Of a stretch of DNA of 64,000 nt, positions 1 through 64,000 are shown in pieces. The stretch covers positions 2,004,985 to 2,068,984 of the forward strand of contig NZ_OY759719.1 of NCBI RefSeq assembly GCF_963662555.1. Reading direction: 5' to 3'. Origin of the DNA: Thiomicrorhabdus sp. (GTDB lineage Bacteria > Pseudomonadota > Gammaproteobacteria > Thiomicrospirales > Thiomicrospiraceae). Below the pieces are notes generated by a model. It ran no database searches. It saw only the letters and a list, made by a program, of their open reading frames with translations, and was not told where the DNA came from. Numbering within the stretch: the first letter of the stretch is position 1; each line of letters opens with the position of its first letter. The translations under genes were made by a program, and so were the position numbers.

Positions 1-251
1 CCTGCATCATCAGCCACGCAAGAAGGTTAATTAAGGATGATTTAAATCATCTTAAAAGAGATTAATTTAGCAAAAGCTTCAAAAAGACTTTTAATTGTCT
101 CAGTAAGCCGTAAAATTACTTAATATATTGACTCGATATAATCACTTATTAAAATCACAATAAAAGTAAAAATCCGTATTCTCAAATAAAACAGGTTTAA
201 CTCACTCGTTTATTTAAACATTCAATACGTGAACCTTAAAAATCACCAACG

Positions 252-2345
252 ATGGAATTGATTTTGACTGATAGAAATCCCAAAATTTCTTATGCTAGCA
301 GCCATACTGAAGCAGTAATAAATACGGCACCTTTAACAAATAGTGCTCAAAAAATAGTCCTGTCACCTCAATACGTTTATCAAACTCTTTATGCCTTTTT
401 ATGGGTTGTAACAATAACCCTCTTTGCCATCCCGCTAAACGCTAATGCTCAACCCAATAAATCGTTATTAACACCACAACAACAAGATTTTTTAGATGCC
501 TATAAGGCGATTAAACGCAATGATCGTAAAGCGATTGCCAATTATAAAAAAAAGCTAAAAAATTATCCCTTAATTGTCTATATTAATTACCACGACTACC
601 GCTTACATTTAGCCACGACACCTAAAAAACAAATTAAAGCCTTTATTGCTAATAACAAAAATAATTATCTGGGAGATAGGCTCTATAGCAAATGGCTTAC
701 CTATTTAGCCAATAAAAAACACTGGACCACGTTTCTTCAAAACTATAAACCTCAAAAATCTTTAAGCCTACGTTGCTACCACATTCAAGCCCTTGCTAAT
801 CGCAAGCAAGTCTCTAAAGCATTAGAGTTAGCCAAGCCTATTTGGCAAGACCAGACCTATTTAAATAAGGCCTGCAAGCCACTAGACAAACTTATTCGTA
901 ATCACAAAAAACTGACCGGCACCATGTTATGGCATCGTATTGAACTCGCCATGAGTAAAAGAAAAATCAATCTTGCTAAAAAACTAAGCAAGGACTTATC
1001 TGCAAAAGATAGAGCTATGCTCGACTACTGGATACGAGTCTATAAAAAACCAGAATTAATTGCTAAACCTCTTCCAAAGAGTATCTCACCTACCGTTAAA
1101 AAAAGTATTTTTACGCAAGGTATTCGCTCTCTCGCATCCAAAAATCCTAACTTGGCCAACACCAGCTTAAATACCTTTTATGAACAGTACGGGCTAAATA
1201 AGGACCAATACGCCGTACTTAAACGCAAAATTGCCTTAAGAACCGCCTATAAATATGCTCCGCAAGCTGAGGAATACTTGGATGAAGTTAATGGAAGTTC
1301 TGCTAAAAACAAAGACACCCTACGTTGGCAAGCTCAAGTAGCATTAAAAAAATCAGATTGGGCAACTCTATTAGAAACCATTGAACTCATGCCAGCAGAA
1401 AACCAGAAAGATAAACAGTGGCTCTATTGGAAAGCACGAGCGTTAGAGGCATCTAAACAACATAAAGAGGCAAATGATATCTATAATCAACTTGCTAAAC
1501 AACGAAATTATTATGGGTTTTTAGCCGCTGATAAACTCAATAAACCTTATCGTTTTAACCCTAACCCAGTTAAAAAAAGAGACACTAAATATTTAATTAA
1601 AAAATACCCAGAGCTACAACGTATACAAGAGCTCATGGCGGTTGATTGGCCGTTAAGTGCTAAGCGTGAATGGTATCAACTGCTTAAACGTGTTGATAGT
1701 AATGAACTACAAGCCATTGCTGTTCTTGCCTATCAATGGGAACAATACTCACAATCTATTCGTAGCTTAGCTAAAGCAAAAAATTGGCATGATTTAGGTT
1801 TGCGTTTTCCAACCCCACACAAAGAACCGGTTATGCAAAATGCCAATAAAAACAATATTGATCCAGCTTGGATTTACGGAATTATGCGACGTGAGAGTGC
1901 TTTTTCTGAAGATATTCGTTCACCAGTAGGTGCGGTTGGTTTAATGCAGATAATGCCCAAAACAGCCAAATATATCGGTAAAAAGATTGGTGTAAAAAAG
2001 GTCTCTTATCAAGATTTATCAAAAGCAGAAAACAATATACAACTTGGCAGTGCTTATTTAAGTTATTTAAGTGATAAATACGCAGGCCAAAAAGTACTAG
2101 CAACTGCTTCATATAATGCAGGCCCCAACAGGGTTGATTCTTGGATTCCAAAAACAGGAATGCTTCCAGCAGATCAGTGGATTGATTCAATCCCTTTTTC
2201 AGAAACTCGTGCTTATGTAAAAGCCGTGTTGGAATACACGACCATATTTAAATCAATAATGAACAAAAAATACGACCGTCTAAAAGATGTGATGCCGCCA
2301 ATTGGACACAAGAATATTAAAAATACAGATCCCGCACACCCTTAA
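252..2345 (+). CDS. slt: Soluble lytic murein transglycosylase (Slt70 family)
   Basis: Cleaves the MurNAc-GlcNAc bond of peptidoglycan in the periplasm, forming 1,6-anhydro ends. The C-terminal goose-type lysozyme domain (about residues 530-660) carries the catalytic motif MRRESAFS, with the glutamate near residue 548, then GAVGLMQIMPKTA and the ATASYNAGPNRV signature. The region before it is a long alpha-helical superhelix, as in Slt70; 697 aa is slightly over the usual 620-660. A hydrophobic segment near residues 46-66 ending in NANAQ looks like a signal peptide, so the first 40 or so residues are unusual. No later methionine lies before that segment, so the real start may be a rarer codon downstream of 252. 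It is a single-gene unit; the nearest downstream genes are on the other strand. Confidence 0.9.
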   Translation: MELILTDRNPKISYASSHTEAVINTAPLTNSAQKIVLSPQYVYQTLYAFLWVVTITLFAIPLNANAQPNKSLLTPQQQDFLDAYKAIKRNDRKAIANYKKKLKNYPLIVYINYHDYRLHLATTPKKQIKAFIANNKNNYLGDRLYSKWLTYLANKKHWTTFLQNYKPQKSLSLRCYHIQALANRKQVSKALELAKPIWQDQTYLNKACKPLDKLIRNHKKLTGTMLWHRIELAMSKRKINLAKKLSKDLSAKDRAMLDYWIRVYKKPELIAKPLPKSISPTVKKSIFTQGIRSLASKNPNLANTSLNTFYEQYGLNKDQYAVLKRKIALRTAYKYAPQAEEYLDEVNGSSAKNKDTLRWQAQVALKKSDWATLLETIELMPAENQKDKQWLYWKARALEASKQHKEANDIYNQLAKQRNYYGFLAADKLNKPYRFNPNPVKKRDTKYLIKKYPELQRIQELMAVDWPLSAKREWYQLLKRVDSNELQAIAVLAYQWEQYSQSIRSLAKAKNWHDLGLRFPTPHKEPVMQNANKNNIDPAWIYGIMRRESAFSEDIRSPVGAVGLMQIMPKTAKYIGKKIGVKKVSYQDLSKAENNIQLGSAYLSYLSDKYAGQKVLATASYNAGPNRVDSWIPKTGMLPADQWIDSIPFSETRAYVKAVLEYTTIFKSIMNKKYDRLKDVMPPIGHKNIKNTDPAHP

Positions 2346-2437
2346 AATTCAACTATTAATAGAAGTTATTAAATAGCTTTTTAGCTCATTTACTTCAAAA
2401 TATGGCTTCTAATAGATAACAAGATACTTTTTTAGAC

Positions 2438-2525
2438 AAAAAAAACCCGAGTTGGACGACTCGGGTTTAAATACATTATCTCAATAGAAATAATCAGAGG
2501 AGGATACTCATGAAGAAACATGAAT
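2438..2525 (-). ncRNA. Candidate trans-acting small RNA with exposed anti-Shine-Dalgarno motif
   Basis: An orphan transcription unit lies between slt and cysS. A near-perfect promoter on the minus strand (2532-2560) would start RNA near 2525, and an intrinsic terminator (stem 2443-2468, then eight U) would end it near 2438, giving about 88 nt. Hand folding gives three hairpins. The first is UCAUG-loop-CAUGA at the 5' end. The second pairs AUUAUUUC with GAGAUAAU across a four-base loop. The third is the terminator, CCCGAGU/ACUCGGG. Between the first two lies an unpaired stretch containing UCCUCCUC, complementary to ribosome binding sites. That is the architecture of anti-SD small RNAs such as CyaR or the alphaproteobacterial CCUCC RNAs, but I recognise no family. 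A 29-codon reading frame overlaps it and has no ribosome binding site. Confidence 0.6.
2443..2468 (-). terminator. Intrinsic terminator of the small RNA
   Basis: A 10-bp stem built on CCCGAGT/ACTCGGG with a six-base loop is followed on the minus strand by a run of T (A-run 2438-2445 on the plus strand). The plus-strand side has only three T, so it works mainly on the minus strand. It lies about 230 bases beyond the cysS stop codon and might also catch cysS read-through. Confidence 0.8.
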
Positions 2526-2531
2526 GACTAA

Positions 2532-2560
2532 AGTATATTAGTATTCTCTTATCTTGTCAA
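2532..2560 (-). promoter_or_regulatory. Near-consensus sigma-70 promoter of the small RNA
   Basis: Read on the minus strand, TTGACA (2560-2555) and TATACT (2537-2532) are separated by exactly 17 bases, making this the best promoter match noticed in the window. The only thing downstream before the terminator at 2443-2468 is the candidate small RNA. Confidence 0.75.
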
Positions 2561-2697
2561 ATATAAATATACTTTTGGCTTAATAAGCAAAATCTATAAG
2601 CAATTTTAAGTAGCTGTTTTATATACACTTATTTTTACTAAGGAAATTATTTACCTCCTTAAATCTAGCATATCCCCTTAAAATACAAGGCTCACAA

Positions 2698-4074
2698 CTA
2701 ACCTCTTCGCCAAGTTGTTCCTTCTGCACTGTCTAACAATTCTATCTTCTGTTCAGCTAATAAATCTCTAATTTCATCTGAGCGAGCAAAGTTTTTTTCT
2801 GCTCTTGCATTTTTTCTTTCTTCAATAAGTTGAGCAATCATCTCATCAGTTAAATCTGAATCATTCGGTTGAGATTTAAAAAAGCTTTCTGCTGAATGTT
2901 CTAATAACCCAATTTGATTTGCTAACTTCACAAGTAAAGCGACCAGGCCTGGTAATTTAGTTTTATTAACTTCTTTGGCCAATTCAAATAACACCGCAAT
3001 GGCTTTAGGTGTATTAAAGTCGTCATTCATAACTGCCATAAATTCTGCTTCGTACTCGGTACCTTCAGTAGGTTGAGTAGCAGAAGCCAAATCTACGTTT
3101 TCGATAGCGGTATATAAACGCCCTACACTCGCTTTTGCACTATTTAAATTTTCTTCTGAATAATTTACAGGGCTACGGTAATGACTAGAAAGTAAGAAAT
3201 AACGAATCACCTCTGGGTGATACATCTTTAACACTTCACGAATCGTAAAAAAGTTATTTAACGACTTAGACATTTTCTCATCATCAATTCTTACAAAACC
3301 GCAATGCATCCAAGTATTGACATAATGTTCACCAGTAGCACATTCAGATTGAGCTATTTCATTTTCATGGTGTGGGAAAGATAAATCCATACCTCCACCA
3401 TGAATATCAAAATGATTACCTAGACATTTGGTGGACATGGCTGAACATTCAATATGCCAACCTGGACGTCCATTACCCCAATCTGAATTCCAACTAGGTT
3501 CATTCTCTTTAGAAGCTTTCCAAAGAACAAAATCTAATGGATCTTGTTTAACTTCATTAATATCAACACGAGCACCAGATTCTAAATCATCGGTGTTTTT
3601 ACCTGACAAACGGCCATAAGAATCAAACGCTTTAACTTTAAAATATACATCGCCATTCTCTGCTGGATACGCAAAACCTTTTTGAATCAATGTACCAATC
3701 ATCTGACGAATATCATCCATGTGCTCTGTGGCCTTAGGTTCCATATCTGGTCTTAAGACGTTCATAGCTGCTTCATCAGCGTGCATTTCAGCAATCATGC
3801 GTGTGGTAAGATCTTGAATAGATTCACCATTTTCTAAAGCACGTTTAATGATTTTGTCGTCAATATCTGTGATATTTCTTACATAATTTACGTCATAGCC
3901 TAAGGCTCTTAGATGACGAACTACCGTATCAAACACCACCATTACACGAGCATGGCCAATGTGACACAAATCATATACTGTTACACCACATACATACATC
4001 CCAACTTTACCTGGGTGAATTGGAGTAAAAAGTTCTTTTTTGCGGCTTTCAGTATTATAAATTTGTAGGCTCAT
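2698..4074 (-). CDS. cysS: Cysteine--tRNA ligase
   Basis: Charges tRNA-Cys with cysteine in the cytoplasm. A class I synthetase of normal length (458 aa). The signature CHIGHAR lies near residue 37 and the KMSKS loop ([12 protein letters not shown]) near residue 266. Zinc-binding cysteines and histidine are visible in [18 protein letters not shown] and [10 protein letters not shown]. The order cysS, ppiB, lpxH matches the classic gammaproteobacterial neighbourhood, with cysS divergent from the cyclophilins across a 292-base promoter region. A copy of the dispersed palindrome (2942-2953) encodes the PGL of KLPGLVAL near residue 376, in the C-terminal helical region. Confidence 0.97.
2942..2953. 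repeat. Dispersed palindrome copy 1 (inside cysS)
   Basis: Exact ACCAGGCCTGGT. Read as LPGLV in CysS. The dyad does not extend further. Confidence 0.9.
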
Positions 4075-4366
4075 AATATTCCTATCGTATGGTCAAAAGC
4101 GAAATAAGTTTATCTACTTATTTACTATAAAATTGTGATTTTTGTGTATTTGTATGTTTTGCAACACTACCCAGCCAAATTAAGATTAAACAGCCCTTAA
4201 AGAACCTTTAAGTGAATCTTGAAATAATGACCTTAAATAATGACATCATCATTAAAATTCAACGTTAAATAGGTAAAAACCGTTCTTAAGGACTTAAGTC
4301 TATTAAAACTAGGTGTTAGAATGCGGCTATTGTATCTTATATACGTCAATAATTTTGGAGTGAATC

Positions 4367-4978
4367 ATGACAAGAAGATTGTTTTTAACCTTAAAAGCGA
4401 GCCTGTTAACCTTATTTGTAAGCACGGCTGTTTTTGCTGAATCTACGGCACCACAAGCTAAAGCAACACCTCAAGAAAACCCTCAAGTATTAATTGAAAC
4501 GACATACGGTACGATTGTATTAGAACTTTATCCTGATAAAGCTCCAAAAACAGTTAAAAACTTTTTACAGTATGTAAATGAAGGTTTTTATGATGACACT
4601 ATTTTTCACCGTGTGATTCCAAACTTTATGGTTCAAGGAGGTGGTTTTACTGAAGACTTTACTAAAAAAATCACTCATGCTCCAATCCCTAATGAGGCCG
4701 ACAATGGTTTACGTAACCGTATTGGAACTGTGGCAATGGCTCGTACAAATGATCCAAATTCGGCTACAGCACAATTTTTTATTAACGTAGCACAAAACAC
4801 CTTTTTAGATTTTCGTGAAAAAACACCTCGTGCTTGGGGATATGCAGTATTTGGTAGAGTGATTAGTGGCATGAAAACCGTAAATCAAATTCGTAACGTT
4901 AAAACTGGCTTTAAAAATGGTATGAAAGATGTACCACTAAAAACGGTAAAAATCATCAAAGCCCGTCAAATCAAGTAG
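4367..4978 (+). CDS. Periplasmic peptidyl-prolyl cis-trans isomerase, cyclophilin type
   Basis: Catalyses proline isomerisation during folding of exported proteins. Residues 1-24 form a signal peptide (basic start, hydrophobic core, AVFAES cleavage region), followed by a short Ala/Gln/Pro-rich linker and a bacterial-type cyclophilin domain with [15 protein letters not shown] and the ATAQFFINV active-site strand. It corresponds to the PpiA role of E. coli. A ribosome binding site, TTGGAG, precedes the ATG. A cytoplasmic paralogue starts 41 bases downstream, so the pair is probably co-transcribed and may come from tandem duplication. Confidence 0.92.
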   Translation: MTRRLFLTLKASLLTLFVSTAVFAESTAPQAKATPQENPQVLIETTYGTIVLELYPDKAPKTVKNFLQYVNEGFYDDTIFHRVIPNFMVQGGGFTEDFTKKITHAPIPNEADNGLRNRIGTVAMARTNDPNSATAQFFINVAQNTFLDFREKTPRAWGYAVFGRVISGMKTVNQIRNVKTGFKNGMKDVPLKTVKIIKARQIK

Positions 4979-5019
4979 AATACGCAGCCAATAAATTAAA
5001 GAATAAAAAAGGATAAAGC

Positions 5020-5523
5020 ATGTCAAAAGTAATTATTGAAACCACTATGGGAAACATCACCGTTGAACTAGACAGTGAAAAGGCTCCTGTTGGAGTAGAA
5101 AACTTCATTCACTATGTGATGGATGGTTTTTATAAAGGCACAATCTTTCACCGCATCATTCCAAACTTTATGGTGCAAGGCGGTGGCATGATTGAAGGCA
5201 TGCAGGAGAAAGACTCAGATGCACCTATTGAGAACGAAGCTGATAACGGACTAAAAAATGAACGCGGAACATTAGCTTATGCTCGTACTATGGATCCACA
5301 TTCAGCAACTACTCAGTTTTTTATTAACCTAAAAGACAATAGCTTTTTAGACCACACAAGTAAAGATACTCAAGGCTGGGGTTATGCCGTGTTTGGTAAA
5401 GTTATTGAGGGAATGGATGTGGTTGATGCAATGGCTGGCGTAGAAACTACTTCTCGACGCGGACATCAAGATGTACCTGTAGAGGACATCACCATCACCA
5501 AAACAACTTTGATTGAAGATTAA
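5020..5523 (+). CDS. ppiB: Cytoplasmic peptidyl-prolyl cis-trans isomerase B
   Basis: A single-domain cyclophilin (167 aa) without a signal peptide. It has [15 protein letters not shown] and [13 protein letters not shown] around the catalytic arginine/phenylalanine/glutamine pocket. It lies 41 bases after the periplasmic paralogue and before lpxH, the same order as ppiB-lpxH in E. coli. AGGAT lies about 8 bases before the ATG. Confidence 0.95.
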
Positions 5524-5623
5524 TTATATCTCTAGTTCAGCTTTTCAAAACTATGCTGTAAACGTTTAGTTTTGCATTGAGTGTTGTATTTAGTGTTTTC
5601 TAAATATTGACTACAACCTTTAT

Positions 5624-5686
5624 AAACCAGGTCTTTTGCTCTTTTATATACATTTTTAGAGCATTTCTACAGGCCTGGTTTTTTTC
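5624..5686 (+). terminator. Two-part terminator-like hairpin after ppiB
   Basis: The outer stem pairs AAACCAGG (5624-5631) with CCTGGTTT (5674-5681) and runs straight into seven T. An inner stem, TGCTCT/AGAGCA (5637-5642 with 5658-5663), sits in the loop. The right arm contains a partial copy of the dispersed palindrome (CAGGCCTGGT), suggesting the element has been adopted as half of a terminator. Confidence 0.55.
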
Positions 5687-5751
5687 ATTTATGAATTTAC
5701 CCCTTAGCTTTCTTTATTGGTAAAATTGGGCTAACTACAAAGAAGAAATAG

Positions 5752-6513
5752 ATGAAACAAACACACCCTTCCCCAAATTTACCCTACACTCTTGTTGTTG
5801 CAGATATACATCTTCAACCAATGCATAAACACCCCATCAATAAGACCTTTATGGACTTTTTAAAACAGGAAGCTCCATCAGCAGAAGCGCTATATATCTT
5901 AGGCGACTTATTTGAAATGTGGGTAGGTGATGACGTAGGTTTAGAGATGTATGCCGAAATTATTACTGAATTCAAAAAACTGACTGATGCAGGTCTGCCA
6001 ATTTATTTACAGTATGGCAATCGTGATTTTTTAATGAGAAAAGCCTTTTGCCAGGCCACCGGCATTACGATTATTGAAGATATTGCATTAATCACATTAT
6101 ATAACGAGCCTTATCTGTTTTTACATGGTGATACATTATGCACCGATGACATCGGCTACCAGCGTATGCGTAAGGTTTTAAGAAACCGTTTTATTCAATG
6201 GGCTCTGTTAAGTTTATGCCGTAAACGCCGACTTTATATTGGAAATAAGTTACGTAAAAGTTCCAGTGACTTTACTGAAAAAAAGCCAAATCAAATAATG
6301 GATGTTAACCAACAAAGCTTATGTGAAGTGTTTAAAAAATTTCCACAAGTCACTCATATGATCCATGGACATACACACCGACCAGATCATCATATTATTG
6401 AAGCCGAGCACAAAACCTTACATCGCTGGGTTTTAGGTGATTGGCGCCCTGTAGCACAAATCATAAAAATCGATGCAAATGGCCCACAACTTATCGATTT
6501 TCCAGCAAAGTAA
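5752..6513 (+). CDS. lpxH: UDP-2,3-diacylglucosamine pyrophosphatase
   Basis: Hydrolyses UDP-2,3-diacylglucosamine to lipid X and UMP in lipid A synthesis at the inner membrane face. It has the calcineurin-like metallophosphoesterase metal ligands in order: ADIHLQP, LGDLFEMWVGDD, YGNRDFLM, LHGDTLCTDD and the terminal HGHTHRPDHH. At 253 aa it is close to the 240 aa of E. coli LpxH. It lies 228 bases after ppiB, with a terminator-like structure between, so it may have its own promoter. Confidence 0.95.
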   Translation: MKQTHPSPNLPYTLVVADIHLQPMHKHPINKTFMDFLKQEAPSAEALYILGDLFEMWVGDDVGLEMYAEIITEFKKLTDAGLPIYLQYGNRDFLMRKAFCQATGITIIEDIALITLYNEPYLFLHGDTLCTDDIGYQRMRKVLRNRFIQWALLSLCRKRRLYIGNKLRKSSSDFTEKKPNQIMDVNQQSLCEVFKKFPQVTHMIHGHTHRPDHHIIEAEHKTLHRWVLGDWRPVAQIIKIDANGPQLIDFPAK

Positions 6514-6544
6514 ACCGATCTTTAATTAAAAACCCCCTACATTA

Positions 6545-6566
6545 AAAAACCGCATAAATGCGGTTC
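6545..6566 (-). terminator. Terminator of the gene at 6597-6941
   Basis: An ACCGCAT/ATGCGGT hairpin followed on the minus strand by six T (A-run 6544-6549). The opposite side has only a weak T tract, so the minus-strand gene is the likely client, though it also lies just after lpxH. Confidence 0.7.
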
Positions 6567-6596
6567 TAAAATCCTGACGTATTAGTGACTGAGAAG

Positions 6597-6941
6597 TTAA
6601 GAATCGAATTTTAAAAATTTAAACTCTAGTTCACCATTTGGGCTTAGAGTAAACCTTACTTTCTCTTTAACTCTTCCGGCCTCTTGAGTGCCAGAACAAG
6701 TCCAAGCAATGGCCCAATCATAACTATAATCACAACGGTATAGATTGTCTTTAATATGAATTACAGCATCAACACGCATATTACCCGTGTAATTTGCTGC
6801 TTGGCTAATATGACTCATATCCTGCACAAAGTCATCGCTGTAATTTTCAATACATTGATTAAGTGAGTCTTTTATTTTTAGAGTATTCTCTTCATTTTGT
6901 AAACTTACCAGGCCTGCTAAATCTGCAATGATAATTTTCAA
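6597..6941 (-). CDS. Conserved-looking hypothetical protein, 114 aa
   Basis: I do not recognise a family. The protein starts MKIIIADLAG, has no signal peptide or membrane segment, and mixes charged residues with aromatic clusters (YRCDYSYDWAIAWTC near residues 68-82). Two cysteines sit in that cluster. The ending, with LSPNGELEFKFLKF, suggests beta strands. It is a single-gene unit between convergent lpxH and the symporter gene, with its own terminator. The degenerate palindrome at 6907-6916 encodes part of LAGLV at residues 8-12. Confidence 0.65.
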   Translation of the reverse strand: MKIIIADLAGLVSLQNEENTLKIKDSLNQCIENYSDDFVQDMSHISQAANYTGNMRVDAVIHIKDNLYRCDYSYDWAIAWTCSGTQEAGRVKEKVRFTLSPNGELEFKFLKFDS

Positions 6942-7043
6942 TGGGTTATCCTTTTACATTCTCAATTTTAATCACTTTATGTGGCCTGTATAGCAAACCT
7001 TTTTAGCTTTTTAAAGTTATGACAAAACCTAAAAACTACAACA

Positions 7044-8306
7044 CTAAAATTCTTTAGAAACCAGAATATTTTTCTCACCTTCTGATTTAGCAATAACGAC
7101 AGCACCTACTGAATCACTAAAGATATTCACCGCTGTTCGCATCATATCTAATAATCGATCGACTACTAATAATAAGCCAATTGCTTCTGCAGGAAGCCCT
7201 ACTGCTACTAAAATAATACTGATTGCCACCAAACTTGCTGATGGAATGCCTGCTACACCAATTGAGGTCGTCAAGGCAACAAATACAATTAACAATTGAG
7301 TGGCAAAGTCTAGTTGTACACCAAAAAGCTGAGCAATAAAAATAGCAGCTACACATTCATAAAGAGCGGTACCATCCATATTAACAGTAGCCCCTAATGG
7401 CAATACAAAACTTGTTACACGGTTAGACACCCCTGCTCTGTGCTCAACGGCATTTAATGAAACAGGTAGCGTAGAAGACGATGAGCTAGTTGAAAATGCG
7501 GTTAACAATGCAGGTGCCATTGCTTGATAGTGTAACCATGGGTTTTTAATACCGCCAAACACTCTCAGAATAATCGGCATAACCACAAAGAAATGAATTG
7601 ACAGTGCCGCCACTACTGTCATAAAAAATAGAGCAAGATTACCAAATTGATCAAACCCTGTTTTAGCAACCGAAGCGGCTACTAGGCCAAAAACACCTAG
7701 GGGAGCAAACTTCATGACTAAACCTGTAATTAACATCATGACATCAAAAATTCCCTGCCAAAAGTTATTCATAGTATTAGCTACTTCACCTTTAAGCTGC
7801 GTCATAAAAAAGCCAAACAACAAGCTAAAAAATATCAAACCTAGCATCTGACCTTGTGAAGCCGCGTTCACAATATTAGTAGGTATCATTCTTAAAAAAA
7901 CCTCAACCACATCACCAGCTGATTTACCTTGAACCGCTTGAGTAATATGCTCATTAGCTTCAATTTGAGGTGGAGGGTTTCCTGTTACACCTGGTTGAAT
8001 AATATTGACTAAGACCAGGCCTATTAAAATAGCTATAAAACTGGTGGCAACGTAATAACCTAGTGTTTTCATACCTAAGCGGCCAAAACCACCTTGGCTA
8101 CCAACACTCGAAATACCTGTAATAATGGCTGACACAACTAATGGCACAACAATCATCTTTAAAGCATTCAAAAATAAAGTGCCTATAAAGGTATAAATTG
8201 CCAACCAATGAATGCCTAAAATAGTGCCTTCTGTACCCGTATATGCCCCCATTGAAGCGGCTAAAACTAATGCAATTAAAATCTGCCAATGCAATGCAAG
8301 TTTCAT
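7044..8306 (-). CDS. Dicarboxylate/amino acid:cation symporter (DAACS family)
   Basis: Inner-membrane secondary transporter that takes up C4-dicarboxylates or acidic amino acids with Na+ or H+. Family signatures are complete: the serine-rich re-entrant hairpin FSTSSSSSTLPV, the cation-binding NMDGTALYE, the second hairpin GIPSASLVA, and the substrate-binding helix DRLLDMMRTAVN. At 420 aa with about eight membrane segments it matches GltP/DctA-like proteins. Substrate cannot be assigned from sequence alone. Organic acid uptake would be a heterotrophic supplement in a presumed autotroph. Confidence 0.9.
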   Translation of the reverse strand: MKLALHWQILIALVLAASMGAYTGTEGTILGIHWLAIYTFIGTLFLNALKMIVVPLVVSAIITGISSVGSQGGFGRLGMKTLGYYVATSFIAILIGLVLVNIIQPGVTGNPPPQIEANEHITQAVQGKSAGDVVEVFLRMIPTNIVNAASQGQMLGLIFFSLLFGFFMTQLKGEVANTMNNFWQGIFDVMMLITGLVMKFAPLGVFGLVAASVAKTGFDQFGNLALFFMTVVAALSIHFFVVMPIILRVFGGIKNPWLHYQAMAPALLTAFSTSSSSSTLPVSLNAVEHRAGVSNRVTSFVLPLGATVNMDGTALYECVAAIFIAQLFGVQLDFATQLLIVFVALTTSIGVAGIPSASLVAISIILVAVGLPAEAIGLLLVVDRLLDMMRTAVNIFSDSVGAVVIAKSEGEKNILVSKEF

Positions 8307-8345
8307 ATTAAATCCTTAAAGACTTTTTAGGTTTATCAATACAAA

Positions 8346-8381
8346 AAAAGCACTTAAAACTGAAGTGCTTTAAGTGCTTTT
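8346..8381 (-). terminator. Bidirectional-looking hairpin between rhodanese and symporter genes
   Basis: AAAAGCACTT (8346-8355) pairs with AAGTGCTTTT (8372-8381). T-rich on both sides. It lies directly after the rhodanese stop and 40 bases before the symporter start, so it probably ends the rhodanese transcript. Confidence 0.65.
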
Positions 8382-8408
8382 ATTTTTAAATAGATTAGCT
8401 GTTGTATG

Positions 8409-8705
8409 CTATAGATCTGGACATTGATGCCAAGACATAAATGAACCGAGGTTATAGACCTCGGAAAAATTTTGCGACAACAAAATTTGCATTGCCATAT
8501 GTGAACGTTGCCCTGAACGACAGAATACAATTACTGGTAAATCCGCATCTAACATGCTCTCTCCAACACGGTCAATATCTTGAAGCGGGATATTGATCGC
8601 GCCAGGTAGTTTACTCATAGCAAACTCTTCAGGAGTTCTTACATCAACCAACTGTGCATTTTTTTCTTTTACTAAACGTTTTGCATCATCGCATGGAATA
8701 AACAT
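8409..8705 (-). CDS. Single-domain rhodanese-like sulfurtransferase
   Basis: A 98-aa rhodanese domain with the active-site loop CRSGQRS, whose cysteine would carry a persulfide. It also has the usual DVRTPEEFAMSKLPGAINIP strand-helix before it. The ATG at 8705 is preferred over a GTG six codons earlier because GGAG lies 11 bases before it. The role could be sulfur transfer or cyanide detoxification; in a sulfur oxidiser it may handle sulfane sulfur, but nothing nearby shows this. Confidence 0.88.
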   Translation of the reverse strand: MFIPCDDAKRLVKEKNAQLVDVRTPEEFAMSKLPGAINIPLQDIDRVGESMLDADLPVIVFCRSGQRSHMAMQILLSQNFSEVYNLGSFMSWHQCPDL

Positions 8706-8864
8706 TTTTATTCTAACTCCCACTTATACTGTAATTTTGGTGCGTAATATACCTTAAAAAGGTATTTTTTTATATACACAACAGTTTTAAAGTTATTAAT
8801 GATAGACAAAGTAAAACTTATAATCAATTATAAAGTTGGTTCACCATAAATAACTTTATATAAC

Positions 8865-9368
8865 TTAACGGCTCGCCATTAATAAAAAAACAGCCCAAAT
8901 TAGGATAATAGAATAAATCGCGGCCAATACATCATCAAGCATAATACCAAACCCGCCTGAAACTTTTTCATCAACCGTTTTGATTGGCCAAGGCTTAAAG
9001 ATATCAAATACTCTAAAAACAACAAATGCTAGTACCCAATACTGCCAGTTTTGTAACGGAAGCATAATCAATACTAACCAAATACCTACAAACTCATCCC
9101 AAACAATGCCACCGTGATCATGCACTTGCATATATTCTGATGATTTACCGCAAATATAGCTCCCAGCAAATAAGCCTATCGTTAATAAAATCCATGCTGC
9201 AATTTCTGACCATAACAAAACAGGGAGAAACAAAAGTAAGCCTAAAAGAGTTCCCGCAGTACCTGGTCCTTTTGGAGATAAACCTGAGCCAAAACCAAAA
9301 CCAAGCATTAATAATGGATGTTGTCTTAACTCAGAGAAACTAGGAATACGTGGGGATTTATTAGACAT
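8865..9368 (-). CDS. pgpA: Phosphatidylglycerophosphatase A
   Basis: Dephosphorylates phosphatidylglycerol phosphate to phosphatidylglycerol at the inner membrane. PgpA hallmarks are GFGSGLSPKGPGTAGTL near the N-terminus, WDEFVGIWL, and FRVFDIFKPWPI, with three to four membrane helices and a normal length of 167 aa. In many gammaproteobacteria pgpA follows nusB-thiL; here it is far from that cluster (36-37 kb), so the neighbourhood has broken up. Confidence 0.95.
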   Translation of the reverse strand: MSNKSPRIPSFSELRQHPLLMLGFGFGSGLSPKGPGTAGTLLGLLLFLPVLLWSEIAAWILLTIGLFAGSYICGKSSEYMQVHDHGGIVWDEFVGIWLVLIMLPLQNWQYWVLAFVVFRVFDIFKPWPIKTVDEKVSGGFGIMLDDVLAAIYSIILIWAVFLLMASR

Positions 9369-9416
9369 AACTTTCGCACTTATTGAACATAGAATAAAAT
9401 TACAAACTCAGAAACA

Positions 9417-9444
9417 AAAACAGCGTTAAAAATAACGCTGTTTT
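9417..9444 (-). terminator. argG terminator
   Basis: A 12-bp stem AAAACAGCGTTA/TAACGCTGTTTT with a four-base loop, followed by T on the minus strand, lies 35 bases after the argG stop and before the pgpA start. Confidence 0.85.
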
Positions 9445-9478
9445 GTAAACTAACACATTAAAATAATTAATAAATTAA

Positions 9479-10690
9479 TTATTTAAGACGTTTTTTTGCT
9501 GCTGTTTTAAGGCGCAAGGCATTTAACTTAATAAACCCTTCTGCATCTTTGTGGTTATAAGCACCACCATCTTCTTCAAAAGTTGCGATTGCTTCATCAA
9601 ATAAACTGAACTCAGACGTACGCCCAACAATAATCACATTACCTTTATAAAGTTTTAAACGTACATTACCAGTAACATAAGTTTGCGACTGATCAATCAA
9701 TGCTTGTAGCATTTCACGCTCTGGTGCAAACCAAAAACCGTTATAAATCATCTCAGCATACTTAGGCATTAACTCATCTTTAAGGTGAGCCGCATTACGG
9801 TCTAATGTTAAAGATTCCATTGCACGGTGTGCTTTAAGCATAATAGTTCCAGCAGGTGTTTCATAACAACCACGAGCTTTCATCCCTACAAAGCGGTTTT
9901 CAACGATATCGTCACGACCAACACCATTTTCACCACCCACTTTGTTTAGGTATTCCATAACCGTTGCAGGAGACATCTTGTCGCCATTAATTCCAACAAT
10001 ATCGCCTTTCTCAAACTCAATATCTAAGTAAGTCGCTTCATCAGGAGCATTTTCTGGTGAAACTGTCCATAACCACATATCTTCTTCTGGCTCATTCTCA
10101 GGGTGTTCAATGACACCACCTTCATAAGAGATGTGCAGTAAGTTAGCGTCCATTGAATAAGGTGATTTTTTACCTTTTTTCTTTTCAACGGCAATATTAT
10201 GCTCTTCTGCATACGCCATCAGTTTTTCACGAGACATTAAGTCCCATTCACGCCAAGGTGCAATAACTTTAACGTCAGGCATTAAAGCGTACGCATTTAA
10301 TTCAAAACGAACCTGATCGTTTCCTTTACCTGTTGCACCGTGAGCAATGGCATCAGCACCCACTTCTTTAGCAATTTCAACTAAACGTTTAGAAATCAAC
10401 GGACGTGCAATAGAAGTACCTAAACGGTATTCACCTTCATAAATCGCATTGGCACGCATCATAGGGAAAACAAAATCACGTGCAAACTCTTCACGTAAAT
10501 CTTCAATATAGATCTCTTTAATTCCCATTGCTTGAGCCTTAGCTCGTGCTGGTTCAATCTCTTCACCTTGACCAATATCAGCGGTGAAAGTAACAACTTC
10601 GCAGTTATATTCATCCTGTAACCACTTAGCGATAATTGAAGTATCTAAACCACCAGAATAGGCTAAAACGACCTTTTTTACGTCAGACAT
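9479..10690 (-). CDS. argG: Argininosuccinate synthase
   Basis: Joins citrulline and aspartate using ATP in arginine synthesis. The N-terminal PP-loop [10 protein letters not shown] binds [16 protein letters not shown] and [14 protein letters not shown] are typical of the family. Length (403 aa) matches the bacterial type I enzyme. It is a single-gene unit with its own terminator and is divergent from psd across 260 bases. Confidence 0.98.
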
Positions 10691-10950
10691 GATTAATTTC
10701 CTTACTATGAAATATTTAATTGCGCGAATTATACATTAAATAGCCCAAAACATCATAGATTTACAATTAAACAGGGATAATATATTGGCTACAAAAAAGC
10801 CCATTTTTATTCATTGATTCCCTCAAAAAACATCTCTCTTTGTACTATTGATTGATAAAGCAATTAAAATATGCAGTAGCCACCTTGAATCTTTTACTTT
10901 AGAATCCCATAACTTAGACTAGTTTATTTATTTTTAAGGAAAGCTTGGTA

Positions 10951-11850
10951 ATGGCAAAACTTATGGACCTGATAAAGGTTACCCCACAATATTTTATCCC
11001 CAAACATTTGCTTTCTAGTGGCATGCATGGGTTTATGCAGATTGAAACCCCTTGGATTAAAAATAATGTCATTAAGTTACTTACCAAAATTTACGGTATC
11101 AACATTAGCGAAGCGGCTGACGAAAATATAGAGAACTATCCACACTTTAATGCTTTTTTTACCCGAGAATTAAAACCGGACGCACGCCCTATTGATAACT
11201 CTCCAGATAGCTGGGTAAGCCCTGCAGATGGCTTAATCAGTCAGTCAACACACATTGAAGGCAATAAAATCATTCAAGCCAAATGTCACACCTATACATT
11301 AGAAGCTCTTGTAGGTGGTGATATTGAATATGCTAAAAAATTCCAGAATGGTGAAGCCGCCGTTATCTACCTTTCACCCAAAGACTACCACCGTGTTCAT
11401 ATTCCCGTTGATTCTAAATTACTTTCTATGACCTATGTTCCTGGAGATTTATTCGCAGTTAATCCCTCCACTGCTCGCCTTGTAGATGGTCTGTTTGCTC
11501 GTAATGAACGTTTAGTTATACGCTTTGAAAGTGAAAAAGGTCCTTACTGCTTGATTATGGTTGGAGCGATTTTTGTAGGTAGTATGGAAACCGTCTTCCA
11601 GGGTAAAGTTACGCCAGATTATGAACCTACTATCCAACACTGGGATTACACTGATGAAAACATTAGCTTCTCAAAAGGTGAAGAAATTGGGCGTTTCAAC
11701 ATGGGGTCAACCGTGGTTTTACTCACTCCTGAAGGTCAATTACCTGAATTAGGAAAGATTCGTCCAGATACCCCTATTCAAATGGGTCAACATTTGGCAA
11801 AATATCCAATCAACAGTGAAGTCGATTCAAACAATACAATAGAAGACTAA
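10951..11850 (+). CDS. psd: Phosphatidylserine decarboxylase proenzyme
   Basis: Converts phosphatidylserine to phosphatidylethanolamine at the inner membrane. The proenzyme cleaves itself inside the GST motif ([10 protein letters not shown], about 50 residues from the end), and the serine becomes the pyruvoyl cofactor. The usual LGST is MGST here, a mild change. Catalytic histidine regions PADG and YHRVHIPVD are present. The ATG at 10951 is chosen over an upstream TTG because AAGGA lies at the right distance (299 aa). A PII gene follows after 36 bases, probably in one transcript. Confidence 0.95.
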
Positions 11851-11877
11851 GCAGAACACTAAGCTCTTAACTCTTAA

Positions 11878-12225
<348 letters not shown>

Positions 12226-12253
12226 TAGTTTTCCAACCTAACTAACTTTCCTT

Positions 12254-12289
12254 AAAAACGCTACTAGCCAACAACTACGTGGCGTTTTT
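12254..12289 (+). terminator. Terminator of psd-PII unit
   Basis: AAAAACGCTAC (12254-12264) pairs with GTGGCGTTTTT (12279-12289), with T at the 3' end. It lies 28 bases after the PII stop codon. Confidence 0.8.
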
Positions 12290-12565
12290 GTTTATTATTT
12301 TATAAAATAATAAACTCAAATCACACAACAAATCCTACCATGACCATTTTCTTTTAAATAAAAAAACTATTACTAGACATTTCCTAATAATCTCTGTATG
12401 GTTATACCTAGCAAGAAAGAAAGCCTAAAATTTATATCCTACATTTCGTTGTTTTATTCGTAACACCCGTTCTGAAGTTTTAAAGTAAAGTCAAGATTTC
12501 CACTGCTACACAAGTCATAATTATTTTATGACACAACTCTATTTATAAAATTCAGGTACATTATT
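12290..12565 (+). other. Leader region of the cold-shock gene
   Basis: Gene-free AT-rich stretch between the PII terminator and the cold-shock gene. It begins with a perfect 24-bp A/T-only palindrome at 12291-12314. The rest presumably holds the promoter and the long 5' leader usual for cspA-type genes. I could not identify a convincing -35/-10 pair or the leader fold by eye. Confidence 0.4.
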
Positions 12566-12775
12566 ATGTCTAATACAGTTAAAGGAACCGTTAAGTGGTT
12601 CAACGAATCTAAAGGTTTTGGTTTTCTAGAACAGGAATCTGGTCCAGATGTTTTTGCTCACTTCAGTGCTATCTCTGGTGACGGATTCAAAACTCTTGCT
12701 GAAGGTCAGCAAGTTGAGTTCACAGTAACTCAAGGTCCTAAAGGTCCTCAAGCTGAGAACATCGTAGCTGTTTAA
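12566..12775 (+). CDS. Cold-shock domain protein (CspA family)
   Basis: A 69-aa single cold-shock domain that binds single-stranded RNA and DNA and melts RNA structure. Both RNA-binding motifs are present: KGFGFLEQ (RNP1-like) and DVFAHFSAI (RNP2-like), after the standard [11 protein letters not shown] start. It is monocistronic with its own terminator. Whether it is cold-induced or constitutive cannot be told from the protein. Confidence 0.95.
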
Positions 12776-12802
12776 TTAACAGTTTAGATTTCAAAAGCTA
12801 AT

Positions 12803-12833
12803 AAAAAAGGGAAGCATTTGCTTCCCTTTTTTT
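12803..12833 (+). terminator. Terminator of the cold-shock gene
   Basis: GGGAAGCA (12809-12816) pairs with TGCTTCCC (12819-12826), flanked by six A and seven T, 28 bases after the stop codon. Symmetric, so possibly active both ways. Confidence 0.88.
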
Positions 12834-12886
12834 ATGCCTTAATTTTAGCGTCAGTCAAATGACTTTAATTTAAAATAACTTTCAAA

Positions 12887-12904
12887 TTTACCAGGCCTGG
12901 TAAA
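12887..12904. repeat. Dispersed palindrome copy 2 (intergenic)
   Basis: Exact core ACCAGGCCTGGT with the dyad extended to 18 bp (TTT/AAA arms). It lies between the cold-shock gene and the convergent gene at 12968. Confidence 0.95.
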
Positions 12905-12930
12905 ATCGAAATAATCTCGCTATATAATTC

Positions 12931-12954
12931 AGCTAGATCAGTAGCTAGATCAGT
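12931..12954. repeat. 12-bp tandem duplication
   Basis: AGCTAGATCAGT occurs twice back to back, ending 13 bases before the stop end of the minus-strand gene at 12968. Probably a replication-slippage duplication. Confidence 0.8.
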
Positions 12955-12967
12955 AATACATAACTTA

Positions 12968-13516
12968 CTATTGAAGTTCCGCTTCATCCATAGGTTTCAT
13001 AGTCAATTTAAGCAACCTAACCTCATCACCTGTTTCACGGTTTTTATAAATATCATGCATCGGTTCCTCTCTCACCAACTCATAATACTCATGCATATAA
13101 ACAGAACGCTCTTCAAAATAACGTTTCAATAAAGAAGTTTCTAAACGCCAGCCTTTTGGCATAGCAACACCTTTAACAGGTTCATCAGATTGTAAAGTTG
13201 CGATGCAGATTAAGGTATTATCTTTAAGTTTGGTAAACTGCACTTTTAACCAATCTGTAGGCGTTTCTGTTTCTCCAAATTGAGAGACCATTACCATCTC
13301 TTTACCTTGAATTAAACCACCACCTTCTAATGCAGCTAAAAACTCATTCGCTTGGGCTAAATCAACAAAACCAATTCTTAGTAAATCTTGGTCTGAACAA
13401 ATTGCGGTTGGATGTAAAGTACCTTCTACGGCTCCTAAAACATCGAGTGCCTTTTGGTTTTTCACCGCTTCTTGTTTATTTAGAACAATTGAATACCCTT
13501 CAATTAAAACTGCCAT
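12968..13516 (-). CDS. Hypothetical protein, 182 aa
   Basis: I do not recognise a family. The first 90 residues alternate hydrophobic strands and short helices (IEGYSIVLNKQEAV, RIGFVDLAQANEFLAALEGGGL), followed by a strand-rich part (WLKVQFTKLKDNTLICIATL). The last third is highly charged and aromatic (RYFEERSVYMHEYYELVREEP). No signal peptide or membrane helix, so it is probably cytoplasmic. A potential ribosome binding site, AGGAT, precedes the ATG. It is a single gene between the cold-shock gene and the next unknown protein. Confidence 0.65.
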   Translation of the reverse strand: MAVLIEGYSIVLNKQEAVKNQKALDVLGAVEGTLHPTAICSDQDLLRIGFVDLAQANEFLAALEGGGLIQGKEMVMVSQFGETETPTDWLKVQFTKLKDNTLICIATLQSDEPVKGVAMPKGWRLETSLLKRYFEERSVYMHEYYELVREEPMHDIYKNRETGDEVRLLKLTMKPMDEAELQ

Positions 13517-13637
13517 TTTTCTATCCTATAAATAAATATGAACATATTTTATCAAGACTTTCAGGCCAGTAGATTAACAAGCGTAATGATGTGTATAAAT
13601 AAAGAGTTATACAAGAGTACTATTATTATGTGCGGTT

Positions 13638-14408
13638 TTATAAAAAACTAACGCCAACATAGTTTTTTTGCCATTTATTTGAGCCATTTTCACCCAAAGG
13701 TATTACCTGCCACTCCCAATTAAAATCTGCTTTAGGAGGCTCTACATCCCACCAAGGGTCAAAACGATCAATTTCTTGACCGAGTTCATTAAATTCGATA
13801 TCTAAACGGTCTGCAATTAAGCAAACCTCGCCAGAAAACTGTCTAAGATAATGCATATGAGCAAAAATAAGCTGCTTACCTACAATGTCCGCATCTTCTT
13901 CAGATAAATTAAAATCCGTAATAAGCCATCTAACAGGTATAAGAGGAAGTTGTGTTATAAGATTCAAAGAGACCACTAAATCAATTGTAGTATCGTCTAA
14001 CCAGGCAGAAGGTGATTGCACCACGGCTTCTCCTTGTGAAATCCAATCTAATGACTCGGTTACATCATGTTCAATTAAAAAAACATTCTCTAACCCCTGA
14101 ACCTTGTTTTGTGCTGACTTTAAAAAAACCAAATCAACTAAATAAACTTGTTCAAACTGAGTAGCCAGTTCAGTTACTGGTACGTCTTTCAATGAACCCG
14201 CTCCAAAGATTAAAACCGTGCGATGTTGCACAGCCCTTTCTGCTGCTTTCAATATAACTTTTCGGCAGTTTTGATAGTGTTCATCCCACTCTTTCTGACA
14301 ACGTTTAGCTCTTGCATCCATCGCAATAGCTTCTTTTACATATCCCATCTCTTTTGCCTGTTTAATCTTAGGGGTGGTGGTTAAATACTTCCAAAACTCT
14401 AAAATCAT
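13638..14408 (-). CDS. Putative SAM-dependent methyltransferase-fold protein
   Basis: The middle of this 256-aa protein reads like a Rossmann methyltransferase: RTVLIFGAGSLKDVPV (glycine loop, about residue 65), YLVDLVFLKSA (acidic end of strand 2), FLIEHDVTE, and TIDLVVSLNLITQLPL (motif IV-like). The N-terminal part is basic and cysteine-containing (RAKRCQKEWDEHYQNCRK). The substrate is unknown and the family is not one I can name. It lies upstream of nothing obvious; ntrC ends 120 bases away on the same strand. Confidence 0.55.
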   Translation of the reverse strand: MILEFWKYLTTTPKIKQAKEMGYVKEAIAMDARAKRCQKEWDEHYQNCRKVILKAAERAVQHRTVLIFGAGSLKDVPVTELATQFEQVYLVDLVFLKSAQNKVQGLENVFLIEHDVTESLDWISQGEAVVQSPSAWLDDTTIDLVVSLNLITQLPLIPVRWLITDFNLSEEDADIVGKQLIFAHMHYLRQFSGEVCLIADRLDIEFNELGQEIDRFDPWWDVEPPKADFNWEWQVIPLGENGSNKWQKNYVGVSFL

Positions 14409-14528
14409 ATATTTTCTCTGACAAAATCAAACTAATGACTTGGCTTATTTTTGCATGCTATAACGCCATGCAAATAACAAACCAAGTATTAAAGGTAAAC
14501 AAACGTTTTCAAAATAGAGGGTAAAAAG

Positions 14529-15983
14529 TTATTCGTCTAAGCCCAACGCTTGGGTTTTTCTGGTTAAGGTATTTCTCCCCCAACCTAATAGCACCGCCGC
14601 TTTTTGGCGGTGGTTAGCAGATGCCTTTAAAGCAACTTCAATGAGGACTTTTTCAAAGATCTGTTCTGCTGCGGTATGCAAACCTTCTCGGCCACTTTTA
14701 ATAAATTCTTCTGACCATTCTCTTAGAGGTTTTTCCCAGTTATCCCCTGAAGCCTCTTCACAAATATCACTGCTTGGATTTTGCAACTCTAACGGCAAAT
14801 CGTCCATATATACAGTTTTATCTGGTGCCATAATGGTTAACCAGGTACACAAGCTTCTAAGCTGCCTAACATTACCTGGCCATGGCAGTGATGATAAGAA
14901 CTTCACAACATCTTTACTGAGAACTTTTTCTTCTAAGCCTAATCCACGAGCTTCTTTTTCTAGGTAAAAACGCAGTAAAAGTGGAACATCTTCAGATCGT
15001 TCACGTAAAGCAGGGACTTTAATACGAATGATATTTAAGCGATAGAGTAAATCTTCACGAAATTTACCTTCACGAACTAAGAGCTCCATATTTTGGTGTG
15101 TTGCGGCCACAATTCTTACATTGGTTTTAATGGCACTTTTACCACCAACTCTATAAAAACTGCCATCATTTAATACACGTAATAAGCGTGTTTGCAAATC
15201 AACGGGCATATCCCCTATTTCATCCAAAAACAGAGTTCCGCCATCAGCTTGTTCAAAACGACCTACACGCTGTGAATGTGCACCGGTAAACGAGCCTTTT
15301 TCATGACCAAACAATTCAGACTCTAATAATTCTCTTGGAATGGCTGCGGTGTTAAGAGCCACAAATGGCCCCTCAGATCGTGGGCTTAATTCATGTAATG
15401 CTTGGGCAACCAACTCTTTACCAGTCCCCGTCTCACCATTAATCAATACAGTCACATCTAATTGAGAAACTCGTCCAAGAACCCTAAAAACCTCTTGCAT
15501 TGCAGGTGCTGCACCAATGATATTAAGAGGTTGTTTCTCAGCTTTTGGGCTACGTTTTGCGCGTTTAACACCCCCTGATTGAAAACGCTTTACTGCGCGG
15601 TCAACCAAAACCGAAACCTCATCAATATCGAATGGCTTAGGAAGGTATTCAAAAGCACGGCTTTGAAAGGATTTTACTGCCGTATCTAAATCTGCATGAG
15701 CGGTCATAATAATGACAGGAATTTGCTTATCTAGTTCATGCAAAGCTTCCATAAAGGTTAAGCCATCCATATCTGGCATTCTTACATCACTAATCACCGC
15801 TGATGGTGGAAATGACTCATACGCTTTTAACGCGGTTAAAGGCGAATCAAATATCTTAACCAAATAAGGCCTATCTTCTAGTGCCGCTTCCAAGACCCAA
15901 CGAATCGATGCATCATCATCCACAACCCAAACAATTGGCTCAATTGTTTCATTGTTTAAATTAGTATTGCTTTCTGTAGTCAT
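14529..15983 (-). CDS. ntrC: Nitrogen regulation response regulator NtrC
   Basis: Sigma-54 activator phosphorylated by NtrB under nitrogen limitation. Receiver domain (residues 10-130) has DDDASIRW and the phospho-acceptor in [12 protein letters not shown]. The AAA+ domain (about 150-390) has Walker A GETGTGKE and the sigma-54 contact loop [10 protein letters not shown] (GAFTGA in most relatives), then DEIGDMP. The end is a Fis-type helix-turn-helix ([16 protein letters not shown]). The start overlaps the ntrB stop by 4 bases, so the two are translationally coupled. Confidence 0.95.
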
Positions 15984-17047
15984 GCATCATTTTCCTTTTG
16001 ATTCAAGGGCAGGTACACTGTAAACACAGTATCTCCCGGTTCACTCTCTGCAACAATCAGCCCATCATGCTGACGTAATACATTTTGTGCAACAGGCAAA
16101 CCTAAGCCTGTTCCTTCTTTTTTACTGGTTACCATTGGATAAAAAATTGAGTCAAATACGCTTGCAGGAATACCTTCTCCCTCATCTTTTATACTGATAC
16201 TAGCCACCAACGGATAGGTTTTTGCTCCAAGTGTAAATTTGTGCTCTACACGCGTTTTAATAGTTAAAAACCCGCCAGTATCTTTCATCGCCTGAATACC
16301 ATTCTGAATTAGATTAAGCAGTGCTTGCACCATTGCTTCAAAATCCATATAAATGTCTGGAATACTTGGATCATAATCTAATTTAATATAGACATTTTCA
16401 GGCTTTTCACCCTCTACAATCTGCAAAACATATCGAATTAATTCATGCACGTTATGCTCAGCTTTTTCACTATTTTGTTCAGGGCCCAACATACGATTTA
16501 CCAAATTTTTTAAACGCAGTACTTCTTTTGCAATCACCTCTAAAAAAGAAGATTCTTTGTCTTCAGGGCCAAAACGTTTTTGCAACAACTGGGTGGCGCC
16601 ATAAATACCAGCTAGAGGATTTTTAACTTCATGAGCTAAGGTTTTGATAAGTAAGTTACCTGCTTCATACTGGTGCCACCGCTCGTCTTCTTCAACGATT
16701 CTGTGATGCCTTTCTGTATTGTAAATTTCAAATAACCAGCCTTGCTGACCACATAGTTCATACGGAGTAATAATGGCACTCACTCGGATTTTTTCTAAAC
16801 CCTGTACATTGAGCGTATATTCATGAATAGTGAGTTTTTTATCAATCGAATCTGCCAAGTTATCTACCAGGCCTGGTAAAACATTCTGCCAACTCTCTCC
16901 AATCATGCGATTAGGACTTACTTGAAAGATTTCACCTGCAGCAACATTCATAAATTGAATTCGTTCGTTACTATCTAACCAAAGTACTGCCGTGGTTAAC
17001 CCTTCAAGCATTTCATTAAATAATTTTTCTGATTGCATTTTAATCAC
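15980..17047 (-). CDS. ntrB: Nitrogen regulation sensor histidine kinase NtrB
   Basis: Cytoplasmic kinase and phosphatase of NtrC, controlled by PII. A PAS domain (residues 5-115) is followed by the H-box LAHEVKNPLAGIYGATQLL with the phospho-histidine near residue 138. The N-box LIQNGIQAM and the G-boxes DEGEGIP and GTGLGLP follow. No membrane segments, as expected for NtrB. It overlaps both neighbours by 4 bases. The dispersed palindrome at 16866-16877 encodes LPGLV near residue 58 in the PAS domain. Confidence 0.94.
   Translation of the reverse strand: MIKMQSEKLFNEMLEGLTTAVLWLDSNERIQFMNVAAGEIFQVSPNRMIGESWQNVLPGLVDNLADSIDKKLTIHEYTLNVQGLEKIRVSAIITPYELCGQQGWLFEIYNTERHHRIVEEDERWHQYEAGNLLIKTLAHEVKNPLAGIYGATQLLQKRFGPEDKESSFLEVIAKEVLRLKNLVNRMLGPEQNSEKAEHNVHELIRYVLQIVEGEKPENVYIKLDYDPSIPDIYMDFEAMVQALLNLIQNGIQAMKDTGGFLTIKTRVEHKFTLGAKTYPLVASISIKDEGEGIPASVFDSIFYPMVTSKKEGTGLGLPVAQNVLRQHDGLIVAESEPGDTVFTVYLPLNQKENDA
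16865..16878. repeat. Dispersed palindrome copy 3 (inside ntrB)
   Basis: Exact ACCAGGCCTGGT at 16866-16877, dyad 14 bp. Read as LPGLV. Confidence 0.9.
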
Positions 17048-17712
17048 TTTATTTTGCTTACCTGTAATGCCATGGCCAATCTGTAATCTATAGCGTGAAG
17101 CTCGTCCGCATTAATTTCAACGAGTAGAGGACCATTTAATGGAGCCCTATTTTTAACTACCAAATTCACGCCTGTGGTTAAACCAATACTGGCTAGATAA
17201 CGAAGTTCTTCTGGACTTCTATTCTTAATTCTTTTTACACAAACTAATTGATTTAAAGGCATATCAATTAGCGACTGCCAATTGTGTTTAACCAACTCTC
17301 CTTCGATATTTGGAATAGGTGAACCATGTGGATCATGAGTAGGCTGCCCCAAATCATCCCACATTCTATTGGCGAGTTTATCTGAGATAGCGTGTTCTAA
17401 AACTTCGGCTTCTTCATCAACCTCATCCCAAGAATACCCTAATCTTTCAACAAGATACTGTTCTAATATTCGGTGTTTTCGAACCATATTCAAGGCAATT
17501 TTACGACCTGAATCAGTTAGGCTTACACCGTAATACGGTGCATATGAGACATATCCGTTATCAGCCAGTTTTTTAATCATATTTGAAACTGAAGCTTGAG
17601 AAATGGAGAGGCGTTCAGCAATAACAGAAGTTTGTACCCCTTTATCTATAGAACCGCTATCTTCCAATTTATAAATGATTTTTAAATAATCTTCTAAGGC
17701 AGTTGAAGCCAT
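17044..17712 (-). CDS. DtxR/MntR-family metal-dependent transcription regulator
   Basis: An N-terminal winged helix (ALEDYLKIIYKLE, then VIAERLSISQASVSNMIKKL as the recognition helix) is followed by the dimerisation and metal-binding domain with RKHRILEQYLVERLGY and EEAEVLEHAIS. The usual next motif is DPHGSPIP, present here at about residue 140. A C-terminal FeoA/SH3-like domain starts near residue 155. ATG 17712 is chosen over a TTG seven codons upstream because AGGAA sits before it (222 aa). The metal could be Fe2+ or Mn2+. It overlaps ntrB by 4 bases, an unusual partnership. Confidence 0.88.
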   Translation of the reverse strand: MASTALEDYLKIIYKLEDSGSIDKGVQTSVIAERLSISQASVSNMIKKLADNGYVSYAPYYGVSLTDSGRKIALNMVRKHRILEQYLVERLGYSWDEVDEEAEVLEHAISDKLANRMWDDLGQPTHDPHGSPIPNIEGELVKHNWQSLIDMPLNQLVCVKRIKNRSPEELRYLASIGLTTGVNLVVKNRAPLNGPLLVEINADELHAIDYRLAMALQVSKIK

Positions 17713-17803
17713 GTTAAGCATTCCTAACAACAAACGTTTTTAAAAAGTATTTCATGATATTTAATTTAACTAACAACTTAAGCTAACTATTTAAAATAAT
17801 AAC

Positions 17804-18055
17804 TTAATGATTAGTCATCATCTCTCTAACTACATCGGCATCTGGAAAAGCAAATACATATAAGATCATAAATAAAACATAAAACACAAAACGAGCCACT
17901 CCTTGAAACTGGATTTTAGGATGACTGATAATAGCAATAGCCAGACCAGAAACAATCCCACCTAGAGTTCCTAAAGTAGCCGCTAACATTGCTAATAAAG
18001 CCCCAAACGCCATCACATAATAGTGCCAAGTAAATTTTGCTTTTTTTTCATTCAT
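17804..18055 (-). CDS. Small membrane protein of unknown function, 83 aa
   Basis: A basic N-terminus (MNEKKAKFTWHYYV) is followed by two clear hydrophobic segments, about residues 12-42 and 52-72, and a short acidic tail. The first segment is glycine-rich (LGTLGGIVSGLAIAI). I know no family. It sits 91 bases upstream of the metalloregulator gene on the same strand and may share its transcript. Confidence 0.6.
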   Translation of the reverse strand: MNEKKAKFTWHYYVMAFGALLAMLAATLGTLGGIVSGLAIAIISHPKIQFQGVARFVFYVLFMILYVFAFPDADVVREMMTNH

Positions 18056-18137
18056 TGTTAAGATTCTCGGATAGTCTTTTAATCCATATATTCTACACTC
18101 AAATTTACATGGTGTTGATATAACTTAAGCCATTTTG

Positions 18138-18151
18138 GTGCAAGATTGCAC
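18138..18151. promoter_or_regulatory. Possible operator: inverted repeat GTGCAA-N2-TTGCAC
   Basis: Perfect 6-bp arms separated by GA, in the divergent region between the small membrane protein gene and the Rossmann-protein gene. Its right half could also serve as a -35 element for the candidate RNA downstream. Which protein binds is unknown. Confidence 0.35.
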
Positions 18152-18179
18152 AATCAAAATAGACAACAATTTAAATATT

Positions 18180-18283
18180 AAAAGACCTTTGCACGAGTAA
18201 GGTGCGAATTAAAAATGTAAATTTTTTTTGCAGATTTTAGTCAAAAAACACGCAGAATAGCGAGCTATTGGGCGTGTTTTTTT
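18180..18283 (+). ncRNA. Possible second small RNA or transcribed leader
   Basis: A strong intrinsic terminator stands between two divergent gene starts, so it must end some independent transcript or act as an attenuator. On the plus strand a poor promoter (TTGCAC at 18146-18151, 17 bases, then ATTTAA) could start RNA near 18180. A small hairpin, GCAC/GTGC (18191-18205), follows. The 5' end and the strand are uncertain because the terminator is nearly symmetric. Confidence 0.3.
18243..18283 (+). terminator. Orphan terminator between divergent genes
   Basis: AAAAAACACGC pairs with GCGTGTTTTTTT, and an inner ATAGC/GCTAT stem closes the hairpin. Seven T follow on the plus strand and six on the minus strand. 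It is 96 bases upstream of the 18379 start codon and about 190 bases upstream of the divergent gene start. Confidence 0.75.
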
Positions 18284-18378
18284 GGCTGATAGATGTTGGA
18301 TTTTAGCCATTTTTAACCATAACTATACTCATGCAAAGGTCTCATTAAGTTAACCATTATTCTTATAGAGGTCATTAA

Positions 18379-19146
18379 ATGAAAGATCCCATTATCGTCA
18401 TCGGGCTAGGTGAATTAGGCAGTGTTTTTGCACGTGGTTTTTTACGTCTAGGATATCCTGTACAAGGCGTTACTCGAGACATGGATACTAATATTGTTGC
18501 CAAAAACATTCCCAACCCTACCGCTGTTTTGGTTGCGGTAGGTGAAGCTGATATTGAACAAACATTAGCGGACATACCGCAAGTATGGAAAGACCGCGTT
18601 ATCTTGCTTCAAAATGAACTACTGCCTAAAGATTGGAAAGCGGCTGCAATTGAAAACCCGACCGTTATCTCAGTTTGGTTTGAAAAGAAAAAAGGCATGG
18701 ACAGCAAAGTGGTACTCCCCTCGCCAATTTTTGGTGCAAATGCAAAACTGGTATTTAATGCTCTTGCTCAGGTTGATTTACCCAGCTTCATTTTAGATTC
18801 GGAAGAAGAGTTAACCTATGAATTAGTTCGCAAGAACCTCTACATCCTCACCACCAATATTGCAGGTCTAGAAGTAGGCGGTAATGTAGATCAGCTGCAA
18901 ACACAGCATTCAATCGTTATGCAAGCGGTAGCCAATGATGTACTTGATATTCAAGATTGGCTAACAGAGACATCAAATGACAGAGAACGTTTGATGGAAG
19001 GTTTATTAGAAGCGATTAATGGAGACCTTGAACATGGCTGCATGGGGCGCTCAGCACCAGCTCGCCTTACTAGAGCAATTGGCTTTGCTGATAAAGCAGG
19101 CTTAGAAGTCAGTAAGCTACGCACAATTGCAGCTAATCACTTATAA
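18379..19146 (+). CDS. NAD(P)-binding Rossmann protein of unknown substrate
   Basis: The N-terminus VIGLGELGSVFARGFLRLGYPVQGVTRD is a dinucleotide-binding fold with GxGxxG. The domain continues with VLVAVGEADIEQTL, as in ketopantoate reductase or 6-phosphogluconate/prephenate dehydrogenase-like proteins. The second half (about residues 145-255) is helical, with GRSAPARLTRAI near the end. I cannot assign a reaction. It is monocistronic; a palindrome copy starts 6 bases after the stop codon. Confidence 0.7.
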   Translation: MKDPIIVIGLGELGSVFARGFLRLGYPVQGVTRDMDTNIVAKNIPNPTAVLVAVGEADIEQTLADIPQVWKDRVILLQNELLPKDWKAAAIENPTVISVWFEKKKGMDSKVVLPSPIFGANAKLVFNALAQVDLPSFILDSEEELTYELVRKNLYILTTNIAGLEVGGNVDQLQTQHSIVMQAVANDVLDIQDWLTETSNDRERLMEGLLEAINGDLEHGCMGRSAPARLTRAIGFADKAGLEVSKLRTIAANHL

Positions 19147-19151
19147 CTTTT

Positions 19152-19163
19152 ACCAGGCCTGGT
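19152..19163. repeat. Dispersed palindrome copy 4 (intergenic)
   Basis: Exact ACCAGGCCTGGT, six bases after the stop of the Rossmann-protein gene. A fragment (GCAGGCCTT) occurs again 20 bases downstream at 19182-19190. Confidence 0.9.
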
Positions 19164-19338
19164 TACTCTTTTATGGGTATGGCAGGCCTTTATATTAATC
19201 AGCCTCCAACTCAAATCTAACACAACATATAAACCAAACACACCTCTACATATCTCTCCAAAATTTTTATCATTTTACGCCCAATTCATAGTACTTTAAT
19301 ATAAACGTAGCTGTTACAGAAAAAACAAAGAGGTTTTT

Positions 19339-19962
19339 ATGGTTAAGGAACTTTCACACCCATTAGTCACTGAACTGGTTAACCGTTTACGTAAAACTAC
19401 AACCAATGCCAATCAATTTCAACAGACCATTGAGGAATTAAGCAGAATACTGTTTTATGAAACTTGCCAATCAGTAAGCCTACAAAACAAAACCATTACT
19501 ACTTGGCACGGTGATTTACCTTTTGACTTCATTGACCAGTCTGATTTAGTGTTAATTCCAATAATGCGTGCTGGCTTGCCTATGCTAAATGGCTTACAAA
19601 GCCTTCTTCTTGATGCACCTAATGGCTTTTTAGCAATGAAACGTGATGAAGTAACCCATATAGCTAAAACTTACTATAAACGTTTACCTGACTGCTCAGG
19701 TAAAACCGTAATTCTGCTTGATCCAATGCTTGCAACGGGTGGTTCCTTATCCGATGCCATAACCTTAGTTAAAAAACATCACCCTAAGCAGATTTTTAGC
19801 CTAAATATCATTGGCTCACCGGAAGGTGTTAAAGCTGTGATAGATAGTCATCCAGACATATCAATAACGATTGCCAAGATTGATGAAAGATTAGATGAAA
19901 ACAAATTTATATACCCAGGCTTGGGCGATGCTGGTGATCGAGCTTTTAATACACCTGAATAA
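19339..19962 (+). CDS. upp: Uracil phosphoribosyltransferase
   Basis: Salvages uracil to UMP using PRPP. The PRPP loop is seen as LLDPMLATGGSLSDAI, and the uracil-binding end as YPGLGDAGDRAFNT. PIMRAGLPMLNG is the family's conserved N-terminal loop. 207 aa is normal. It is monocistronic, followed after 160 bases by the tRNA-Lys pair on the other strand. Confidence 0.95.
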   Translation: MVKELSHPLVTELVNRLRKTTTNANQFQQTIEELSRILFYETCQSVSLQNKTITTWHGDLPFDFIDQSDLVLIPIMRAGLPMLNGLQSLLLDAPNGFLAMKRDEVTHIAKTYYKRLPDCSGKTVILLDPMLATGGSLSDAITLVKKHHPKQIFSLNIIGSPEGVKAVIDSHPDISITIAKIDERLDENKFIYPGLGDAGDRAFNTPE

Positions 19963-20078
19963 ACTCATAACGAGAGTAGTAATATAAACATGCTACTCCA
20001 CAAGACTGTATACAGGCCTGGTAAAATGCAAGACTCGCATTCTATGAACTAACAGCCTAAAAAAATTGAGGCAATAAA

Positions 20079-20112
20079 AAACCCCGTGCTAACTGAGTTA
20101 AGCACGGGGTTT
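20079..20112 (-). terminator. Terminator of the tRNA-Lys transcript
   Basis: ACCCCGTGCT (20081-20090) pairs with AGCACGGGGT (20101-20110), followed on the minus strand by T-rich sequence. It lies 8 bases beyond the 3' end of the second tRNA. Confidence 0.88.
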
Positions 20113-20119
20113 AAGAATA

Positions 20120-20195
20120 TGGTGGGTCGTGTGCGATTCGAACGCACGACCAATTGGTTAAAAGCCAACTGCTCTACCAGCTGAGCTAACGACCC
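20120..20195 (-). tRNA. tRNA-Lys (anticodon UUU), downstream copy
   Basis: 76 nt with encoded CCA. The acceptor stem GGGTCGT pairs with ACGACCC; the D arm is AGCTCAGCTGGTAGAGC; the anticodon stem-loop TTGGCTTTTAACCAA gives UUU; the T arm is TGCGTTCGAATCGCA. Identical to the upstream copy. Confidence 0.97.
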
Positions 20196-20261
20196 AAATC
20201 GTTATTTAAAATTTATACTCATTTTAAACAGCTCAATATTTCCAAACAAACCCAGAGTAAA

Positions 20262-20337
20262 TGGTGGGTCGTGTGCGATTCGAACGCACGACCAATTGGT
20301 TAAAAGCCAACTGCTCTACCAGCTGAGCTAACGACCC
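20262..20337 (-). tRNA. tRNA-Lys (anticodon UUU), upstream copy
   Basis: 76 nt with encoded CCA, identical in sequence to the copy 66 bases downstream and most likely processed from the same transcript. The lysine codon AAA is very frequent in these AT-rich genes, which fits a duplicated tRNA-Lys(UUU). Confidence 0.97.
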
Positions 20338-20438
20338 GCTTGGAATGGGGCGTATTATACAAGTCTATGAAAAGTGTGCAAGCTATTTTGGCAATTATTT
20401 CAGATTTATTTAACTTTTATCACAAAGCACTCTCGTGC

Positions 20439-21149
20439 TTAAGATTGGTAAATTGTTGGATCAGCAACACCTGCATCGCTAAACCCTTGTTTTCTCAAGC
20501 GACATGAATCACATTCACCACAAGCACGCCCTAAATCATCCGCCTTGTAACAAGAAACAGTCAAGCTGTAATCAACTCCGTTTTTCATCCCTTGTTGAAT
20601 AATTTCTGCTTTAGTCAGGTTAATTAATGGCGTTTGAATATGCATTTTATGCCCCTCTACTCCAGCCTTAGTTGCTAGGTTTGCTAGAGTTTCAAATGCG
20701 GCTATGTATTCAGGACGGCAGTCTGGATAGCCAGAATAATCAACTGCATTAACACCGATAAATACATTATCAGCCTCAAGCACTTCTGCTAGACCTAATG
20801 CATAGGATAAAAAAACGGTATTTCGGGCAGGCACATAAGTCACTGGAATTTCGCCTTCTTCTACACCTGAGATAGGCACCGCAATTGACTCATCTGTTAA
20901 AGCCGACCCACCAATAGCACGCATATCCATACTCATTACTCTATGGGTTTTTGCACCAAGAGTTTTAGCCAGGTTTTGGGCGGCAGTTAGCTCTGCTTTA
21001 TGACGCTGCCCATAATCAAAACTCATGGTATGGCATTCATACCCTTGCGCGTTTGCTATAGCTAATACAGTAGCGGAATCTAACCCACCAGACAATAAAA
21101 CAACGGCTTTGGGTTTTGAGTTGCTTGTTAAATTTACTTGCTCAGACAT
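20439..21149 (-). CDS. queC: 7-cyano-7-deazaguanine synthase
   Basis: Makes preQ0 in queuosine synthesis. It has the PP-loop [12 protein letters not shown] for ATP and a C-terminal zinc site, [14 protein letters not shown], together with the upstream cysteine of [10 protein letters not shown]. The start MSEQVN at 21149 is chosen because GGAG lies just before it and the longer frame runs into cpoB; this gives 236 aa. The start lies directly at the cpoB stop, so it closes the tol-pal operon, a common arrangement. Confidence 0.95.
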
Positions 21150-21150
21150 G

Positions 21151-22086
21151 TTATTGCTTCTCCAAACGCTTTTGGGCATTTTGAGCCGCACGACTACTTG
21201 GACGTGATTCTATAATTTGCTTATACAATGCTTCAGCTTTTTTGTTATCACCCAAGTTGCTATAGCTATCACCTGCTCGTAAAGTTGCATCAGGTACTTT
21301 TGTTGAATTAGGATAACGTTGAATAACCATCAAAAAAGAGTCTAACGCTTTTTGATTATCACCTTTAATTAAATAGCCCTCACCACTCCAATAAGCGGCA
21401 TTACTAGCAAGTTCACTTTCTGGATACTGCTTAATAAACGATTCAAAGCTAGCAATAGATTTATCATATTTTGAGGCACGCATTTCTGCGAATGCATCTT
21501 TATATTTTTCTTTTTCTATATCCGTTGCTGGTCGAGTATGAATCACTTTTGACTCATCACCCTGCTTTTCAGATCCTGCCGATTGAGTTTCTAAAACGGC
21601 AACCTGCTTATCAGAAGGAACAGAACTATCAACGTTTGATGTGGTTGCTTGCTGTGTTGATTGAGCATTCTCTTGAGCAACCGTTTGCATTTCACCTGGT
21701 TGAGTTTGAGCTTGATCTTCAACTTCATCTTGCAATGTTTCTTGTACCGAGCTTGAGTCATTTTCAGGTACTGACATACTCGCTGTTTTTGGCGTTTTGC
21801 CTTCAAGTACACTTAAACGTTCATCACTCTCTTTATATCGTTTATCCATAAGAGCGTGAATATTTCTTAACTCTCTTTTCAAACGATCATTTTCATCTTG
21901 TAAAGATTGTATATCACGCTGCTGCTCACCTAAACGACGGCTTAATTGTAGCAATACAGGGTTATCCATCATGCGTTCTAAACGGTTAACTCTTTGCTCT
22001 AAATTACCGGTAGTAGCAGCATAAGTAGGCAATGCTAAGCTTAAAGACAAACCTGTCATTGCAGTTACTAATAGTGTTTTACGCAT
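21151..22086 (-). CDS. cpoB: Cell division coordinator CpoB (YbgF)
   Basis: Periplasmic protein that links Tol-Pal to septal peptidoglycan synthesis. A signal peptide (residues 1-23, cleavage near TYAATT) is followed by the trimerising coiled coil ([16 protein letters not shown] to about residue 80). Then comes a Gln/Thr/Ser/Glu-rich linker and three TPR units from about residue 185 ([20 protein letters not shown] and the following [21 protein letters not shown]). It sits immediately after pal. Confidence 0.93.
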
Positions 22087-22095
22087 TACGATTCC

Positions 22096-22671
22096 TTATT
22101 TAATTACGATTTCAACACGACGATTTTTTTGCCAAGCTAGCTCGTTACTACCAAGGACTGCAGGCTGCTCTTCACCAAAACTAATAACTTCAATACGGCT
22201 TTGATCTACACCAAACAACATCATGGCTTGCTCTACTGCTTTAGCACGCTTCTCACCCAAAGCTAAGTTATATTCAGGTGTGCCACGCTCATCAGTATGG
22301 CCTTTTAAGATTAATTTTTCTTTTGGATTTTGTAATAAGATATTAGCGTGATAACGCACATTTTCTGTTGCTTTATCATCTAATTCATATTGGTCATACT
22401 TAAAATAAATAACTGGCTCGTAAATACTATCTACATCGGTCATTTTCATATCATCTAATGATTGACCATCAACCATATTGCCGTCTTCTACCTGGGTACC
22501 ATTGGCAGGAATCACCTCAACGCCATTTCCTGCATCACCTACACCAGGAGCAGTATCTGTTGTTACTTCTGGGTCATTAGCACCATCGCCACCACCTTTT
22601 TGTGGCGAAGAACTACATGCTGCTAGCATAGAGATTGCAGCAATCGTAAATACTTTTTGTACTATATTCAT
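22096..22671 (-). CDS. pal: Peptidoglycan-associated lipoprotein Pal
   Basis: Outer-membrane lipoprotein that binds peptidoglycan and TolB. The lipobox ML-A-A-C lies at about residues 16-19. A Gly/Asp/Asn-rich linker follows, then an OmpA-like domain with IYFKYDQYELD and the peptidoglycan-binding LKGHTDERGTPEYNLALGEKRA. The DERG aspartate and arginine that contact diaminopimelate are present. It has 191 aa, a little longer than E. coli Pal because of the linker. Confidence 0.97.
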   Translation of the reverse strand: MNIVQKVFTIAAISMLAACSSSPQKGGGDGANDPEVTTDTAPGVGDAGNGVEVIPANGTQVEDGNMVDGQSLDDMKMTDVDSIYEPVIYFKYDQYELDDKATENVRYHANILLQNPKEKLILKGHTDERGTPEYNLALGEKRAKAVEQAMMLFGVDQSRIEVISFGEEQPAVLGSNELAWQKNRRVEIVIK

Positions 22672-22741
22672 CTTTATCCCCTAAAAAACTATTTTAAATA
22701 TTGAAAATTTAAATACTAATAATGGTTTAACAGCTTGTTGG

Positions 22742-24118
22742 TTAATTTAAATATGGACCCCAAGCAGGTTCTCGTACTTGGCCATCTTTTACTTTTAATG
22801 TTTGTGATGTTTTACCATCAATGGCAACCACTGCTAACTCACCCTTGCCATTTTTATTCATGGCATAAAGAATCATCTCACCATTAGGTGAAAATGTTGG
22901 CGACTCATCTAAAAAAGTCTTCGTTAAAACAGTAAATTCATTAGTATACAAATCTTGCAAGGCAATGTGAAAACCACCATCTCCATGCACAACCGCTAGG
23001 TATCTGCCATCTGGAGAAATTTCTGGGTTAGCATTATATTTGCCCTCAAAAGTCACACGGCGAATTTCACCTGTATCTAAAAACACCTGAAATACTTGCG
23101 GCTGACCACGACGGTCAGAGTTAAAAAACAATGAGTTGCCATTTGGCGCCCATGCAGCTTCGGTTTCAATTGAATAGTTTCGTGTTAAGCGGCGTAATTT
23201 TTGGGTTGCTAAATCCATAATATAGACATCGGCACTTCCATCTTTAGATAACGTTAGAGCAATTTTTTTGCCGTCTGGAGACCAAGCAGGAGCTCCGTTA
23301 ATCCCTTTAAAGTTGGCAATAACTTTACGGTACTTGCCATCCAAGCTTTGTACTATGACATTTGAACGACCACTTTCAAAAGAGACATAAGCTAGCTTAT
23401 TACCATCTGGTGACCAACTTGGAGACATAATTGGCATTTTTGATTTTAAAATCGGCTGGGCGTTATAACCATCAGAATCAGCTATTTCTAGAGTATAAAG
23501 TCGCTTACCAGAAACTTTTTGCAAAGTTACATAAGCAATCTGAGTGTTAAATGCACCACGAACACCAGTGAGTTCTTCATAAATCAGATCACTAATTTGA
23601 TGAGCAATTTGTCTAAGTTTTGCTTTTGGGATGTGAGTCCAACGCTTACCCATTACTTGGTTTTTGCGTAATACATCCATAAAACGCATATCTATCTGAT
23701 ACAGTCCATTACCTTCAGAAACGACTTGACCAATAACCATGTTATCAACATCTAAAGCCTTCCAATCATCAAAATCTATTTGCTCAATCTCATTGGGGGT
23801 TGACGGTAAAGCCGTTCTTGATATAGGGCTAAATTTACCGCTTCTTCTTAAATCGGCTGCCACAATTTGAGCAATATCAACTGGAGCGGTTTGTTTTGCC
23901 GTTGGTGCAGTCGTATTGTTTTGACCAGTAACAACAGAATCAGTATAACCAAATGGAACTACCGCAATTGGCAGAGCATTTTCATATCCTTCGTTAATTT
24001 CAATCGTTAATCCTGACCAAGCTGGTAAAGATGCAACCATTAAAAGACTCAGTAAAATAGGCTGTATTTTAGCCAGCATTTTTTTATGTAGATTCTGTTG
24101 TAAACTCAATGTAATCAC
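22742..24118 (-). CDS. tolB: Tol-Pal system protein TolB
   Basis: Periplasmic beta-propeller that shuttles between TolA and Pal. An N-terminal two-lobed domain (about 35-190) is followed by WD40-like repeats with recurring SPDG/SPNG turns (SWSPDGNKLAY, AWSPDGKKIAL, AWAPNGNSLFF, EISPDGRYLAV, TFSPNGEMILY). The start is uncertain. GTG 24118 gives 458 aa; ATG 24079, just before the signal peptide MLAKIQPILL, would give 445. Neither has a clear ribosome binding site. A 298-base gap carrying a 30-bp palindrome separates it from tolA. Confidence 0.95.
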   Translation of the reverse strand: MITLSLQQNLHKKMLAKIQPILLSLLMVASLPAWSGLTIEINEGYENALPIAVVPFGYTDSVVTGQNNTTAPTAKQTAPVDIAQIVAADLRRSGKFSPISRTALPSTPNEIEQIDFDDWKALDVDNMVIGQVVSEGNGLYQIDMRFMDVLRKNQVMGKRWTHIPKAKLRQIAHQISDLIYEELTGVRGAFNTQIAYVTLQKVSGKRLYTLEIADSDGYNAQPILKSKMPIMSPSWSPDGNKLAYVSFESGRSNVIVQSLDGKYRKVIANFKGINGAPAWSPDGKKIALTLSKDGSADVYIMDLATQKLRRLTRNYSIETEAAWAPNGNSLFFNSDRRGQPQVFQVFLDTGEIRRVTFEGKYNANPEISPDGRYLAVVHGDGGFHIALQDLYTNEFTVLTKTFLDESPTFSPNGEMILYAMNKNGKGELAVVAIDGKTSQTLKVKDGQVREPAWGPYLN

Positions 24119-24159
24119 CGTTTTTTTTAGAATTTATGATTAGAATTATGCGTAAACCA

Positions 24160-24189
24160 AACAAATTTACCAGGCCTGGTAAATTTGTT
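24160..24189. repeat. Dispersed palindrome copy 5, 30-bp perfect dyad upstream of tolB
   Basis: Core ACCAGGCCTGGT at 24169-24180, flanked by perfectly complementary arms (AACAAATTT on the left), making the longest dyad of this family in the window. It lies 41 bases before the tolB start in the tolA-tolB gap, where it could act as an operator, RNA hairpin or attenuator. The rest of the gap (24190-24416) shows no other recognised feature. Confidence 0.95.
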
Positions 24190-24416
24190 GAATTTGTTTA
24201 ATAAGCTAAGCTATTGTTCGTCTTTCTTATTGCTATCAAAAAGTATTTTTCAATACTTATAACACTAACAAACTATATAAAATCTTTGCATGAGACATCG
24301 ACAAAAAAAGTGAACATATTTTACTGGTTAAGACTCGAAACACAGCTGATCATCAGAAAAACAGTAAAATTTTAACCTTTTTTATTCCTCTATAACTTCA
24401 TGCAAAGCACTCAATA

Positions 24417-25439
24417 TTAAGGCTTAAATTGAAATGTGATTTCCCGTTCAAACAATTCTTTAACCGGCGGTGCTGGTAAAGGTTCTGCTCTATAAACCGC
24501 TTTTTCAGCCGCTTCTTTAAACTGCTTACTCGCAAATTTATTACAATTAAGTACTTTAACACTCGTGATATTACCACTTGGTGACTGAGTGATATTTAAA
24601 TCACACTGTGCATCTGGAGAGATACGAGCAGGTGTACGCCAGTTATCTTTTACTTTTGCCGTAATCGATGAGATGTATGTCTCTTTTAAAGTAAGCATTT
24701 GTTTACGTTTTTGAGCTTCACGTTGCTGAGCAGCTTCTTCATCAAGTTGACGTTGCAGGTCTGCCGCAGCTTGTTCTTGCTCTTTTTTCTTTTTAGCTTC
24801 TAAAGCCGCTTTTTCAAGTGCTTTTTTCTCTTCCGCTTTCTGTGCAAGCTCTTTTTGTAGTTCTTGTTTTTTCTGTTCTTCAGCTTGGCGTTGTTTCTCA
24901 GCTAAAGCTGCTTTTTGTTTCGCTTCTTTGGTTTTTTTCTCAGCATCTAAAGCGGCTTTTTGAGCTTGCTGAGCTTTTTTACGTTCTGCGTCTGCTTTTT
25001 GTTTTTCTATACGTGCTAAACGTTTTTGTTCTTCTGTTTTCTTACGTTGGGCATCGGCTTTACGTTTTTGTTCTTCTGCTAATAATTTTGCTTTCTCAGC
25101 TTTCGCTTTTTCAGCTTGTTGTTTCTTTTTAAGCTCTTGTAAACGCTGGCGCTCTTCGGCTGTTTGGGCTTTTAGATTTTTTTGTTCCAAAAGTTTCGCA
25201 TCTTGCTCAGCCTTAATTTTTTCAAGCTGAGCTTTAACTTGCGAGGCATCAACCGTAAAGGTCTTCATAGGCTCGAGCTGAGTAATTTGCTTAATTTCTT
25301 GGTTGGCTTCACCATCAGATGAGATTTTGATAGTTTCAGGCTGATCTAGCCATTTAATACTGAATAAAGTAATTAAAGTAACGTGAAGAAGCACGGCTAA
25401 AAATACAGAAATAGGATGTTTAACAATAAATTTCAACAT
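24417..25439 (-). CDS. tolA: Tol-Pal system protein TolA
   Basis: Inner-membrane protein that spans the periplasm and transmits proton-motive energy to TolB-Pal. One membrane helix (residues 11-30, ISVFLAVLLHVTLITLFSI) is followed by a very long Lys/Glu/Ala/Gln-rich helix (about 80-245). The compact C-terminal domain has the conserved YISSITAKVKDNWRTP, CDLNITQSPSGNITSV and FKEAAEKAVYRAEPLPAP. Low-complexity codons in the helix generate spurious antisense reading frames. Confidence 0.95.
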   Translation of the reverse strand: MLKFIVKHPISVFLAVLLHVTLITLFSIKWLDQPETIKISSDGEANQEIKQITQLEPMKTFTVDASQVKAQLEKIKAEQDAKLLEQKNLKAQTAEERQRLQELKKKQQAEKAKAEKAKLLAEEQKRKADAQRKKTEEQKRLARIEKQKADAERKKAQQAQKAALDAEKKTKEAKQKAALAEKQRQAEEQKKQELQKELAQKAEEKKALEKAALEAKKKKEQEQAAADLQRQLDEEAAQQREAQKRKQMLTLKETYISSITAKVKDNWRTPARISPDAQCDLNITQSPSGNITSVKVLNCNKFASKQFKEAAEKAVYRAEPLPAPPVKELFEREITFQFKP

Positions 25440-25900
25440 TACGGTTTTACCATTTCAGGTTCAGTCATTAATGAAACGTTTTCGACACCATTCGCTTTTA
25501 GTAATACAAAAATATGCACTACTTTGCCATAAGGTGCTTGGCGATCGCCTTGAATATAAATCACTTGGTCTTTATTTAATTGAGAACGTGCAATAACTTC
25601 AGCAACCAAGCTTTCAATATCTTTGTTACCTAAAACAATTTCAGGCTGTTCAGACGTTTTATACATGCCGTCTTTGGTTACCGTAATAACAAAAGGTTTG
25701 TTCTCTTCGGTAACTTCAGCATTGGTTTGTTTAGTTATTTCTGGAGTCTGCGGTAAATTTACAGTAACCGCTTGTTGCACAATAGGAGCAGTAACCATAA
25801 ATATAATCAACAACACTAAGGTAACATCAATGTATGGCACTACATTGATTTCCGCCATTAGGCGTTTTTTTTGTCTACTGCTTCGAAAACCGTTTTGCAT
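25439..25900 (-). CDS. tolR: Tol-Pal system protein TolR
   Basis: Part of the TolQR proton channel. The single membrane helix MAEINVVPYIDVTLVLLIIFMVTAPI contains the essential proton-carrying aspartate (YIDVTLVLL). The periplasmic part ends with the peptidoglycan-binding region. 153 aa. Its stop overlaps the tolA start by one base. Confidence 0.96.
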   Translation of the reverse strand: MQNGFRSSRQKKRLMAEINVVPYIDVTLVLLIIFMVTAPIVQQAVTVNLPQTPEITKQTNAEVTEENKPFVITVTKDGMYKTSEQPEIVLGNKDIESLVAEVIARSQLNKDQVIYIQGDRQAPYGKVVHIFVLLKANGVENVSLMTEPEMVKP

Positions 25901-25952
25901 ATTTTTCCCTAAACTCTTTTATTGCGTCACAAAATCTGTCAGTAATCATTGA

Positions 25953-26639
25953 TTAATTTTGTATTTTTACCGTATGGGCTTGGCGTTGCAATAGAGTTAA
26001 AAATCCATCAGCAAAGTTTTCGTATTCATTTAATAAACGGTCAACACGATTCGTTAAACGGTTGTATGCAATAACGGCAGGAATAGCGGCAAACAGACCA
26101 ATTGCCGTTGCAATTAATGCCTCAGAAATACCTGGAGCAACGGATGCCAAGGTAGCATGTTGAACATCACCTAAAGATTGAAAAGCATGCATAACCCCCC
26201 AAACCGTTCCAAACAAACCAATATAAGGTGCTGAAGAACCAACGGTTGCTAGCAATGATAGGTGGTTTTCTAATTTATCCGATTGTTTTGAAAAGGCAAT
26301 TTTCATGCTTCTTTGAGCACCGACAATCAGATCAGAAGCATCATGAACATCTTGTTGCTTTAATCGAGCAAACTCTTTAAAACCGTCCGCAAAAATTAAA
26401 GCAAGACCTGCAGATTCATTACGATTTGATTCTATCGTTTGATATAAACCTGATAGCTCTTGAGTAACCCAAAAAGTTTTTTCAAATTCTTTGGCTTCTC
26501 GCATAGCTTTTCTGACCTGATACGATTTAGCAAATGCTACCGACCATGCGGCTAACGACATTATTGCTAATAGCACCATAACCGCTTGTACAACTGGGCT
26601 AGCACTTAATACAGTTTCAATTAAATCACTATCGTTCAT
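25953..26639 (-). CDS. tolQ: Tol-Pal system protein TolQ
   Basis: Inner-membrane proton channel subunit related to ExbB/MotA, three membrane helices. The second and third helices are seen around HLSLLATVGSSAPYIGLFGTVWGVM and ISEALIATAIGLFAAIPAVIAYN. The start MNDSDLIE at 26639 is preferred over a frame extension of 25 codons because a purine-rich GGAAAGAGAAG lies before it; it gives 228 aa, as in E. coli. The usual thioesterase gene ybgC is missing between ruvB and tolQ. Confidence 0.96.
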   Translation of the reverse strand: MNDSDLIETVLSASPVVQAVMVLLAIMSLAAWSVAFAKSYQVRKAMREAKEFEKTFWVTQELSGLYQTIESNRNESAGLALIFADGFKEFARLKQQDVHDASDLIVGAQRSMKIAFSKQSDKLENHLSLLATVGSSAPYIGLFGTVWGVMHAFQSLGDVQHATLASVAPGISEALIATAIGLFAAIPAVIAYNRLTNRVDRLLNEYENFADGFLTLLQRQAHTVKIQN

Positions 26640-26743
26640 GGTCTTCTCTTTCCATTTTCTTTGGAGGTTAATCAAATTAATTAATTTAGGCGAACTAAGC
26701 TTAACAAAACTCACCCTAACTTTAAAATGTAATTATATTACTT

Positions 26744-27751
26744 TTATTCTGCAATTTGTTCAAAGTTCAGATGTTTATACGCATGTGATGTCGCCATTCG
26801 GCCTCTTGGCGTTCTCACTAAAAAACCTTGTTGAACCAAGAATGGCTCAATTACATCTTCAATAGTACCACGCTCTTCACCCAAAGCTGTTGCCATACTA
26901 TCTATACCAACCGGCCCGCCGTCAAACTTATGAATTAAGGTTTCTAAAAAACGTCTATCCATTTTATCTAAACCAAGTGTATCTACTTCTAATAAATTCA
27001 GAGCAGAATCGGCTATAGCTTGAGTAATAATGCCATCGCCTTTTACTTGTGCAAAATCTCGTACACGTCTTAACAGTCTATTGGCAATACGAGGTGTACC
27101 ACGAGAACGGCGAGCAACTTCCTGAGCACCTTCTAGTTCTGAATGCATACCTAAGATATGCGAAGAACGTGTCACAATTTGAGTGAGTTCTTCATGGGTA
27201 TAAAATTCTAAACGTTGTACCAATCCAAATCGATCACGCAGTGGCGAAGTTAATAAGCCAGCTCTTGTAGTCGCTCCCACTAAGGTAAATGGCGGAAGAT
27301 CGATTTTTACACTTTGTGCCGCTGGGCCATCGCCAATCACAATGTCTATTTGAAAGTCTTCCATTGCTGGATATAACACTTCTTCAACAATCGGGCTTAG
27401 GCGGTGAATCTCATCCACAAACAACACATCATGCGGCTCTAAACGCGTTAGTATCGCCGCTAAATCGCCCGGTTTTTCAATAACTGGCCCTGAGGTTTGA
27501 CGCAACGTCACGCCCATTTCTTGAGCAATAATATTTGATAAAGTCGTTTTTCCCAGGCCTGGTGGTCCATAAAGTAATACATGGTCTAGAGCTTCACCAC
27601 GCATCTTGGCGGCATCCATAGAAAGCTGTAACTGTTCACGAACCGATTGCTGACCAATATATTCATTAATCTGTTGCGGTCTTACAGAAGGAGCTGTGTA
27701 GATGTCATCAGCAACCTCTTGACTGCCAATTATGCGATCTGTTTCAATCAT
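26744..27751 (-). CDS. ruvB: Holliday junction branch migration helicase RuvB
   Basis: AAA+ motor of the RuvABC resolvasome. Walker [12 protein letters not shown] (about residue 62) and Walker [10 protein letters not shown] are intact, as is the sensor [18 protein letters not shown]. The C-terminal winged helix ends near RTPRGRMAT. 335 aa. It follows ruvA with no spacer. The 10-base core of the dispersed palindrome coincides with the Walker A codons here. Confidence 0.98.
27553..27562. repeat. Dispersed palindrome copy 6 (inside ruvB Walker A)
   Basis: Exact CCAGGCCTGG; the outer A is replaced by C. Read as PGLG within the invariant GPPGLGKT, so this copy could be chance codon use rather than a member of the family. 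Confidence 0.6.
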
Positions 27752-28384
27752 CTACAGTTTTACTCCCTGTAGGGCACGTTTAATAAGTGCTTCCAATGTT
27801 AACCCTTCTTCAAAAGCCCCTGCAACCATTTTTTCTGCCTGGGTATTTTTGTATCCTAACGCAACTAAAGCTTCACAGGCTGACTGCTGTATTGAGCTTG
27901 CAAAACCACCTGTTGGTATGGCCGTTTGATTACCTGAATCAGTAATACTTGGTTGGTAATCCAGCATGCCAGATTCAACAATCGGCTTGAGTCTATCGCG
28001 CATTTCTATCTGCAAACGTTCGGCGGTTTTTTTACCCACGCCAGGAATACGCGTTAAGGCTGAAATATCACCGTTATCAACATAACTGCAAAACTCATTT
28101 ACCGACATGGCTGATAAAATTCCTAATGCCATCTTTGCACCAACACCGTTCACTTTAATCAGTGTTTTGAAAAGTACTCGTTCAGATTCAGTAGCAAAAC
28201 CAAAAAGTAACATGGCATCTTCTCGCACATGCATGTGCGTAAGAATGGTAATGTCACCCTCTTTTTTTTCTAATTGATAGAAAGTAGACATAGGGGCTTC
28301 TATTTCATAACCGACACCATTCACATCTAATACCATCATTGGCGGTAGCTTTTGAACCAACTGCCCTCTTAAAAATCCAATCAC
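27752..28384 (-). CDS. ruvA: Holliday junction branch migration protein RuvA
   Basis: Tetrameric junction-binding protein. An N-terminal OB fold (residues 1-62) is followed by tandem helix-hairpin-helix motifs ([16 protein letters not shown] and [15 protein letters not shown]) that grip DNA. A flexible linker and a small C-terminal RuvB-binding domain end the protein. 210 aa, normal. It lies 12 bases after ruvC. Confidence 0.97.
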
Positions 28385-28396
28385 GTTTTACGTTCC

Positions 28397-28915
28397 TTAA
28401 AATTTAGAGCCTTTAGAAATCAGCTCTGGATCAATACCTAATGACATATAACGGTCATGACACAAAGCACACGCTAAGGCGTCTGCCGCATCTTCTTGCG
28501 GTGTATCTGTAAGTTTGAGAATATTTTGAACCATATATTGAACTTGATCTTTACCGGCGTGACCTTTTCCGACAATCGTACTTTTAATTTGAGTCGGCGT
28601 ATATTCCATAATATCCACACCTTTAATGGCCGCCGCACATAAAATTACGCCACGAGCCTGCCCTAATGTAATGGCTGACTTTGGATTTTTATAGACAAAG
28701 ACTTTTTCTACTGCCATCACATCAGGTTGATATTGGTCGATAATTTGGCAAATTGATTCAAAAATATTTTTTAAACGCATCGCACCAGAAAACTTTTCAA
28801 CCCGAATTACGCCACTCACTAAATAGTTGGGGTGATAACGTCCCGACTCAACAATACCAAAACCCGTTTTACGTGAACCTGGGTCAATCCCTAATATGCG
28901 TTTTAATTTAGGCAA
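28397..28915 (-). CDS. ruvC: Crossover junction endodeoxyribonuclease RuvC
   Basis: RNase H-fold resolvase that cuts Holliday junctions symmetrically. Four acidic active-site residues are visible: ILGIDPGSRKTGFG (first Asp), MAVEKVFV (Glu), and DAADALACALCHD (two Asp). 172 aa. It is the first gene of the ruvCAB-tol cluster; a palindrome copy lies 20 bases upstream of the start. Confidence 0.97.
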   Translation of the reverse strand: MPKLKRILGIDPGSRKTGFGIVESGRYHPNYLVSGVIRVEKFSGAMRLKNIFESICQIIDQYQPDVMAVEKVFVYKNPKSAITLGQARGVILCAAAIKGVDIMEYTPTQIKSTIVGKGHAGKDQVQYMVQNILKLTDTPQEDAADALACALCHDRYMSLGIDPELISKGSKF

Positions 28916-28934
28916 ATTCTTCTCTCTTACCTGT

Positions 28935-28952
28935 TTTACCAGGCCTGGTAAA
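28935..28952. repeat. Dispersed palindrome copy 7 (upstream of ruvC)
   Basis: Exact core with an 18-bp dyad (TTT/AAA arms), 20 bases before the ruvC start codon. It would fall in the ruvC leader RNA or promoter. Confidence 0.95.
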
Positions 28953-29015
28953 TCTATTTAAAAACTTTAAAAATGGCTTACATAAACAGCGAACATAAAA
29001 CCAATTACATAAAAA

Positions 29016-29035
29016 AGCGGGCTTAAACACCCGCT
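29016..29035 (-). terminator. nadA terminator
   Basis: AGCGGG (29016-29021) pairs with CCCGCT (29030-29035), followed on the minus strand by six T. It lies 15 bases after the nadA stop. Confidence 0.85.
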
Positions 29036-29049
29036 CTAAAATATTGCTT

Positions 29050-30138
29050 TTAGTTTGCTGATTTTACCAGGCCTGCCTGTCTTGAGAAATCTAGCATTCT
29101 TTGTAATGAAATCAAGGCTTTTTGACGAACTTCTTCATCCACCAATACTTCACCAGTATGATTTTTTAAACAGTCACGCAAATTTTGCAAACCGTTCATC
29201 GCCATCCAAGGACAATGTGCACAGCTATTACAAGAGTCTTTTTTACTGCCTGTAGGTGCAATATAGAGCTTTTTATTGGGAGCTAATTGCTGCATCTTAT
29301 AAAAGATACCGTAATCAGTCGCCACAATAAATTCATCATCTGGAAGATCAACCACCGCATTTAATAATACTTTGGTTGAACCAACAATGTCAGCCAAATT
29401 GACTACCTCAGAAGGAGATTCTGGATGCACTAAAACTTTGGCTTTTGGGTGTTGTTGTTTTAGGCTTTCTAGCTCAAAGGTTTTGAACTCGTCGTGCACA
29501 ATACAATGCCCCTGCCAACGAATCATCTCAACACCGGTTTGCTGTTCAATCCAGTTTCCAAGATGACGATCTGGAGCCCAAATAATTTTTTTACCTTGCT
29601 CTTTTAGATGTGTCACGATTTGTAACGCATTACCTGAGGTAACAACCCAATCTGCGATCGCTTTGACCTCAGCACTAGTATTGGCATACACCACAACGGT
29701 GTAATCCGGATGTTGTGCACAAAACTCGGCAAATTCATCCGCTGGACAACCTACATCTAAAGAACAAGTGGCTTCTAAGTCTGGCATCAAGACGGTTTTT
29801 TCTGGGCTTAACATTTTAGCCGTTTCACCCATAAAACGCACACCACAAACCACCAGCATATCGGCATCAGACTGAGCACCAAAGTTAGCCATCTCTAAAG
29901 AATCGGCAACGGTACCGCCCGTTTCTTCTGCTAAAGCTTGTAGCTCATCATCGACATAATAATGGGCGACCAACTGAGCATTATTAGCTTTTAATAACTG
30001 CTTAATTTCAGTCTTTAATGCTTCTTTATCTGCATTATTCAGCCAAGGTTGAGTCGGAGCAGATGATGCCAATTGTTGAATACGCGATTCTAACTGAACC
30101 GGTACATCCGTTGACTTAGTCGATATCACTTGTGACAT
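29050..30138 (-). CDS. nadA: Quinolinate synthase
   Basis: 4Fe-4S enzyme that condenses iminoaspartate with dihydroxyacetone phosphate to quinolinate for NAD synthesis. The three cluster cysteines are in [27 protein letters not shown] and the C-terminal [26 protein letters not shown] binds substrate. 362 aa. It lies 47 bases after aspS and probably shares its transcript. A decayed palindrome (29066-29075) encodes AGLV at the extreme C-terminus. Confidence 0.96.
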
Positions 30139-30185
30139 ACAATCTACTCTCTCATTCCCTAGGATTACTTTGCTTTGTTACTTTT

Positions 30186-31967
30186 TTACGCTTCGCCACG
30201 CATTGGTTTTCTAAATCTAAGTGCTAAATCTTCAAGTTGAGCATTATCTACCAGGCCTGGTGCTTCTGTTAATAGACACGCTGCTGATTGAGTTTTAGGG
30301 AAAGCAATAACATCACGAATGGAATCGATATCACCTAAAATCATAACCAAACGGTCTAAACCAAATGCCATACCAGCGTGTGGAGGACAACCATATTTAA
30401 GTGCTGTTAATAAGAAGCCAAACTTATCTTGAGCTTCTTCATCAGAAATACCTAATAATTTAAGCACCGCTGCTTGCATGTTAGTGTCATGAATACGCAC
30501 AGAACCACCACCCACTTCTAGGCCGTTAATGACTAAATCATACGCTTTAGACAACATTTGCTCAGGAGCATGATGGTTTAAGATTTCTTCTGTGGTTGCT
30601 TTTGGCTGAGTGAACGGATGGTGAATGGCCGTCATACGAGCATTTTCTTCATCCTCTTCAAACATTGGGAAATCCACAATCCATACAGGCTTGAACTGAC
30701 CGTTTAGCATATTTAAATCTTCACCGATCTTGACACGCAACGCACCTAAAGCATCGTTTACAATTTTGGCTTTATCTGCACCAAAGAATACGATATCGCC
30801 ATCTTGAGCACCAACACGTTCCATAATCTCCATAACTTGATCAGGGAAGAATTTAACGATTGGTGATTGCAGACCATCAATACCCGCAGATAAATCATTT
30901 ACTTTGATGTACGCTAAACCTTTAGCACCGTAGATGCTTACAAACTTAGTGTAAGCATCGATATCTTTACGGCTCATTGCACCCGCACCAGGAACTTTAA
31001 GTGCAACAACACGTCCTTTGGGATCTTTAGCAGGACCTGCAAATACTTTGAACTCGATATCTTGCAATAGATCAGCGACATCAACCAACTGCATATCAAT
31101 ACGCAAATCAGGGCGGTCAATACCGTACTTCTCAATCGCTTCCGCATAAGTCATACGTGGAAAGTCATAACCAAAGTCGTGACCAATTGCTTCTTTAAAG
31201 ATGGTCTTAGTTAAACCTTCCATTACATCCATGACCGCATCTTCTTCCATAAAAGAAGTCTCAATATCTAACTGAGTAAATTCAGGCTGACGGTCAGCAC
31301 GTAAATCTTCATCACGGAAACAACGGGTAATTTGATAATAACGGTCAAAACCAGACATCATCAGTAACTGCTTAAACAGCTGTGGTGACTGAGGAAGAGC
31401 AAAAAACTTATTCTGATGAGTACGACTTGGCACTAGATAATCACGTGCACCTTCTGGTGTTGATTTAGTCAGAATCGGCGTTTCAATATCCATGAAATTA
31501 TTATCATCAAGATAACGACGCATTGAACGAGTCACTTTATAACGCAACATCATGGTTTGCTGCATTTCTTCACGACGTAAATCAATATATCGATATTTTA
31601 AACGTGTCTCTTCACCAACATTTTTGTCGTCCAACTGAAATGGAATTGGCTCAGCCATACTCAACACATTCAGTTCTGTTGCAACAATCTCAATTTTACC
31701 CGTTGTCATATTTGGGTTAATTGTACCTTCTGTTCTGCCGATAACCTGACCTGTAATTTGCAATACACACTCTGAACGTAAACGTTCAGCCTTGGCAAAA
31801 ATATCTGCTGTATCTGGGTTTACAACCACTTGCACCAAACCTTCACGGTCACGTAAATCGATAAAGATAACCCCACCGTGGTCACGGCGTCGATGAACCC
31901 AACCTGCAACGGTTACGGTTTGGTCAATAAATGTTTCTGTAACTTGCCCACAATACTGCGTACGCAT
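30186..31967 (-). CDS. aspS: Aspartate--tRNA ligase
   Basis: Class II synthetase, 593 aa. An N-terminal OB fold ([21 protein letters not shown]) binds the anticodon. Motif 2 [18 protein letters not shown] and motif 3 [13 protein letters not shown] form the active site, with the bacterial GAD insert between. Whether it is discriminating or non-discriminating (also charging tRNA-Asn) depends on gatCAB elsewhere. The palindrome at 30250-30261 encodes PGLV near residue 570. Confidence 0.97.
30250..30261. repeat. Dispersed palindrome copy 8 (inside aspS)
   Basis: Exact ACCAGGCCTGGT. Read as APGLV 20 codons before the aspS stop, a region of low constraint. Confidence 0.9.
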
Positions 31968-32153
31968 ACTCTTTAATACCTTTAATAAATTAACAGCTTA
32001 ATTTAAACAACTAAGCCGTAGTTATTGCTTTGGTTGCTAAATGCACAACCTCTAAAATAAATTTGTTTTGTTAATCTTTTGTTCTATTAACGTTAGAGCT
32101 TATTAAAAAGCTCTAAAAACCACCTTGGTTCGCCAGAAGTACAAAGCTACTGA

Positions 32154-32846
32154 CTATTTCTCACTAATGGGTGGTGTAACCTTTTCAATCCCTTGAGTTC
32201 CTTGAAGACTATCAGGCCCTTCTACTTTAGTGTTTTTATTTTTTTTCATACCTGGTACAACCACACCACCTGAAATCACCATTTTTAAAGCATCATCAAC
32301 AGTCATTTCTAACTCTACAATTTCATGACGATTCGCCATAATAAAAAAGCCAGAGGTTGGATTTGGTGTGGTTGGCACAAATAGATTAACCACATCATTC
32401 ATTCTGGTCTTTTTCTGAGCTTCTGCTTGATGTGTACTCGTTTGAAAAGCAAGTGTCCACAACCCTTTTCTTGGATATTCAATGAGATAAGCTTTTTCAA
32501 AAGTTTGATCGCCAGAACCAAAAACCGCCTCTGCAATTTGCTTTACTGCATTATAGATTGAACGCACCAACGGAATTCTTGATAAAAAGGCTTCCCACAA
32601 CTTTACAATTTTACTACCTAGTAAATTGGCAACAAAAATCCCCGTTATCAAAATAAGCAAAAAGGATAAAACAACACCCAGGCCTGGAATATTAAACCCC
32701 AATAAGGTTTCTGGCCTGTAATCATGAGGTATTAGCAACAATGTTTGGTCAAACAAATCAACTAAAAACTTAATGACTGCAATAGTCACACCCAATGGCA
32801 ACCAAACTAACAACCCTGCAATCAAATAACGCTTAAAAAAAGACAC
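32154..32846 (-). CDS. DUF502 family membrane protein
   Basis: Two membrane helices (residues 8-28 and 53-77) are followed by a soluble domain with the family's GSKIVKLWEAFLSRIPLVRSIYNAVKQI. Its other signatures are VVNLFVPTTPNPTSGFFIM and VVVPG. The C-terminal 25 residues are polar and disordered. The function is unknown; the gene is often found just upstream of aspS, as here (186-base gap). The palindrome core at 32678-32687 is read as IPGLG in helix 2. Confidence 0.85.
   Translation of the reverse strand: MSFFKRYLIAGLLVWLPLGVTIAVIKFLVDLFDQTLLLIPHDYRPETLLGFNIPGLGVVLSFLLILITGIFVANLLGSKIVKLWEAFLSRIPLVRSIYNAVKQIAEAVFGSGDQTFEKAYLIEYPRKGLWTLAFQTSTHQAEAQKKTRMNDVVNLFVPTTPNPTSGFFIMANRHEIVELEMTVDDALKMVISGGVVVPGMKKNKNTKVEGPDSLQGTQGIEKVTPPISEK
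32678..32687. repeat. Dispersed palindrome copy 9 (inside DUF502 gene)
   Basis: Exact CCAGGCCTGG, with both outer bases changed (C and A). Read as PGLG. Confidence 0.7.
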
Positions 32847-33139
32847 TTAACACGACCTGGTTAATTAACAATAAGAGAACAAAGTATTATAAAGGAATTC
32901 ATAACACTTTTAACAACAGATTTACACCTTAAGGCAGCTTTTAAGAATTATTTTTTAATCCCAAAAGAATAGCCACGCTTAGCTCAACACAATCAACGAA
33001 AATATAGAAACAACATAGGCATTATTTACAATCTTTGATAAAGTGACTGCCAGATAAAATCAAAACCACTGAGCAACTTAAACAACCAAACGCAAATTTG
33101 CTTAGATTGTCTAAAACCTAATTTTCAAGAGTTAATAAC

Positions 33140-33925
33140 ATGACAGAACTTTCCACTCCCCAACTTCTTATTTTCAGCGGCATAATTGGATTAGTAATTG
33201 GTAGTTTTTTATCCATGCTCACTTGGCGATTACCCCGAGTCATGATGTTAGAAGAGGAGTTACAGTTTAAAGAAATTAGCTTGGGCGGCTCAAAATGTCC
33301 CCAATGTGATGCCAATCTGCCATGGTATAGACTTATTCCACTCTTTAGCTGGCTGTATACAAAAGGTAAATGCCATAACTGCAAAAGCAAAATATCGCCT
33401 CGCTACCCAATTATTGAAGCAAGCACCGCTATCTTTACCATTATTTGTATGTGGCAATTTGGCTTAACTACCGAAGGTATTGCCGCTACACTTTTTAGTT
33501 GGATATTAATCGCTATTTTTGTAGTTGATTATGAACATCAACTGATTTTGGATAACTTAAGCCTGCCTTTACTCTGGCTAGGTTTACTATTTAATTCTCA
33601 AACCCTGTTTGCCACTCCGATTGATGCCATTTGGGGTGCTGCCATTGGCTACCTACTTCTCTGGATCGTCTTTCATGCTTTTAAACTATTAACTGGAAAA
33701 GAAGGCATGGGGTATGGCGACTTTAAACTATTAGCTGCTTTAGGAGCTTGGTTTGGCTTTATTGCTTTACCACAAATCATATTAATTGCCGCTTTAACCA
33801 GTATTTTAGTCAGCTTAGTTGGCATAATTTTAAAAACCAGAAGTAAAGATACGCCACTGGCATTTGGACCATTTTTAGCAATGGGCGGTTGGGCAACCTT
33901 ATTTTTAGGGGCAAATATTTTTTAA
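33140..33925 (+). CDS. pilD: Prepilin leader peptidase / N-methyltransferase
   Basis: Inner-membrane aspartic protease that trims and methylates type IV prepilins and type II secretion pseudopilins. It has the N-terminal helix followed by two CxxC pairs (KCPQCDANLP and KCHNCKSKI) for zinc. The two catalytic aspartates are in VVDYEHQLILD and GYGDFKLLAALGAWFG. 261 aa is at the short end for PilD. No pilus genes are adjacent, so the substrates are encoded elsewhere; the name gspO would be equally possible. Confidence 0.93.
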   Translation: MTELSTPQLLIFSGIIGLVIGSFLSMLTWRLPRVMMLEEELQFKEISLGGSKCPQCDANLPWYRLIPLFSWLYTKGKCHNCKSKISPRYPIIEASTAIFTIICMWQFGLTTEGIAATLFSWILIAIFVVDYEHQLILDNLSLPLLWLGLLFNSQTLFATPIDAIWGAAIGYLLLWIVFHAFKLLTGKEGMGYGDFKLLAALGAWFGFIALPQIILIAALTSILVSLVGIILKTRSKDTPLAFGPFLAMGGWATLFLGANIF

Positions 33926-33966
33926 AATAAAAATAAGTTTTAATTAAAGACTAAAACTTCACATAC

Positions 33967-34007
33967 AAAAAAGCCCCTATAAACAGTTGTTTATAGGGGC
34001 TTTTTTG
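33967..34007 (+). terminator. Strong bidirectional terminator
   Basis: A stem of about 19 bp (AGCCCCTATAAACA/TGTTTATAGGGGCT plus A/T extensions) with a two-base loop, T-runs on both sides. It separates convergent pilD and the DUF3579 gene and can serve both. Confidence 0.93.
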
Positions 34008-34084
34008 TAGTTAAACTTCATCACTTGAAGCTTAAATAGCCATAGCCATTTAATTACAGCTATCTCTTTTTATAAAAGAGAGTC

Positions 34085-34375
34085 TTATGCACCTAACTTA
34101 GATTCATCAAGATCACACACCTGTGTCATCTTTAGGCCATTACTTTTTACAAAATTCATTACGTACCGAAACATACCTGGGTTTTCTTGCTCAAGCGCCA
34201 TATCAATCATCAAGCATTTTTGACCTTCATACAATTCTGGATGCAGCATGTCTGAATAGACCAATCTTTGCATATCGTAAGATGCACCCATTGATGAGAT
34301 GCGATCAATCCAATCACTCGGTCTAAATTTGCGTCCGTCTTCAGTAACGCCTTCAATAATATATTTACAATGCAC
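34085..34375 (-). CDS. DUF3579 family protein
   Basis: A 96-aa soluble protein with IIEGVTEDGRKFRPSDWIDRI near the N-terminus and MLHPELYEGQKCLMIDMALEQENP in the middle, the two conserved parts of DUF3579 as I recall it. The function is unknown; it is found in beta- and gammaproteobacteria. It stands alone between pilD and the DAHP synthase gene. Confidence 0.75.
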   Translation of the reverse strand: MHCKYIIEGVTEDGRKFRPSDWIDRISSMGASYDMQRLVYSDMLHPELYEGQKCLMIDMALEQENPGMFRYVMNFVKSNGLKMTQVCDLDESKLGA

Positions 34376-34494
34376 TTCTCTAGTCCATACTTCAGAATTT
34401 TAAAACGCCACAATTTTAGCATAGTTATCCTTTGAGTTTTTGGCATCTAAAAGGATTTTTTCAAGTTTTTTGTAATAAAAAATCTTATATAAAA

Positions 34495-34516
34495 AATTTA
34501 CCAGGCCTGGTAAATT
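34495..34516. repeat. Dispersed palindrome copy 10 (intergenic)
   Basis: Exact core with a 22-bp dyad (AATTT/AAATT arms), 120 bases upstream of the DUF3579 start. The arm sequence is identical to the copy at 47014-47035, so the two share a 22-bp identical palindrome 12.5 kb apart. Confidence 0.95.
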
Positions 34517-34558
34517 CAAAACGCAAATCAAAAAACATAAGAAATCACTGTTATTTAA

Positions 34559-34588
34559 TTGAATTGATAAAGCAAATACCATTATAAA
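34559..34588 (+). promoter_or_regulatory. Candidate sigma-70 promoter of the DAHP synthase gene
   Basis: TTGAAT (34559-34564) and TATAAA (34583-34588) separated by 18 bases, about 100 bases before the start codon. Confidence 0.4.
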
Positions 34589-34693
34589 ATGGCATAATAT
34601 CGCGACAAATCCTAGGGTACTTTATAAAGAGTGCTCTTTATGTATTTATAATAGAAATACATTTGAAAATAAATTGATGATTAAGGTTTCAAT

Positions 34694-35764
34694 ATGACGC
34701 AGTATCAAACAGATGATTTACGCATCAAAAACATTACTGAAGTACGTTCTCCTCGTGACTTACATGAGCAATTTCCTATTACGGAAGCGGCCGCACAAAC
34801 TGTTTATGATACACGTCAGCAAGTTCACAATATCCTTGCAGGTAGAGATGACCGCCTATTAGTGATTATCGGCCCATGTTCAATTCATGACACTGGTGCA
34901 GCTCGTGAATACGCTAAAAAATTAAAAGAACAAATTGAAAAATACAAAGACACCCTACTGATTGTTATGCGTGTGTATTTTGAAAAACCTAGAACCACGG
35001 TAGGCTGGAAAGGCTTAATCAATGATCCAAACCTTAACGAATCCTTTGAAATCAACAAAGGTTTAGGTTTAGCCCGTGAACTATTGCGCGACGTTAACGA
35101 CATGGGGGTTCCTGCTGCCACTGAATTTTTAGACTTAATCTCACCTCAATACGTTGCTGATTTAATCTCTTGGGGAGCGATCGGTGCTCGCACGACCGAA
35201 AGCCAAGGTCACCGTGAGCTTGCTTCTGGCCTGTCTTGCCCTGTCGGTTTTAAAAACGGTACAGACGGCGGATTTAAAATTGCCGTTGATGCTATCCGTG
35301 CAGCTAACAATCCTCACATTTTTATGTCTTTAACAAAAGACGGTCATTCAGCTATTTTTGAAACTAACGGAAATGAAGATTGTCACGTTATTTTACGAGG
35401 TGGTAACGATGGACCAAATTACGAACCTGAATACGTTGCCGACGCAGTAAAACAACTGCAAGACGCAAAAGTTGAAGACAAGTTAATGATTGACTGTAGT
35501 CATGCTAACAGCAGTAAACAACATCAAAGACAAATTGTGGTAGCCGAATCTATTGCAGAGCAACTAGCTGCTGGCTCACCTTATATCATGGGTGCAATGG
35601 TAGAAAGCCACCTGGTAGGTGGACGCCAAGACGTAGAGCCAGGCCAGCCATTAAACTATGGCCAAAGCATTACAGATGCTTGCATTGATTGGGATGACAG
35701 TCAAAAAGTACTTGAAAGCCTTTCTAAAGGTGTTGAAGCAAGAAGAGCCTTTAATAACAAATAA
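34694..35764 (+). CDS. aroG: 3-deoxy-7-phosphoheptulonate (DAHP) synthase, class I
   Basis: First step of aromatic amino acid synthesis: condenses phosphoenolpyruvate and erythrose 4-phosphate. Of the AroF/G/H type: VIIGPCSIHD, MRVYFEKPRTTVGWKGLINDP, WGAIGARTTESQGHRELASG and the metal ligands in DCSHANSSKQ are intact. 356 aa. Which amino acid inhibits it cannot be told with confidence, so the G in the symbol is nominal. It is monocistronic with a terminator shared with thiL. Confidence 0.95.
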   Translation: MTQYQTDDLRIKNITEVRSPRDLHEQFPITEAAAQTVYDTRQQVHNILAGRDDRLLVIIGPCSIHDTGAAREYAKKLKEQIEKYKDTLLIVMRVYFEKPRTTVGWKGLINDPNLNESFEINKGLGLARELLRDVNDMGVPAATEFLDLISPQYVADLISWGAIGARTTESQGHRELASGLSCPVGFKNGTDGGFKIAVDAIRAANNPHIFMSLTKDGHSAIFETNGNEDCHVILRGGNDGPNYEPEYVADAVKQLQDAKVEDKLMIDCSHANSSKQHQRQIVVAESIAEQLAAGSPYIMGAMVESHLVGGRQDVEPGQPLNYGQSITDACIDWDDSQKVLESLSKGVEARRAFNNK

Positions 35765-35817
35765 ACATAATAAATAGACTTAAACACAAGTTTTAACAAT
35801 GTTAAAAATTAAAAAAT

Positions 35818-35854
35818 AAAAAGCCTGGTGATATTTTTATCACCAGGCTTTTTT
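35818..35854 (+). terminator. Bidirectional terminator between DAHP synthase gene and thiL
   Basis: AAGCCTGGTGATA (35821-35833) pairs with TATCACCAGGCTT (35838-35850), loop TTTT, A- and T-runs outside. The thiL stop is only a few bases away. Its stem contains the half-sites CCTGG and CCAGG of the dispersed palindrome in reversed order. Confidence 0.92.
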
Positions 35855-35857
35855 ATT

Positions 35858-36898
35858 TTAAAAATGGAGATAACCTTTTGATTCACCCAAATTAAATAAC
35901 TTATCATTAAGTGTTAATTTTATATTTGCCACATCTTTATCCGCATCAGATTTCATGATTTCAGATTCCACCATTTGACCAATCTTTGAAATAGAGATTC
36001 CAACCTCCTCAGCCAGTTTGCTAGCATAAACAAACTGTTCAGATGAAAGCGTGAAACAAAGTTGATAATCATCACCGCCAGTTAAAATCGTTTTCCAATC
36101 ATCTGTTTTTTCAATATACAAACGGGCAGATTCTGATAAAGGTAAATTGTCCAGATCCACTCTAGCAGCAAGTAATGGCTCACCAGTTTTAATAAGTTTA
36201 TTAGACTCCTCCAAAATATGCCCTAAGTCTGCAAATAATCCATCAGAAATATCGATAGCACTGTTAGAAAACCCTAACATTTTTTCACCAAACTCCAATT
36301 GTGGTTTGGGACGATTTAATGCATTTAATAGATAGTGTTGCTGCTCTAATTTCATATCATGTTTTACCAGGCCTGGTAACTTATCTAATGCCACTAACAA
36401 CCCCAAAGCACCATCACCAATGGTATTAGTAACACAAATAACATCACCCGCTTTAGCACCTGACCTTTTTACAGCTTTACCATGTTCAACAAAACCTTGG
36501 GCTGTGACTGTAATCGTCAAAGGTCCTTTAGTGGTATCTCCACCAATTAACGGTATTTTATATAAAGTAGAAATATCAGCTAAACCTCTAGCAAAATCAG
36601 TTAACCAGGCCTGGTCATTGCTAGGAGTGGTTAATGCTAAAGAGTAAAATCCCGGCTTAGCCCCCATAGCGGCTAAATCACTTAAATTGACCGCCACGGC
36701 TTTCCAGGCAATATCATAAGCAGTGGTATCTTCAGGAAAGTGAACACCACAAACCAAGGTATCGGTAACCACAACCAACTGTTGGTTCTCTGGAACACTC
36801 AATACAGCTCCGTCATCACCAATACCTATTTCATCCTCTGAAAGTCCTTTTGATAAAGGTTGAAACAACGTTTTGATTAATTCAAATTCGCTCGCCAT
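35858..36898 (-). CDS. thiL: Thiamine-monophosphate kinase
   Basis: Phosphorylates thiamine monophosphate to the active diphosphate. Family motifs: GIGDDGAVL near residue 26, GVHFPEDTTAYDIAWKAVAVNLSDLAAMGAKP as two shorter blocks, IGGDTTKGPLT, and SNSAIDISDGLFADLGHI. 346 aa, normal. It contains two palindrome copies 238 bases apart in different reading frames (DQAWL near residue 94 and LPGLV near residue 175). It is separated from nusB by a terminator. Confidence 0.95.
   Translation of the reverse strand: MASEFELIKTLFQPLSKGLSEDEIGIGDDGAVLSVPENQQLVVVTDTLVCGVHFPEDTTAYDIAWKAVAVNLSDLAAMGAKPGFYSLALTTPSNDQAWLTDFARGLADISTLYKIPLIGGDTTKGPLTITVTAQGFVEHGKAVKRSGAKAGDVICVTNTIGDGALGLLVALDKLPGLVKHDMKLEQQHYLLNALNRPKPQLEFGEKMLGFSNSAIDISDGLFADLGHILEESNKLIKTGEPLLAARVDLDNLPLSESARLYIEKTDDWKTILTGGDDYQLCFTLSSEQFVYASKLAEEVGISISKIGQMVESEIMKSDADKDVANIKLTLNDKLFNLGESKGYLHF
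36364..36379. repeat. Dispersed palindrome copy 11 (inside thiL)
   Basis: Exact core with a 16-bp dyad. Read as KLPGLVK. Confidence 0.92.
36604..36615. repeat. Dispersed palindrome copy 12 (inside thiL)
   Basis: Exact 12-mer. Read in a different frame from copy 11, as DQAWL. Confidence 0.92.
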
Positions 36899-36931
36899 AA
36901 CTCTACTTTTAATTTTTTTATGATATAAAAA

Positions 36932-36951
36932 AGCCTCGGATTAACGAGGCT
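36932..36951 (-). terminator. nusB terminator
   Basis: AGCCTCG/CGAGGCT stem with T-run on the minus strand, between the nusB stop (37003) and the thiL start (36898). It suggests that thiL is at least partly uncoupled from the rib-nusB operon. Confidence 0.82.
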
Positions 36952-37002
36952 CATTAAATAGATATTTGATGTAAATCGCGTGTGTAAACAACGCGATGTA
37001 AT

Positions 37003-37482
37003 TTACGCCATTTCAGCCGAGCGTAATTGCTTAGCCACATTATCTAAAATACCATTTACGTATTTATGACTTTCTTCAGCCCCAAAACGTTTAGCTAATT
37101 CAACACTTTCGTTAATAATAACTTTGTATGGAATCTCAATTTTAGATTGCAGTTCATAAACACCCATTCGCATAATGGCTCGCTCAACAGGATCGATTCG
37201 AGCAACAGAACGATCTAAATAGTCAGCATAAAGTGCATCTAAACTTTCAGTCGATTTTGATACTTCAGTTAAAAGCTCTTTGAAGAAATCAAATTCTAAG
37301 TCTTCAAGCAGACCATCTTCATTAAACTGTTTAATAATTTCTGGAACTTCTTCATTGGTCATTTGCCATTGATAAAGTGCCTGCATAGCGACACGACGTG
37401 ATTGCGTACGTGGCGTAATTTGGCCTTCTTTTTCAATAACTTCTTCACCCTGACCTGGTTGGATATCTTTAATTGTTTTCAT
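37003..37482 (-). CDS. nusB: Transcription antitermination factor NusB
   Basis: All-helical RNA-binding protein that with NusE binds boxA of rRNA leaders. RRVAMQALYQWQMTNEE begins the first helix, and VIINESVELAKRFGAEESHKYVNGILDNVA is the conserved C-terminal part (quoted here in outline). 159 aa, with an N-terminal extension of about 28 residues that is not usual. It overlaps the ribH stop by one base. Confidence 0.95.
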   Translation of the reverse strand: MKTIKDIQPGQGEEVIEKEGQITPRTQSRRVAMQALYQWQMTNEEVPEIIKQFNEDGLLEDLEFDFFKELLTEVSKSTESLDALYADYLDRSVARIDPVERAIMRMGVYELQSKIEIPYKVIINESVELAKRFGAEESHKYVNGILDNVAKQLRSAEMA

Positions 37483-37943
37483 TAAAGCTGCTTCAACACG
37501 TTAACCATTTCAATTGCAGAAACGGTTGCTTCTTCACCTTTGTTACCCATTTTAGTACCAGAACGTTCAATCGCCTGCTCAATAGAGTTAACCGTTAAGA
37601 TACCAAATGCAACAGGTACACCATACTTGAGCATAACACTACTAATTCCTTTAGTCGCTTCACCGGCAACATAATCAAAATGCGGTGTACCACCCTGAAT
37701 CACTGCACCCAGTGCAACAATTGCATCATACTTACCAGAAGCAGCCATTTTTTCAACAGCCAGAGGGACTTCAAACGCACCAGGAACCAACACTTGTGTG
37801 ATGTTATCTGCAGAACCACCATGTCTTTCTACCACTTCAATAGAGCCTTTTACAAGGTGATCAACCACAAAGCTATTCCATCTCGTTACCACAAAACCAA
37901 GCTTCATTCCTTCAGCATTTAAATTGCCTTGAATCATTTCCAT
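37482..37943 (-). CDS. ribH: 6,7-dimethyl-8-ribityllumazine synthase
   Basis: Penultimate step of riboflavin synthesis. It has RWNSFVVDHLVKGS at the substrate pocket, PGAFEVPLAVEKMA, and the phosphate-binding GAVIQGGTPHFDYVAGEATKG with the catalytic histidine. 153 aa forms the icosahedral or pentameric lumazine synthase fold. Confidence 0.97.
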   Translation of the reverse strand: MEMIQGNLNAEGMKLGFVVTRWNSFVVDHLVKGSIEVVERHGGSADNITQVLVPGAFEVPLAVEKMAASGKYDAIVALGAVIQGGTPHFDYVAGEATKGISSVMLKYGVPVAFGILTVNSIEQAIERSGTKMGNKGEEATVSAIEMVNVLKQL

Positions 37944-38047
37944 AATTTACTTCTCTTACATTCTTTTTATTTGTATTAGCGAGTTATTTTGCCATAAATC
38001 GTCTAGTTTAAAAACTAATTCTAGTCGCAAAAGCCACCATTTATAAA

Positions 38048-39163
38048 TTAGTCCTTTTTAGCAATCACCTCAGTGATTTCTAAACCAAAACCACCCAAAG
38101 CTTTCATGCCCCATGCCGAACCAATTATTTTAAGTTTTTTAATGCCTAAATCAGCAATAATCTGTGCACCAAGACCGTAAGTTTTAGTGTCATCATCAGA
38201 GATTCGATCTGGCGAATTAACACCTAAGTCTTTCATTTGATATTGTTGGATCTTATCAAGTAACTCCGTAGCATCTTCGTGTTTGCGTAACACTACTATC
38301 GCACCAGCACCCTCTTCAGCTACCTGCTTCATCGCTTTATCTAGAGACCAACCACACTCTTTACGTTGCGAGCCAAATACATCACATAATGTATCAAGCA
38401 TATGAACACGAACTGGAGTTGGTTTGTCACTTTCAATTTTTCCATAAACTAGAGCAAAGTGGGCTTTTTGTTCAAGAATATCTTGATAACCAATCAATTT
38501 AAAATCACCAAATCGTGTTGGCAATTTACATTCAGAAACGCGTTCAATGGTTTTCTCATTCTGCAAACGGTATTCAATTAAATCTGCAATAGTACCAATT
38601 TTTATATCGTGCTCTTTTGCATAACCTTCTAAGTCTTCCCGACGAGCCATTGAACCATCTTCATTCATAATTTCAACAATGACTGATGCTGGTTCCATTC
38701 CTGCCAAGCGAGCCAAATCGCACCCTGCCTCTGTGTGACCAGCACGAGTTAATACACCACCTGGTTGTGCCATTAACGGAAATATATGCCCAGGGGTAAC
38801 AATATCAGCTGGCCCGGCATCTCTTGCAACCGCAGTTTGCACGGTAACGGCTCTGTCTGCTGCAGAAATCCCCGTTGTCACGCCTTCAGCGGCTTCAATA
38901 GATACAGTAAAGTTTGTACCGTTTTGATCTGTATTATTGGTTACCATTAACGGTAAATGCAGTTGATTACAACGCTCTTTAGTTAGGGTTAAGCAGATTA
39001 AACCACGCCCATACTTAGCCATGAAGTTGATATCTTCTGCACTACAAGTGCTTGCAGGAACTAACAAATCACCTTCATTTTCGCGGTCTTCATCATCCAT
39101 AAGGATGACCATTTTGCCTTCTCTGTAATCTGCAATCAGTTCTTCTATTGTGTTTAATAGCAT
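38048..39163 (-). CDS. ribB: 3,4-dihydroxy-2-butanone 4-phosphate synthase with degenerate GTP cyclohydrolase II-like domain (RibBX type)
   Basis: The N-terminal domain (about 1-200) is intact DHBP synthase: [17 protein letters not shown] and [15 protein letters not shown]. The C-terminal domain (about 205-370) aligns with GTP cyclohydrolase II but has lost key features. The zinc region, normally EC..GD.FGS.RCDCG, is [15 protein letters not shown], so two of three zinc cysteines are displaced or replaced. The TNNP motif near the end is replaced by GSAWG. It is therefore probably only a DHBP synthase, and a separate ribA should exist. It sits between ribE and ribH. Confidence 0.92.
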
Positions 39164-39165
39164 TT

Positions 39166-39816
39166 TTAATTAAATCCGTTTTCAGCTAAAAATTCTGGGG
39201 TTATTTTACTTTCTTGTGGTGCTTGTGGTGCCGTCATCATTCTTTCAAGATAACGAGCAAGTAAATCGACTTCCAAATTGACTGTTGAGCCAACTTCTAA
39301 ATGTTTAATGGTTGTTTCTTGACGTGTATGAGGCACAATATTTACACCAAATACACAATCATTTACTTGGTTAACAGTGAGACTAATGCCATTAATGCAA
39401 ATTGAGCCTTTAGCGGCGATATATTTACAAATATCAATAGGTGCCTCTATCTCATAACGCCATGAACGGGCATCTTGAGAAATTGAGACAACTTGACCTA
39501 CGCCATCAACATGCCCACTAACAAGGTGTCCGCCTAAACGGTCTTGCAAGGTCAATGCTTTTTCTAGGTTCACTGGGGTACCTGTTGACCAGTCACCCGC
39601 ATTTGTTACCTTGAGTGTTTCTCCAGAAACATCTGCAACATATTGATGGTCATTGAACTCTATCGCAGTTAAGCAGATGCCATTAGCAGCAATACTGTCT
39701 CCAACTTGAACATCACTCATATCCAATTTGCCAATATTTATCGTTACTTTCCAGTCGCCATCTTTAGGCTCAATGTTAGCAATAGTACCTTCTGCTTGAA
39801 TAATTCCAGTAAACAT
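39166..39816 (-). CDS. ribE: Riboflavin synthase, alpha subunit
   Basis: Dismutates two lumazines into riboflavin. Two tandem lumazine-binding beta barrels: the first starts MFTGIIQAEG and contains GDSIAANGICLTA, the second has GGHLVSGHVDGVG and GSICINGISLTVN. 216 aa. Two-base gap to ribB, three-base gap to ribD. Confidence 0.97.
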   Translation of the reverse strand: MFTGIIQAEGTIANIEPKDGDWKVTINIGKLDMSDVQVGDSIAANGICLTAIEFNDHQYVADVSGETLKVTNAGDWSTGTPVNLEKALTLQDRLGGHLVSGHVDGVGQVVSISQDARSWRYEIEAPIDICKYIAAKGSICINGISLTVNQVNDCVFGVNIVPHTRQETTIKHLEVGSTVNLEVDLLARYLERMMTAPQAPQESKITPEFLAENGFN

Positions 39817-39819
39817 AAT

Positions 39820-40974
39820 TTAAATCGCTTCCTTTGGCACCAAAATTAATCGAATATCTTCGCCAAAACGATCCATCGATTGAATTTTGAAGTTCATTTT
39901 TTGATCCATTGATTCAATACCTGGCAAAACAAACATTGGTTTAGCGGTATTCCCCATTAAAGACGGAGCAATGAAACTATGCAATTCATTTACCAGGCCA
40001 GATTGCATAAATGCACCTGCAACAATCGCTCCTGATTCAACCATGACATCATTAACATCTTCTACTTCAGCTAGATAACGCAAAATAGACTCTATATCTA
40101 AGCGATCATCTTGAGCTGACACAGCAACAAGCTCCACACCATGATTGTAAAACATTTCAACCAGCTCTGGGCTTCGGTCTGTAGTTTCTTTGGAAGTCAT
40201 TAAAATAGTACGACCAGGCAAAGAGAGCATTTTAGCATCTGTTGGCATACTTAAATTTGGATCAAGCACGATTCTAATTGGATGACAATTATCTTGTGAT
40301 AAATTTAACTCCGTTAACTCTTGATCGGTTAGCCGAACCGTTAAACTTGGATTATCAGCTAACACAGTACCAATACCAGTAATTAAAGCCCCGCTTTGTG
40401 CACGCATTTTATGAACTTCTTTACGCGACTCCTCGCCAGTAATCCAGTGGCTCTCACCATTATTCATTGCTGTGCGTCCATCTAAACTACTAGCCATTTT
40501 TAACCTAACAAACGGTAACTGTTTTTCCATTTTTCTAATAAATCCTAAATTAATCGCTTTGGCTTCTTCTTCTAAAACACCGACCAAAACATCAATACCA
40601 GCATCTTCAATTCTTTTAATCCCCTGACCAGATACTAGAGGATTTGGGTCTCTCATTGCTACAACGACTCTAGCAACTTTGGCTTCTATTAGGCCATCTG
40701 CACAAGGAGGCGTTCTACCAAAGTGCGAACAAGGTTCTAAGGTTACGTACGCAGTTGCACCTTGTGCTTTATTACCCGCACTAGCTAAAGCCACTCGCTC
40801 AGCATGAGGTTGCCCAGCTTTCTGATGCCACCCCTCACCTACAATTATGCCATCTTTAACTAATACACAACCAACCGCAGGATTAGGTTTTGTTGAATAC
40901 AACCCTTTTTTAGCTAGCTCAAGGGCTTTTTGCATGTAAAAAATATCAGATTCAAGCAGTTTAGAGTGAGACAA
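39820..40974 (-). CDS. ribD: Bifunctional riboflavin biosynthesis deaminase/reductase RibD
   Basis: Second and third steps of the pathway. Deaminase domain (1-145) with zinc ligands in PHAERVALA and EPCSHFGRTPPCADG; reductase domain (about 150-384) with RLKMASSLDGRTAMNNGESHWI and ESGAIVAGAFMQSGLV. 384 aa. It is the first rib gene of the operon, 43 bases after nrdR. No FMN riboswitch was visible upstream. Confidence 0.96.
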   Translation of the reverse strand: MSHSKLLESDIFYMQKALELAKKGLYSTKPNPAVGCVLVKDGIIVGEGWHQKAGQPHAERVALASAGNKAQGATAYVTLEPCSHFGRTPPCADGLIEAKVARVVVAMRDPNPLVSGQGIKRIEDAGIDVLVGVLEEEAKAINLGFIRKMEKQLPFVRLKMASSLDGRTAMNNGESHWITGEESRKEVHKMRAQSGALITGIGTVLADNPSLTVRLTDQELTELNLSQDNCHPIRIVLDPNLSMPTDAKMLSLPGRTILMTSKETTDRSPELVEMFYNHGVELVAVSAQDDRLDIESILRYLAEVEDVNDVMVESGAIVAGAFMQSGLVNELHSFIAPSLMGNTAKPMFVLPGIESMDQKMNFKIQSMDRFGEDIRLILVPKEAI

Positions 40975-41017
40975 AACAACTTCCTATTTAAGCTATAAGC
41001 TAATTATTACAATCAGA

Positions 41018-41482
41018 TTATTTAGCAGTAGTAACTTTAACAAGACGTTCAATCTCTTCTCTAAAAGCATTTACATCTTGAAATGAACGATATACAGAAG
41101 CAAAGCGTACATAAGCAACTTGATCTAAATCACGCAAGGCATCCATAACCCATTCACCCAATTGTGAAGATGGAATCTCACGTACACCTTCTGACATTAA
41201 ACGTTTTGTCATTTGGCTAGCAACTTGATCTATAGCATCACTAGATACTGGTCGTTTTTCTAAGGCTTTAATTAAGCCTCTTCTGATTTTAGATTCATCA
41301 AATTTTTCACGATTACCATCACTCTTAACCACTCGTGGTAAAGAAAGTTCAGCAGACTCATAAGTTGTAAAACGTTCAGAACACTGTATACATTCTCTGC
41401 GACGACGCACTTGTACACCTTCTGTTGCTAAACGTGAGTCAATCACTTTGGTGTCTGACGCATTACAGAATGGACAATGCAT
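41018..41482 (-). CDS. nrdR: Transcriptional repressor NrdR
   Basis: Represses ribonucleotide reductase genes according to ATP/dATP levels. An N-terminal zinc ribbon [17 protein letters not shown] with the second pair RRECIQC, followed by an ATP-cone domain from about residue 48 ([20 protein letters not shown]). 154 aa. Placement before ribD is widely conserved. Confidence 0.97.
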
Positions 41483-41589
41483 AGCAAGCTCCTTTGCTTA
41501 TTTTTTTAAAAAAATAAAAACGAATTTAACTAAATATAAAAGGTTGAATAAAGAAAAAAATTAATTTGAATTTGTAAATTTTAAATACC

Positions 41590-41617
41590 AAAAAACCACC
41601 AGGCCTGGTGGTTTTTT
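41590..41617 (-). terminator. glyA terminator built from dispersed palindrome copy 13
   Basis: A 28-bp perfect palindrome: core ACCAGGCCTGGT (41598-41609) with CC/GG and six A/T on each side. It has the GC-rich stem and T-run of an intrinsic terminator in both directions but no separate loop, so any RNA hairpin must open the central four bases. It lies 66 bases after the glyA stop. Confidence 0.8.
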
Positions 41618-41683
41618 AGATACTGCTATATTAAAAACAGTTTCAAAGTGGTTTTATTCAATTGAATAAGAACCTTTTTTGGA

Positions 41684-42955
41684 TTACTTGTAAACTGGCT
41701 TAGCAGCACATAAAGCAGAAACTTTGTTACGAACATCAGCAATAACTGATTCATCCCAAGTTTCATTTTCTTGATCACAAGCATCGATTACATCACACAT
41801 CCAAGTCGCTAAGTTTGTGCAATCTTCTTCATTAAAATCGCGTGATGTAGCAGCCGCTGTACCAACGCGAATACCACTCGTTACAAACGGAGACATTGGA
41901 TCATTTGGCACTGAGTTCTTGTTAACAGTGATATGAGCTTCATCTAGCGCCTTATCAACCAACTTACCTGTTAAACCTTTTTCAATTAAGCTTACTAAGA
42001 ACAAGTGATTCTCTGTACCGCCTGAAACTACATCACAACCGCGAGACATAAATACTTTAGCCATTGCCTGTGCATTTTTAACTACGTTTTCACAGTATGT
42101 TTTCCAAGTTGGCTCTAAACATTCTTTAAAAGCTACCGCTTTTGCTGCCATAACGTGAACCAAAGGTCCACCTTGACCACCAGGGAAAATTGCAGAATTT
42201 AATTTTTTCTCTAAATCTGGATTAGATTTACAAATAATTAAACCACCACGCGGTCCGCGTAATGTTTTATGAGTAGTAGTTGTTACCACATCTGCAAAAG
42301 GAACTGGGTTAGGATAAATACCACCAGCAACTAGACCAGCGACGTGAGCCATATCAACAAACAAGTACGCACCAACAGAATCTGCAATTTCGCGGAATTT
42401 TGCCCAATCAACCACCTGAGAATATGCAGAAAAACCTGCAATAATCATTTTAGGCTTATGCTCAGAAGCTAATGCCTGAACTTCATCGTAATCAATCTGT
42501 CCTGAAACAGGGTCAATACCATATTGAACGGCATTATAAAGCTTACCAGAGAAGCTAACATGAGAACCGTGAGTTAAGTGACCACCATGAGCTAAGCTCA
42601 TACCAAGAACCGTATCACCAGCTTCTAACAACGCTAGATATACTGCTGCGTTTGCTTGAGAACCTGAATGTGGCTGTACGTTTGCATAGTCAGCACCAAA
42701 CAATTCTTTGGCACGGTCAATAGCTGCTTGCTCAACAACATCTGCAAACTCACAACCGCCGTAGTAACGCTTGCCAGGATAACCTTCAGCGTATTTGTTT
42801 GTGAAATATGAGCCTTGAGCTTCCATAACACGTGGGCTGGTATAGTTTTCAGATGCGATTAACTCAATGTGAGATTCTTGACGATTTTCTTCGTTTTTTA
42901 TCGCGTCAGCGATTAAATCATCGTAACCTGCGATAGTCATTGATTTTGTGAACAT
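41684..42955 (-). CDS. glyA: Serine hydroxymethyltransferase
   Basis: PLP enzyme interconverting serine and glycine with tetrahydrofolate. The PLP-lysine is in [32 protein letters not shown] is present in the form [14 protein letters not shown] 42955 is preferred over a TTG seven codons upstream because CGGAGAG precedes it at a good distance (423 aa). The gene is followed by the rib operon, the usual glyA-nrdR-rib order. Confidence 0.97.
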
Positions 42956-43194
42956 GTTTACGGCTCTCCGTTTCAAAAAATTGCTGTATTTTCAAAGATG
43001 ACGATTTTACCTGTTTTACGGCAAATAACCAAATCAATTATTTAGTCAACCACAACATATAGTGTTTTAATGGAAACGTCTTTGATTTAAAGCTTTATAT
43101 CATGTCGGTTTTTAGGTAAAGTTTGTTAAATTAAATTTATAGCTACTATTAACAAAGATTAATTAACAAAACACATACAAAGTTAGGAAGATAC

Positions 43195-44865
43195 ATGGCT
43201 CAGTTTGTTTATACCATGAACCGCGTGGGCAAGGTTGTCCCGCCAAATCGTCATATTTTAAAAGACATCTCATTATCGTTTTTCCCAGGAGCCAAAATTG
43301 GCGTTTTAGGTTTGAATGGTTCAGGTAAATCTACCCTTCTAAAAATCATGGCTGGTCTCGATACTGACATCGTCGGTGAAGCAAGGCCACAACCGGGTAT
43401 TAAAATTGGCTACTTAGCCCAAGAACCTCAGCTTGATGAAACTAAAACTGTTCGTGGCAATATTGAAGAGGCCGTTTCAGAAGTTAAAGATGCTCTAGCG
43501 GAACTAGATGCGGTTTATGCTGCTTACGCAGAACCTGATGCAGACTTTGATGCCCTAGCAAAAAAACAAGCCGAAATTGAAGACATTATTCAGGCTAAAG
43601 ATGGTCACAATATTGAACGAACCCTTGAAATTGCTGCTGATGCCCTTCGTCTTCCTGATTGGGATGCTGACGTTTCTCATCTATCTGGTGGTGAAAAACG
43701 CCGTGTGGCTCTATGCAAACTTTTACTAGAAAAGCCAGACATGCTACTTTTAGATGAGCCTACTAACCATCTAGATGCCGAATCGATTGCATGGTTAGAA
43801 CGTTTTTTACTTGATTTCCCTGGAACGGTTGTCGCAATCACTCACGATAGATATTTCTTAGATAACGCCGCTCAATGGATTTTAGAACTTGACCGTGGTG
43901 AAGGAATTCCTTATGAAGGCAACTACTCTTCTTGGTTAGAACAGAAAGAAAAACGTCTTGAACAAGAATCTAAATCTGAAGCGGCTCGCATGAAAACAAT
44001 TAAAAGTGAGCTGGAATGGGTTCGTTCTAATGCAAAAGGACGCCATGCCAAATCTAAGGCACGTTTAGCACGCTTTGAAGAGCTTAGCTCACAAGAAAGT
44101 CAAAAACGTAATGAAACCAGTGAAATCTTTATACCTGTTGCTGAACGTTTAGGTGAAAAAGTAATTGAAGTAAACCATATCTCAAAAGGGTTTGGTGACC
44201 GCTTGTTAATTGATGATTTAAACTTCCGCCTACCTCAAGGGGGAATCGTAGGTATTATTGGTGCTAACGGTGCTGGTAAGTCAACATTATTTAAAATGCT
44301 AACTGGCCAAGAACAACCAGATTCAGGAACCATTGAATTTGGTGAAACCGTGCAACTTTCTTATGTTGACCAAAGTCGAGATGCTCTCAATGATAATAAA
44401 ACCGTTTGGGAAGAGATTTCTGAAGGAGATGAAATCTTCATGGTGGGTAATACAGAAGTCAATTCTCGTGCCTATTGCAGTCGCTTCAATTTTAGAGGTG
44501 GTGACCAACAAAAGAAAATTGGTCAGCTTTCCGGTGGTGAACGTAACCGTGTGCATTTAGCCAAAACACTTCGCAGTGGCGGAAACTTGCTATTATTAGA
44601 TGAACCAACTAACGATTTAGATGTTGAAACTTTACGTGCTTTAGAAGAAGCATTATTAGAGTTTGCAGGTTGTGCAGTGGTTATCTCCCACGACCGTTGG
44701 TTCTTAGACCGAATTGCAACACATATGCTCGCCTTTGAAGGTGAATCACACGTTGAGTGGTTTGAAGGAAACTTCTCAGACTACGAAGAAGATCTAAAAC
44801 GCCGTAAAGGTGCAGATGCCGCTCAGCCACACCGCATTAAATACAAGCCAATTACAAAGAATTAA
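43195..44865 (+). CDS. ettA: Energy-dependent translational throttle protein EttA
   Basis: ABC-F ATPase that binds the ribosomal E site and gates the first elongation step. Two ABC domains: Walker [10 protein letters not shown] and GANGAGKST, signatures [11 protein letters not shown] and [11 protein letters not shown], with DEPTNHLD and DEPTNDLD. The linker between them (about residues 240-320) is the charged P-site tRNA interaction motif region. 556 aa, as in E. coli (555). It lies 12 bases before a signalling gene. Confidence 0.97.
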
Positions 44866-44877
44866 AAGGATTAAGTT

Positions 44878-45789
44878 ATGACGGAAATTCTTACTACTGC
44901 ATCACATTTAGAGGCCATTGCAAATGCCATGCCTGATCCGATTTTTGTAATGGGGCAAGATGGAACTTACTTAGACATCGTTGGCGGGCAAGCTCGTAAC
45001 TTGTATGCAGATGGTTCTAGCTTAATTGGCAAAAAATACCATGATGTTTTACCGGAACAGATGGCTAATCGCTTTTTAAAAGTGGTTCAGCGTGCTATCG
45101 CTTCGGGCCAACTTCAAGAAATTGAATACCAACTGGCTAACAATGAAGTAGAAGGTGTTCAAGAAGGACCTTCAGGTGGTCAATGGTATGAAGCTCGTGT
45201 TTATCCTGTGACTGAAGGCACCTATGATCAACCTGCCGTTATCTGGCTAGCAATCAACATCACTAGCCGTAAACATATGGAAGAACAAATTGAACACCTA
45301 TCTTCAACTGATCCTTTAACAGGTTTGTTTAATCGAGACTTCTTTTTAGGTTTAGTTGATGAAGAACTAAATAAAGCACGCTTAAATAACCAAGCACTTT
45401 CATTAGCTAAAATCAATCTTGATTGTTTTAAGCGTATTACCGATGGCTATGGTCATGAGATGGGCGACAAAGCAATTTTAACAGCAGCACACGCTATTCA
45501 AAACATTGTTAAAGACCTTGGTTACGTAGGACGCTTAAGTTGTGATCAGTTTATGATTGTCTTACCAGAAGTTAAAGCCGTTGATGCTTTCCGCATTGCT
45601 AAACTGGCACAAGAAACGATTCAAACACAAACCATTAAATTAGATGATGGCCAAACCACTTGTTTAACTAGCCATGCAGGGGTAACAGAATTGCGAGGGA
45701 AAGAAGAAGATAGTCAGGTATTATTCAAACGAGTTAATGATGCAATTCAAGCTGCAGAAGGTACCCGTGATATTACACGAATTATGTAG
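44878..45789 (+). CDS. PAS domain protein with degenerate GGDEF domain
   Basis: A PAS domain (about 5-135: LEAIANAMPDPIFVMGQDG) is followed by a diguanylate-cyclase-like domain starting STDPLTGLFNRDFFLGLV near residue 142. The catalytic GGDEF loop reads LSCDQF, so it should not make c-di-GMP. It might bind GTP or c-di-GMP or act as a partner-binding domain. It has no membrane segment. The 12-base spacing to ettA suggests co-transcription. Confidence 0.85.
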   Translation: MTEILTTASHLEAIANAMPDPIFVMGQDGTYLDIVGGQARNLYADGSSLIGKKYHDVLPEQMANRFLKVVQRAIASGQLQEIEYQLANNEVEGVQEGPSGGQWYEARVYPVTEGTYDQPAVIWLAINITSRKHMEEQIEHLSSTDPLTGLFNRDFFLGLVDEELNKARLNNQALSLAKINLDCFKRITDGYGHEMGDKAILTAAHAIQNIVKDLGYVGRLSCDQFMIVLPEVKAVDAFRIAKLAQETIQTQTIKLDDGQTTCLTSHAGVTELRGKEEDSQVLFKRVNDAIQAAEGTRDITRIM

Positions 45790-45873
45790 CGGTATAATAA
45801 AGAATCAAGCATTACAGTAATTTAAACATTACAGTTTATTAAACCAATTAATCCCCCAAAAGGAATCTTAAAA

Positions 45874-46365
45874 ATGAAACAGATTATTAGAAATGTGTTT
45901 AGTACACTACTGGTAGTGTCATTTGCTTTAGCCTCTTTTTCCACTCAAGCTGCTGATGATGGGGCTAAGGTGGTTTACCATGTCGATTTTAAAGACCCTA
46001 CTCGCTACTCAGCCACCCTTACCTCTATTAACAACATCATGAACTATTATCAATCTGAATTAATGGAAGCTGATGTGCATTTGGTGTTTGTAGGCTATGG
46101 TTTACGCTTTACAACCGATGATGATTTAAAAGGCACGCCTTATGAAGCCGATAAAGCACTTTTAGATAGACGAGCTGAACTTAAAGGACGTTTAGATGCT
46201 CTCATTAACGTTCGTGGCGTTAAAGTAGAGTTATGTGACAAAACTCGTGACGAAGTAGGCTTACCACAAAGCAAAGTGTACAAGGGTATTAAATTTGTCC
46301 CTTCTGGTGTCGCTGAAATTGCAATATTACAAAGTGAAGGTTATTCATACTTAAAAATTCAGTAA
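45874..46365 (+). CDS. Periplasmic DsrE-family protein
   Basis: A signal peptide (residues 1-27, cleavage near TQAADD) is followed by a DsrE/F-like fold: KVVYHVDFKDPTRYSATLTSINN, then ADVHLVFVGYGLRF and a C-terminal GVAEIAILQSEGYSYLKI. One cysteine is kept in the mature protein (VKVELCDKTRDE, near residue 130), where DsrE-like sulfur carriers hold persulfides. Exported members are common in sulfur oxidisers. The role is unproven; closeness to soxB (1 kb, convergent) supports sulfur handling. Confidence 0.75.
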   Translation: MKQIIRNVFSTLLVVSFALASFSTQAADDGAKVVYHVDFKDPTRYSATLTSINNIMNYYQSELMEADVHLVFVGYGLRFTTDDDLKGTPYEADKALLDRRAELKGRLDALINVRGVKVELCDKTRDEVGLPQSKVYKGIKFVPSGVAEIAILQSEGYSYLKIQ

Positions 46366-46395
46366 TAAACAAAACTAAATATGAATGAATAAATA

Positions 46396-46432
46396 AAAAG
46401 CCCTGCTAAGAACCTCTTACAGGGCTTTTTTG
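46396..46432 (+). terminator. Terminator after the DsrE-like gene
   Basis: AAAAAGCCCTG pairs with CAGGGCTTTTTT across a loop with a partial inner stem, 30 bases after the stop codon. Reasonably symmetric. Confidence 0.85.
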
Positions 46433-46536
46433 TTGATAGTGAACAAAGCATTAAACATTCAATATTAAGCTACAACTTCATTAATTAGCTATTTATAATG
46501 TGTGAAAGATAAATACAACCAATTGACCAACTCTCT

Positions 46537-47010
46537 ATGATTAAATCAAAACTCACTATTATTTGGATAAGCACTTTGCTTCTCTTGCCTGCGACCTCTG
46601 TAGCCAATGATAATGATGAGATCGAGAAACCAAAAATGATTGGTGATTATGATTTGATTAACAATCTTAACAATACCTTAAAATCCAAACTTAATCTTAA
46701 AAACAACCCTGGTATCAATCATATCTCTACCTTTCAGAAAAATAATCAAATCATTATTCAAGTGACCCATAACCCACAAATTTGTTACCAAAATTTAGTA
46801 AACAAAATTGCAGAAACTGCAAGCCGAGTAAACGGAGTTAACTTTCAAAAGAGCTTTACCTTAGATATTATTGATAGCTACTGTAAAACTGATTTGTTTT
46901 ATACCATTCAGAGCGAAGGTTTAGATAACGAAGTCATTGTTCAATATGAAGATTTAAAGGGCAATAACGTGGCCTTGCATAGAATTAATAAACAACTCTG
47001 TCACCTTTAA
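46537..47010 (+). CDS. Secreted or periplasmic hypothetical protein, 157 aa
   Basis: A signal peptide (1-22, cleavage near SVANDND) is followed by a polar, Asn/Lys-rich mature protein with three cysteines (QICYQNL, DSYCKTD, KQLCHL), odd in number. No family recognised. It stands between the DsrE-like gene and soxB on the plus strand, with a weak ribosome binding site. A 22-bp palindrome follows 4 bases after the stop. Confidence 0.6.
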   Translation: MIKSKLTIIWISTLLLLPATSVANDNDEIEKPKMIGDYDLINNLNNTLKSKLNLKNNPGINHISTFQKNNQIIIQVTHNPQICYQNLVNKIAETASRVNGVNFQKSFTLDIIDSYCKTDLFYTIQSEGLDNEVIVQYEDLKGNNVALHRINKQLCHL

Positions 47011-47013
47011 TAC

Positions 47014-47035
47014 AATTTACCAGGCCTGGTAAATT
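47014..47035. repeat. Dispersed palindrome copy 14 (intergenic)
   Basis: Exact core with a 22-bp dyad, identical over all 22 bases to the copy at 34495-34516. It starts 4 bases after the stop of the secreted-protein gene. Confidence 0.95.
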
Positions 47036-47056
47036 ATTTTTGAAACCACTAAATTA

Positions 47057-47191
47057 TTAAAGCTCACTCCTAGGCTCTTTAAATATAATCTGGATATCTG
47101 TTCCATGATTTGGCTTTAAACCACACGCATTGGCATCTATTAAAAGCCCTGAGCCATCTTTTTACATCGACTCAACCCACTTCTTAAGAAT
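47057..47191 (-). pseudogene. Possible gene remnant, about 45 codons
   Basis: On the minus strand a reading frame of protein-like composition (LLIDANACGLKPNHGTDI, ending IIFKEPRSEL) runs into a stop at 47057. A TAA interrupts it upstream, after a short stretch reading KKWVESM. There is no start codon or ribosome binding site. It may be the decayed 3' end of a lost gene. The parent family is not recognised, and chance cannot be excluded in so short a stretch. Confidence 0.25.
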
Positions 47192-47273
47192 TTATTTAAT
47201 TAAATTGCTTTCATTAAGTTTTAAAACGGTTTATCAAATTTAAGAATATGTTTTTTTAGTTAAAATTCAAGGT

Positions 47274-47297
47274 ATAAAAAAACCGGCATAAAGCCGG
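47274..47297 (-). terminator. soxB terminator
   Basis: CCGGC/GCCGG stem with a five-base loop, followed on the minus strand by seven T. It lies 38 bases after the soxB stop. Confidence 0.82.
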
Positions 47298-47334
47298 CTT
47301 TTTATTGAGTGTTAAAAGTTTAAATCTAAATGAA

Positions 47335-49248
47335 TTAAACCATTTCACCTTCGTATGCTTCGATACCAGGGTTGTTTTTAACACCTTTAAGCTTAGGATG
47401 GTTAACTTTCTTAAGCTTAGTTGAACCTTTGTTGTTACGTAGGTAGTCAGCTGCAACATCCCACATAAGACGTCCTTGACCAACTGCTTCAACCTGTGCC
47501 CAACCAGCAACAGTATATGTTTTGTTCGCTTCTAAAGGCGTACCATCATCTAGACGCATTTCAGAAATACGGCTACCAAACTTACCATTTGGTTCACAAG
47601 CGTAGTCCATACCACCAAGACGAACCATATCACCACCAGACTGTAGGTATGGGTCTTTTTGGAATAGGTTCTCACAGATACCTTCTAGGATATCTTTCAT
47701 TTGAGCACCAGTTACTTCTGACTTGTAAGTTTCACCGTAAGTCATAGATGTTTCATCCATAACACGTTCCATAGTGATCATTTCACCAGCTAATACTGAA
47801 GTACCCCAACGAACACCTGCAGACATTGCGATTTGAGTATCGTGCTCTTCACGTAGTGAGTTTACGATAATCTGATCCCAAGTACCCATGAAGTTACCAC
47901 GACGGTATAGAGTATCTTCTGCAACAGCTAGTTCTTCACCAAGAATTTCGCCATACGTTTTACCTAGACGATCTTTATTTACAGCACGATCTGGGTTACG
48001 TGATTCAATAACATTCTCATCGTATTTCTTAGTGTATAGGTGATCAAGGAAAGTTGTAACTTCAGGATCAGCTGCAAGAACATTAGAGAATACAGGTAGT
48101 AACTTATAGTCAACACCACGTAATTTACCGTTCTGGATATCTAAATCCATACAACCAACAAACTTACCGTTAGAACCAGCGTTAGTTACGTGACAAACAC
48201 CACCTTCAGGAGTTTTAACTGGAGTTGTTTTTGGAATACCATCATGCGTGTGACCACCAAAGATAGCATCAAGACCACTTACACGTGAAGCCATCTTAAT
48301 ATCAACATCCATACCATTGTGAGAAATCATAACAATAGCTGCTACTTTTTCTTTTTCACGAATCTTATCAATCGTATCTTGTAAAGCATCTTCACGAAGA
48401 CCGAAAGACCAATCTGGGAAGTTAGACTGTGGGTTTGCGTTAGCAGTACGTGGGAAAGCTTGACCTACAACAGCGATACGCTCACCATTGATGATTTTTA
48501 CAGTATAAGGTTTAAATGCACGAGCTTCATCTTCATCATAAAGACCAACGCCATTGTGAGCGTCTACCATATCTCTGTAATCATCACCGAATAAAGAATC
48601 TTCTTTAATACGAATATTTTGTGCTAAAAACTCACCTTTAAAGGCATTCAGGTTTTTAAGAACTTCATCTTCTTTATAAGTGAATTCCCAGTGACCAGTC
48701 ATAACGTCAACACCTAAGATGTTAGATGCTTCAACCATATCCATACCACGTGTAAATAACGCAGTACCTGAACCGTGCCATAAATCACCACCGTCCATAG
48801 TTAATGTATTGTCTTTACCACCCGCTTGTTCACGTAGTTTATCTAAAAGTGTTTTAACGTGTGCAAAACCACCAACTTTACCGTATTGCTCAGAAGCATC
48901 TTGGAAATTTAGGTAGGTAAACGCATTAGCCAAAGGAGTATTTTCTTTATAACCCAATTCTTTTAATAAATGGTGACCTACAACGTGCGGAAGTTTACCA
49001 AAAGCAGGACCTGTACCTAAGTTTACGTTAGGTTCACGGAAATAAATTGGCTTTAACTGTGCATGAGTATCTGTGATGTGTAATAGACGAACTTTACCTT
49101 TCATAGGCTGGTTATACATTTCATCAGAAGCTTTAGCGATAGCTGCTTTATCAGCTCCACCAGACATTGCACTTGCGGTACCAGGCAACATTCCAGCGGC
49201 AGCAGCCATAGACATTACGTGAAGAAATTCGCGACGATTTAAAGACAT
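47335..49248 (-). CDS. soxB: Thiosulfohydrolase SoxB
   Basis: Periplasmic di-manganese enzyme that releases sulfate from the SoxYZ-bound thiosulfate adduct. The N-terminus MSLNRREFLHVMSMAAAAG is a Tat-type signal (NRREFL), fitting export of a folded metalloprotein. Metal ligands are in HITDTHAQLKP, TMDGGDLWHGSG, GHWEF and FGGHTHDG. The 5'-nucleotidase C-terminal domain follows, with the SoxB-characteristic SGGDMVRLGGMDY. The 637 aa are longer than the usual 560-570. No other sox gene is adjacent, typical of dispersed sox loci in Thiomicrospira-like bacteria. Confidence 0.95.
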   Translation of the reverse strand: MSLNRREFLHVMSMAAAAGMLPGTASAMSGGADKAAIAKASDEMYNQPMKGKVRLLHITDTHAQLKPIYFREPNVNLGTGPAFGKLPHVVGHHLLKELGYKENTPLANAFTYLNFQDASEQYGKVGGFAHVKTLLDKLREQAGGKDNTLTMDGGDLWHGSGTALFTRGMDMVEASNILGVDVMTGHWEFTYKEDEVLKNLNAFKGEFLAQNIRIKEDSLFGDDYRDMVDAHNGVGLYDEDEARAFKPYTVKIINGERIAVVGQAFPRTANANPQSNFPDWSFGLREDALQDTIDKIREKEKVAAIVMISHNGMDVDIKMASRVSGLDAIFGGHTHDGIPKTTPVKTPEGGVCHVTNAGSNGKFVGCMDLDIQNGKLRGVDYKLLPVFSNVLAADPEVTTFLDHLYTKKYDENVIESRNPDRAVNKDRLGKTYGEILGEELAVAEDTLYRRGNFMGTWDQIIVNSLREEHDTQIAMSAGVRWGTSVLAGEMITMERVMDETSMTYGETYKSEVTGAQMKDILEGICENLFQKDPYLQSGGDMVRLGGMDYACEPNGKFGSRISEMRLDDGTPLEANKTYTVAGWAQVEAVGQGRLMWDVAADYLRNNKGSTKLKKVNHPKLKGVKNNPGIEAYEGEMV

Positions 49249-49275
49249 AGGTCTCTCCGTTTTAATGAAAATAAC

Positions 49276-49304
49276 GCCCTTGTATTACTTAGTAAAACAA
49301 GGGC
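49276..49304 (-). other. Stable hairpin upstream of soxB
   Basis: GCCCTTGT (49276-49283) pairs with ACAAGGGC (49297-49304), with an inner TTACT/AGTAA stem. It lies 28 bases before the soxB start, probably in the leader RNA. No strong T-run follows on the minus strand, so it is either a weak purL terminator or a 5' structure controlling soxB. Confidence 0.5.
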
Positions 49305-49443
49305 TTTTAAATTTAGTCAGAACAATTTAAGGGTTCGTCCACCTAAAGTCAAATAAATGAAAGTTATCAATTAGCAGAAAAAACTTATTAGAAGTTGCTA
49401 ATAAACTATTTTTTACTCATTTTTTTCATTTAATGAATCTAAA

Positions 49444-52400
49444 TTAACCAACCCATTTACGAGCGTTTCTAAATAAACGCATCCATGGTGCATCATCTTG
49501 CCAATCATCTGGATGCCATGAATTCTGAACTGTTCTAAAAACACGTTCTGGATGAGGCATCATAATAGTAACTCGTCCATCAGGTGTAGTTAGTCCAGTC
49601 ATTCCTGCCTCTGAACCATTTGGATTAAATGGGTAAGCTTCTGTCGGAGCTCCAGTTGCATCAACATAACGTAAACCTACCAGGCCTGTAACATCTGCAG
49701 AAGAACCTGCTCCAAAATCCATACGCCCTTCACCATGAGCAACAGCCACTGGAATGCGTGTTCCTTCCATACCTTTTAATAAAATAGAAGGCGATTCTTG
49801 AATTTGAACCTGAGAAAAACGTGCCTCAAACTGTTCAGATTCATTACGTACAAATGCAGGCCAGCCCTCAGCACCAGGAATAATTTCTTTTAAGTTGGAT
49901 AACATTTGACAACCGTTACAAACACCTAAAGTAAAGGTATCTTGGCGTTTAAAGAATCCTTCAAATTCGCTACGCGCGGTCTCATTAAACAGGATTGAGT
50001 TAGCCCAACCTCGTCCAGCTCCAAGAACATCACCGTATGAGAAACCACCGCAAGCTACCAGGCCTTTAAAATCTGCAAATTTTACAGAGCCAGATAACAC
50101 ATCAGTCATATGTACATCAATGGCATCAAAACCAGCTTTATCAAAAGCCGCAGCCATCTCTTGCTGACCATTTACACCTTGTTCACGTAAGATAGCTACT
50201 TTAGGACGTGGTTTGCCGTTAAATTCTGCAGTAATATCATCATTTGCATCAAATGTCACCACTGGTGAAATTTGGGTATTAGCATCGTTTTCAATCGCAT
50301 CAAATTCTTGCTGTGCACAGTTTTCGTTATCACGAAGCGATTGCATACGATAAGATGTCTCAGACCACCAGGCCTGTAATTTTTTTCGTGGCATATCAAG
50401 CATAGTTTTACTGTGTGCATTAATAACAATTTGATCATTATCCGCAGTACTACCAATCCAATGTGACATTGAAGCTAAGTTGTATTTATTAAGAATTGAA
50501 GTAACCGCCTCTTTATTTGAGGTAGTAACTTGAATCACTACACCAACTTCTTCTGCACACAGTGCCGCTATCGCTTCTGAACCTAATTCAGAGACATCGA
50601 TATTTAAACCACAATGCCCAGCAAAAGCCATCTCTAATAAGGTTACTAATAGACCGCCATCAGCACGGTCATGATAAGCAATCATCAAATCATCAGCTAG
50701 CATTTCCTGAGTAGCATTAAACAGATTTAATAAGTCAGCAGAATCATCCAAATCAGCAGAAACATCCCCTACTTGGTTGTACACCTGAGCTAAACAGCTT
50801 GCTCCAACACGGTTTTGCCCCTTACCCAAGTCAATTGCTAATAATTCAGTTTTACCTAAATCGGTTCTAAGCTGTGGAGTTACAGTTTTACGAACATCTT
50901 GCACAGGTGCAAATGTTGTAATATTGAGTGATACTGGTGAAATGACAGCCTTAGACTCATCACCATCTTGCCAAACAGTCTTCATAGACATTGAATCTTT
51001 ACCAACTGGTACAGCAATGCCAAGCTCAGGACAAAGTTCTAAACCTACCGCTTCAACTGCATCATACAATGCAGAATCTTCACCAGGGTGGCCAGCAGCA
51101 GCCATCCAGTTAGCTGAAATTTTAATATCACTCATTTTTTCAATTTTGGCACAAGCGATATTGGTAATCGCTTCGGCAATTGAAAGACGTGCCGAGGCTT
51201 TAGGGTTAATCAATGCAACAGGAGGACGCTCACCTGAAGCCATTGCTTCACCTGTATAACCATTATAATCAGCACAAGTTACCGCCGCATTAGCAACAGG
51301 AACCTGCCAAGGACCAACCATTTGGTCACGCGTAACCATACCAGTAATACTTCTATCACCAATCGTGATTAAAAAATTCTTGCTAGCAATGGTAGGTAGC
51401 TTCAATAGACGTTCAGTAACATCATTAAAATCTAAAACAGCTGTTTCAAATCCCGCTTGTGGAATATTGCGCGTTTCAGCGGTTCTGTGCATTTTAGGTG
51501 GTTTACCTAAAAGCACATTTAAAGGCATGTCCACAGGGTTATTATCAAACACCGTATCGTTAACAATTAATTCCTGCTCTTTAGTGGCTTCACCCACAAT
51601 CGCATATAAGCAACGCTCACGCTTACAAATCGCTTCAAACTGCTCAATTTTGTCTGCATGAACCGCTATAACATAACGTTCTTGAGACTCATTACTCCAA
51701 ATCTCCATTGGAGACATTCCAGGTTCGTCATTAGGTACAGAACGTAAATCGATATGCCCGCCTTTACCTGCATCATTAACAAGCTCAGGGAAAGCATTAG
51801 AAATACCACCCGCGCCTACATCATGAATGGATGCGATTGGAGTGTCTTCACCTAAATAAGTACAACGGTCAATCACTTCTTGGGCACGACGTTCCATCTC
51901 TGGGTTTTCGCGCTGAACTGAAGCAAAATCAAGAGCTTCTGAGCCTGCACCAGTATCTACTGATGAAGCTGCCCCACCACCAAGACCAATCAACATTGCA
52001 GGCCCACCAAGAATAACTAACTTTGAACCAACTGGGATATCACCTTTTTGTACATGTTCTTCACGAATACTTCCAAGACCACCTGCAAGCATAATTGGCT
52101 TATGGTAACCACGAACCTCTTCGCCATCATGGGTTGTAAAGGTATTTTCATAGGTACGGAAATACCCATTTATTGCCGGACGACCAAATTCATTGTTAAA
52201 ACCTGCAGCACCTAAAGGACCTTCCATCATAATTTCAAAAGGAGTGACGATGCGACCAGGTTTCCCATAATCCCTTTCCCAAGGCTGTTTAAAACCTGGA
52301 ATGTTTAAGTTAGAAACTGTAAAACCAGTTAAACCTACTTTAGGTTTAGAGCCTTTTCCGGTTGCTCCTTCATCACGAATTTCACCACCAGAACCGGTAG

Positions 52401-53313
52401 CTGCACCAGGCCATGGAGAAATTGCAGTTGGATGGTTATGAGTTTCTACTTTAATTTGAAAATGCACATTTTCTTTATGCGTTTCATATTGATGAGTTTC
52501 TGGATTTGGAAAAAATCTGGATGCAGCATAACCTTCTACAACTGCGGCATTATCACTGTACGCAGACAATACGCCTTCTGGATTTTTTTGGAAAGTATTT
52601 CGGATCATGCCAAACAATGAGTTTGGTTTATCTTGACCATCTATTGTCCAGTCCGCATTAAAAATTTTGTGACGACAATGTTCTGAGTTTGCTTGAGCAA
52701 ACATCATTAATTCCGCATCAACAGGGTTACGATTTAACCCCTTAAATGCATCAACTAAATAGTCAATTTCATCAGAACTTAAAGCAAGCCCCATTTCAAC
52801 GTTGGCTTTTGCTAAAGCTTCACGTCCGCCACCAATAATATCAACCGTAGAATAAGGTTTTGGTGACTGATGAGAAAATAATCCTTCTAATGATTCAAAA
52901 TCATAAGAAACTTGCTCCATCATTCGATCATGAATAGCGGCTTCCATTGCTGTTTTATCAGCTTCTGAAATACCTGTAAGAGTGTAAACAATACCACGCT
53001 CAATTCTATGAACATGGCTAATTCCACAAGTATGCGTAATATCTGTTGCTTTAGATGACCAAGGCGATATAGTCCCTAATCTTGGCGTAACAATACAACT
53101 ATCAGAAGATAATTTAGCAGTTACATCAGCCTCTGAATTATTTAACAACACCTTAAGATGCGCTAATTCGGTGGAAGATAATTCACCTTCTAAATCTACA
53201 AAATATATAAATTGAGATTGCACACTGGCAATACTTCCAATTTTCTGTAATTTAGAAAGAAGTTGATTTAAACGATAAGCTGAATGAGCTGGATTTCCCC
53301 AGATAACTTGCAT
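49444..53313 (-). CDS. purL: Phosphoribosylformylglycinamidine synthase
   Basis: Large single-chain PurL (1289 aa) of the gammaproteobacterial type. An N-terminal PurS-like domain is followed by tandem AIRS-like ATPase domains ([28 protein letters not shown] region in part; [32 protein letters not shown]). The C-terminal class I glutaminase has the nucleophile cysteine in [10 protein letters not shown] and the [10 protein letters not shown] histidine. Three decayed palindrome copies lie inside the gene (49679, 50057, 50367). Confidence 0.97.
49679..49688. repeat. Decayed palindrome copy inside purL (first of three)
   Basis: ACCAGGCCTG followed by TA instead of GT; read as TGLVG. Two more partial copies lie in the same gene: ACCAGGCCT at 50057-50065 (read KGLV) and ACCAGGCCTG at 50367-50376 (read LQAWW). 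Confidence 0.6.
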
Positions 53314-53327
53314 ACTTTTTGACCCTT

Positions 53328-53358
53328 ATACAAAAACAAAACCCTCAAAAATTGAGGG
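53328..53358 (-). terminator. bamC terminator
   Basis: CCCTCAA (53342-53348) pairs with TTGAGGG (53352-53358), loop AAA, followed by T-rich sequence on the minus strand. It separates bamC from purL. Confidence 0.85.
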
Positions 53359-53374
53359 CTAAAGTAACGTCTGA

Positions 53375-54496
53375 TTATTTAGCTAACAAACCAAGACTTT
53401 CAAAGACATAACGTCTTTGCTTAGCATTTAATGGTGTTGCATTTTCAGGTGCTCTAGCGGTCAAAATAACCTTATCAGCATCTGTTTCAGATTGCGTTAA
53501 TTTTAACTTAATAAATTCTGGTAGATTTTTCTTGCCCGAATCTCGCCAAAATGCAAGACTTGATAAGAACGAATCATCTTTTTTGACTGAATCTGGCACC
53601 TTAACCCAAAGCTCATTTGTAGAAGCTTTAACGTTATCGATTGACCATCCTGAACGATAAATCATCGCTTGTAAATAACTCCAGCTACTTTCCATATCAC
53701 TACGGAAAGCTAACCCATCCAATTCTTCACCGTCAATAACTTCAATCATTTGTTCGGTTACTTTCAATTGTGCTAAAGCTTTTTCACTGGTTGAACCAAA
53801 GAACACCATCGCTTCATATAAAGCTTGAGCTTCTAATGCAGGGTTATAAGGTTTAATTCTCCACTGCTGGTCAATATCACGAGCTTCATTCGCATCAGGC
53901 GAAAATAGTTCACTGTTATTAATATAAACTCTAACCACACCGTCTTTTGGATCGGTTTCTACACGAGCAGTGTATTTTTCATATACACCATCAGCTAACT
54001 CTGGACGCCAGCTATTAAGCATTCTAGTAATAGGCCCAACATCATCAAGAGGAACTAACTCCTTACGAGCAAGATAATCTGTTTTCATTACGCCAATATC
54101 TTTTCTCTCTTCCTTTATAGAGAACCCTTTAGAGGTAAAGAAACGTTTTAAGCTAGACCAAACTTGTTCACTATTGGTTGACTCAAGCTCCAACCATCGT
54201 TCAGAAAGATTACTCTTAATTGCTACGCCTTTAGCTTTAAAGTTAGGGATATAATCGTAAGTATCTTTTTCAGCTAAAGCATCTTGCTCAGCTTTCTTTA
54301 GAGCTAAATCCATTTCTGTTTTAGGCTTGGCGGGGTTAAATAAATTAGGTGGCATTTCAAGTGATTTAACTAATTTTGCCTCGTTGTCTCTGTAGCTACC
54401 ATCGGTACCAAACATATTGGAAATTGTAGAACAACCAGTCAAACTCAACGTCGCTATTGATGTTGATAATACAAATGTTTTTGCATAAAGACGCAT
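53375..54496 (-). CDS. bamC: Outer membrane protein assembly factor BamC (NlpB)
   Basis: Lipoprotein of the BAM complex. The start ATG 54496 puts the signal MRLYAKTFVLSTSIATLSLTGC directly at the N-terminus with lipobox LTGC; the longer frame overlaps dapA and lacks this logic (373 aa). The unstructured N-terminal segment that binds BamD (DNEAKLVKSLEMPPNLFNP) is recognisable, followed by two helix-grip domains (about 110-220 and 265-370). Directly downstream of dapA, as in E. coli. Confidence 0.88.
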   Translation of the reverse strand: MRLYAKTFVLSTSIATLSLTGCSTISNMFGTDGSYRDNEAKLVKSLEMPPNLFNPAKPKTEMDLALKKAEQDALAEKDTYDYIPNFKAKGVAIKSNLSERWLELESTNSEQVWSSLKRFFTSKGFSIKEERKDIGVMKTDYLARKELVPLDDVGPITRMLNSWRPELADGVYEKYTARVETDPKDGVVRVYINNSELFSPDANEARDIDQQWRIKPYNPALEAQALYEAMVFFGSTSEKALAQLKVTEQMIEVIDGEELDGLAFRSDMESSWSYLQAMIYRSGWSIDNVKASTNELWVKVPDSVKKDDSFLSSLAFWRDSGKKNLPEFIKLKLTQSETDADKVILTARAPENATPLNAKQRRYVFESLGLLAK

Positions 54497-54533
54497 AAAA
54501 CTTTTTACCTTTTTATTAGTAAATAAAACACAC

Positions 54534-55430
54534 TTATTTAAGTGCCACACCAGCCTCTTCAAGTGCTTTACGCACAACAGGTTGGTAAGATTCAGATAAT
54601 GGGGTTAGTGGCAAACGTATTGCAGGCCCTATGAGCCCCATTTTGTACACGGCCCATTTAACGGGAATTGGGTTAGACTCAACAAATAAGTCACGATGCA
54701 ACGCCCGTAAAGAAACATCTAAATCGCGAGCCATCACCTCATCCCCAGCTAAGGCTGCAGCATAAACATCGTGTAATTGTTTTGGAACGACGTTAGCTGT
54801 AACAGAAATACCTCCATGACCTCCTGCCAGAATAAAATCAACAGCAGAAGCATCATCCCCAGTATAAAGATCAAAATCAGGTGTAACTCCAGCAAGGATT
54901 TCAGCTACACGACTAATATCACCCGTTGCTTCTTTTACACCAATAATATTTTTTATTTTGGAAAGTCTGATTATTGTCTCTGGTAATAAGTCACACGCAG
55001 TTCGACCAGGCACATTATAAAGAATTTGAGGAATATCAACAGTTTCTGCAATTTTCTTATAGTGCTGATAAAGCCCTTCTTGAGTAGGCTTATTGTAGTA
55101 TGGTGTCACTAATAGACAGGCATCTGCACCATCATCTTTAGCACTTTGTGTCAGCGTTATCGCTTCACTGGTTGAGTTTGCACCAGTACCAGCAATAACT
55201 GGAATTCGACCGTTGACTTTTTCAACAACAAAACGAACAACTTCACAGTGCTCATCCATGTCTAATGTTGCGGATTCGCCAGTAGTGCCCATTGCAACAA
55301 TGGCATCCGTCTCAGAAGCTATATGGAATTCCACCAATTTTTCTAGGGCGTCAAAATCGACTGATTCATCTTCTAACATCGGTGTGACCAACGCCACCAT
55401 ACTGCCTCTAAACACGGTGAATTTCTCCAT
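54534..55430 (-). CDS. dapA: 4-hydroxy-tetrahydrodipicolinate synthase
   Basis: First committed step of lysine and diaminopimelate synthesis. TIM-barrel aldolase of 298 aa with VAMGTTGESATL, the tyrosine of YYNKPTQEGLYQHY and ILYNVPGRTACDL, and the Schiff-base lysine in IIGVKEATGD. It probably shares a transcript with bamC, 37 bases downstream. Confidence 0.97.
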   Translation of the reverse strand: MEKFTVFRGSMVALVTPMLEDESVDFDALEKLVEFHIASETDAIVAMGTTGESATLDMDEHCEVVRFVVEKVNGRIPVIAGTGANSTSEAITLTQSAKDDGADACLLVTPYYNKPTQEGLYQHYKKIAETVDIPQILYNVPGRTACDLLPETIIRLSKIKNIIGVKEATGDISRVAEILAGVTPDFDLYTGDDASAVDFILAGGHGGISVTANVVPKQLHDVYAAALAGDEVMARDLDVSLRALHRDLFVESNPIPVKWAVYKMGLIGPAIRLPLTPLSESYQPVVRKALEEAGVALK

Positions 55431-55644
55431 TCATTTTACAGTAATATAAAAAGTGTAATATTACCCTTTCCACCACGACACTTCAACCAATTAATAGACC
55501 ATTTGAGTGTCTAAATTTATTAACCTCGAACCTCTTAACGTGGTCTAGGTAAAAATATGTAAACCCAGTAATCAAATACGGTTGATAAGCTTCAAAAAGT
55601 TGGGCATACTGAAACCGTCAACCTTTAAATATGGAAAAAAATTA

Positions 55645-56109
55645 ATGAGTATAAAAATTGGCGAAAAACTTCCTCCCTTCTCAGTAAATGCAACATCAAA
55701 TCTAACCCTTACCAACACCAACTTAAAAGACAAATATACCGTTATTTATTTTTACCCTAAAGACAGCACGCCGGGGTGCACAACCGAAGGACGTGATTTC
55801 ACAGCACTCCAAGCAGATTTTAAAAAGCACAATACACAAATATTTGGTGTTTCATTAGACAGCATGAAACGACATGATAATTTCAAAGCCAAACAAGGCT
55901 TTTCATTCGATTTAATATCCGATCCAGAAGCGGAATTTTGTAATCTTTTTGGTACGTATCAAATGAAAAAAACCTTTGGTAAAGAATATATGGGAATAGT
56001 CAGAAGCACTTATTTATTTGATAAAACAGGAACTCTCATCCACATTTGGCCAAATGTAAAAGTAAAAGGACACGCTCAAGAAGTATTGGACTTCATAAAA
56101 ACCATGTAA
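55645..56109 (+). CDS. bcp: Thiol peroxidase of the Bcp/PrxQ type
   Basis: Reduces peroxides with a peroxidatic cysteine at residue 45 (DSTPGCTTEGRDF). The resolving cysteine five residues later, typical of E. coli Bcp (Cys50), is absent; a cysteine at residue 99 (AEFCNLFG) is kept. It is thus either one-cysteine or uses Cys99. The start ATG 55645 has GGAAAAA before it and gives 154 aa; an upstream frame extension of 21 codons is probably untranslated. It lies divergent from dapA. Confidence 0.9.
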   Translation: MSIKIGEKLPPFSVNATSNLTLTNTNLKDKYTVIYFYPKDSTPGCTTEGRDFTALQADFKKHNTQIFGVSLDSMKRHDNFKAKQGFSFDLISDPEAEFCNLFGTYQMKKTFGKEYMGIVRSTYLFDKTGTLIHIWPNVKVKGHAQEVLDFIKTM

Positions 56110-56176
56110 ATAAACCAAGTACAAAATGTAATAAAAACTCTAAGTACCCACCAAGTAAACCCGTAAAGGATGCATC

Positions 56177-57583
56177 ATGACCAATGAACCTAAAAGGTTA
56201 TTTATCTTAGATACCAATGTATTAATGCACGACCCAATGGCTCTATTTAATTTTGAAGAGCATGATATTTTCATCCCCATGACTGTTCTAGAGGAACTTG
56301 ATGCGGGTAAAAAAGGAATGTCAGAAGTTTCACGCAACGTTCGTGAAACCAATCGTTTGATTGATGAAATAATCAGTGATGCAACATTTGAAGATATTAA
56401 AGCCGGTCTTTCGCTTGAAAGAATTCACCCTAACCCAAACCAGGAATCTTTACGCCTAGGAAGACTTTTTTTTGAAACTGAACCATTAGCATTTGATCTA
56501 CCAAGCTCCTTACCTAGCCATAAAGCTGACAACCATATTTTAAAAACAGGCCTAGCTCTTAGAACAAAATACAGCGAACGAAATGTTACCTTAGTCACGA
56601 AAGACATAAACATGCGTATTAAATCTTCAACCGTAGGGCTACACTCTGAAGATTATTATAATGATCGCGTTTTAGAAGATGCTGATTTACTCTATACGGG
56701 CTGGGAAATGCTTGAACCGCACTTCTTTGAAAAACACGGCCATTCAATGAAGTCTTGGCAAGAAGGTAGTCGAACTTTCTATGAACTAGCCATTGATGAA
56801 AAATCTAAATGGTTTCCAAATCAATGCCTAATTAGCCAAAACGATGCTGGGTTTAACGCCATCGTTAGAGAAGTAAACCATAACAATGCAATTTTAGAGT
56901 ATCTGCATGATTATCAAAACCCCAATCACTCCATATGGGGTATTAATGCTCGAAATACAGAACAAAATATTGCTTTAAACTACCTAATGGATCCTGACAT
57001 CGATTTTGTTTCTCTTTTAGGAACAGCAGGAACAGGAAAAACCCTACTGGCATTAGCAGCAGCTCTTGAGCAAACCCTAGATTTAAATATCTACAATGAA
57101 ATTATTATGACTCGAGCCACGATTCCTGTTGGTGAAGACATTGGTTTTTTACCAGGTACGGAAGAAGAGAAAATGACCCCTTGGATGGGTGCTTTAATGG
57201 ATAACCTCGAAGTTTTGACAGACTCTGATGGCTATACCGACTGGGAAAAAGAGAGCACTCAGCACCTACTAAGTAAACGTATAAAAATAAAATCAATGAA
57301 CTTTATGCGTGGACGTACTTTTCAGAAAAAATTCATTATTCTTGATGAAGCACAAAACCTTACGCCAAAGCAAATGAAAACACTAGTAACTCGTTCAGGC
57401 GAAGGCACAAAAGTAGTTTGTTTAGGAAACATTGGGCAAATAGACTCACCCTACTTAACTGAAACAACTACAGGATTAACCTATATTGTTGATCGTTTCA
57501 AAAAATGGCAACACAGTGCTCATATCACCTTACAACAAGGCGAGCGTTCTAGACTAGCAGAATTTGCATCTGACAACTTATAG
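56177..57583 (+). CDS. PIN domain-PhoH family ATPase
   Basis: The N-terminal PIN nuclease domain (about 1-145) has FILDTNVLMHDP, PMTVLEELDAGKKG and further acidic residues (KADNHILKTG). The C-terminal PhoH-like ATPase (about 245-468) has Walker A GTAGTGKTLLALA and Walker B IILDEAQNLTPKQMKTL. 468 aa is the usual size of the PIN-PhoH (YlaK/PhoH2) group, thought to be RNA helicase-ribonucleases. It lies 67 bases after the peroxiredoxin gene. Confidence 0.9.
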   Translation: MTNEPKRLFILDTNVLMHDPMALFNFEEHDIFIPMTVLEELDAGKKGMSEVSRNVRETNRLIDEIISDATFEDIKAGLSLERIHPNPNQESLRLGRLFFETEPLAFDLPSSLPSHKADNHILKTGLALRTKYSERNVTLVTKDINMRIKSSTVGLHSEDYYNDRVLEDADLLYTGWEMLEPHFFEKHGHSMKSWQEGSRTFYELAIDEKSKWFPNQCLISQNDAGFNAIVREVNHNNAILEYLHDYQNPNHSIWGINARNTEQNIALNYLMDPDIDFVSLLGTAGTGKTLLALAAALEQTLDLNIYNEIIMTRATIPVGEDIGFLPGTEEEKMTPWMGALMDNLEVLTDSDGYTDWEKESTQHLLSKRIKIKSMNFMRGRTFQKKFIILDEAQNLTPKQMKTLVTRSGEGTKVVCLGNIGQIDSPYLTETTTGLTYIVDRFKKWQHSAHITLQQGERSRLAEFASDNL

Positions 57584-57604
57584 TAAAGTTAAATCATAGA
57601 AAAC

Positions 57605-57632
57605 AAAAAAGGCCCTTTCGGGCCTTTTTTTT
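57605..57632 (+). terminator. Bidirectional terminator between phoH-like gene and LysR gene
   Basis: GGCCC (57611-57615) pairs with GGGCC (57620-57624), loop TTTC, with six A before and eight T after, lying between two convergent genes. Confidence 0.92.
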
Positions 57633-57682
57633 ATAAAGTAAAACTATAATTTTATCTAACTAAACTATTTACTTTGTTCTAC

Positions 57683-58639
57683 TTATTTTGTTCTACCTAA
57701 AGATTGTTCATCTTCAGTAGGTACTCTAAAGCCTAACTCAGTAGCTCTGTCACGACAATACTCCACTGCAAACTCTAATAACTCGCCTACTGCTCTATGA
57801 CGGAATTTGTGCTTTTGTCTTACATGAGAAAAAGGACGTAAAATAGGAGGATCTAACGGAATTGCTTTAAGAGTGCCTAAACGCAGCTCTTTTGAAAGTG
57901 TAGTACGAGAAACAACAGCTAAGCCAACTTCAGATTCAACAGCCATTTTAACCGCTTCAGGACTACCTAGCTCCATAACCACATTCAAATCACTGTAGCT
58001 AAAACCTTGCTCACGAATATATGTATCAATAACTGAACGCGAACCTGACCCCTCTTCACGAGAAATATAACCATACTTACGGAAGTCTTCAACAGTCACC
58101 TTATCGCGCTTGGCTAATGGGTGATCTAGAGGGCAAATCAGCTGCATCTCGTCAATACGACAAACATCAACTTCTAGGTTTTTATTTTGCACAGGTGCTT
58201 CAACCAAACCTAAGTCAATCATATTGTTTTCAACCATAGAAACAATCGCGTCAGTATTACCTACCTGTAAACGAATATTTACATCTTGAAATTGCTTTTT
58301 AAATGCACCTAAAAGGCTTGGTAACATATACTCTGCAATGGTCGTACTTGCACCAATCACTAAAGTTCCCGTTACCTCTCCTGTTAACTCACGCACTTTG
58401 CTATTCATCTTCTCATAATGTTCGAGAATTTGATCAGCATAGTCATATACGACTTTACCAGCATCTGTCAAAGTGATTTTATTGTGAGTTCTATCAAAAA
58501 GACGAGTATTGAAGAAATCCTCAAGCTGTTTAACTTGGAATGTTACCGCAGGTTGTGTCATGTGAAGCGTCTCTGCTGCTTTAGTAAAGCTCATGACCTT
58601 TGCAACAGTGTGAAAAACCTGAAGACGTCTATCTGCCAT
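57683..58639 (-). CDS. LysR-family transcriptional regulator, CbbR/YeiE-like
   Basis: N-terminal winged helix (residues 1-60: LQVFHTVAKVMSFTKAAETLHMTQPAVTFQVKQLED) with the LysR recognition helix, then a periplasmic-binding-protein-like effector domain (about 90-300; LVIGASTTIAEYMLPSLL). The effector domain resembles CbbR and YeiE regulators. If CbbR, it would control Calvin cycle genes, but no cbb gene is in this window. 318 aa. Confidence 0.82.
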   Translation of the reverse strand: MADRRLQVFHTVAKVMSFTKAAETLHMTQPAVTFQVKQLEDFFNTRLFDRTHNKITLTDAGKVVYDYADQILEHYEKMNSKVRELTGEVTGTLVIGASTTIAEYMLPSLLGAFKKQFQDVNIRLQVGNTDAIVSMVENNMIDLGLVEAPVQNKNLEVDVCRIDEMQLICPLDHPLAKRDKVTVEDFRKYGYISREEGSGSRSVIDTYIREQGFSYSDLNVVMELGSPEAVKMAVESEVGLAVVSRTTLSKELRLGTLKAIPLDPPILRPFSHVRQKHKFRHRAVGELLEFAVEYCRDRATELGFRVPTEDEQSLGRTK

Positions 58640-58861
58640 CCGTAATTTCCTTTTATGCTCTATAAACTGAATTTGAGTGAAATGAATATAGGCGTTTACT
58701 TATAAAAAGTCAATGAACTTAATCTGCATATAAAGCTTTTTTAACTTATTGCTTACCAAGACACAAAAACGCCTCAAAATATGTAACTTTACTACATTTA
58801 TTAACAGGTTAACCAAATCCTAATTATTTATAAATAAAGCGTAAAAATAAGATTAAAAAGC

Positions 58862-59704
58862 CTATCTACTGCTTTCTTTATCATGTTTGATTTTTTGAAT
58901 CTCAATCTTAAGCTCTTTAATCTCACTACTCATATGTTGAATAATACGATCAACATGCTTATCGTTCATTAATTGCTGACTAATAAGACGTTTTTCAGTC
59001 GCCTTCATATAATCAAGAATATCAATTTCCAGTTTACGCTGTTCAGAACCAATTAAAAACGCAGCAATATTTGCGGTAACTAAAGAGAAGAAGACTACAC
59101 CAAAAAGAATTAAAAAGATGCCAAAAACTCGTCCGGACTGAGTGGTGGGAACAATATCACCATAACCCACAGTGGTAATAGTCACTAAAGAATACCAAAC
59201 ACCATCCCATAAGCTTTTATCTTCTATGTATGCAAACAGTGCACCCGCTCCAAAAATGATAAAAGCAGATGCTACCAAGATCTGACCAAAACGATTGCGA
59301 TTTAATATTGAGATAAAATCTTTAAAGAAACTAGTTAAAAAACGAACAAATAATAACAGACGCAGTGAACGAACGATTAAAGCCCACTCACTACCCCAAG
59401 AAACACCTGGGAAAGCTATGACAACAATTAACACATTTAGCCAGTTTTCTTTTAAGTACCTTACTCTATTTTTAACATTATAGAGGTTAACTACTAACTC
59501 TAAAAAAAACACTAGCCAAACAGTATTGGTTACCCAATCTGCCTCAATGGCGAAGTCCGTAAAAGACATAACGACTTGTGCAAACACAACTAATAAAGCC
59601 AAAAGTACTAAAAACTGGAATAATCTCCCAACCTTAAGAGCTTTCTCTGACTCTAACTTGTTAACACCCGCAACACCTAATAAAACATTTATTTTCATTT
59701 GCAT
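58862..59704 (-). CDS. Voltage-gated-type potassium channel
   Basis: Six-helix ion channel subunit. Helices S1-S4 cover about residues 28-130, with an arginine-containing S4 (LIVRSLRLLLFVRFL). The pore has the K+ selectivity filter TITTVGYGDIVPTT near residue 180, followed by S6. The C-terminal part (225-280) is a predicted coiled coil (AFLIGSEQRKLEIDIL, HMSSEIKELKIEIQKI), probably for tetramer assembly. 280 aa. Confidence 0.88.
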   Translation of the reverse strand: MQMKINVLLGVAGVNKLESEKALKVGRLFQFLVLLALLVVFAQVVMSFTDFAIEADWVTNTVWLVFFLELVVNLYNVKNRVRYLKENWLNVLIVVIAFPGVSWGSEWALIVRSLRLLLFVRFLTSFFKDFISILNRNRFGQILVASAFIIFGAGALFAYIEDKSLWDGVWYSLVTITTVGYGDIVPTTQSGRVFGIFLILFGVVFFSLVTANIAAFLIGSEQRKLEIDILDYMKATEKRLISQQLMNDKHVDRIIQHMSSEIKELKIEIQKIKHDKESSR

Positions 59705-59738
59705 AGCTTAATTAAACTTTATTAATCATCTTTAAATT

Positions 59739-61016
59739 TTATTCACTTTTAGGCACGTTCTTAGCAAGCTTTGGTAAAGCTTCTCTGCCGTTCAAAGCTT
59801 GACTCATCAACCAATTCTTAACTAATGTCATTTTATTAGCTAGCGGCAATAATGGCTTTCTAATTACTGCTTTTAAAGAGGCATTTTGCTTAAACAGCCA
59901 GTCAAAAGCTTCCATAGACCGTTGCACAATCGCATTATCACCACGACGCCATCTCTCATACTTTCTTAATACAGCAAAACTTCCCCAATTTTTGGAGGCC
60001 GCTCTCGCATTTAAGACTACCTCGACCAAAGCTGCAGCATCTAATAAGCCAAGATTTACACCTTGTCCAGCCTGTGGATTAATAGTATGAGCAGCATCAC
60101 CTACTAATGCCAAGTTTGCCTTAACATAGTGCTCAGCGTGTCTTCTCACTAAAGGAAAAGCCCCTCTTACAGATACTTCAATCACTTGTCCTAACTTATA
60201 CTCAGAAACCTGAGAAATCTCTCTGGCAAAATCGTCGTCAGATAAACTTAATGCCCACTGCATTTTGTCTATAGGTAGATACCAAGCAATTGAGCTGACA
60301 TTATTATCCATTGATAAAAACGCAAACGGACCATCTTTAGTGTATCTTTGCCAGCAAGTATCTTGATGCGAAAGCTCGGTTTTTACACAACCCACAACAG
60401 CACATTGCTCATAATCATGAGTATCTAAACCAATATTAGCTAATTGACGAACACTAGAAGACGCTCCGTCTGCACCAACCAGCAAATGAGTTTGCAAGAC
60501 CCCAATGTTTTTTATGCCTAACCAGGCCTGGTAATTTTTAAACTCTAAGCTTTCAAGTTCGGCATCAAATAAAACTTCTATGCCTTCACATTTTTCAACC
60601 TGCTCCCACAAACTCGCTTGAATAATGTCGTTTTCTACCGTGTAACCTAGATTAGGTTCGTTCATTTCTTGAGCAGAAAAATGCACTTCTCCTGGTGTAA
60701 TTTCATCCCAAACGTGCATAGCGGTAAATGGATGATAACGTCGATTTTCGATACCTTGCCATGCACCAAGATTTTTTAAAATTTTTTCGGATGCTCGGGT
60801 TAAAGCACTCACTCGAATTTGGTAAGGAGAATCCTTATCCCATTGCAAATCTATGGGCTTTTTTTCAAGCAATAACACTTGCATGCCTTGCTGCCCTAAA
60901 CCTAAAGCCGCTGCGGCACCTACCATGCCACCACCGACAATAATGGCATCCCAAACTTTTTCAGTTAAACCAGCGGCTCTATTCAATGAATTGGCTTCTT
61001 CTGTGACATGGCTCAT
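59739..61016 (-). CDS. FAD-dependent ubiquinone biosynthesis hydroxylase (UbiI/VisC/UbiF type)
   Basis: Flavin monooxygenase that adds a ring hydroxyl in ubiquinone synthesis. FAD motifs: IIVGGGMVGAAAALGLGQQG near residue 27, LLVGADGASSSVRQ near 180, and LVGDAAHTINPQAGQGVNLGLLD near 315. It overlaps the ubiH-like gene by 4 bases. Position suggests UbiI (C5), but a UbiF role (C6) cannot be excluded. The palindrome at 60521-60532 is read as YQAWLG near residue 163. Confidence 0.88.
   Translation of the reverse strand: MSHVTEEANSLNRAAGLTEKVWDAIIVGGGMVGAAAALGLGQQGMQVLLLEKKPIDLQWDKDSPYQIRVSALTRASEKILKNLGAWQGIENRRYHPFTAMHVWDEITPGEVHFSAQEMNEPNLGYTVENDIIQASLWEQVEKCEGIEVLFDAELESLEFKNYQAWLGIKNIGVLQTHLLVGADGASSSVRQLANIGLDTHDYEQCAVVGCVKTELSHQDTCWQRYTKDGPFAFLSMDNNVSSIAWYLPIDKMQWALSLSDDDFAREISQVSEYKLGQVIEVSVRGAFPLVRRHAEHYVKANLALVGDAAHTINPQAGQGVNLGLLDAAALVEVVLNARAASKNWGSFAVLRKYERWRRGDNAIVQRSMEAFDWLFKQNASLKAVIRKPLLPLANKMTLVKNWLMSQALNGREALPKLAKNVPKSE
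60521..60532. repeat. Dispersed palindrome copy 15 (inside hydroxylase gene)
   Basis: Exact ACCAGGCCTGGT. Read in the QAW frame. Confidence 0.92.
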
Positions 61017-62272
61017 ACTTGACGACCTCTCATAGCAAATTTAGAAAACCTGCGTTTTAATCCTGGCATTGCCTGCATAGCCATTAAACCAACTCCTCTA
61101 AGATGCCCAACAACGGGTGACGAGTGTTGAAAAATCTGAATTAAACCATCGGTTAATCCCATTACTTTTTGGTGATCTACTTCTCTTTGTGAAGCATACT
61201 CATTTAACCAGGTCTGATCACCTAAATCTGTTTGCTGTAAAGAACCTTTTAAAAAGACCTCAATATCACGAATACCAAGATTTAAACCTTGTGCAGCAAC
61301 TGGGTGTTGAGTATGTGAGGCATTACCCATCAATACCGCTCTACCTTTGGTCATTTGAGGCACATAAGTTTCTTTAAGTGGATAAGCGATACGTGGACTC
61401 ACCTTAACAAAACGCCCTAATCTTTCACCCATTTTTGAAGCAAACAAGGCCAGATAGTTTTCATCATCTAATCCCATAATATGATCGACCTGATCTTTTG
61501 GGCAAACCAAAACCGCTTTATGTGCATGTCCATGCATTGGTAGCAAAGCAACAGGGCCGTCTTTAGTAAACCTCTCATAAGCCCAACCATGTGGGTGCTG
61601 CTCTGTTTCAATTTGAGCTAAAATGCCAAATGCATCGTATGACTTCTCTTCAATTGCCAAGCCCAATATCTCTCTAACTTTTGATTGAGTGCCATCTGCA
61701 CCTATGACCACCTGAGCTGAGATAATCTGGTAATTATGATTTTCTATGTCTTTTTGGCTATCGTTTTGATACTCTTGCTCAGAATTGATTTTTACGGTTA
61801 TTTCCACTGATTCATCTGTTTGAACAAAATTTTCTACGACTGCCGGACACAATAGCGTTATATTTTTAGAGGTCTTTGCCCACTTCCAAAGCACAGTTCC
61901 TAAATCACTAGACTGCACACTAAACCCCAAAGCATCAACATCAACTTCTTCAGCGTGTAAGGTGGTAATTCCCATATAACCCTTTTGGGATACATGAACA
62001 TGCTCAATGGGCGTGGTAATTTTTTGTAAATCACTCCAAACACCAATATTTTGCAAAAAGACTTGTGATCCTTTTGAAATAGCAAGCACTCGGCCATCAA
62101 ATGAATTTTTCACATCTGAGAGATCATTCTCTTCTGGCAAATAACGCTCAGCCAACACGACTTTTTTACCTTGCTGAGACAAGCCTATTGCAAGCATTAA
62201 ACCAACAGGACCTCCTCCCGCAATAAAAACATCTGCGTGAGTTTTTTTAGTTTGATTGGTGTTATTTGTCAT
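61013..62272 (-). CDS. ubiH: 2-octaprenyl-6-methoxyphenol hydroxylase UbiH
   Basis: Paralogue of the downstream gene, with FIAGGGPVGLMLAIGLSQQG (about residue 15), VVIGADGTQSKVRE (about 190) and VLMGNASHTQHPVAAQGLNLG (about 305). The order ygfB-pepP-ubiH-hydroxylase is the same as in E. coli, which supports the UbiH name. 419 aa. It overlaps the next gene by 4 bases, so the two are translationally coupled. Confidence 0.9.
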   Translation of the reverse strand: MTNNTNQTKKTHADVFIAGGGPVGLMLAIGLSQQGKKVVLAERYLPEENDLSDVKNSFDGRVLAISKGSQVFLQNIGVWSDLQKITTPIEHVHVSQKGYMGITTLHAEEVDVDALGFSVQSSDLGTVLWKWAKTSKNITLLCPAVVENFVQTDESVEITVKINSEQEYQNDSQKDIENHNYQIISAQVVIGADGTQSKVREILGLAIEEKSYDAFGILAQIETEQHPHGWAYERFTKDGPVALLPMHGHAHKAVLVCPKDQVDHIMGLDDENYLALFASKMGERLGRFVKVSPRIAYPLKETYVPQMTKGRAVLMGNASHTQHPVAAQGLNLGIRDIEVFLKGSLQQTDLGDQTWLNEYASQREVDHQKVMGLTDGLIQIFQHSSPVVGHLRGVGLMAMQAMPGLKRRFSKFAMRGRQV

Positions 62273-62348
62273 AAATGTATTTGCTCAAATTTATTTTCAA
62301 TTACCAAAAGAGATAAAGTGAAATTAGCAGAACCTTAGTCCTGACACG

Positions 62349-63665
62349 TTACTCTTGACAAGATGCCATCCATTGCTCAATCTCGTTAACGGTTCTTGGT
62401 AAGCCTGTTGTTAAAACCTCATTACCCGTTTGTGTAACAAGCACATCATCTTCAATACGAATCCCAATATTGTGCCACTTACTATCAACATTTTCGTGTT
62501 CTGCTGAAATATACAGGCCAGGTTCAACTGTCACCACCATACCTGCTTCAAAATCTCGCCATTGCTGGTTAACTTTATATTCGCCCACATCATGTACATC
62601 CATACCTAACCAGTGGCCAGTACCATGCATAAAAAAGTCTTTATAAGCTTCTGATTCAATCAGCTCATCCACATCACCTTGCAAAATATTTAATTTTACC
62701 AGGCCTGTTGTCAACACCTTAACCGATGCCTGATGGGCTTGATCATAACTGCCCCCAGGTTTAATGGCTTGAATGGCTGCTTGCTGAGCATCTAAAACCA
62801 GCTCATAAAGCTCTGCTTGAGGTTTTGAAAACTTACCACTGGCAGGAAAAGTTGTGGTGATATCTCCAGCGTAACTTTGCCATTCGGCACCTGCATCAAC
62901 CAATAACAATGATTGTTTATTAATTTTTGAACGGTTCTCTGTGTAATGCAAAATACAGGCATTTTCAGCAGAAGCTACAATTGAGCTAAATGCAACCCGC
63001 GGTGACCCTTGCTTTACAAAAGCAGACTCAAGCTCAGCTTGAACTTGATATTCATAATCACTATTTAAAACCGCTTTCATCGCTGCTAAATGACCACTTA
63101 CCGAGATTTGAGCCGCTTTACGCATATACTCAATTTCTTGCTCAGATTTAAACACTCGCATTTCATGAAGAATTTTATCTAAATCACAAATATTAGATGG
63201 AGCAGAAATACCTTTACGAACCTTTTGCTTTAGCAAACCAATCCAATCATTTAAAGATTCATTCCAATCAGCAAGATGAGAAAAACTGATATAAATTGAC
63301 TCTATGTTTTCAAGAAGTTCAATTGCTTTTTCATCAAGCTCGGTAATTGACCAGGCCTGGTCAATTAATAAAGTTTTACTTGCCGCATCAACACCTAAAC
63401 GTCTTCCTTGCCAGGTTTCTTGCTCTGGATCTTTTGGACGCAAAAAAAGCACACTTTGCGTGTTATCTTGCTTAATTAAGAATAGAACGGAGTCAGGTTC
63501 AGTAAAACCGGTTAAATAAATAAAATCACTATCCGCTCTAAAAGGAAATTCTACATCGCGATTTCGAATTTGCTCCTCACCAGAAGCAATAATCGCAACA
63601 CTGTTGTTAGGCATTTTTTCTAGTAAAGATTGGCGGTTTTTTTGATAAAAAAGGGGATTATCCAT
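62349..63665 (-). CDS. pepP: Xaa-Pro aminopeptidase
   Basis: Removes N-terminal residues preceding proline. The creatinase-like N-terminal domain (about 1-170) is followed by a pita-bread metalloprotease with the di-manganese ligands in LLVDAGAEWQSYAGDITTTFP, GTGHWLGMDVHDVG, VTVEPGLYIS and GIRIEDDVLV. 438 aa, as in E. coli (441). Palindrome copies lie at 63344 (24 bp, exact) and 62698 (decayed). Confidence 0.96.
   Translation of the reverse strand: MDNPLFYQKNRQSLLEKMPNNSVAIIASGEEQIRNRDVEFPFRADSDFIYLTGFTEPDSVLFLIKQDNTQSVLFLRPKDPEQETWQGRRLGVDAASKTLLIDQAWSITELDEKAIELLENIESIYISFSHLADWNESLNDWIGLLKQKVRKGISAPSNICDLDKILHEMRVFKSEQEIEYMRKAAQISVSGHLAAMKAVLNSDYEYQVQAELESAFVKQGSPRVAFSSIVASAENACILHYTENRSKINKQSLLLVDAGAEWQSYAGDITTTFPASGKFSKPQAELYELVLDAQQAAIQAIKPGGSYDQAHQASVKVLTTGLVKLNILQGDVDELIESEAYKDFFMHGTGHWLGMDVHDVGEYKVNQQWRDFEAGMVVTVEPGLYISAEHENVDSKWHNIGIRIEDDVLVTQTGNEVLTTGLPRTVNEIEQWMASCQE
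63344..63367. repeat. Dispersed palindrome copy 16, 24-bp dyad inside pepP
   Basis: Exact core with complementary arms TAATTG/CAATTA, the longest dyad found inside a gene. Read as IDQAWSI near residue 101, in the non-catalytic N-terminal domain. Confidence 0.95.
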
Positions 63666-63747
63666 CGATTTACTCTTTTACTGAATCTTGTTTGTGACTT
63701 AGGCACATTTCAATCTGATTTTTACGTTATTTTATGTATAAGTTGTT

Positions 63748-64000
63748 TTAGTGCAGTGTATCAGAATCAGGCATAGCATCCATAATAGGCGGTGCTTGAG
63801 TTGGATTTAACTCTTCATTAATCGTTAAAATACCCACACGCACAAATTCAACTAATTCCATAAAGTCGGCTTCTTCAGCATCAGTTAATTCTTTTGAATC
63901 ACTTAAACCTGCGACATCAATTCGCGAAATTTGACCAAAATCATCCACTAACTCTCGTACTTCTTTTGGAATCTCATTTTCTGATTCATTTAGAGCACCA
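63748..64000 (-). CDS. ygfB: YgfB/UPF0149 family protein, 3' part
   Basis: Only the C-terminal 83 residues are inside the window; the frame is open to the window edge (first residues GALNESENEIPKEV). The part seen, with LVDDFGQISRIDVAG, EEADFMELVEFVRVG and the acidic end, fits the C-terminal half of YgfB. The position before pepP-ubiH is as in E. coli. The function is not well defined. Confidence 0.85.
   Translation of the reverse strand, partial: GALNESENEIPKEVRELVDDFGQISRIDVAGLSDSKELTDAEEADFMELVEFVRVGILTINEELNPTQAPPIMDAMPDSDTLH

Follow-up and report, generated by a model that had tools for sequence, protein, structure and literature searches.

The 64-kb stretch of Thiomicrorhabdus DNA analysed here, referred to as the window, contains the same short palindrome inside and between genes of unrelated function. 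This raises the question of what the repeated word represents, and whether it belongs to this locus, to the host genome or to a larger group of bacteria.

Abundance of the palindrome in the window and in the host genome

A sequence-only reading of the window had listed 16 exact copies of CCAGGCCTGG, 14 of them extended to the full ACCAGGCCTGGT. Both counts were reproduced and every copy was found at its position (each listed number marks where the 12-mer or 10-mer begins), with 27553 and 32678 as the two shorter exceptions. Across 100 dinucleotide shuffles the mean was 0.02 copies and no shuffle contained more than 1, and the GC content, guessed at about 40%, was computed as 36-40%. Ten decayed copies had also been named, of which nine contain at most two mismatches to the 12-mer (those quoted at 5671 and 20012 lie at 5668 and 20011 in the recount), while the one at 50057 contains three. 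One-mismatch copies are ACCAGGCCTGCT at 6907..6918 and ACCAGGCCTGTT at 62698..62709. Copies with two mismatches are present at 29066..29077, where the AGGCCTG part is also found in G032, G033 and G028, and at 39992..40003, where these three genomes contain CCAGGCCTG at the same place.

The palindrome also occurs beyond the window, with 2-9 copies in every one of 20 sampled stretches of 20 kb from the rest of the genome. For a 464-kb sample, 115 copies of CCAGGCCTGG were counted, where a third-order Markov model predicts 0.38. Neither of the two outcomes named beforehand as refuting the observation, a genome-wide count near the Markov expectation or confinement to the window, was obtained. The complete 2.70-Mb genome of this gammaproteobacterium contains 590 exact copies of CCAGGCCTGG and none of the reversed pattern. 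Spacing of the sites showed no significant regularity (CV 0.85 versus 0.92 simulated, P 0.17). A text search of the available papers found no mention of the 12-mer, and among the matches listed for the 10-mer the papers were unrelated by title.

Location, conservation and origin of individual sites

Several sites lie within genes, all of those named here on the minus strand. The ACCAGGCCTGGT copy at 2942..2953 is located in cysS (2698-4074; TIGR00435) and reads PGLV, and the one at 16866..16877 lies within a histidine-kinase gene (15980-17047), the protein reading PGLV in the host (G000), G032, G026, G033 and G028, PGLL in G021, PGLI in G048, and PN or PD in G024, G031, G027 and G051. At 27553..27563 in ruvB (26744-27751), CCAGGCCTGGT encodes the P-loop GPPGLGKT, and relatives without the motif differ by synonymous codons. 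The 10-mer of the aspS site (30250..30261; gene 30186-31967) is shared with G032, G026, G033, G028 and G021 and missing from five others compared, and for CCAGGCCTGG at 32678..32687 in a DUF502 gene (32154-32846), G032 alone retains the site among ten genomes compared. One AIRS-family gene (35858-36898) contains two copies, both retained in G032 and G033: the first, at 36366..36377, lies in a poorly conserved region (aligned at 36367) with gaps in G031 and G027, and the second, at 36604..36615, reads DQAW. Further genic copies are located in an FAD-binding oxidoreductase gene (60521..60532; gene 59739-61016) and in a pepP-like gene (63350..63361; gene 62349-63665), the latter being part of a 24-bp dyad.

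The other copies, mostly intergenic, are all of the ACCAGGCCTGGT type. The one at 12890..12901, in the spacer of convergent open reading frames, is absent from G032, and for the one at 19152..19163, located 6 bp past a stop codon, G032 retains the 10-mer. The copy at 24169..24180 forms the centre of a perfect 30-bp dyad. Among the remaining ones, 28938..28949 is present in G032, G026 and G033 and missing in G028; 34500..34511, upstream of a DAHP synthase gene, is retained in G032, G033 and G028; 41598..41609, within the terminator-like hairpin AAAAACCACCAGGCCTGGTGGTTTTT, is found in G000, G032, G026, G033 and G028; and 47019..47030 is retained in G032 and G026.

Taken over the window, 11 of the 13 sites that could be aligned (of 16) are retained at orthologous places in G032, compared to 13% of coding and 22% of intergenic control 10-mers, and for sites inside genes the exact 10-mer is conserved in all six alignable cases. 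Coding sites arise by substitution, often synonymous, and were free of gaps in five of six sites aligned with relatives. A neutral spreading motif, one of the roles considered earlier, is unlikely in its simple sense, because orthologous positions keep the sites while the sequence around them has diverged; a drive that continually re-makes sites could still be at work.

Flanking sequences and dyad symmetry

For the host, pooled half-sites revealed AAA at positions 7-9 followed by TTT at 10-12, coding sites included, and the consensus is a 24-bp sequence with AAATTT flanks. Several of the spellings found in related genomes also have an AT tract outside the core, with the TTT peak at position 10 in G027 and in G048+G024, and at 9-11 in G006+G015; none was seen in the pooled genomes of genus g6. 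Perfect dyads reach 30 bp in the window, at 24170, and 36 bp in the sampled rest of the genome. Uninterrupted symmetry extends further than in permuted flanks.

Distribution and dialects in the Thiomicrospirales

The dense core CMGGCCKG was identified in 35 of 62 genomes of the order Thiomicrospirales, a carrier being defined by our own cut-offs of at least 250 cores and at least four times the reversed control. The 27 non-carriers include three with a ratio above 4, namely G002 (57 versus 11), G016 (12 versus 2) and G046 (7 versus 0). Carriers at least 95% complete contain 432-1275 cores per genome (median 973). Outside the family, none of 365 sampled members of the class had more than 46 copies, so that among the genomes sampled a high copy number is nearly confined to one family, and the motif is absent from several clades within the order. 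G027 carries it, for example, whereas the other seven sampled members of its clade are non-carriers.

The spelling differs in a clade-specific manner around a conserved inner core: ACCAGGCCTGGT, TACCGGCCGGTA, AGCAGGCCTGCT and ANCAGGCCTGNT were identified, together with the polar AAACTCAACAGGCCGGGT. These dialects were discovered without a preset core and then counted with the core pattern derived from them, a procedure that overlooks any spelling not matching CMGGCCKG. The dialects cluster by clade on a tree of AspS DNA from 30 genomes, with 6 state changes compared to a shuffled mean of 14.5 and none of 200 shuffles as low; G034 and G037 stand outside the dialect assignment. For G049, the site sample comprises 17 distinct sites of 18 counted, since two stretches overlap. 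Respelling was seen even inside one genus. G052, G053 and G060, which may be near relatives, contain a mix of TGGT and TGCT forms.

Palindromy is not universal among the spellings, since 51 of 60 core sites in G023 read CAGGCCGG/CCGGCCTG, with A-rich tracts on one side. The two orientations of this motif occur 21 and 13 times, without a steady strand bias in these 34 sites. Two tail-to-tail inverted pairs among them could form terminator hairpins.

Proposed function and alternative explanations

The best explanation of these data, to which we give a probability of slightly under one half, is that the host's palindrome may be one local form of a self-tag that is spread over whole genomes, spelled differently from clade to clade, and works like the uptake signal sequences (USS) of the Pasteurellaceae and the DNA uptake sequences (DUS) of the Neisseriaceae. 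This reading draws support from the copy number, the dialects and their clustering by clade, the AT tracts, the polar G023 motif, the substitutional origin and retention of sites, their bias to gene ends, ComEC in nearly all carriers at least 90% complete, and the failure of the two methyltransferase families searched to track the motif. A sequence-specific protein would prefer DNA with a CMGGCCKG centre and AT-tract flanks, and this putative protein would most likely be a receptor of the competence machinery. Tagged DNA would be taken up and recombined preferentially, and tags would therefore build up by point substitution where coding constraint permits. They would be retained at orthologous places, often near gene ends, some perhaps doubling as terminators, and the spelling would change upon a shift in binding specificity. 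The protein binding, its membership in the competence machinery and biased uptake as the force are steps that we infer from sequence.

A possible but distinctly less probable role is the binding of an intracellular protein along the whole chromosome, for nucleoid organization, segregation or repair. This would be a dimer reading ACCAGG/CCTGGT, with minor-groove contacts to the AT tracts and a specificity drifting between clades. The dyad symmetry and the 24-bp consensus would fit a dimer, and the chromosome-wide spread of 2-9 copies per 20 kb, the conservation of orthologous sites and the carriers without PilT described below are consistent with it. However, an obligate symmetric dimer is ill-suited to the polar G023 dialect, and for a housekeeping function both the 27 non-carriers among 62 related genomes and the respelling inside one genus would be odd.

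It is improbable that the sites serve mainly to terminate transcription, or as RNA hairpins of another kind, and owe their spread to selection at gene ends. The placement of the sites is suggestive of such a role, since 60 of the 115 sites in the host sample lie outside predicted genes, which cover 84% of the bases, and sites concentrate near gene ends, convergent spacers being richest (1.7 per kb) and divergent ones poorest (0.3 per kb). Hairpins with T runs are present at 41598 and in the G023 inverted pairs. However, the other 55 sites lie within predicted genes, where the exact 10-mer is conserved as well, and dyad matching at flank positions 2-14 did not differ significantly from permutation (P 0.10 for spacers, 0.11 for genes), although symmetry runs exceed those of permuted flanks.

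We consider equally doubtful an element of the HIP1 type, in which a solitary methyltransferase and methyl-directed repair create and maintain a palindrome. HIP1 of cyanobacteria is likewise an overrepresented palindrome, with alternate HIPs in some species according to the available part of PMC4390886, and the alternate spellings in related species recall these. The likeness to HIP1 noted in the sequence-only reading thus holds for the anatomy (dispersed, genic and intergenic, with species-dependent alternates), but the clade dialects, one of them polar and non-palindromic, and the AT-tract flanks set the Thiomicrospirales motif apart from HIP1 and point to uptake signals instead. HIPs are generally accompanied by matching methyltransferases. 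A methylation target of this kind is not supported here: PF00145 (m5C methyltransferase) had no match in the host and none in genus g6, whose nine genomes are all motif carriers, and PF01555 none in the host, G021, G026 and others, so that a methylation drive was rejected for the two families searched, neither of which tracks the motif. The available text of PMC4390886 assigns a GGCC methylase to Pfam MethyltransfD12. Outside the motif, GGCC is not specially avoided in the host, with an observed/expected ratio of 0.71 after masking versus 0.27 for GCGC. The accession of MethyltransfD12 is presumably PF02086.

Remnants or products of mobile elements of the REP or MITE type, which are also short dispersed palindromes, are a very improbable source, because the gap-free substitutions at five of six aligned coding sites leave spread by insertion unsupported and little sequence is shared beyond about +-12, apart from a mild AT excess at 15-17.

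Comparison to known systems

Chi and KOPS sites are species-specific, overrepresented and chromosome-wide, and they are polar with a strand bias. The Thiomicrospirales motif, in contrast, is mostly palindromic, and its polar dialect lacks a steady bias.

The proposed self-tag resembles the USS of the Pasteurellaceae in copy number, from some hundreds to more than a thousand in a genome, inside and outside genes, and in its subclade-specific types; 'hundreds or thousands' of copies are given for USS and DUS in the available part of PMC12616744. An AT-rich segment, with As first and then Ts, lies just 3' of the USS core, as described in the accessible text of PMC1626085. This likeness is one of sequence anatomy; the USS core is unrelated to CMGGCCKG, and many genomes related to the host lack the motif. 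The USS is described as non-palindromic in the available part of PMC12616744, as are uptake sequences in general (PMC1939737), whereas most Thiomicrospirales dialects are palindromic and therefore have AT tracts on both sides. Inverted repeats of USS and DUS act as terminators, as far as the available part of PMC12616744 describes them, and the two G023 pairs would be a counterpart if they terminate transcription. The gene-end bias in the host is stronger than described for uptake sequences, most of which show no bias to positions downstream of genes (PMC1939737). For the DUS of the Neisseriaceae, dialects which follow phylogeny and retain a small inner core were described in the available part of PMC3630211, a text in which the word palindrome is absent. 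The DUS receptor, ComP, is known, while a Thiomicrospirales counterpart is putative.

Somewhat more tentatively than the self-tag reading itself, the motif may represent a third, independently evolved bacterial system of self-DNA recognition, with a signal that is palindromic in most species sampled, has become polar in at least one, changed its spelling across the genome at least twice in a single genus, G027 being one case, and is gone from whole clades. If so, one genus of these free-living sulfur oxidisers would combine genomes with the motif, genomes without it and several spellings. The emergence, change and loss of uptake specificity could then be followed as a natural series, open to comparison and experiment. 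If the role were intracellular, it would equally need to be explained what protein binds at roughly a thousand places in each genome.

Competence and pilus genes

Most findings on competence and pilus genes weigh against the uptake reading, and ComEC in nearly all carriers weighs for it. No report of transformation in this bacterial group was found among the literature matches listed. ComEC was identified in 29 of the 30 carriers at least 90% complete, G037 being the exception. Of the 21 near-complete non-carriers, 19 have it as well, and competence genes therefore fail to track the motif. Pilin and secretin counts were rejected as a tracking trait, as they revealed no consistent difference between carriers and non-carriers, and so was FimT, since the FimT/GspH profile (PF12019) matched almost nothing (3 of 62 genomes, all of them non-carriers). 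The PilQ cut-off was reached by none of the 62 genomes, and G049 (86% complete) had no pilin, secretin or PilT-family matches.

TIGR01420 (PilT family) scored above cut-off in all 21 near-complete non-carriers and in 25 of the 30 near-complete carriers, the five without it being G010, G015, G052, G053 and G060. Two of these, G052 and G060 (1190 and 1056 cores), have two pilin-type matches each and weak secretin matches only. To our knowledge, H. influenzae likewise lacks PilT. As a post hoc observation within the TGGT-type dialect, given no weight as proof, exact 10-mers make up a smaller share of the cores in carriers without PilT than in those with it, both for genomes at least 90% complete (5 versus 18, P 0.004) and for all genomes (8 versus 19, P 0.001), with P values that ignore kinship.

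Abundance and Placement in the Host Chromosome

The dispersed palindrome described in the sequence-only reading was confirmed. All 16 copies of the 10-mer CCAGGCCTGG were identified in the window, 14 of which are the full 12-mer ACCAGGCCTGGT, compared to 0.02 in shuffled sequences. The host chromosome, a single contig of 2,696,250 bases in which the window spans 2004985-2068984, contains 590 copies of CCAGGCCTGG and 0 of the reversed pattern. For a 464-kb sample of this chromosome, a third-order Markov model predicted 0.38 copies and 115 were counted; among the 10- and 12-base palindromes of the sample, no other approached this excess. Confinement to the window, named in that reading as a possible refutation, was not observed, with 2-9 copies in every one of 20 sampled 20-kb stretches elsewhere. 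In the window and stretches L031-L050 of the host, GCGC was strongly under-represented (observed/expected 0.27), as were CCGG (0.52), GATC (0.56) and GGGCCC (0.34), which may be the trace of past or present restriction systems.

Genes were called with our own simple, unpublished finder, covering 84% of the 464-kb sample. Of the 115 sites, 55 fall within genes and 1 at an edge; spacers hold the rest, with 35 between tandem, 19 between convergent and 5 between divergent genes. The density per kb is 1.7 in convergent, 0.8 in tandem and 0.3 in divergent spacers and 0.14 in coding sequence (convergent versus divergent sites, P 0.0001). Coding sites mostly read PGLV or PGLG, xQAW or TRPG. At window positions 41590-41617, a terminator-like hairpin carrying the motif within its stem is common to five species of the host clade.

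Distribution and Dialects

The motif is short, conserved, order-wide, patchily present and forms dialects, that is, clade-specific spellings. Scans of the order (Thiomicrospirales) and of the family gave the identical 62 genomes, so that the order is represented by one family. Per genome, CCAGGCCTGG is present 0 to 856 times, with sharp differences within genera. Genomes lacking this spelling may use another: G027 uses TACCGGCCGGTA, with 44 copies of ACCGGCCGGT in 120 kb, G042 uses AGCAGGCCTGCT, and G048 and G024 share ANCAGGCCTGNT. By kinship grouping, G047 and G048 are congeneric with the host; the window's PurL shares 84% identity with its counterpart in Thiomicrorhabdus sp. ZW0627, and the host is probably a Thiomicrorhabdus. 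The core CMGGCCKG was chosen from the observed spellings and counted in all 62 genomes, a count which any spelling outside this pattern would escape. With a cut-off of our own (at least 250 cores and at least 4x the reversed control), 35 genomes were classed as carriers and 27 as non-carriers; carriers at least 95% complete contain 432-1275 cores (median 973). In 10 of the 27 non-carriers, sampled over 7-100 kb each, no alternative dispersed k-mer of similar strength was found, the leading k-mers being weak or local repeats. Among 370 genomes of the class (5 in the family), CCAGGCCTGG never exceeds 46 copies outside the family, a count covering that spelling alone.

Other repeats were seen within 60 kb each: AGACCTAGCC 28 times in G007 (L059-L061) and ATCTAGGTAG 19 times in G005 (L169-L171), both among dozens of copies of unrelated 8- and 10-mers, which suggest long genes or arrays with internal repeats, and in G025 (L055-L057) the 5-mer ACAAG repeated in tandem, with ACAAGACAAG 22 times. 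In G021, the smaller contig or replicon C2 (L167; 96.8 kb) contains 2 exact motifs in a 20-kb stretch, where two chromosomal stretches of that length contain 9 and 6; C2 is perhaps a plasmid with fewer tags.

A tree was built from the DNA of one gene, aspS, for 30 of the 60 genomes with an AspS match. With three states (the host's TGGT-type, other dialects, non-carriers), 6 changes were required, compared to a mean of 14.5 after shuffling (0/200 as low). The host clade (G000, the host, with G032, G026, G033, G028 and the less pure G049) is TGGT-type, and a second clade (G042, G024, G048, G047, G037, G023; support 92/96) contains other dialects only; the labels of G034 and G037 are putative, derived from counts (exact low, core high). 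Non-carriers occupy three places on the tree of 30 genomes. G027 (CCGGCCGG) adjoins G029, a non-carrier; of the eight members of their clade, all but G027 are non-carriers.

Shape of the Motif

Pooled half-sites of the host show T at +6, AAA at 7-9 and TTT at 10-12, in spacers and genes alike. The TTT peak has the same position in G027 and in G048 with G024, lies at 9-11 in G006 with G015, and is absent beside the core in the pooled genomes of genus g6. Runs of perfect symmetry average 3.38 in spacers and 1.98 in genes, versus 2.80 and 1.38 in permuted flanks (0/2000 permutations as high in either case). Over positions 2-14 of the flanks, however, matching does not significantly exceed that of permuted flanks (P 0.10 in spacers, 0.11 in genes), so that most dyads are explained by consensus flanks.

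G023 is different in kind. Here, CAGGCCGG or its complement accounts for 51/60 cores, and the alignment of 34 ACAGGCCGG sites gives a polar AAACTCAACAGGCCGGGT, flanked on one side by A-rich tracts near -7 and -20. In six stretches, 21 sites are in plus and 13 in minus orientation, with no steady bias; two tail-to-tail pairs could form predicted terminator hairpins.

Origin and Conservation of Sites

The host-clade genome G032 is about 81% identical to the host in DNA. Of the 16 window sites, 13 could be aligned to it, and the 10-mer is retained at 11: 6/6 coding sites (controls 13%) and 5/7 spacer sites (controls 22%). At aligned window sites, the 10-mer is kept in 7/9 for G033 and 5/9 each for G026 and G028 within the host clade, and at 2/4 coding sites in the more distant G021 (controls 3%). 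It is kept in 0/4 for each of G048, G024 and G031, 0/5 for G027 and 0/3 for G051. Protein-level comparison covered six coding sites in all: at those in the RuvB P-loop, AspS and DUF502, the changes are mostly synonymous, the histidine-kinase site reads PG in place of PN/PD, and both sites in the AIRS gene fall in variable stretches. These alignments and protein comparisons indicate that sites arise by substitution and stay while their flanks change; insertion was rejected as their origin, since the coding sites compared differ from relatives by substitution, five of the six without a gap. Of the aligned G048 cores, 5/8 are also cores in G024 and 0/5 in the host, so that a different dialect goes with different sites.

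Candidate Function

Preferential uptake of tagged DNA would produce the pattern of the motif, and from sequence we put the chance that it works like a DNA-uptake signal at about even. This reading is favored by the density, the dialects around the core, the A-then-T tract, the polar dialect, the inverted pairs, and ComEC in 29/30 near-complete carriers (19/21 near-complete non-carriers). PMC1626085 describes an A-then-T tract beside the core of the USS of Pasteurellaceae, which the motif resembles. For USS and the DUS of Neisseriaceae, PMC12616744 reports inverted pairs acting as terminators, to which the G023 pairs, as predicted hairpins, are similar. However, according to PMC1939737 uptake sequences are non-palindromic and mostly without bias toward sites downstream of genes, whereas the motif is palindromic and biased to such sites, which was counted as a difference.

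As evidence against uptake, none of the competence genes examined (ComEC, PilT family, pilin, secretin) tracks the presence of the motif. The PilT family, representing pilus retraction, is absent from 5/30 near-complete carriers and 0/21 near-complete non-carriers, and partly on this ground the motif is not assigned to the USS/DUS kind; H. influenzae is likewise not known to have PilT. In G049 (86% complete), 0 matches for N_methyl pilin, the PilQ family and the PilT family were found and ComEC is present, and G052 and G060 have few pilin and secretin matches.

The pattern also fits an alternative to uptake, in which selection maintains sites that an intracellular protein would bind. A model after HIP1, the dispersed cyanobacterial palindrome, in which the palindrome depends on a methylase, fares less well, since PF00145 and PF01555, the two methylase families examined, are not general partners of the motif.

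In g3, the four non-carriers (G007, G008, G013, G014) have 2-3 N_methyl pilin matches and the seven carriers 7-10. Counts of only 2-3 are also seen in g6 (G052, G056, G057, G060), there without loss of the motif.
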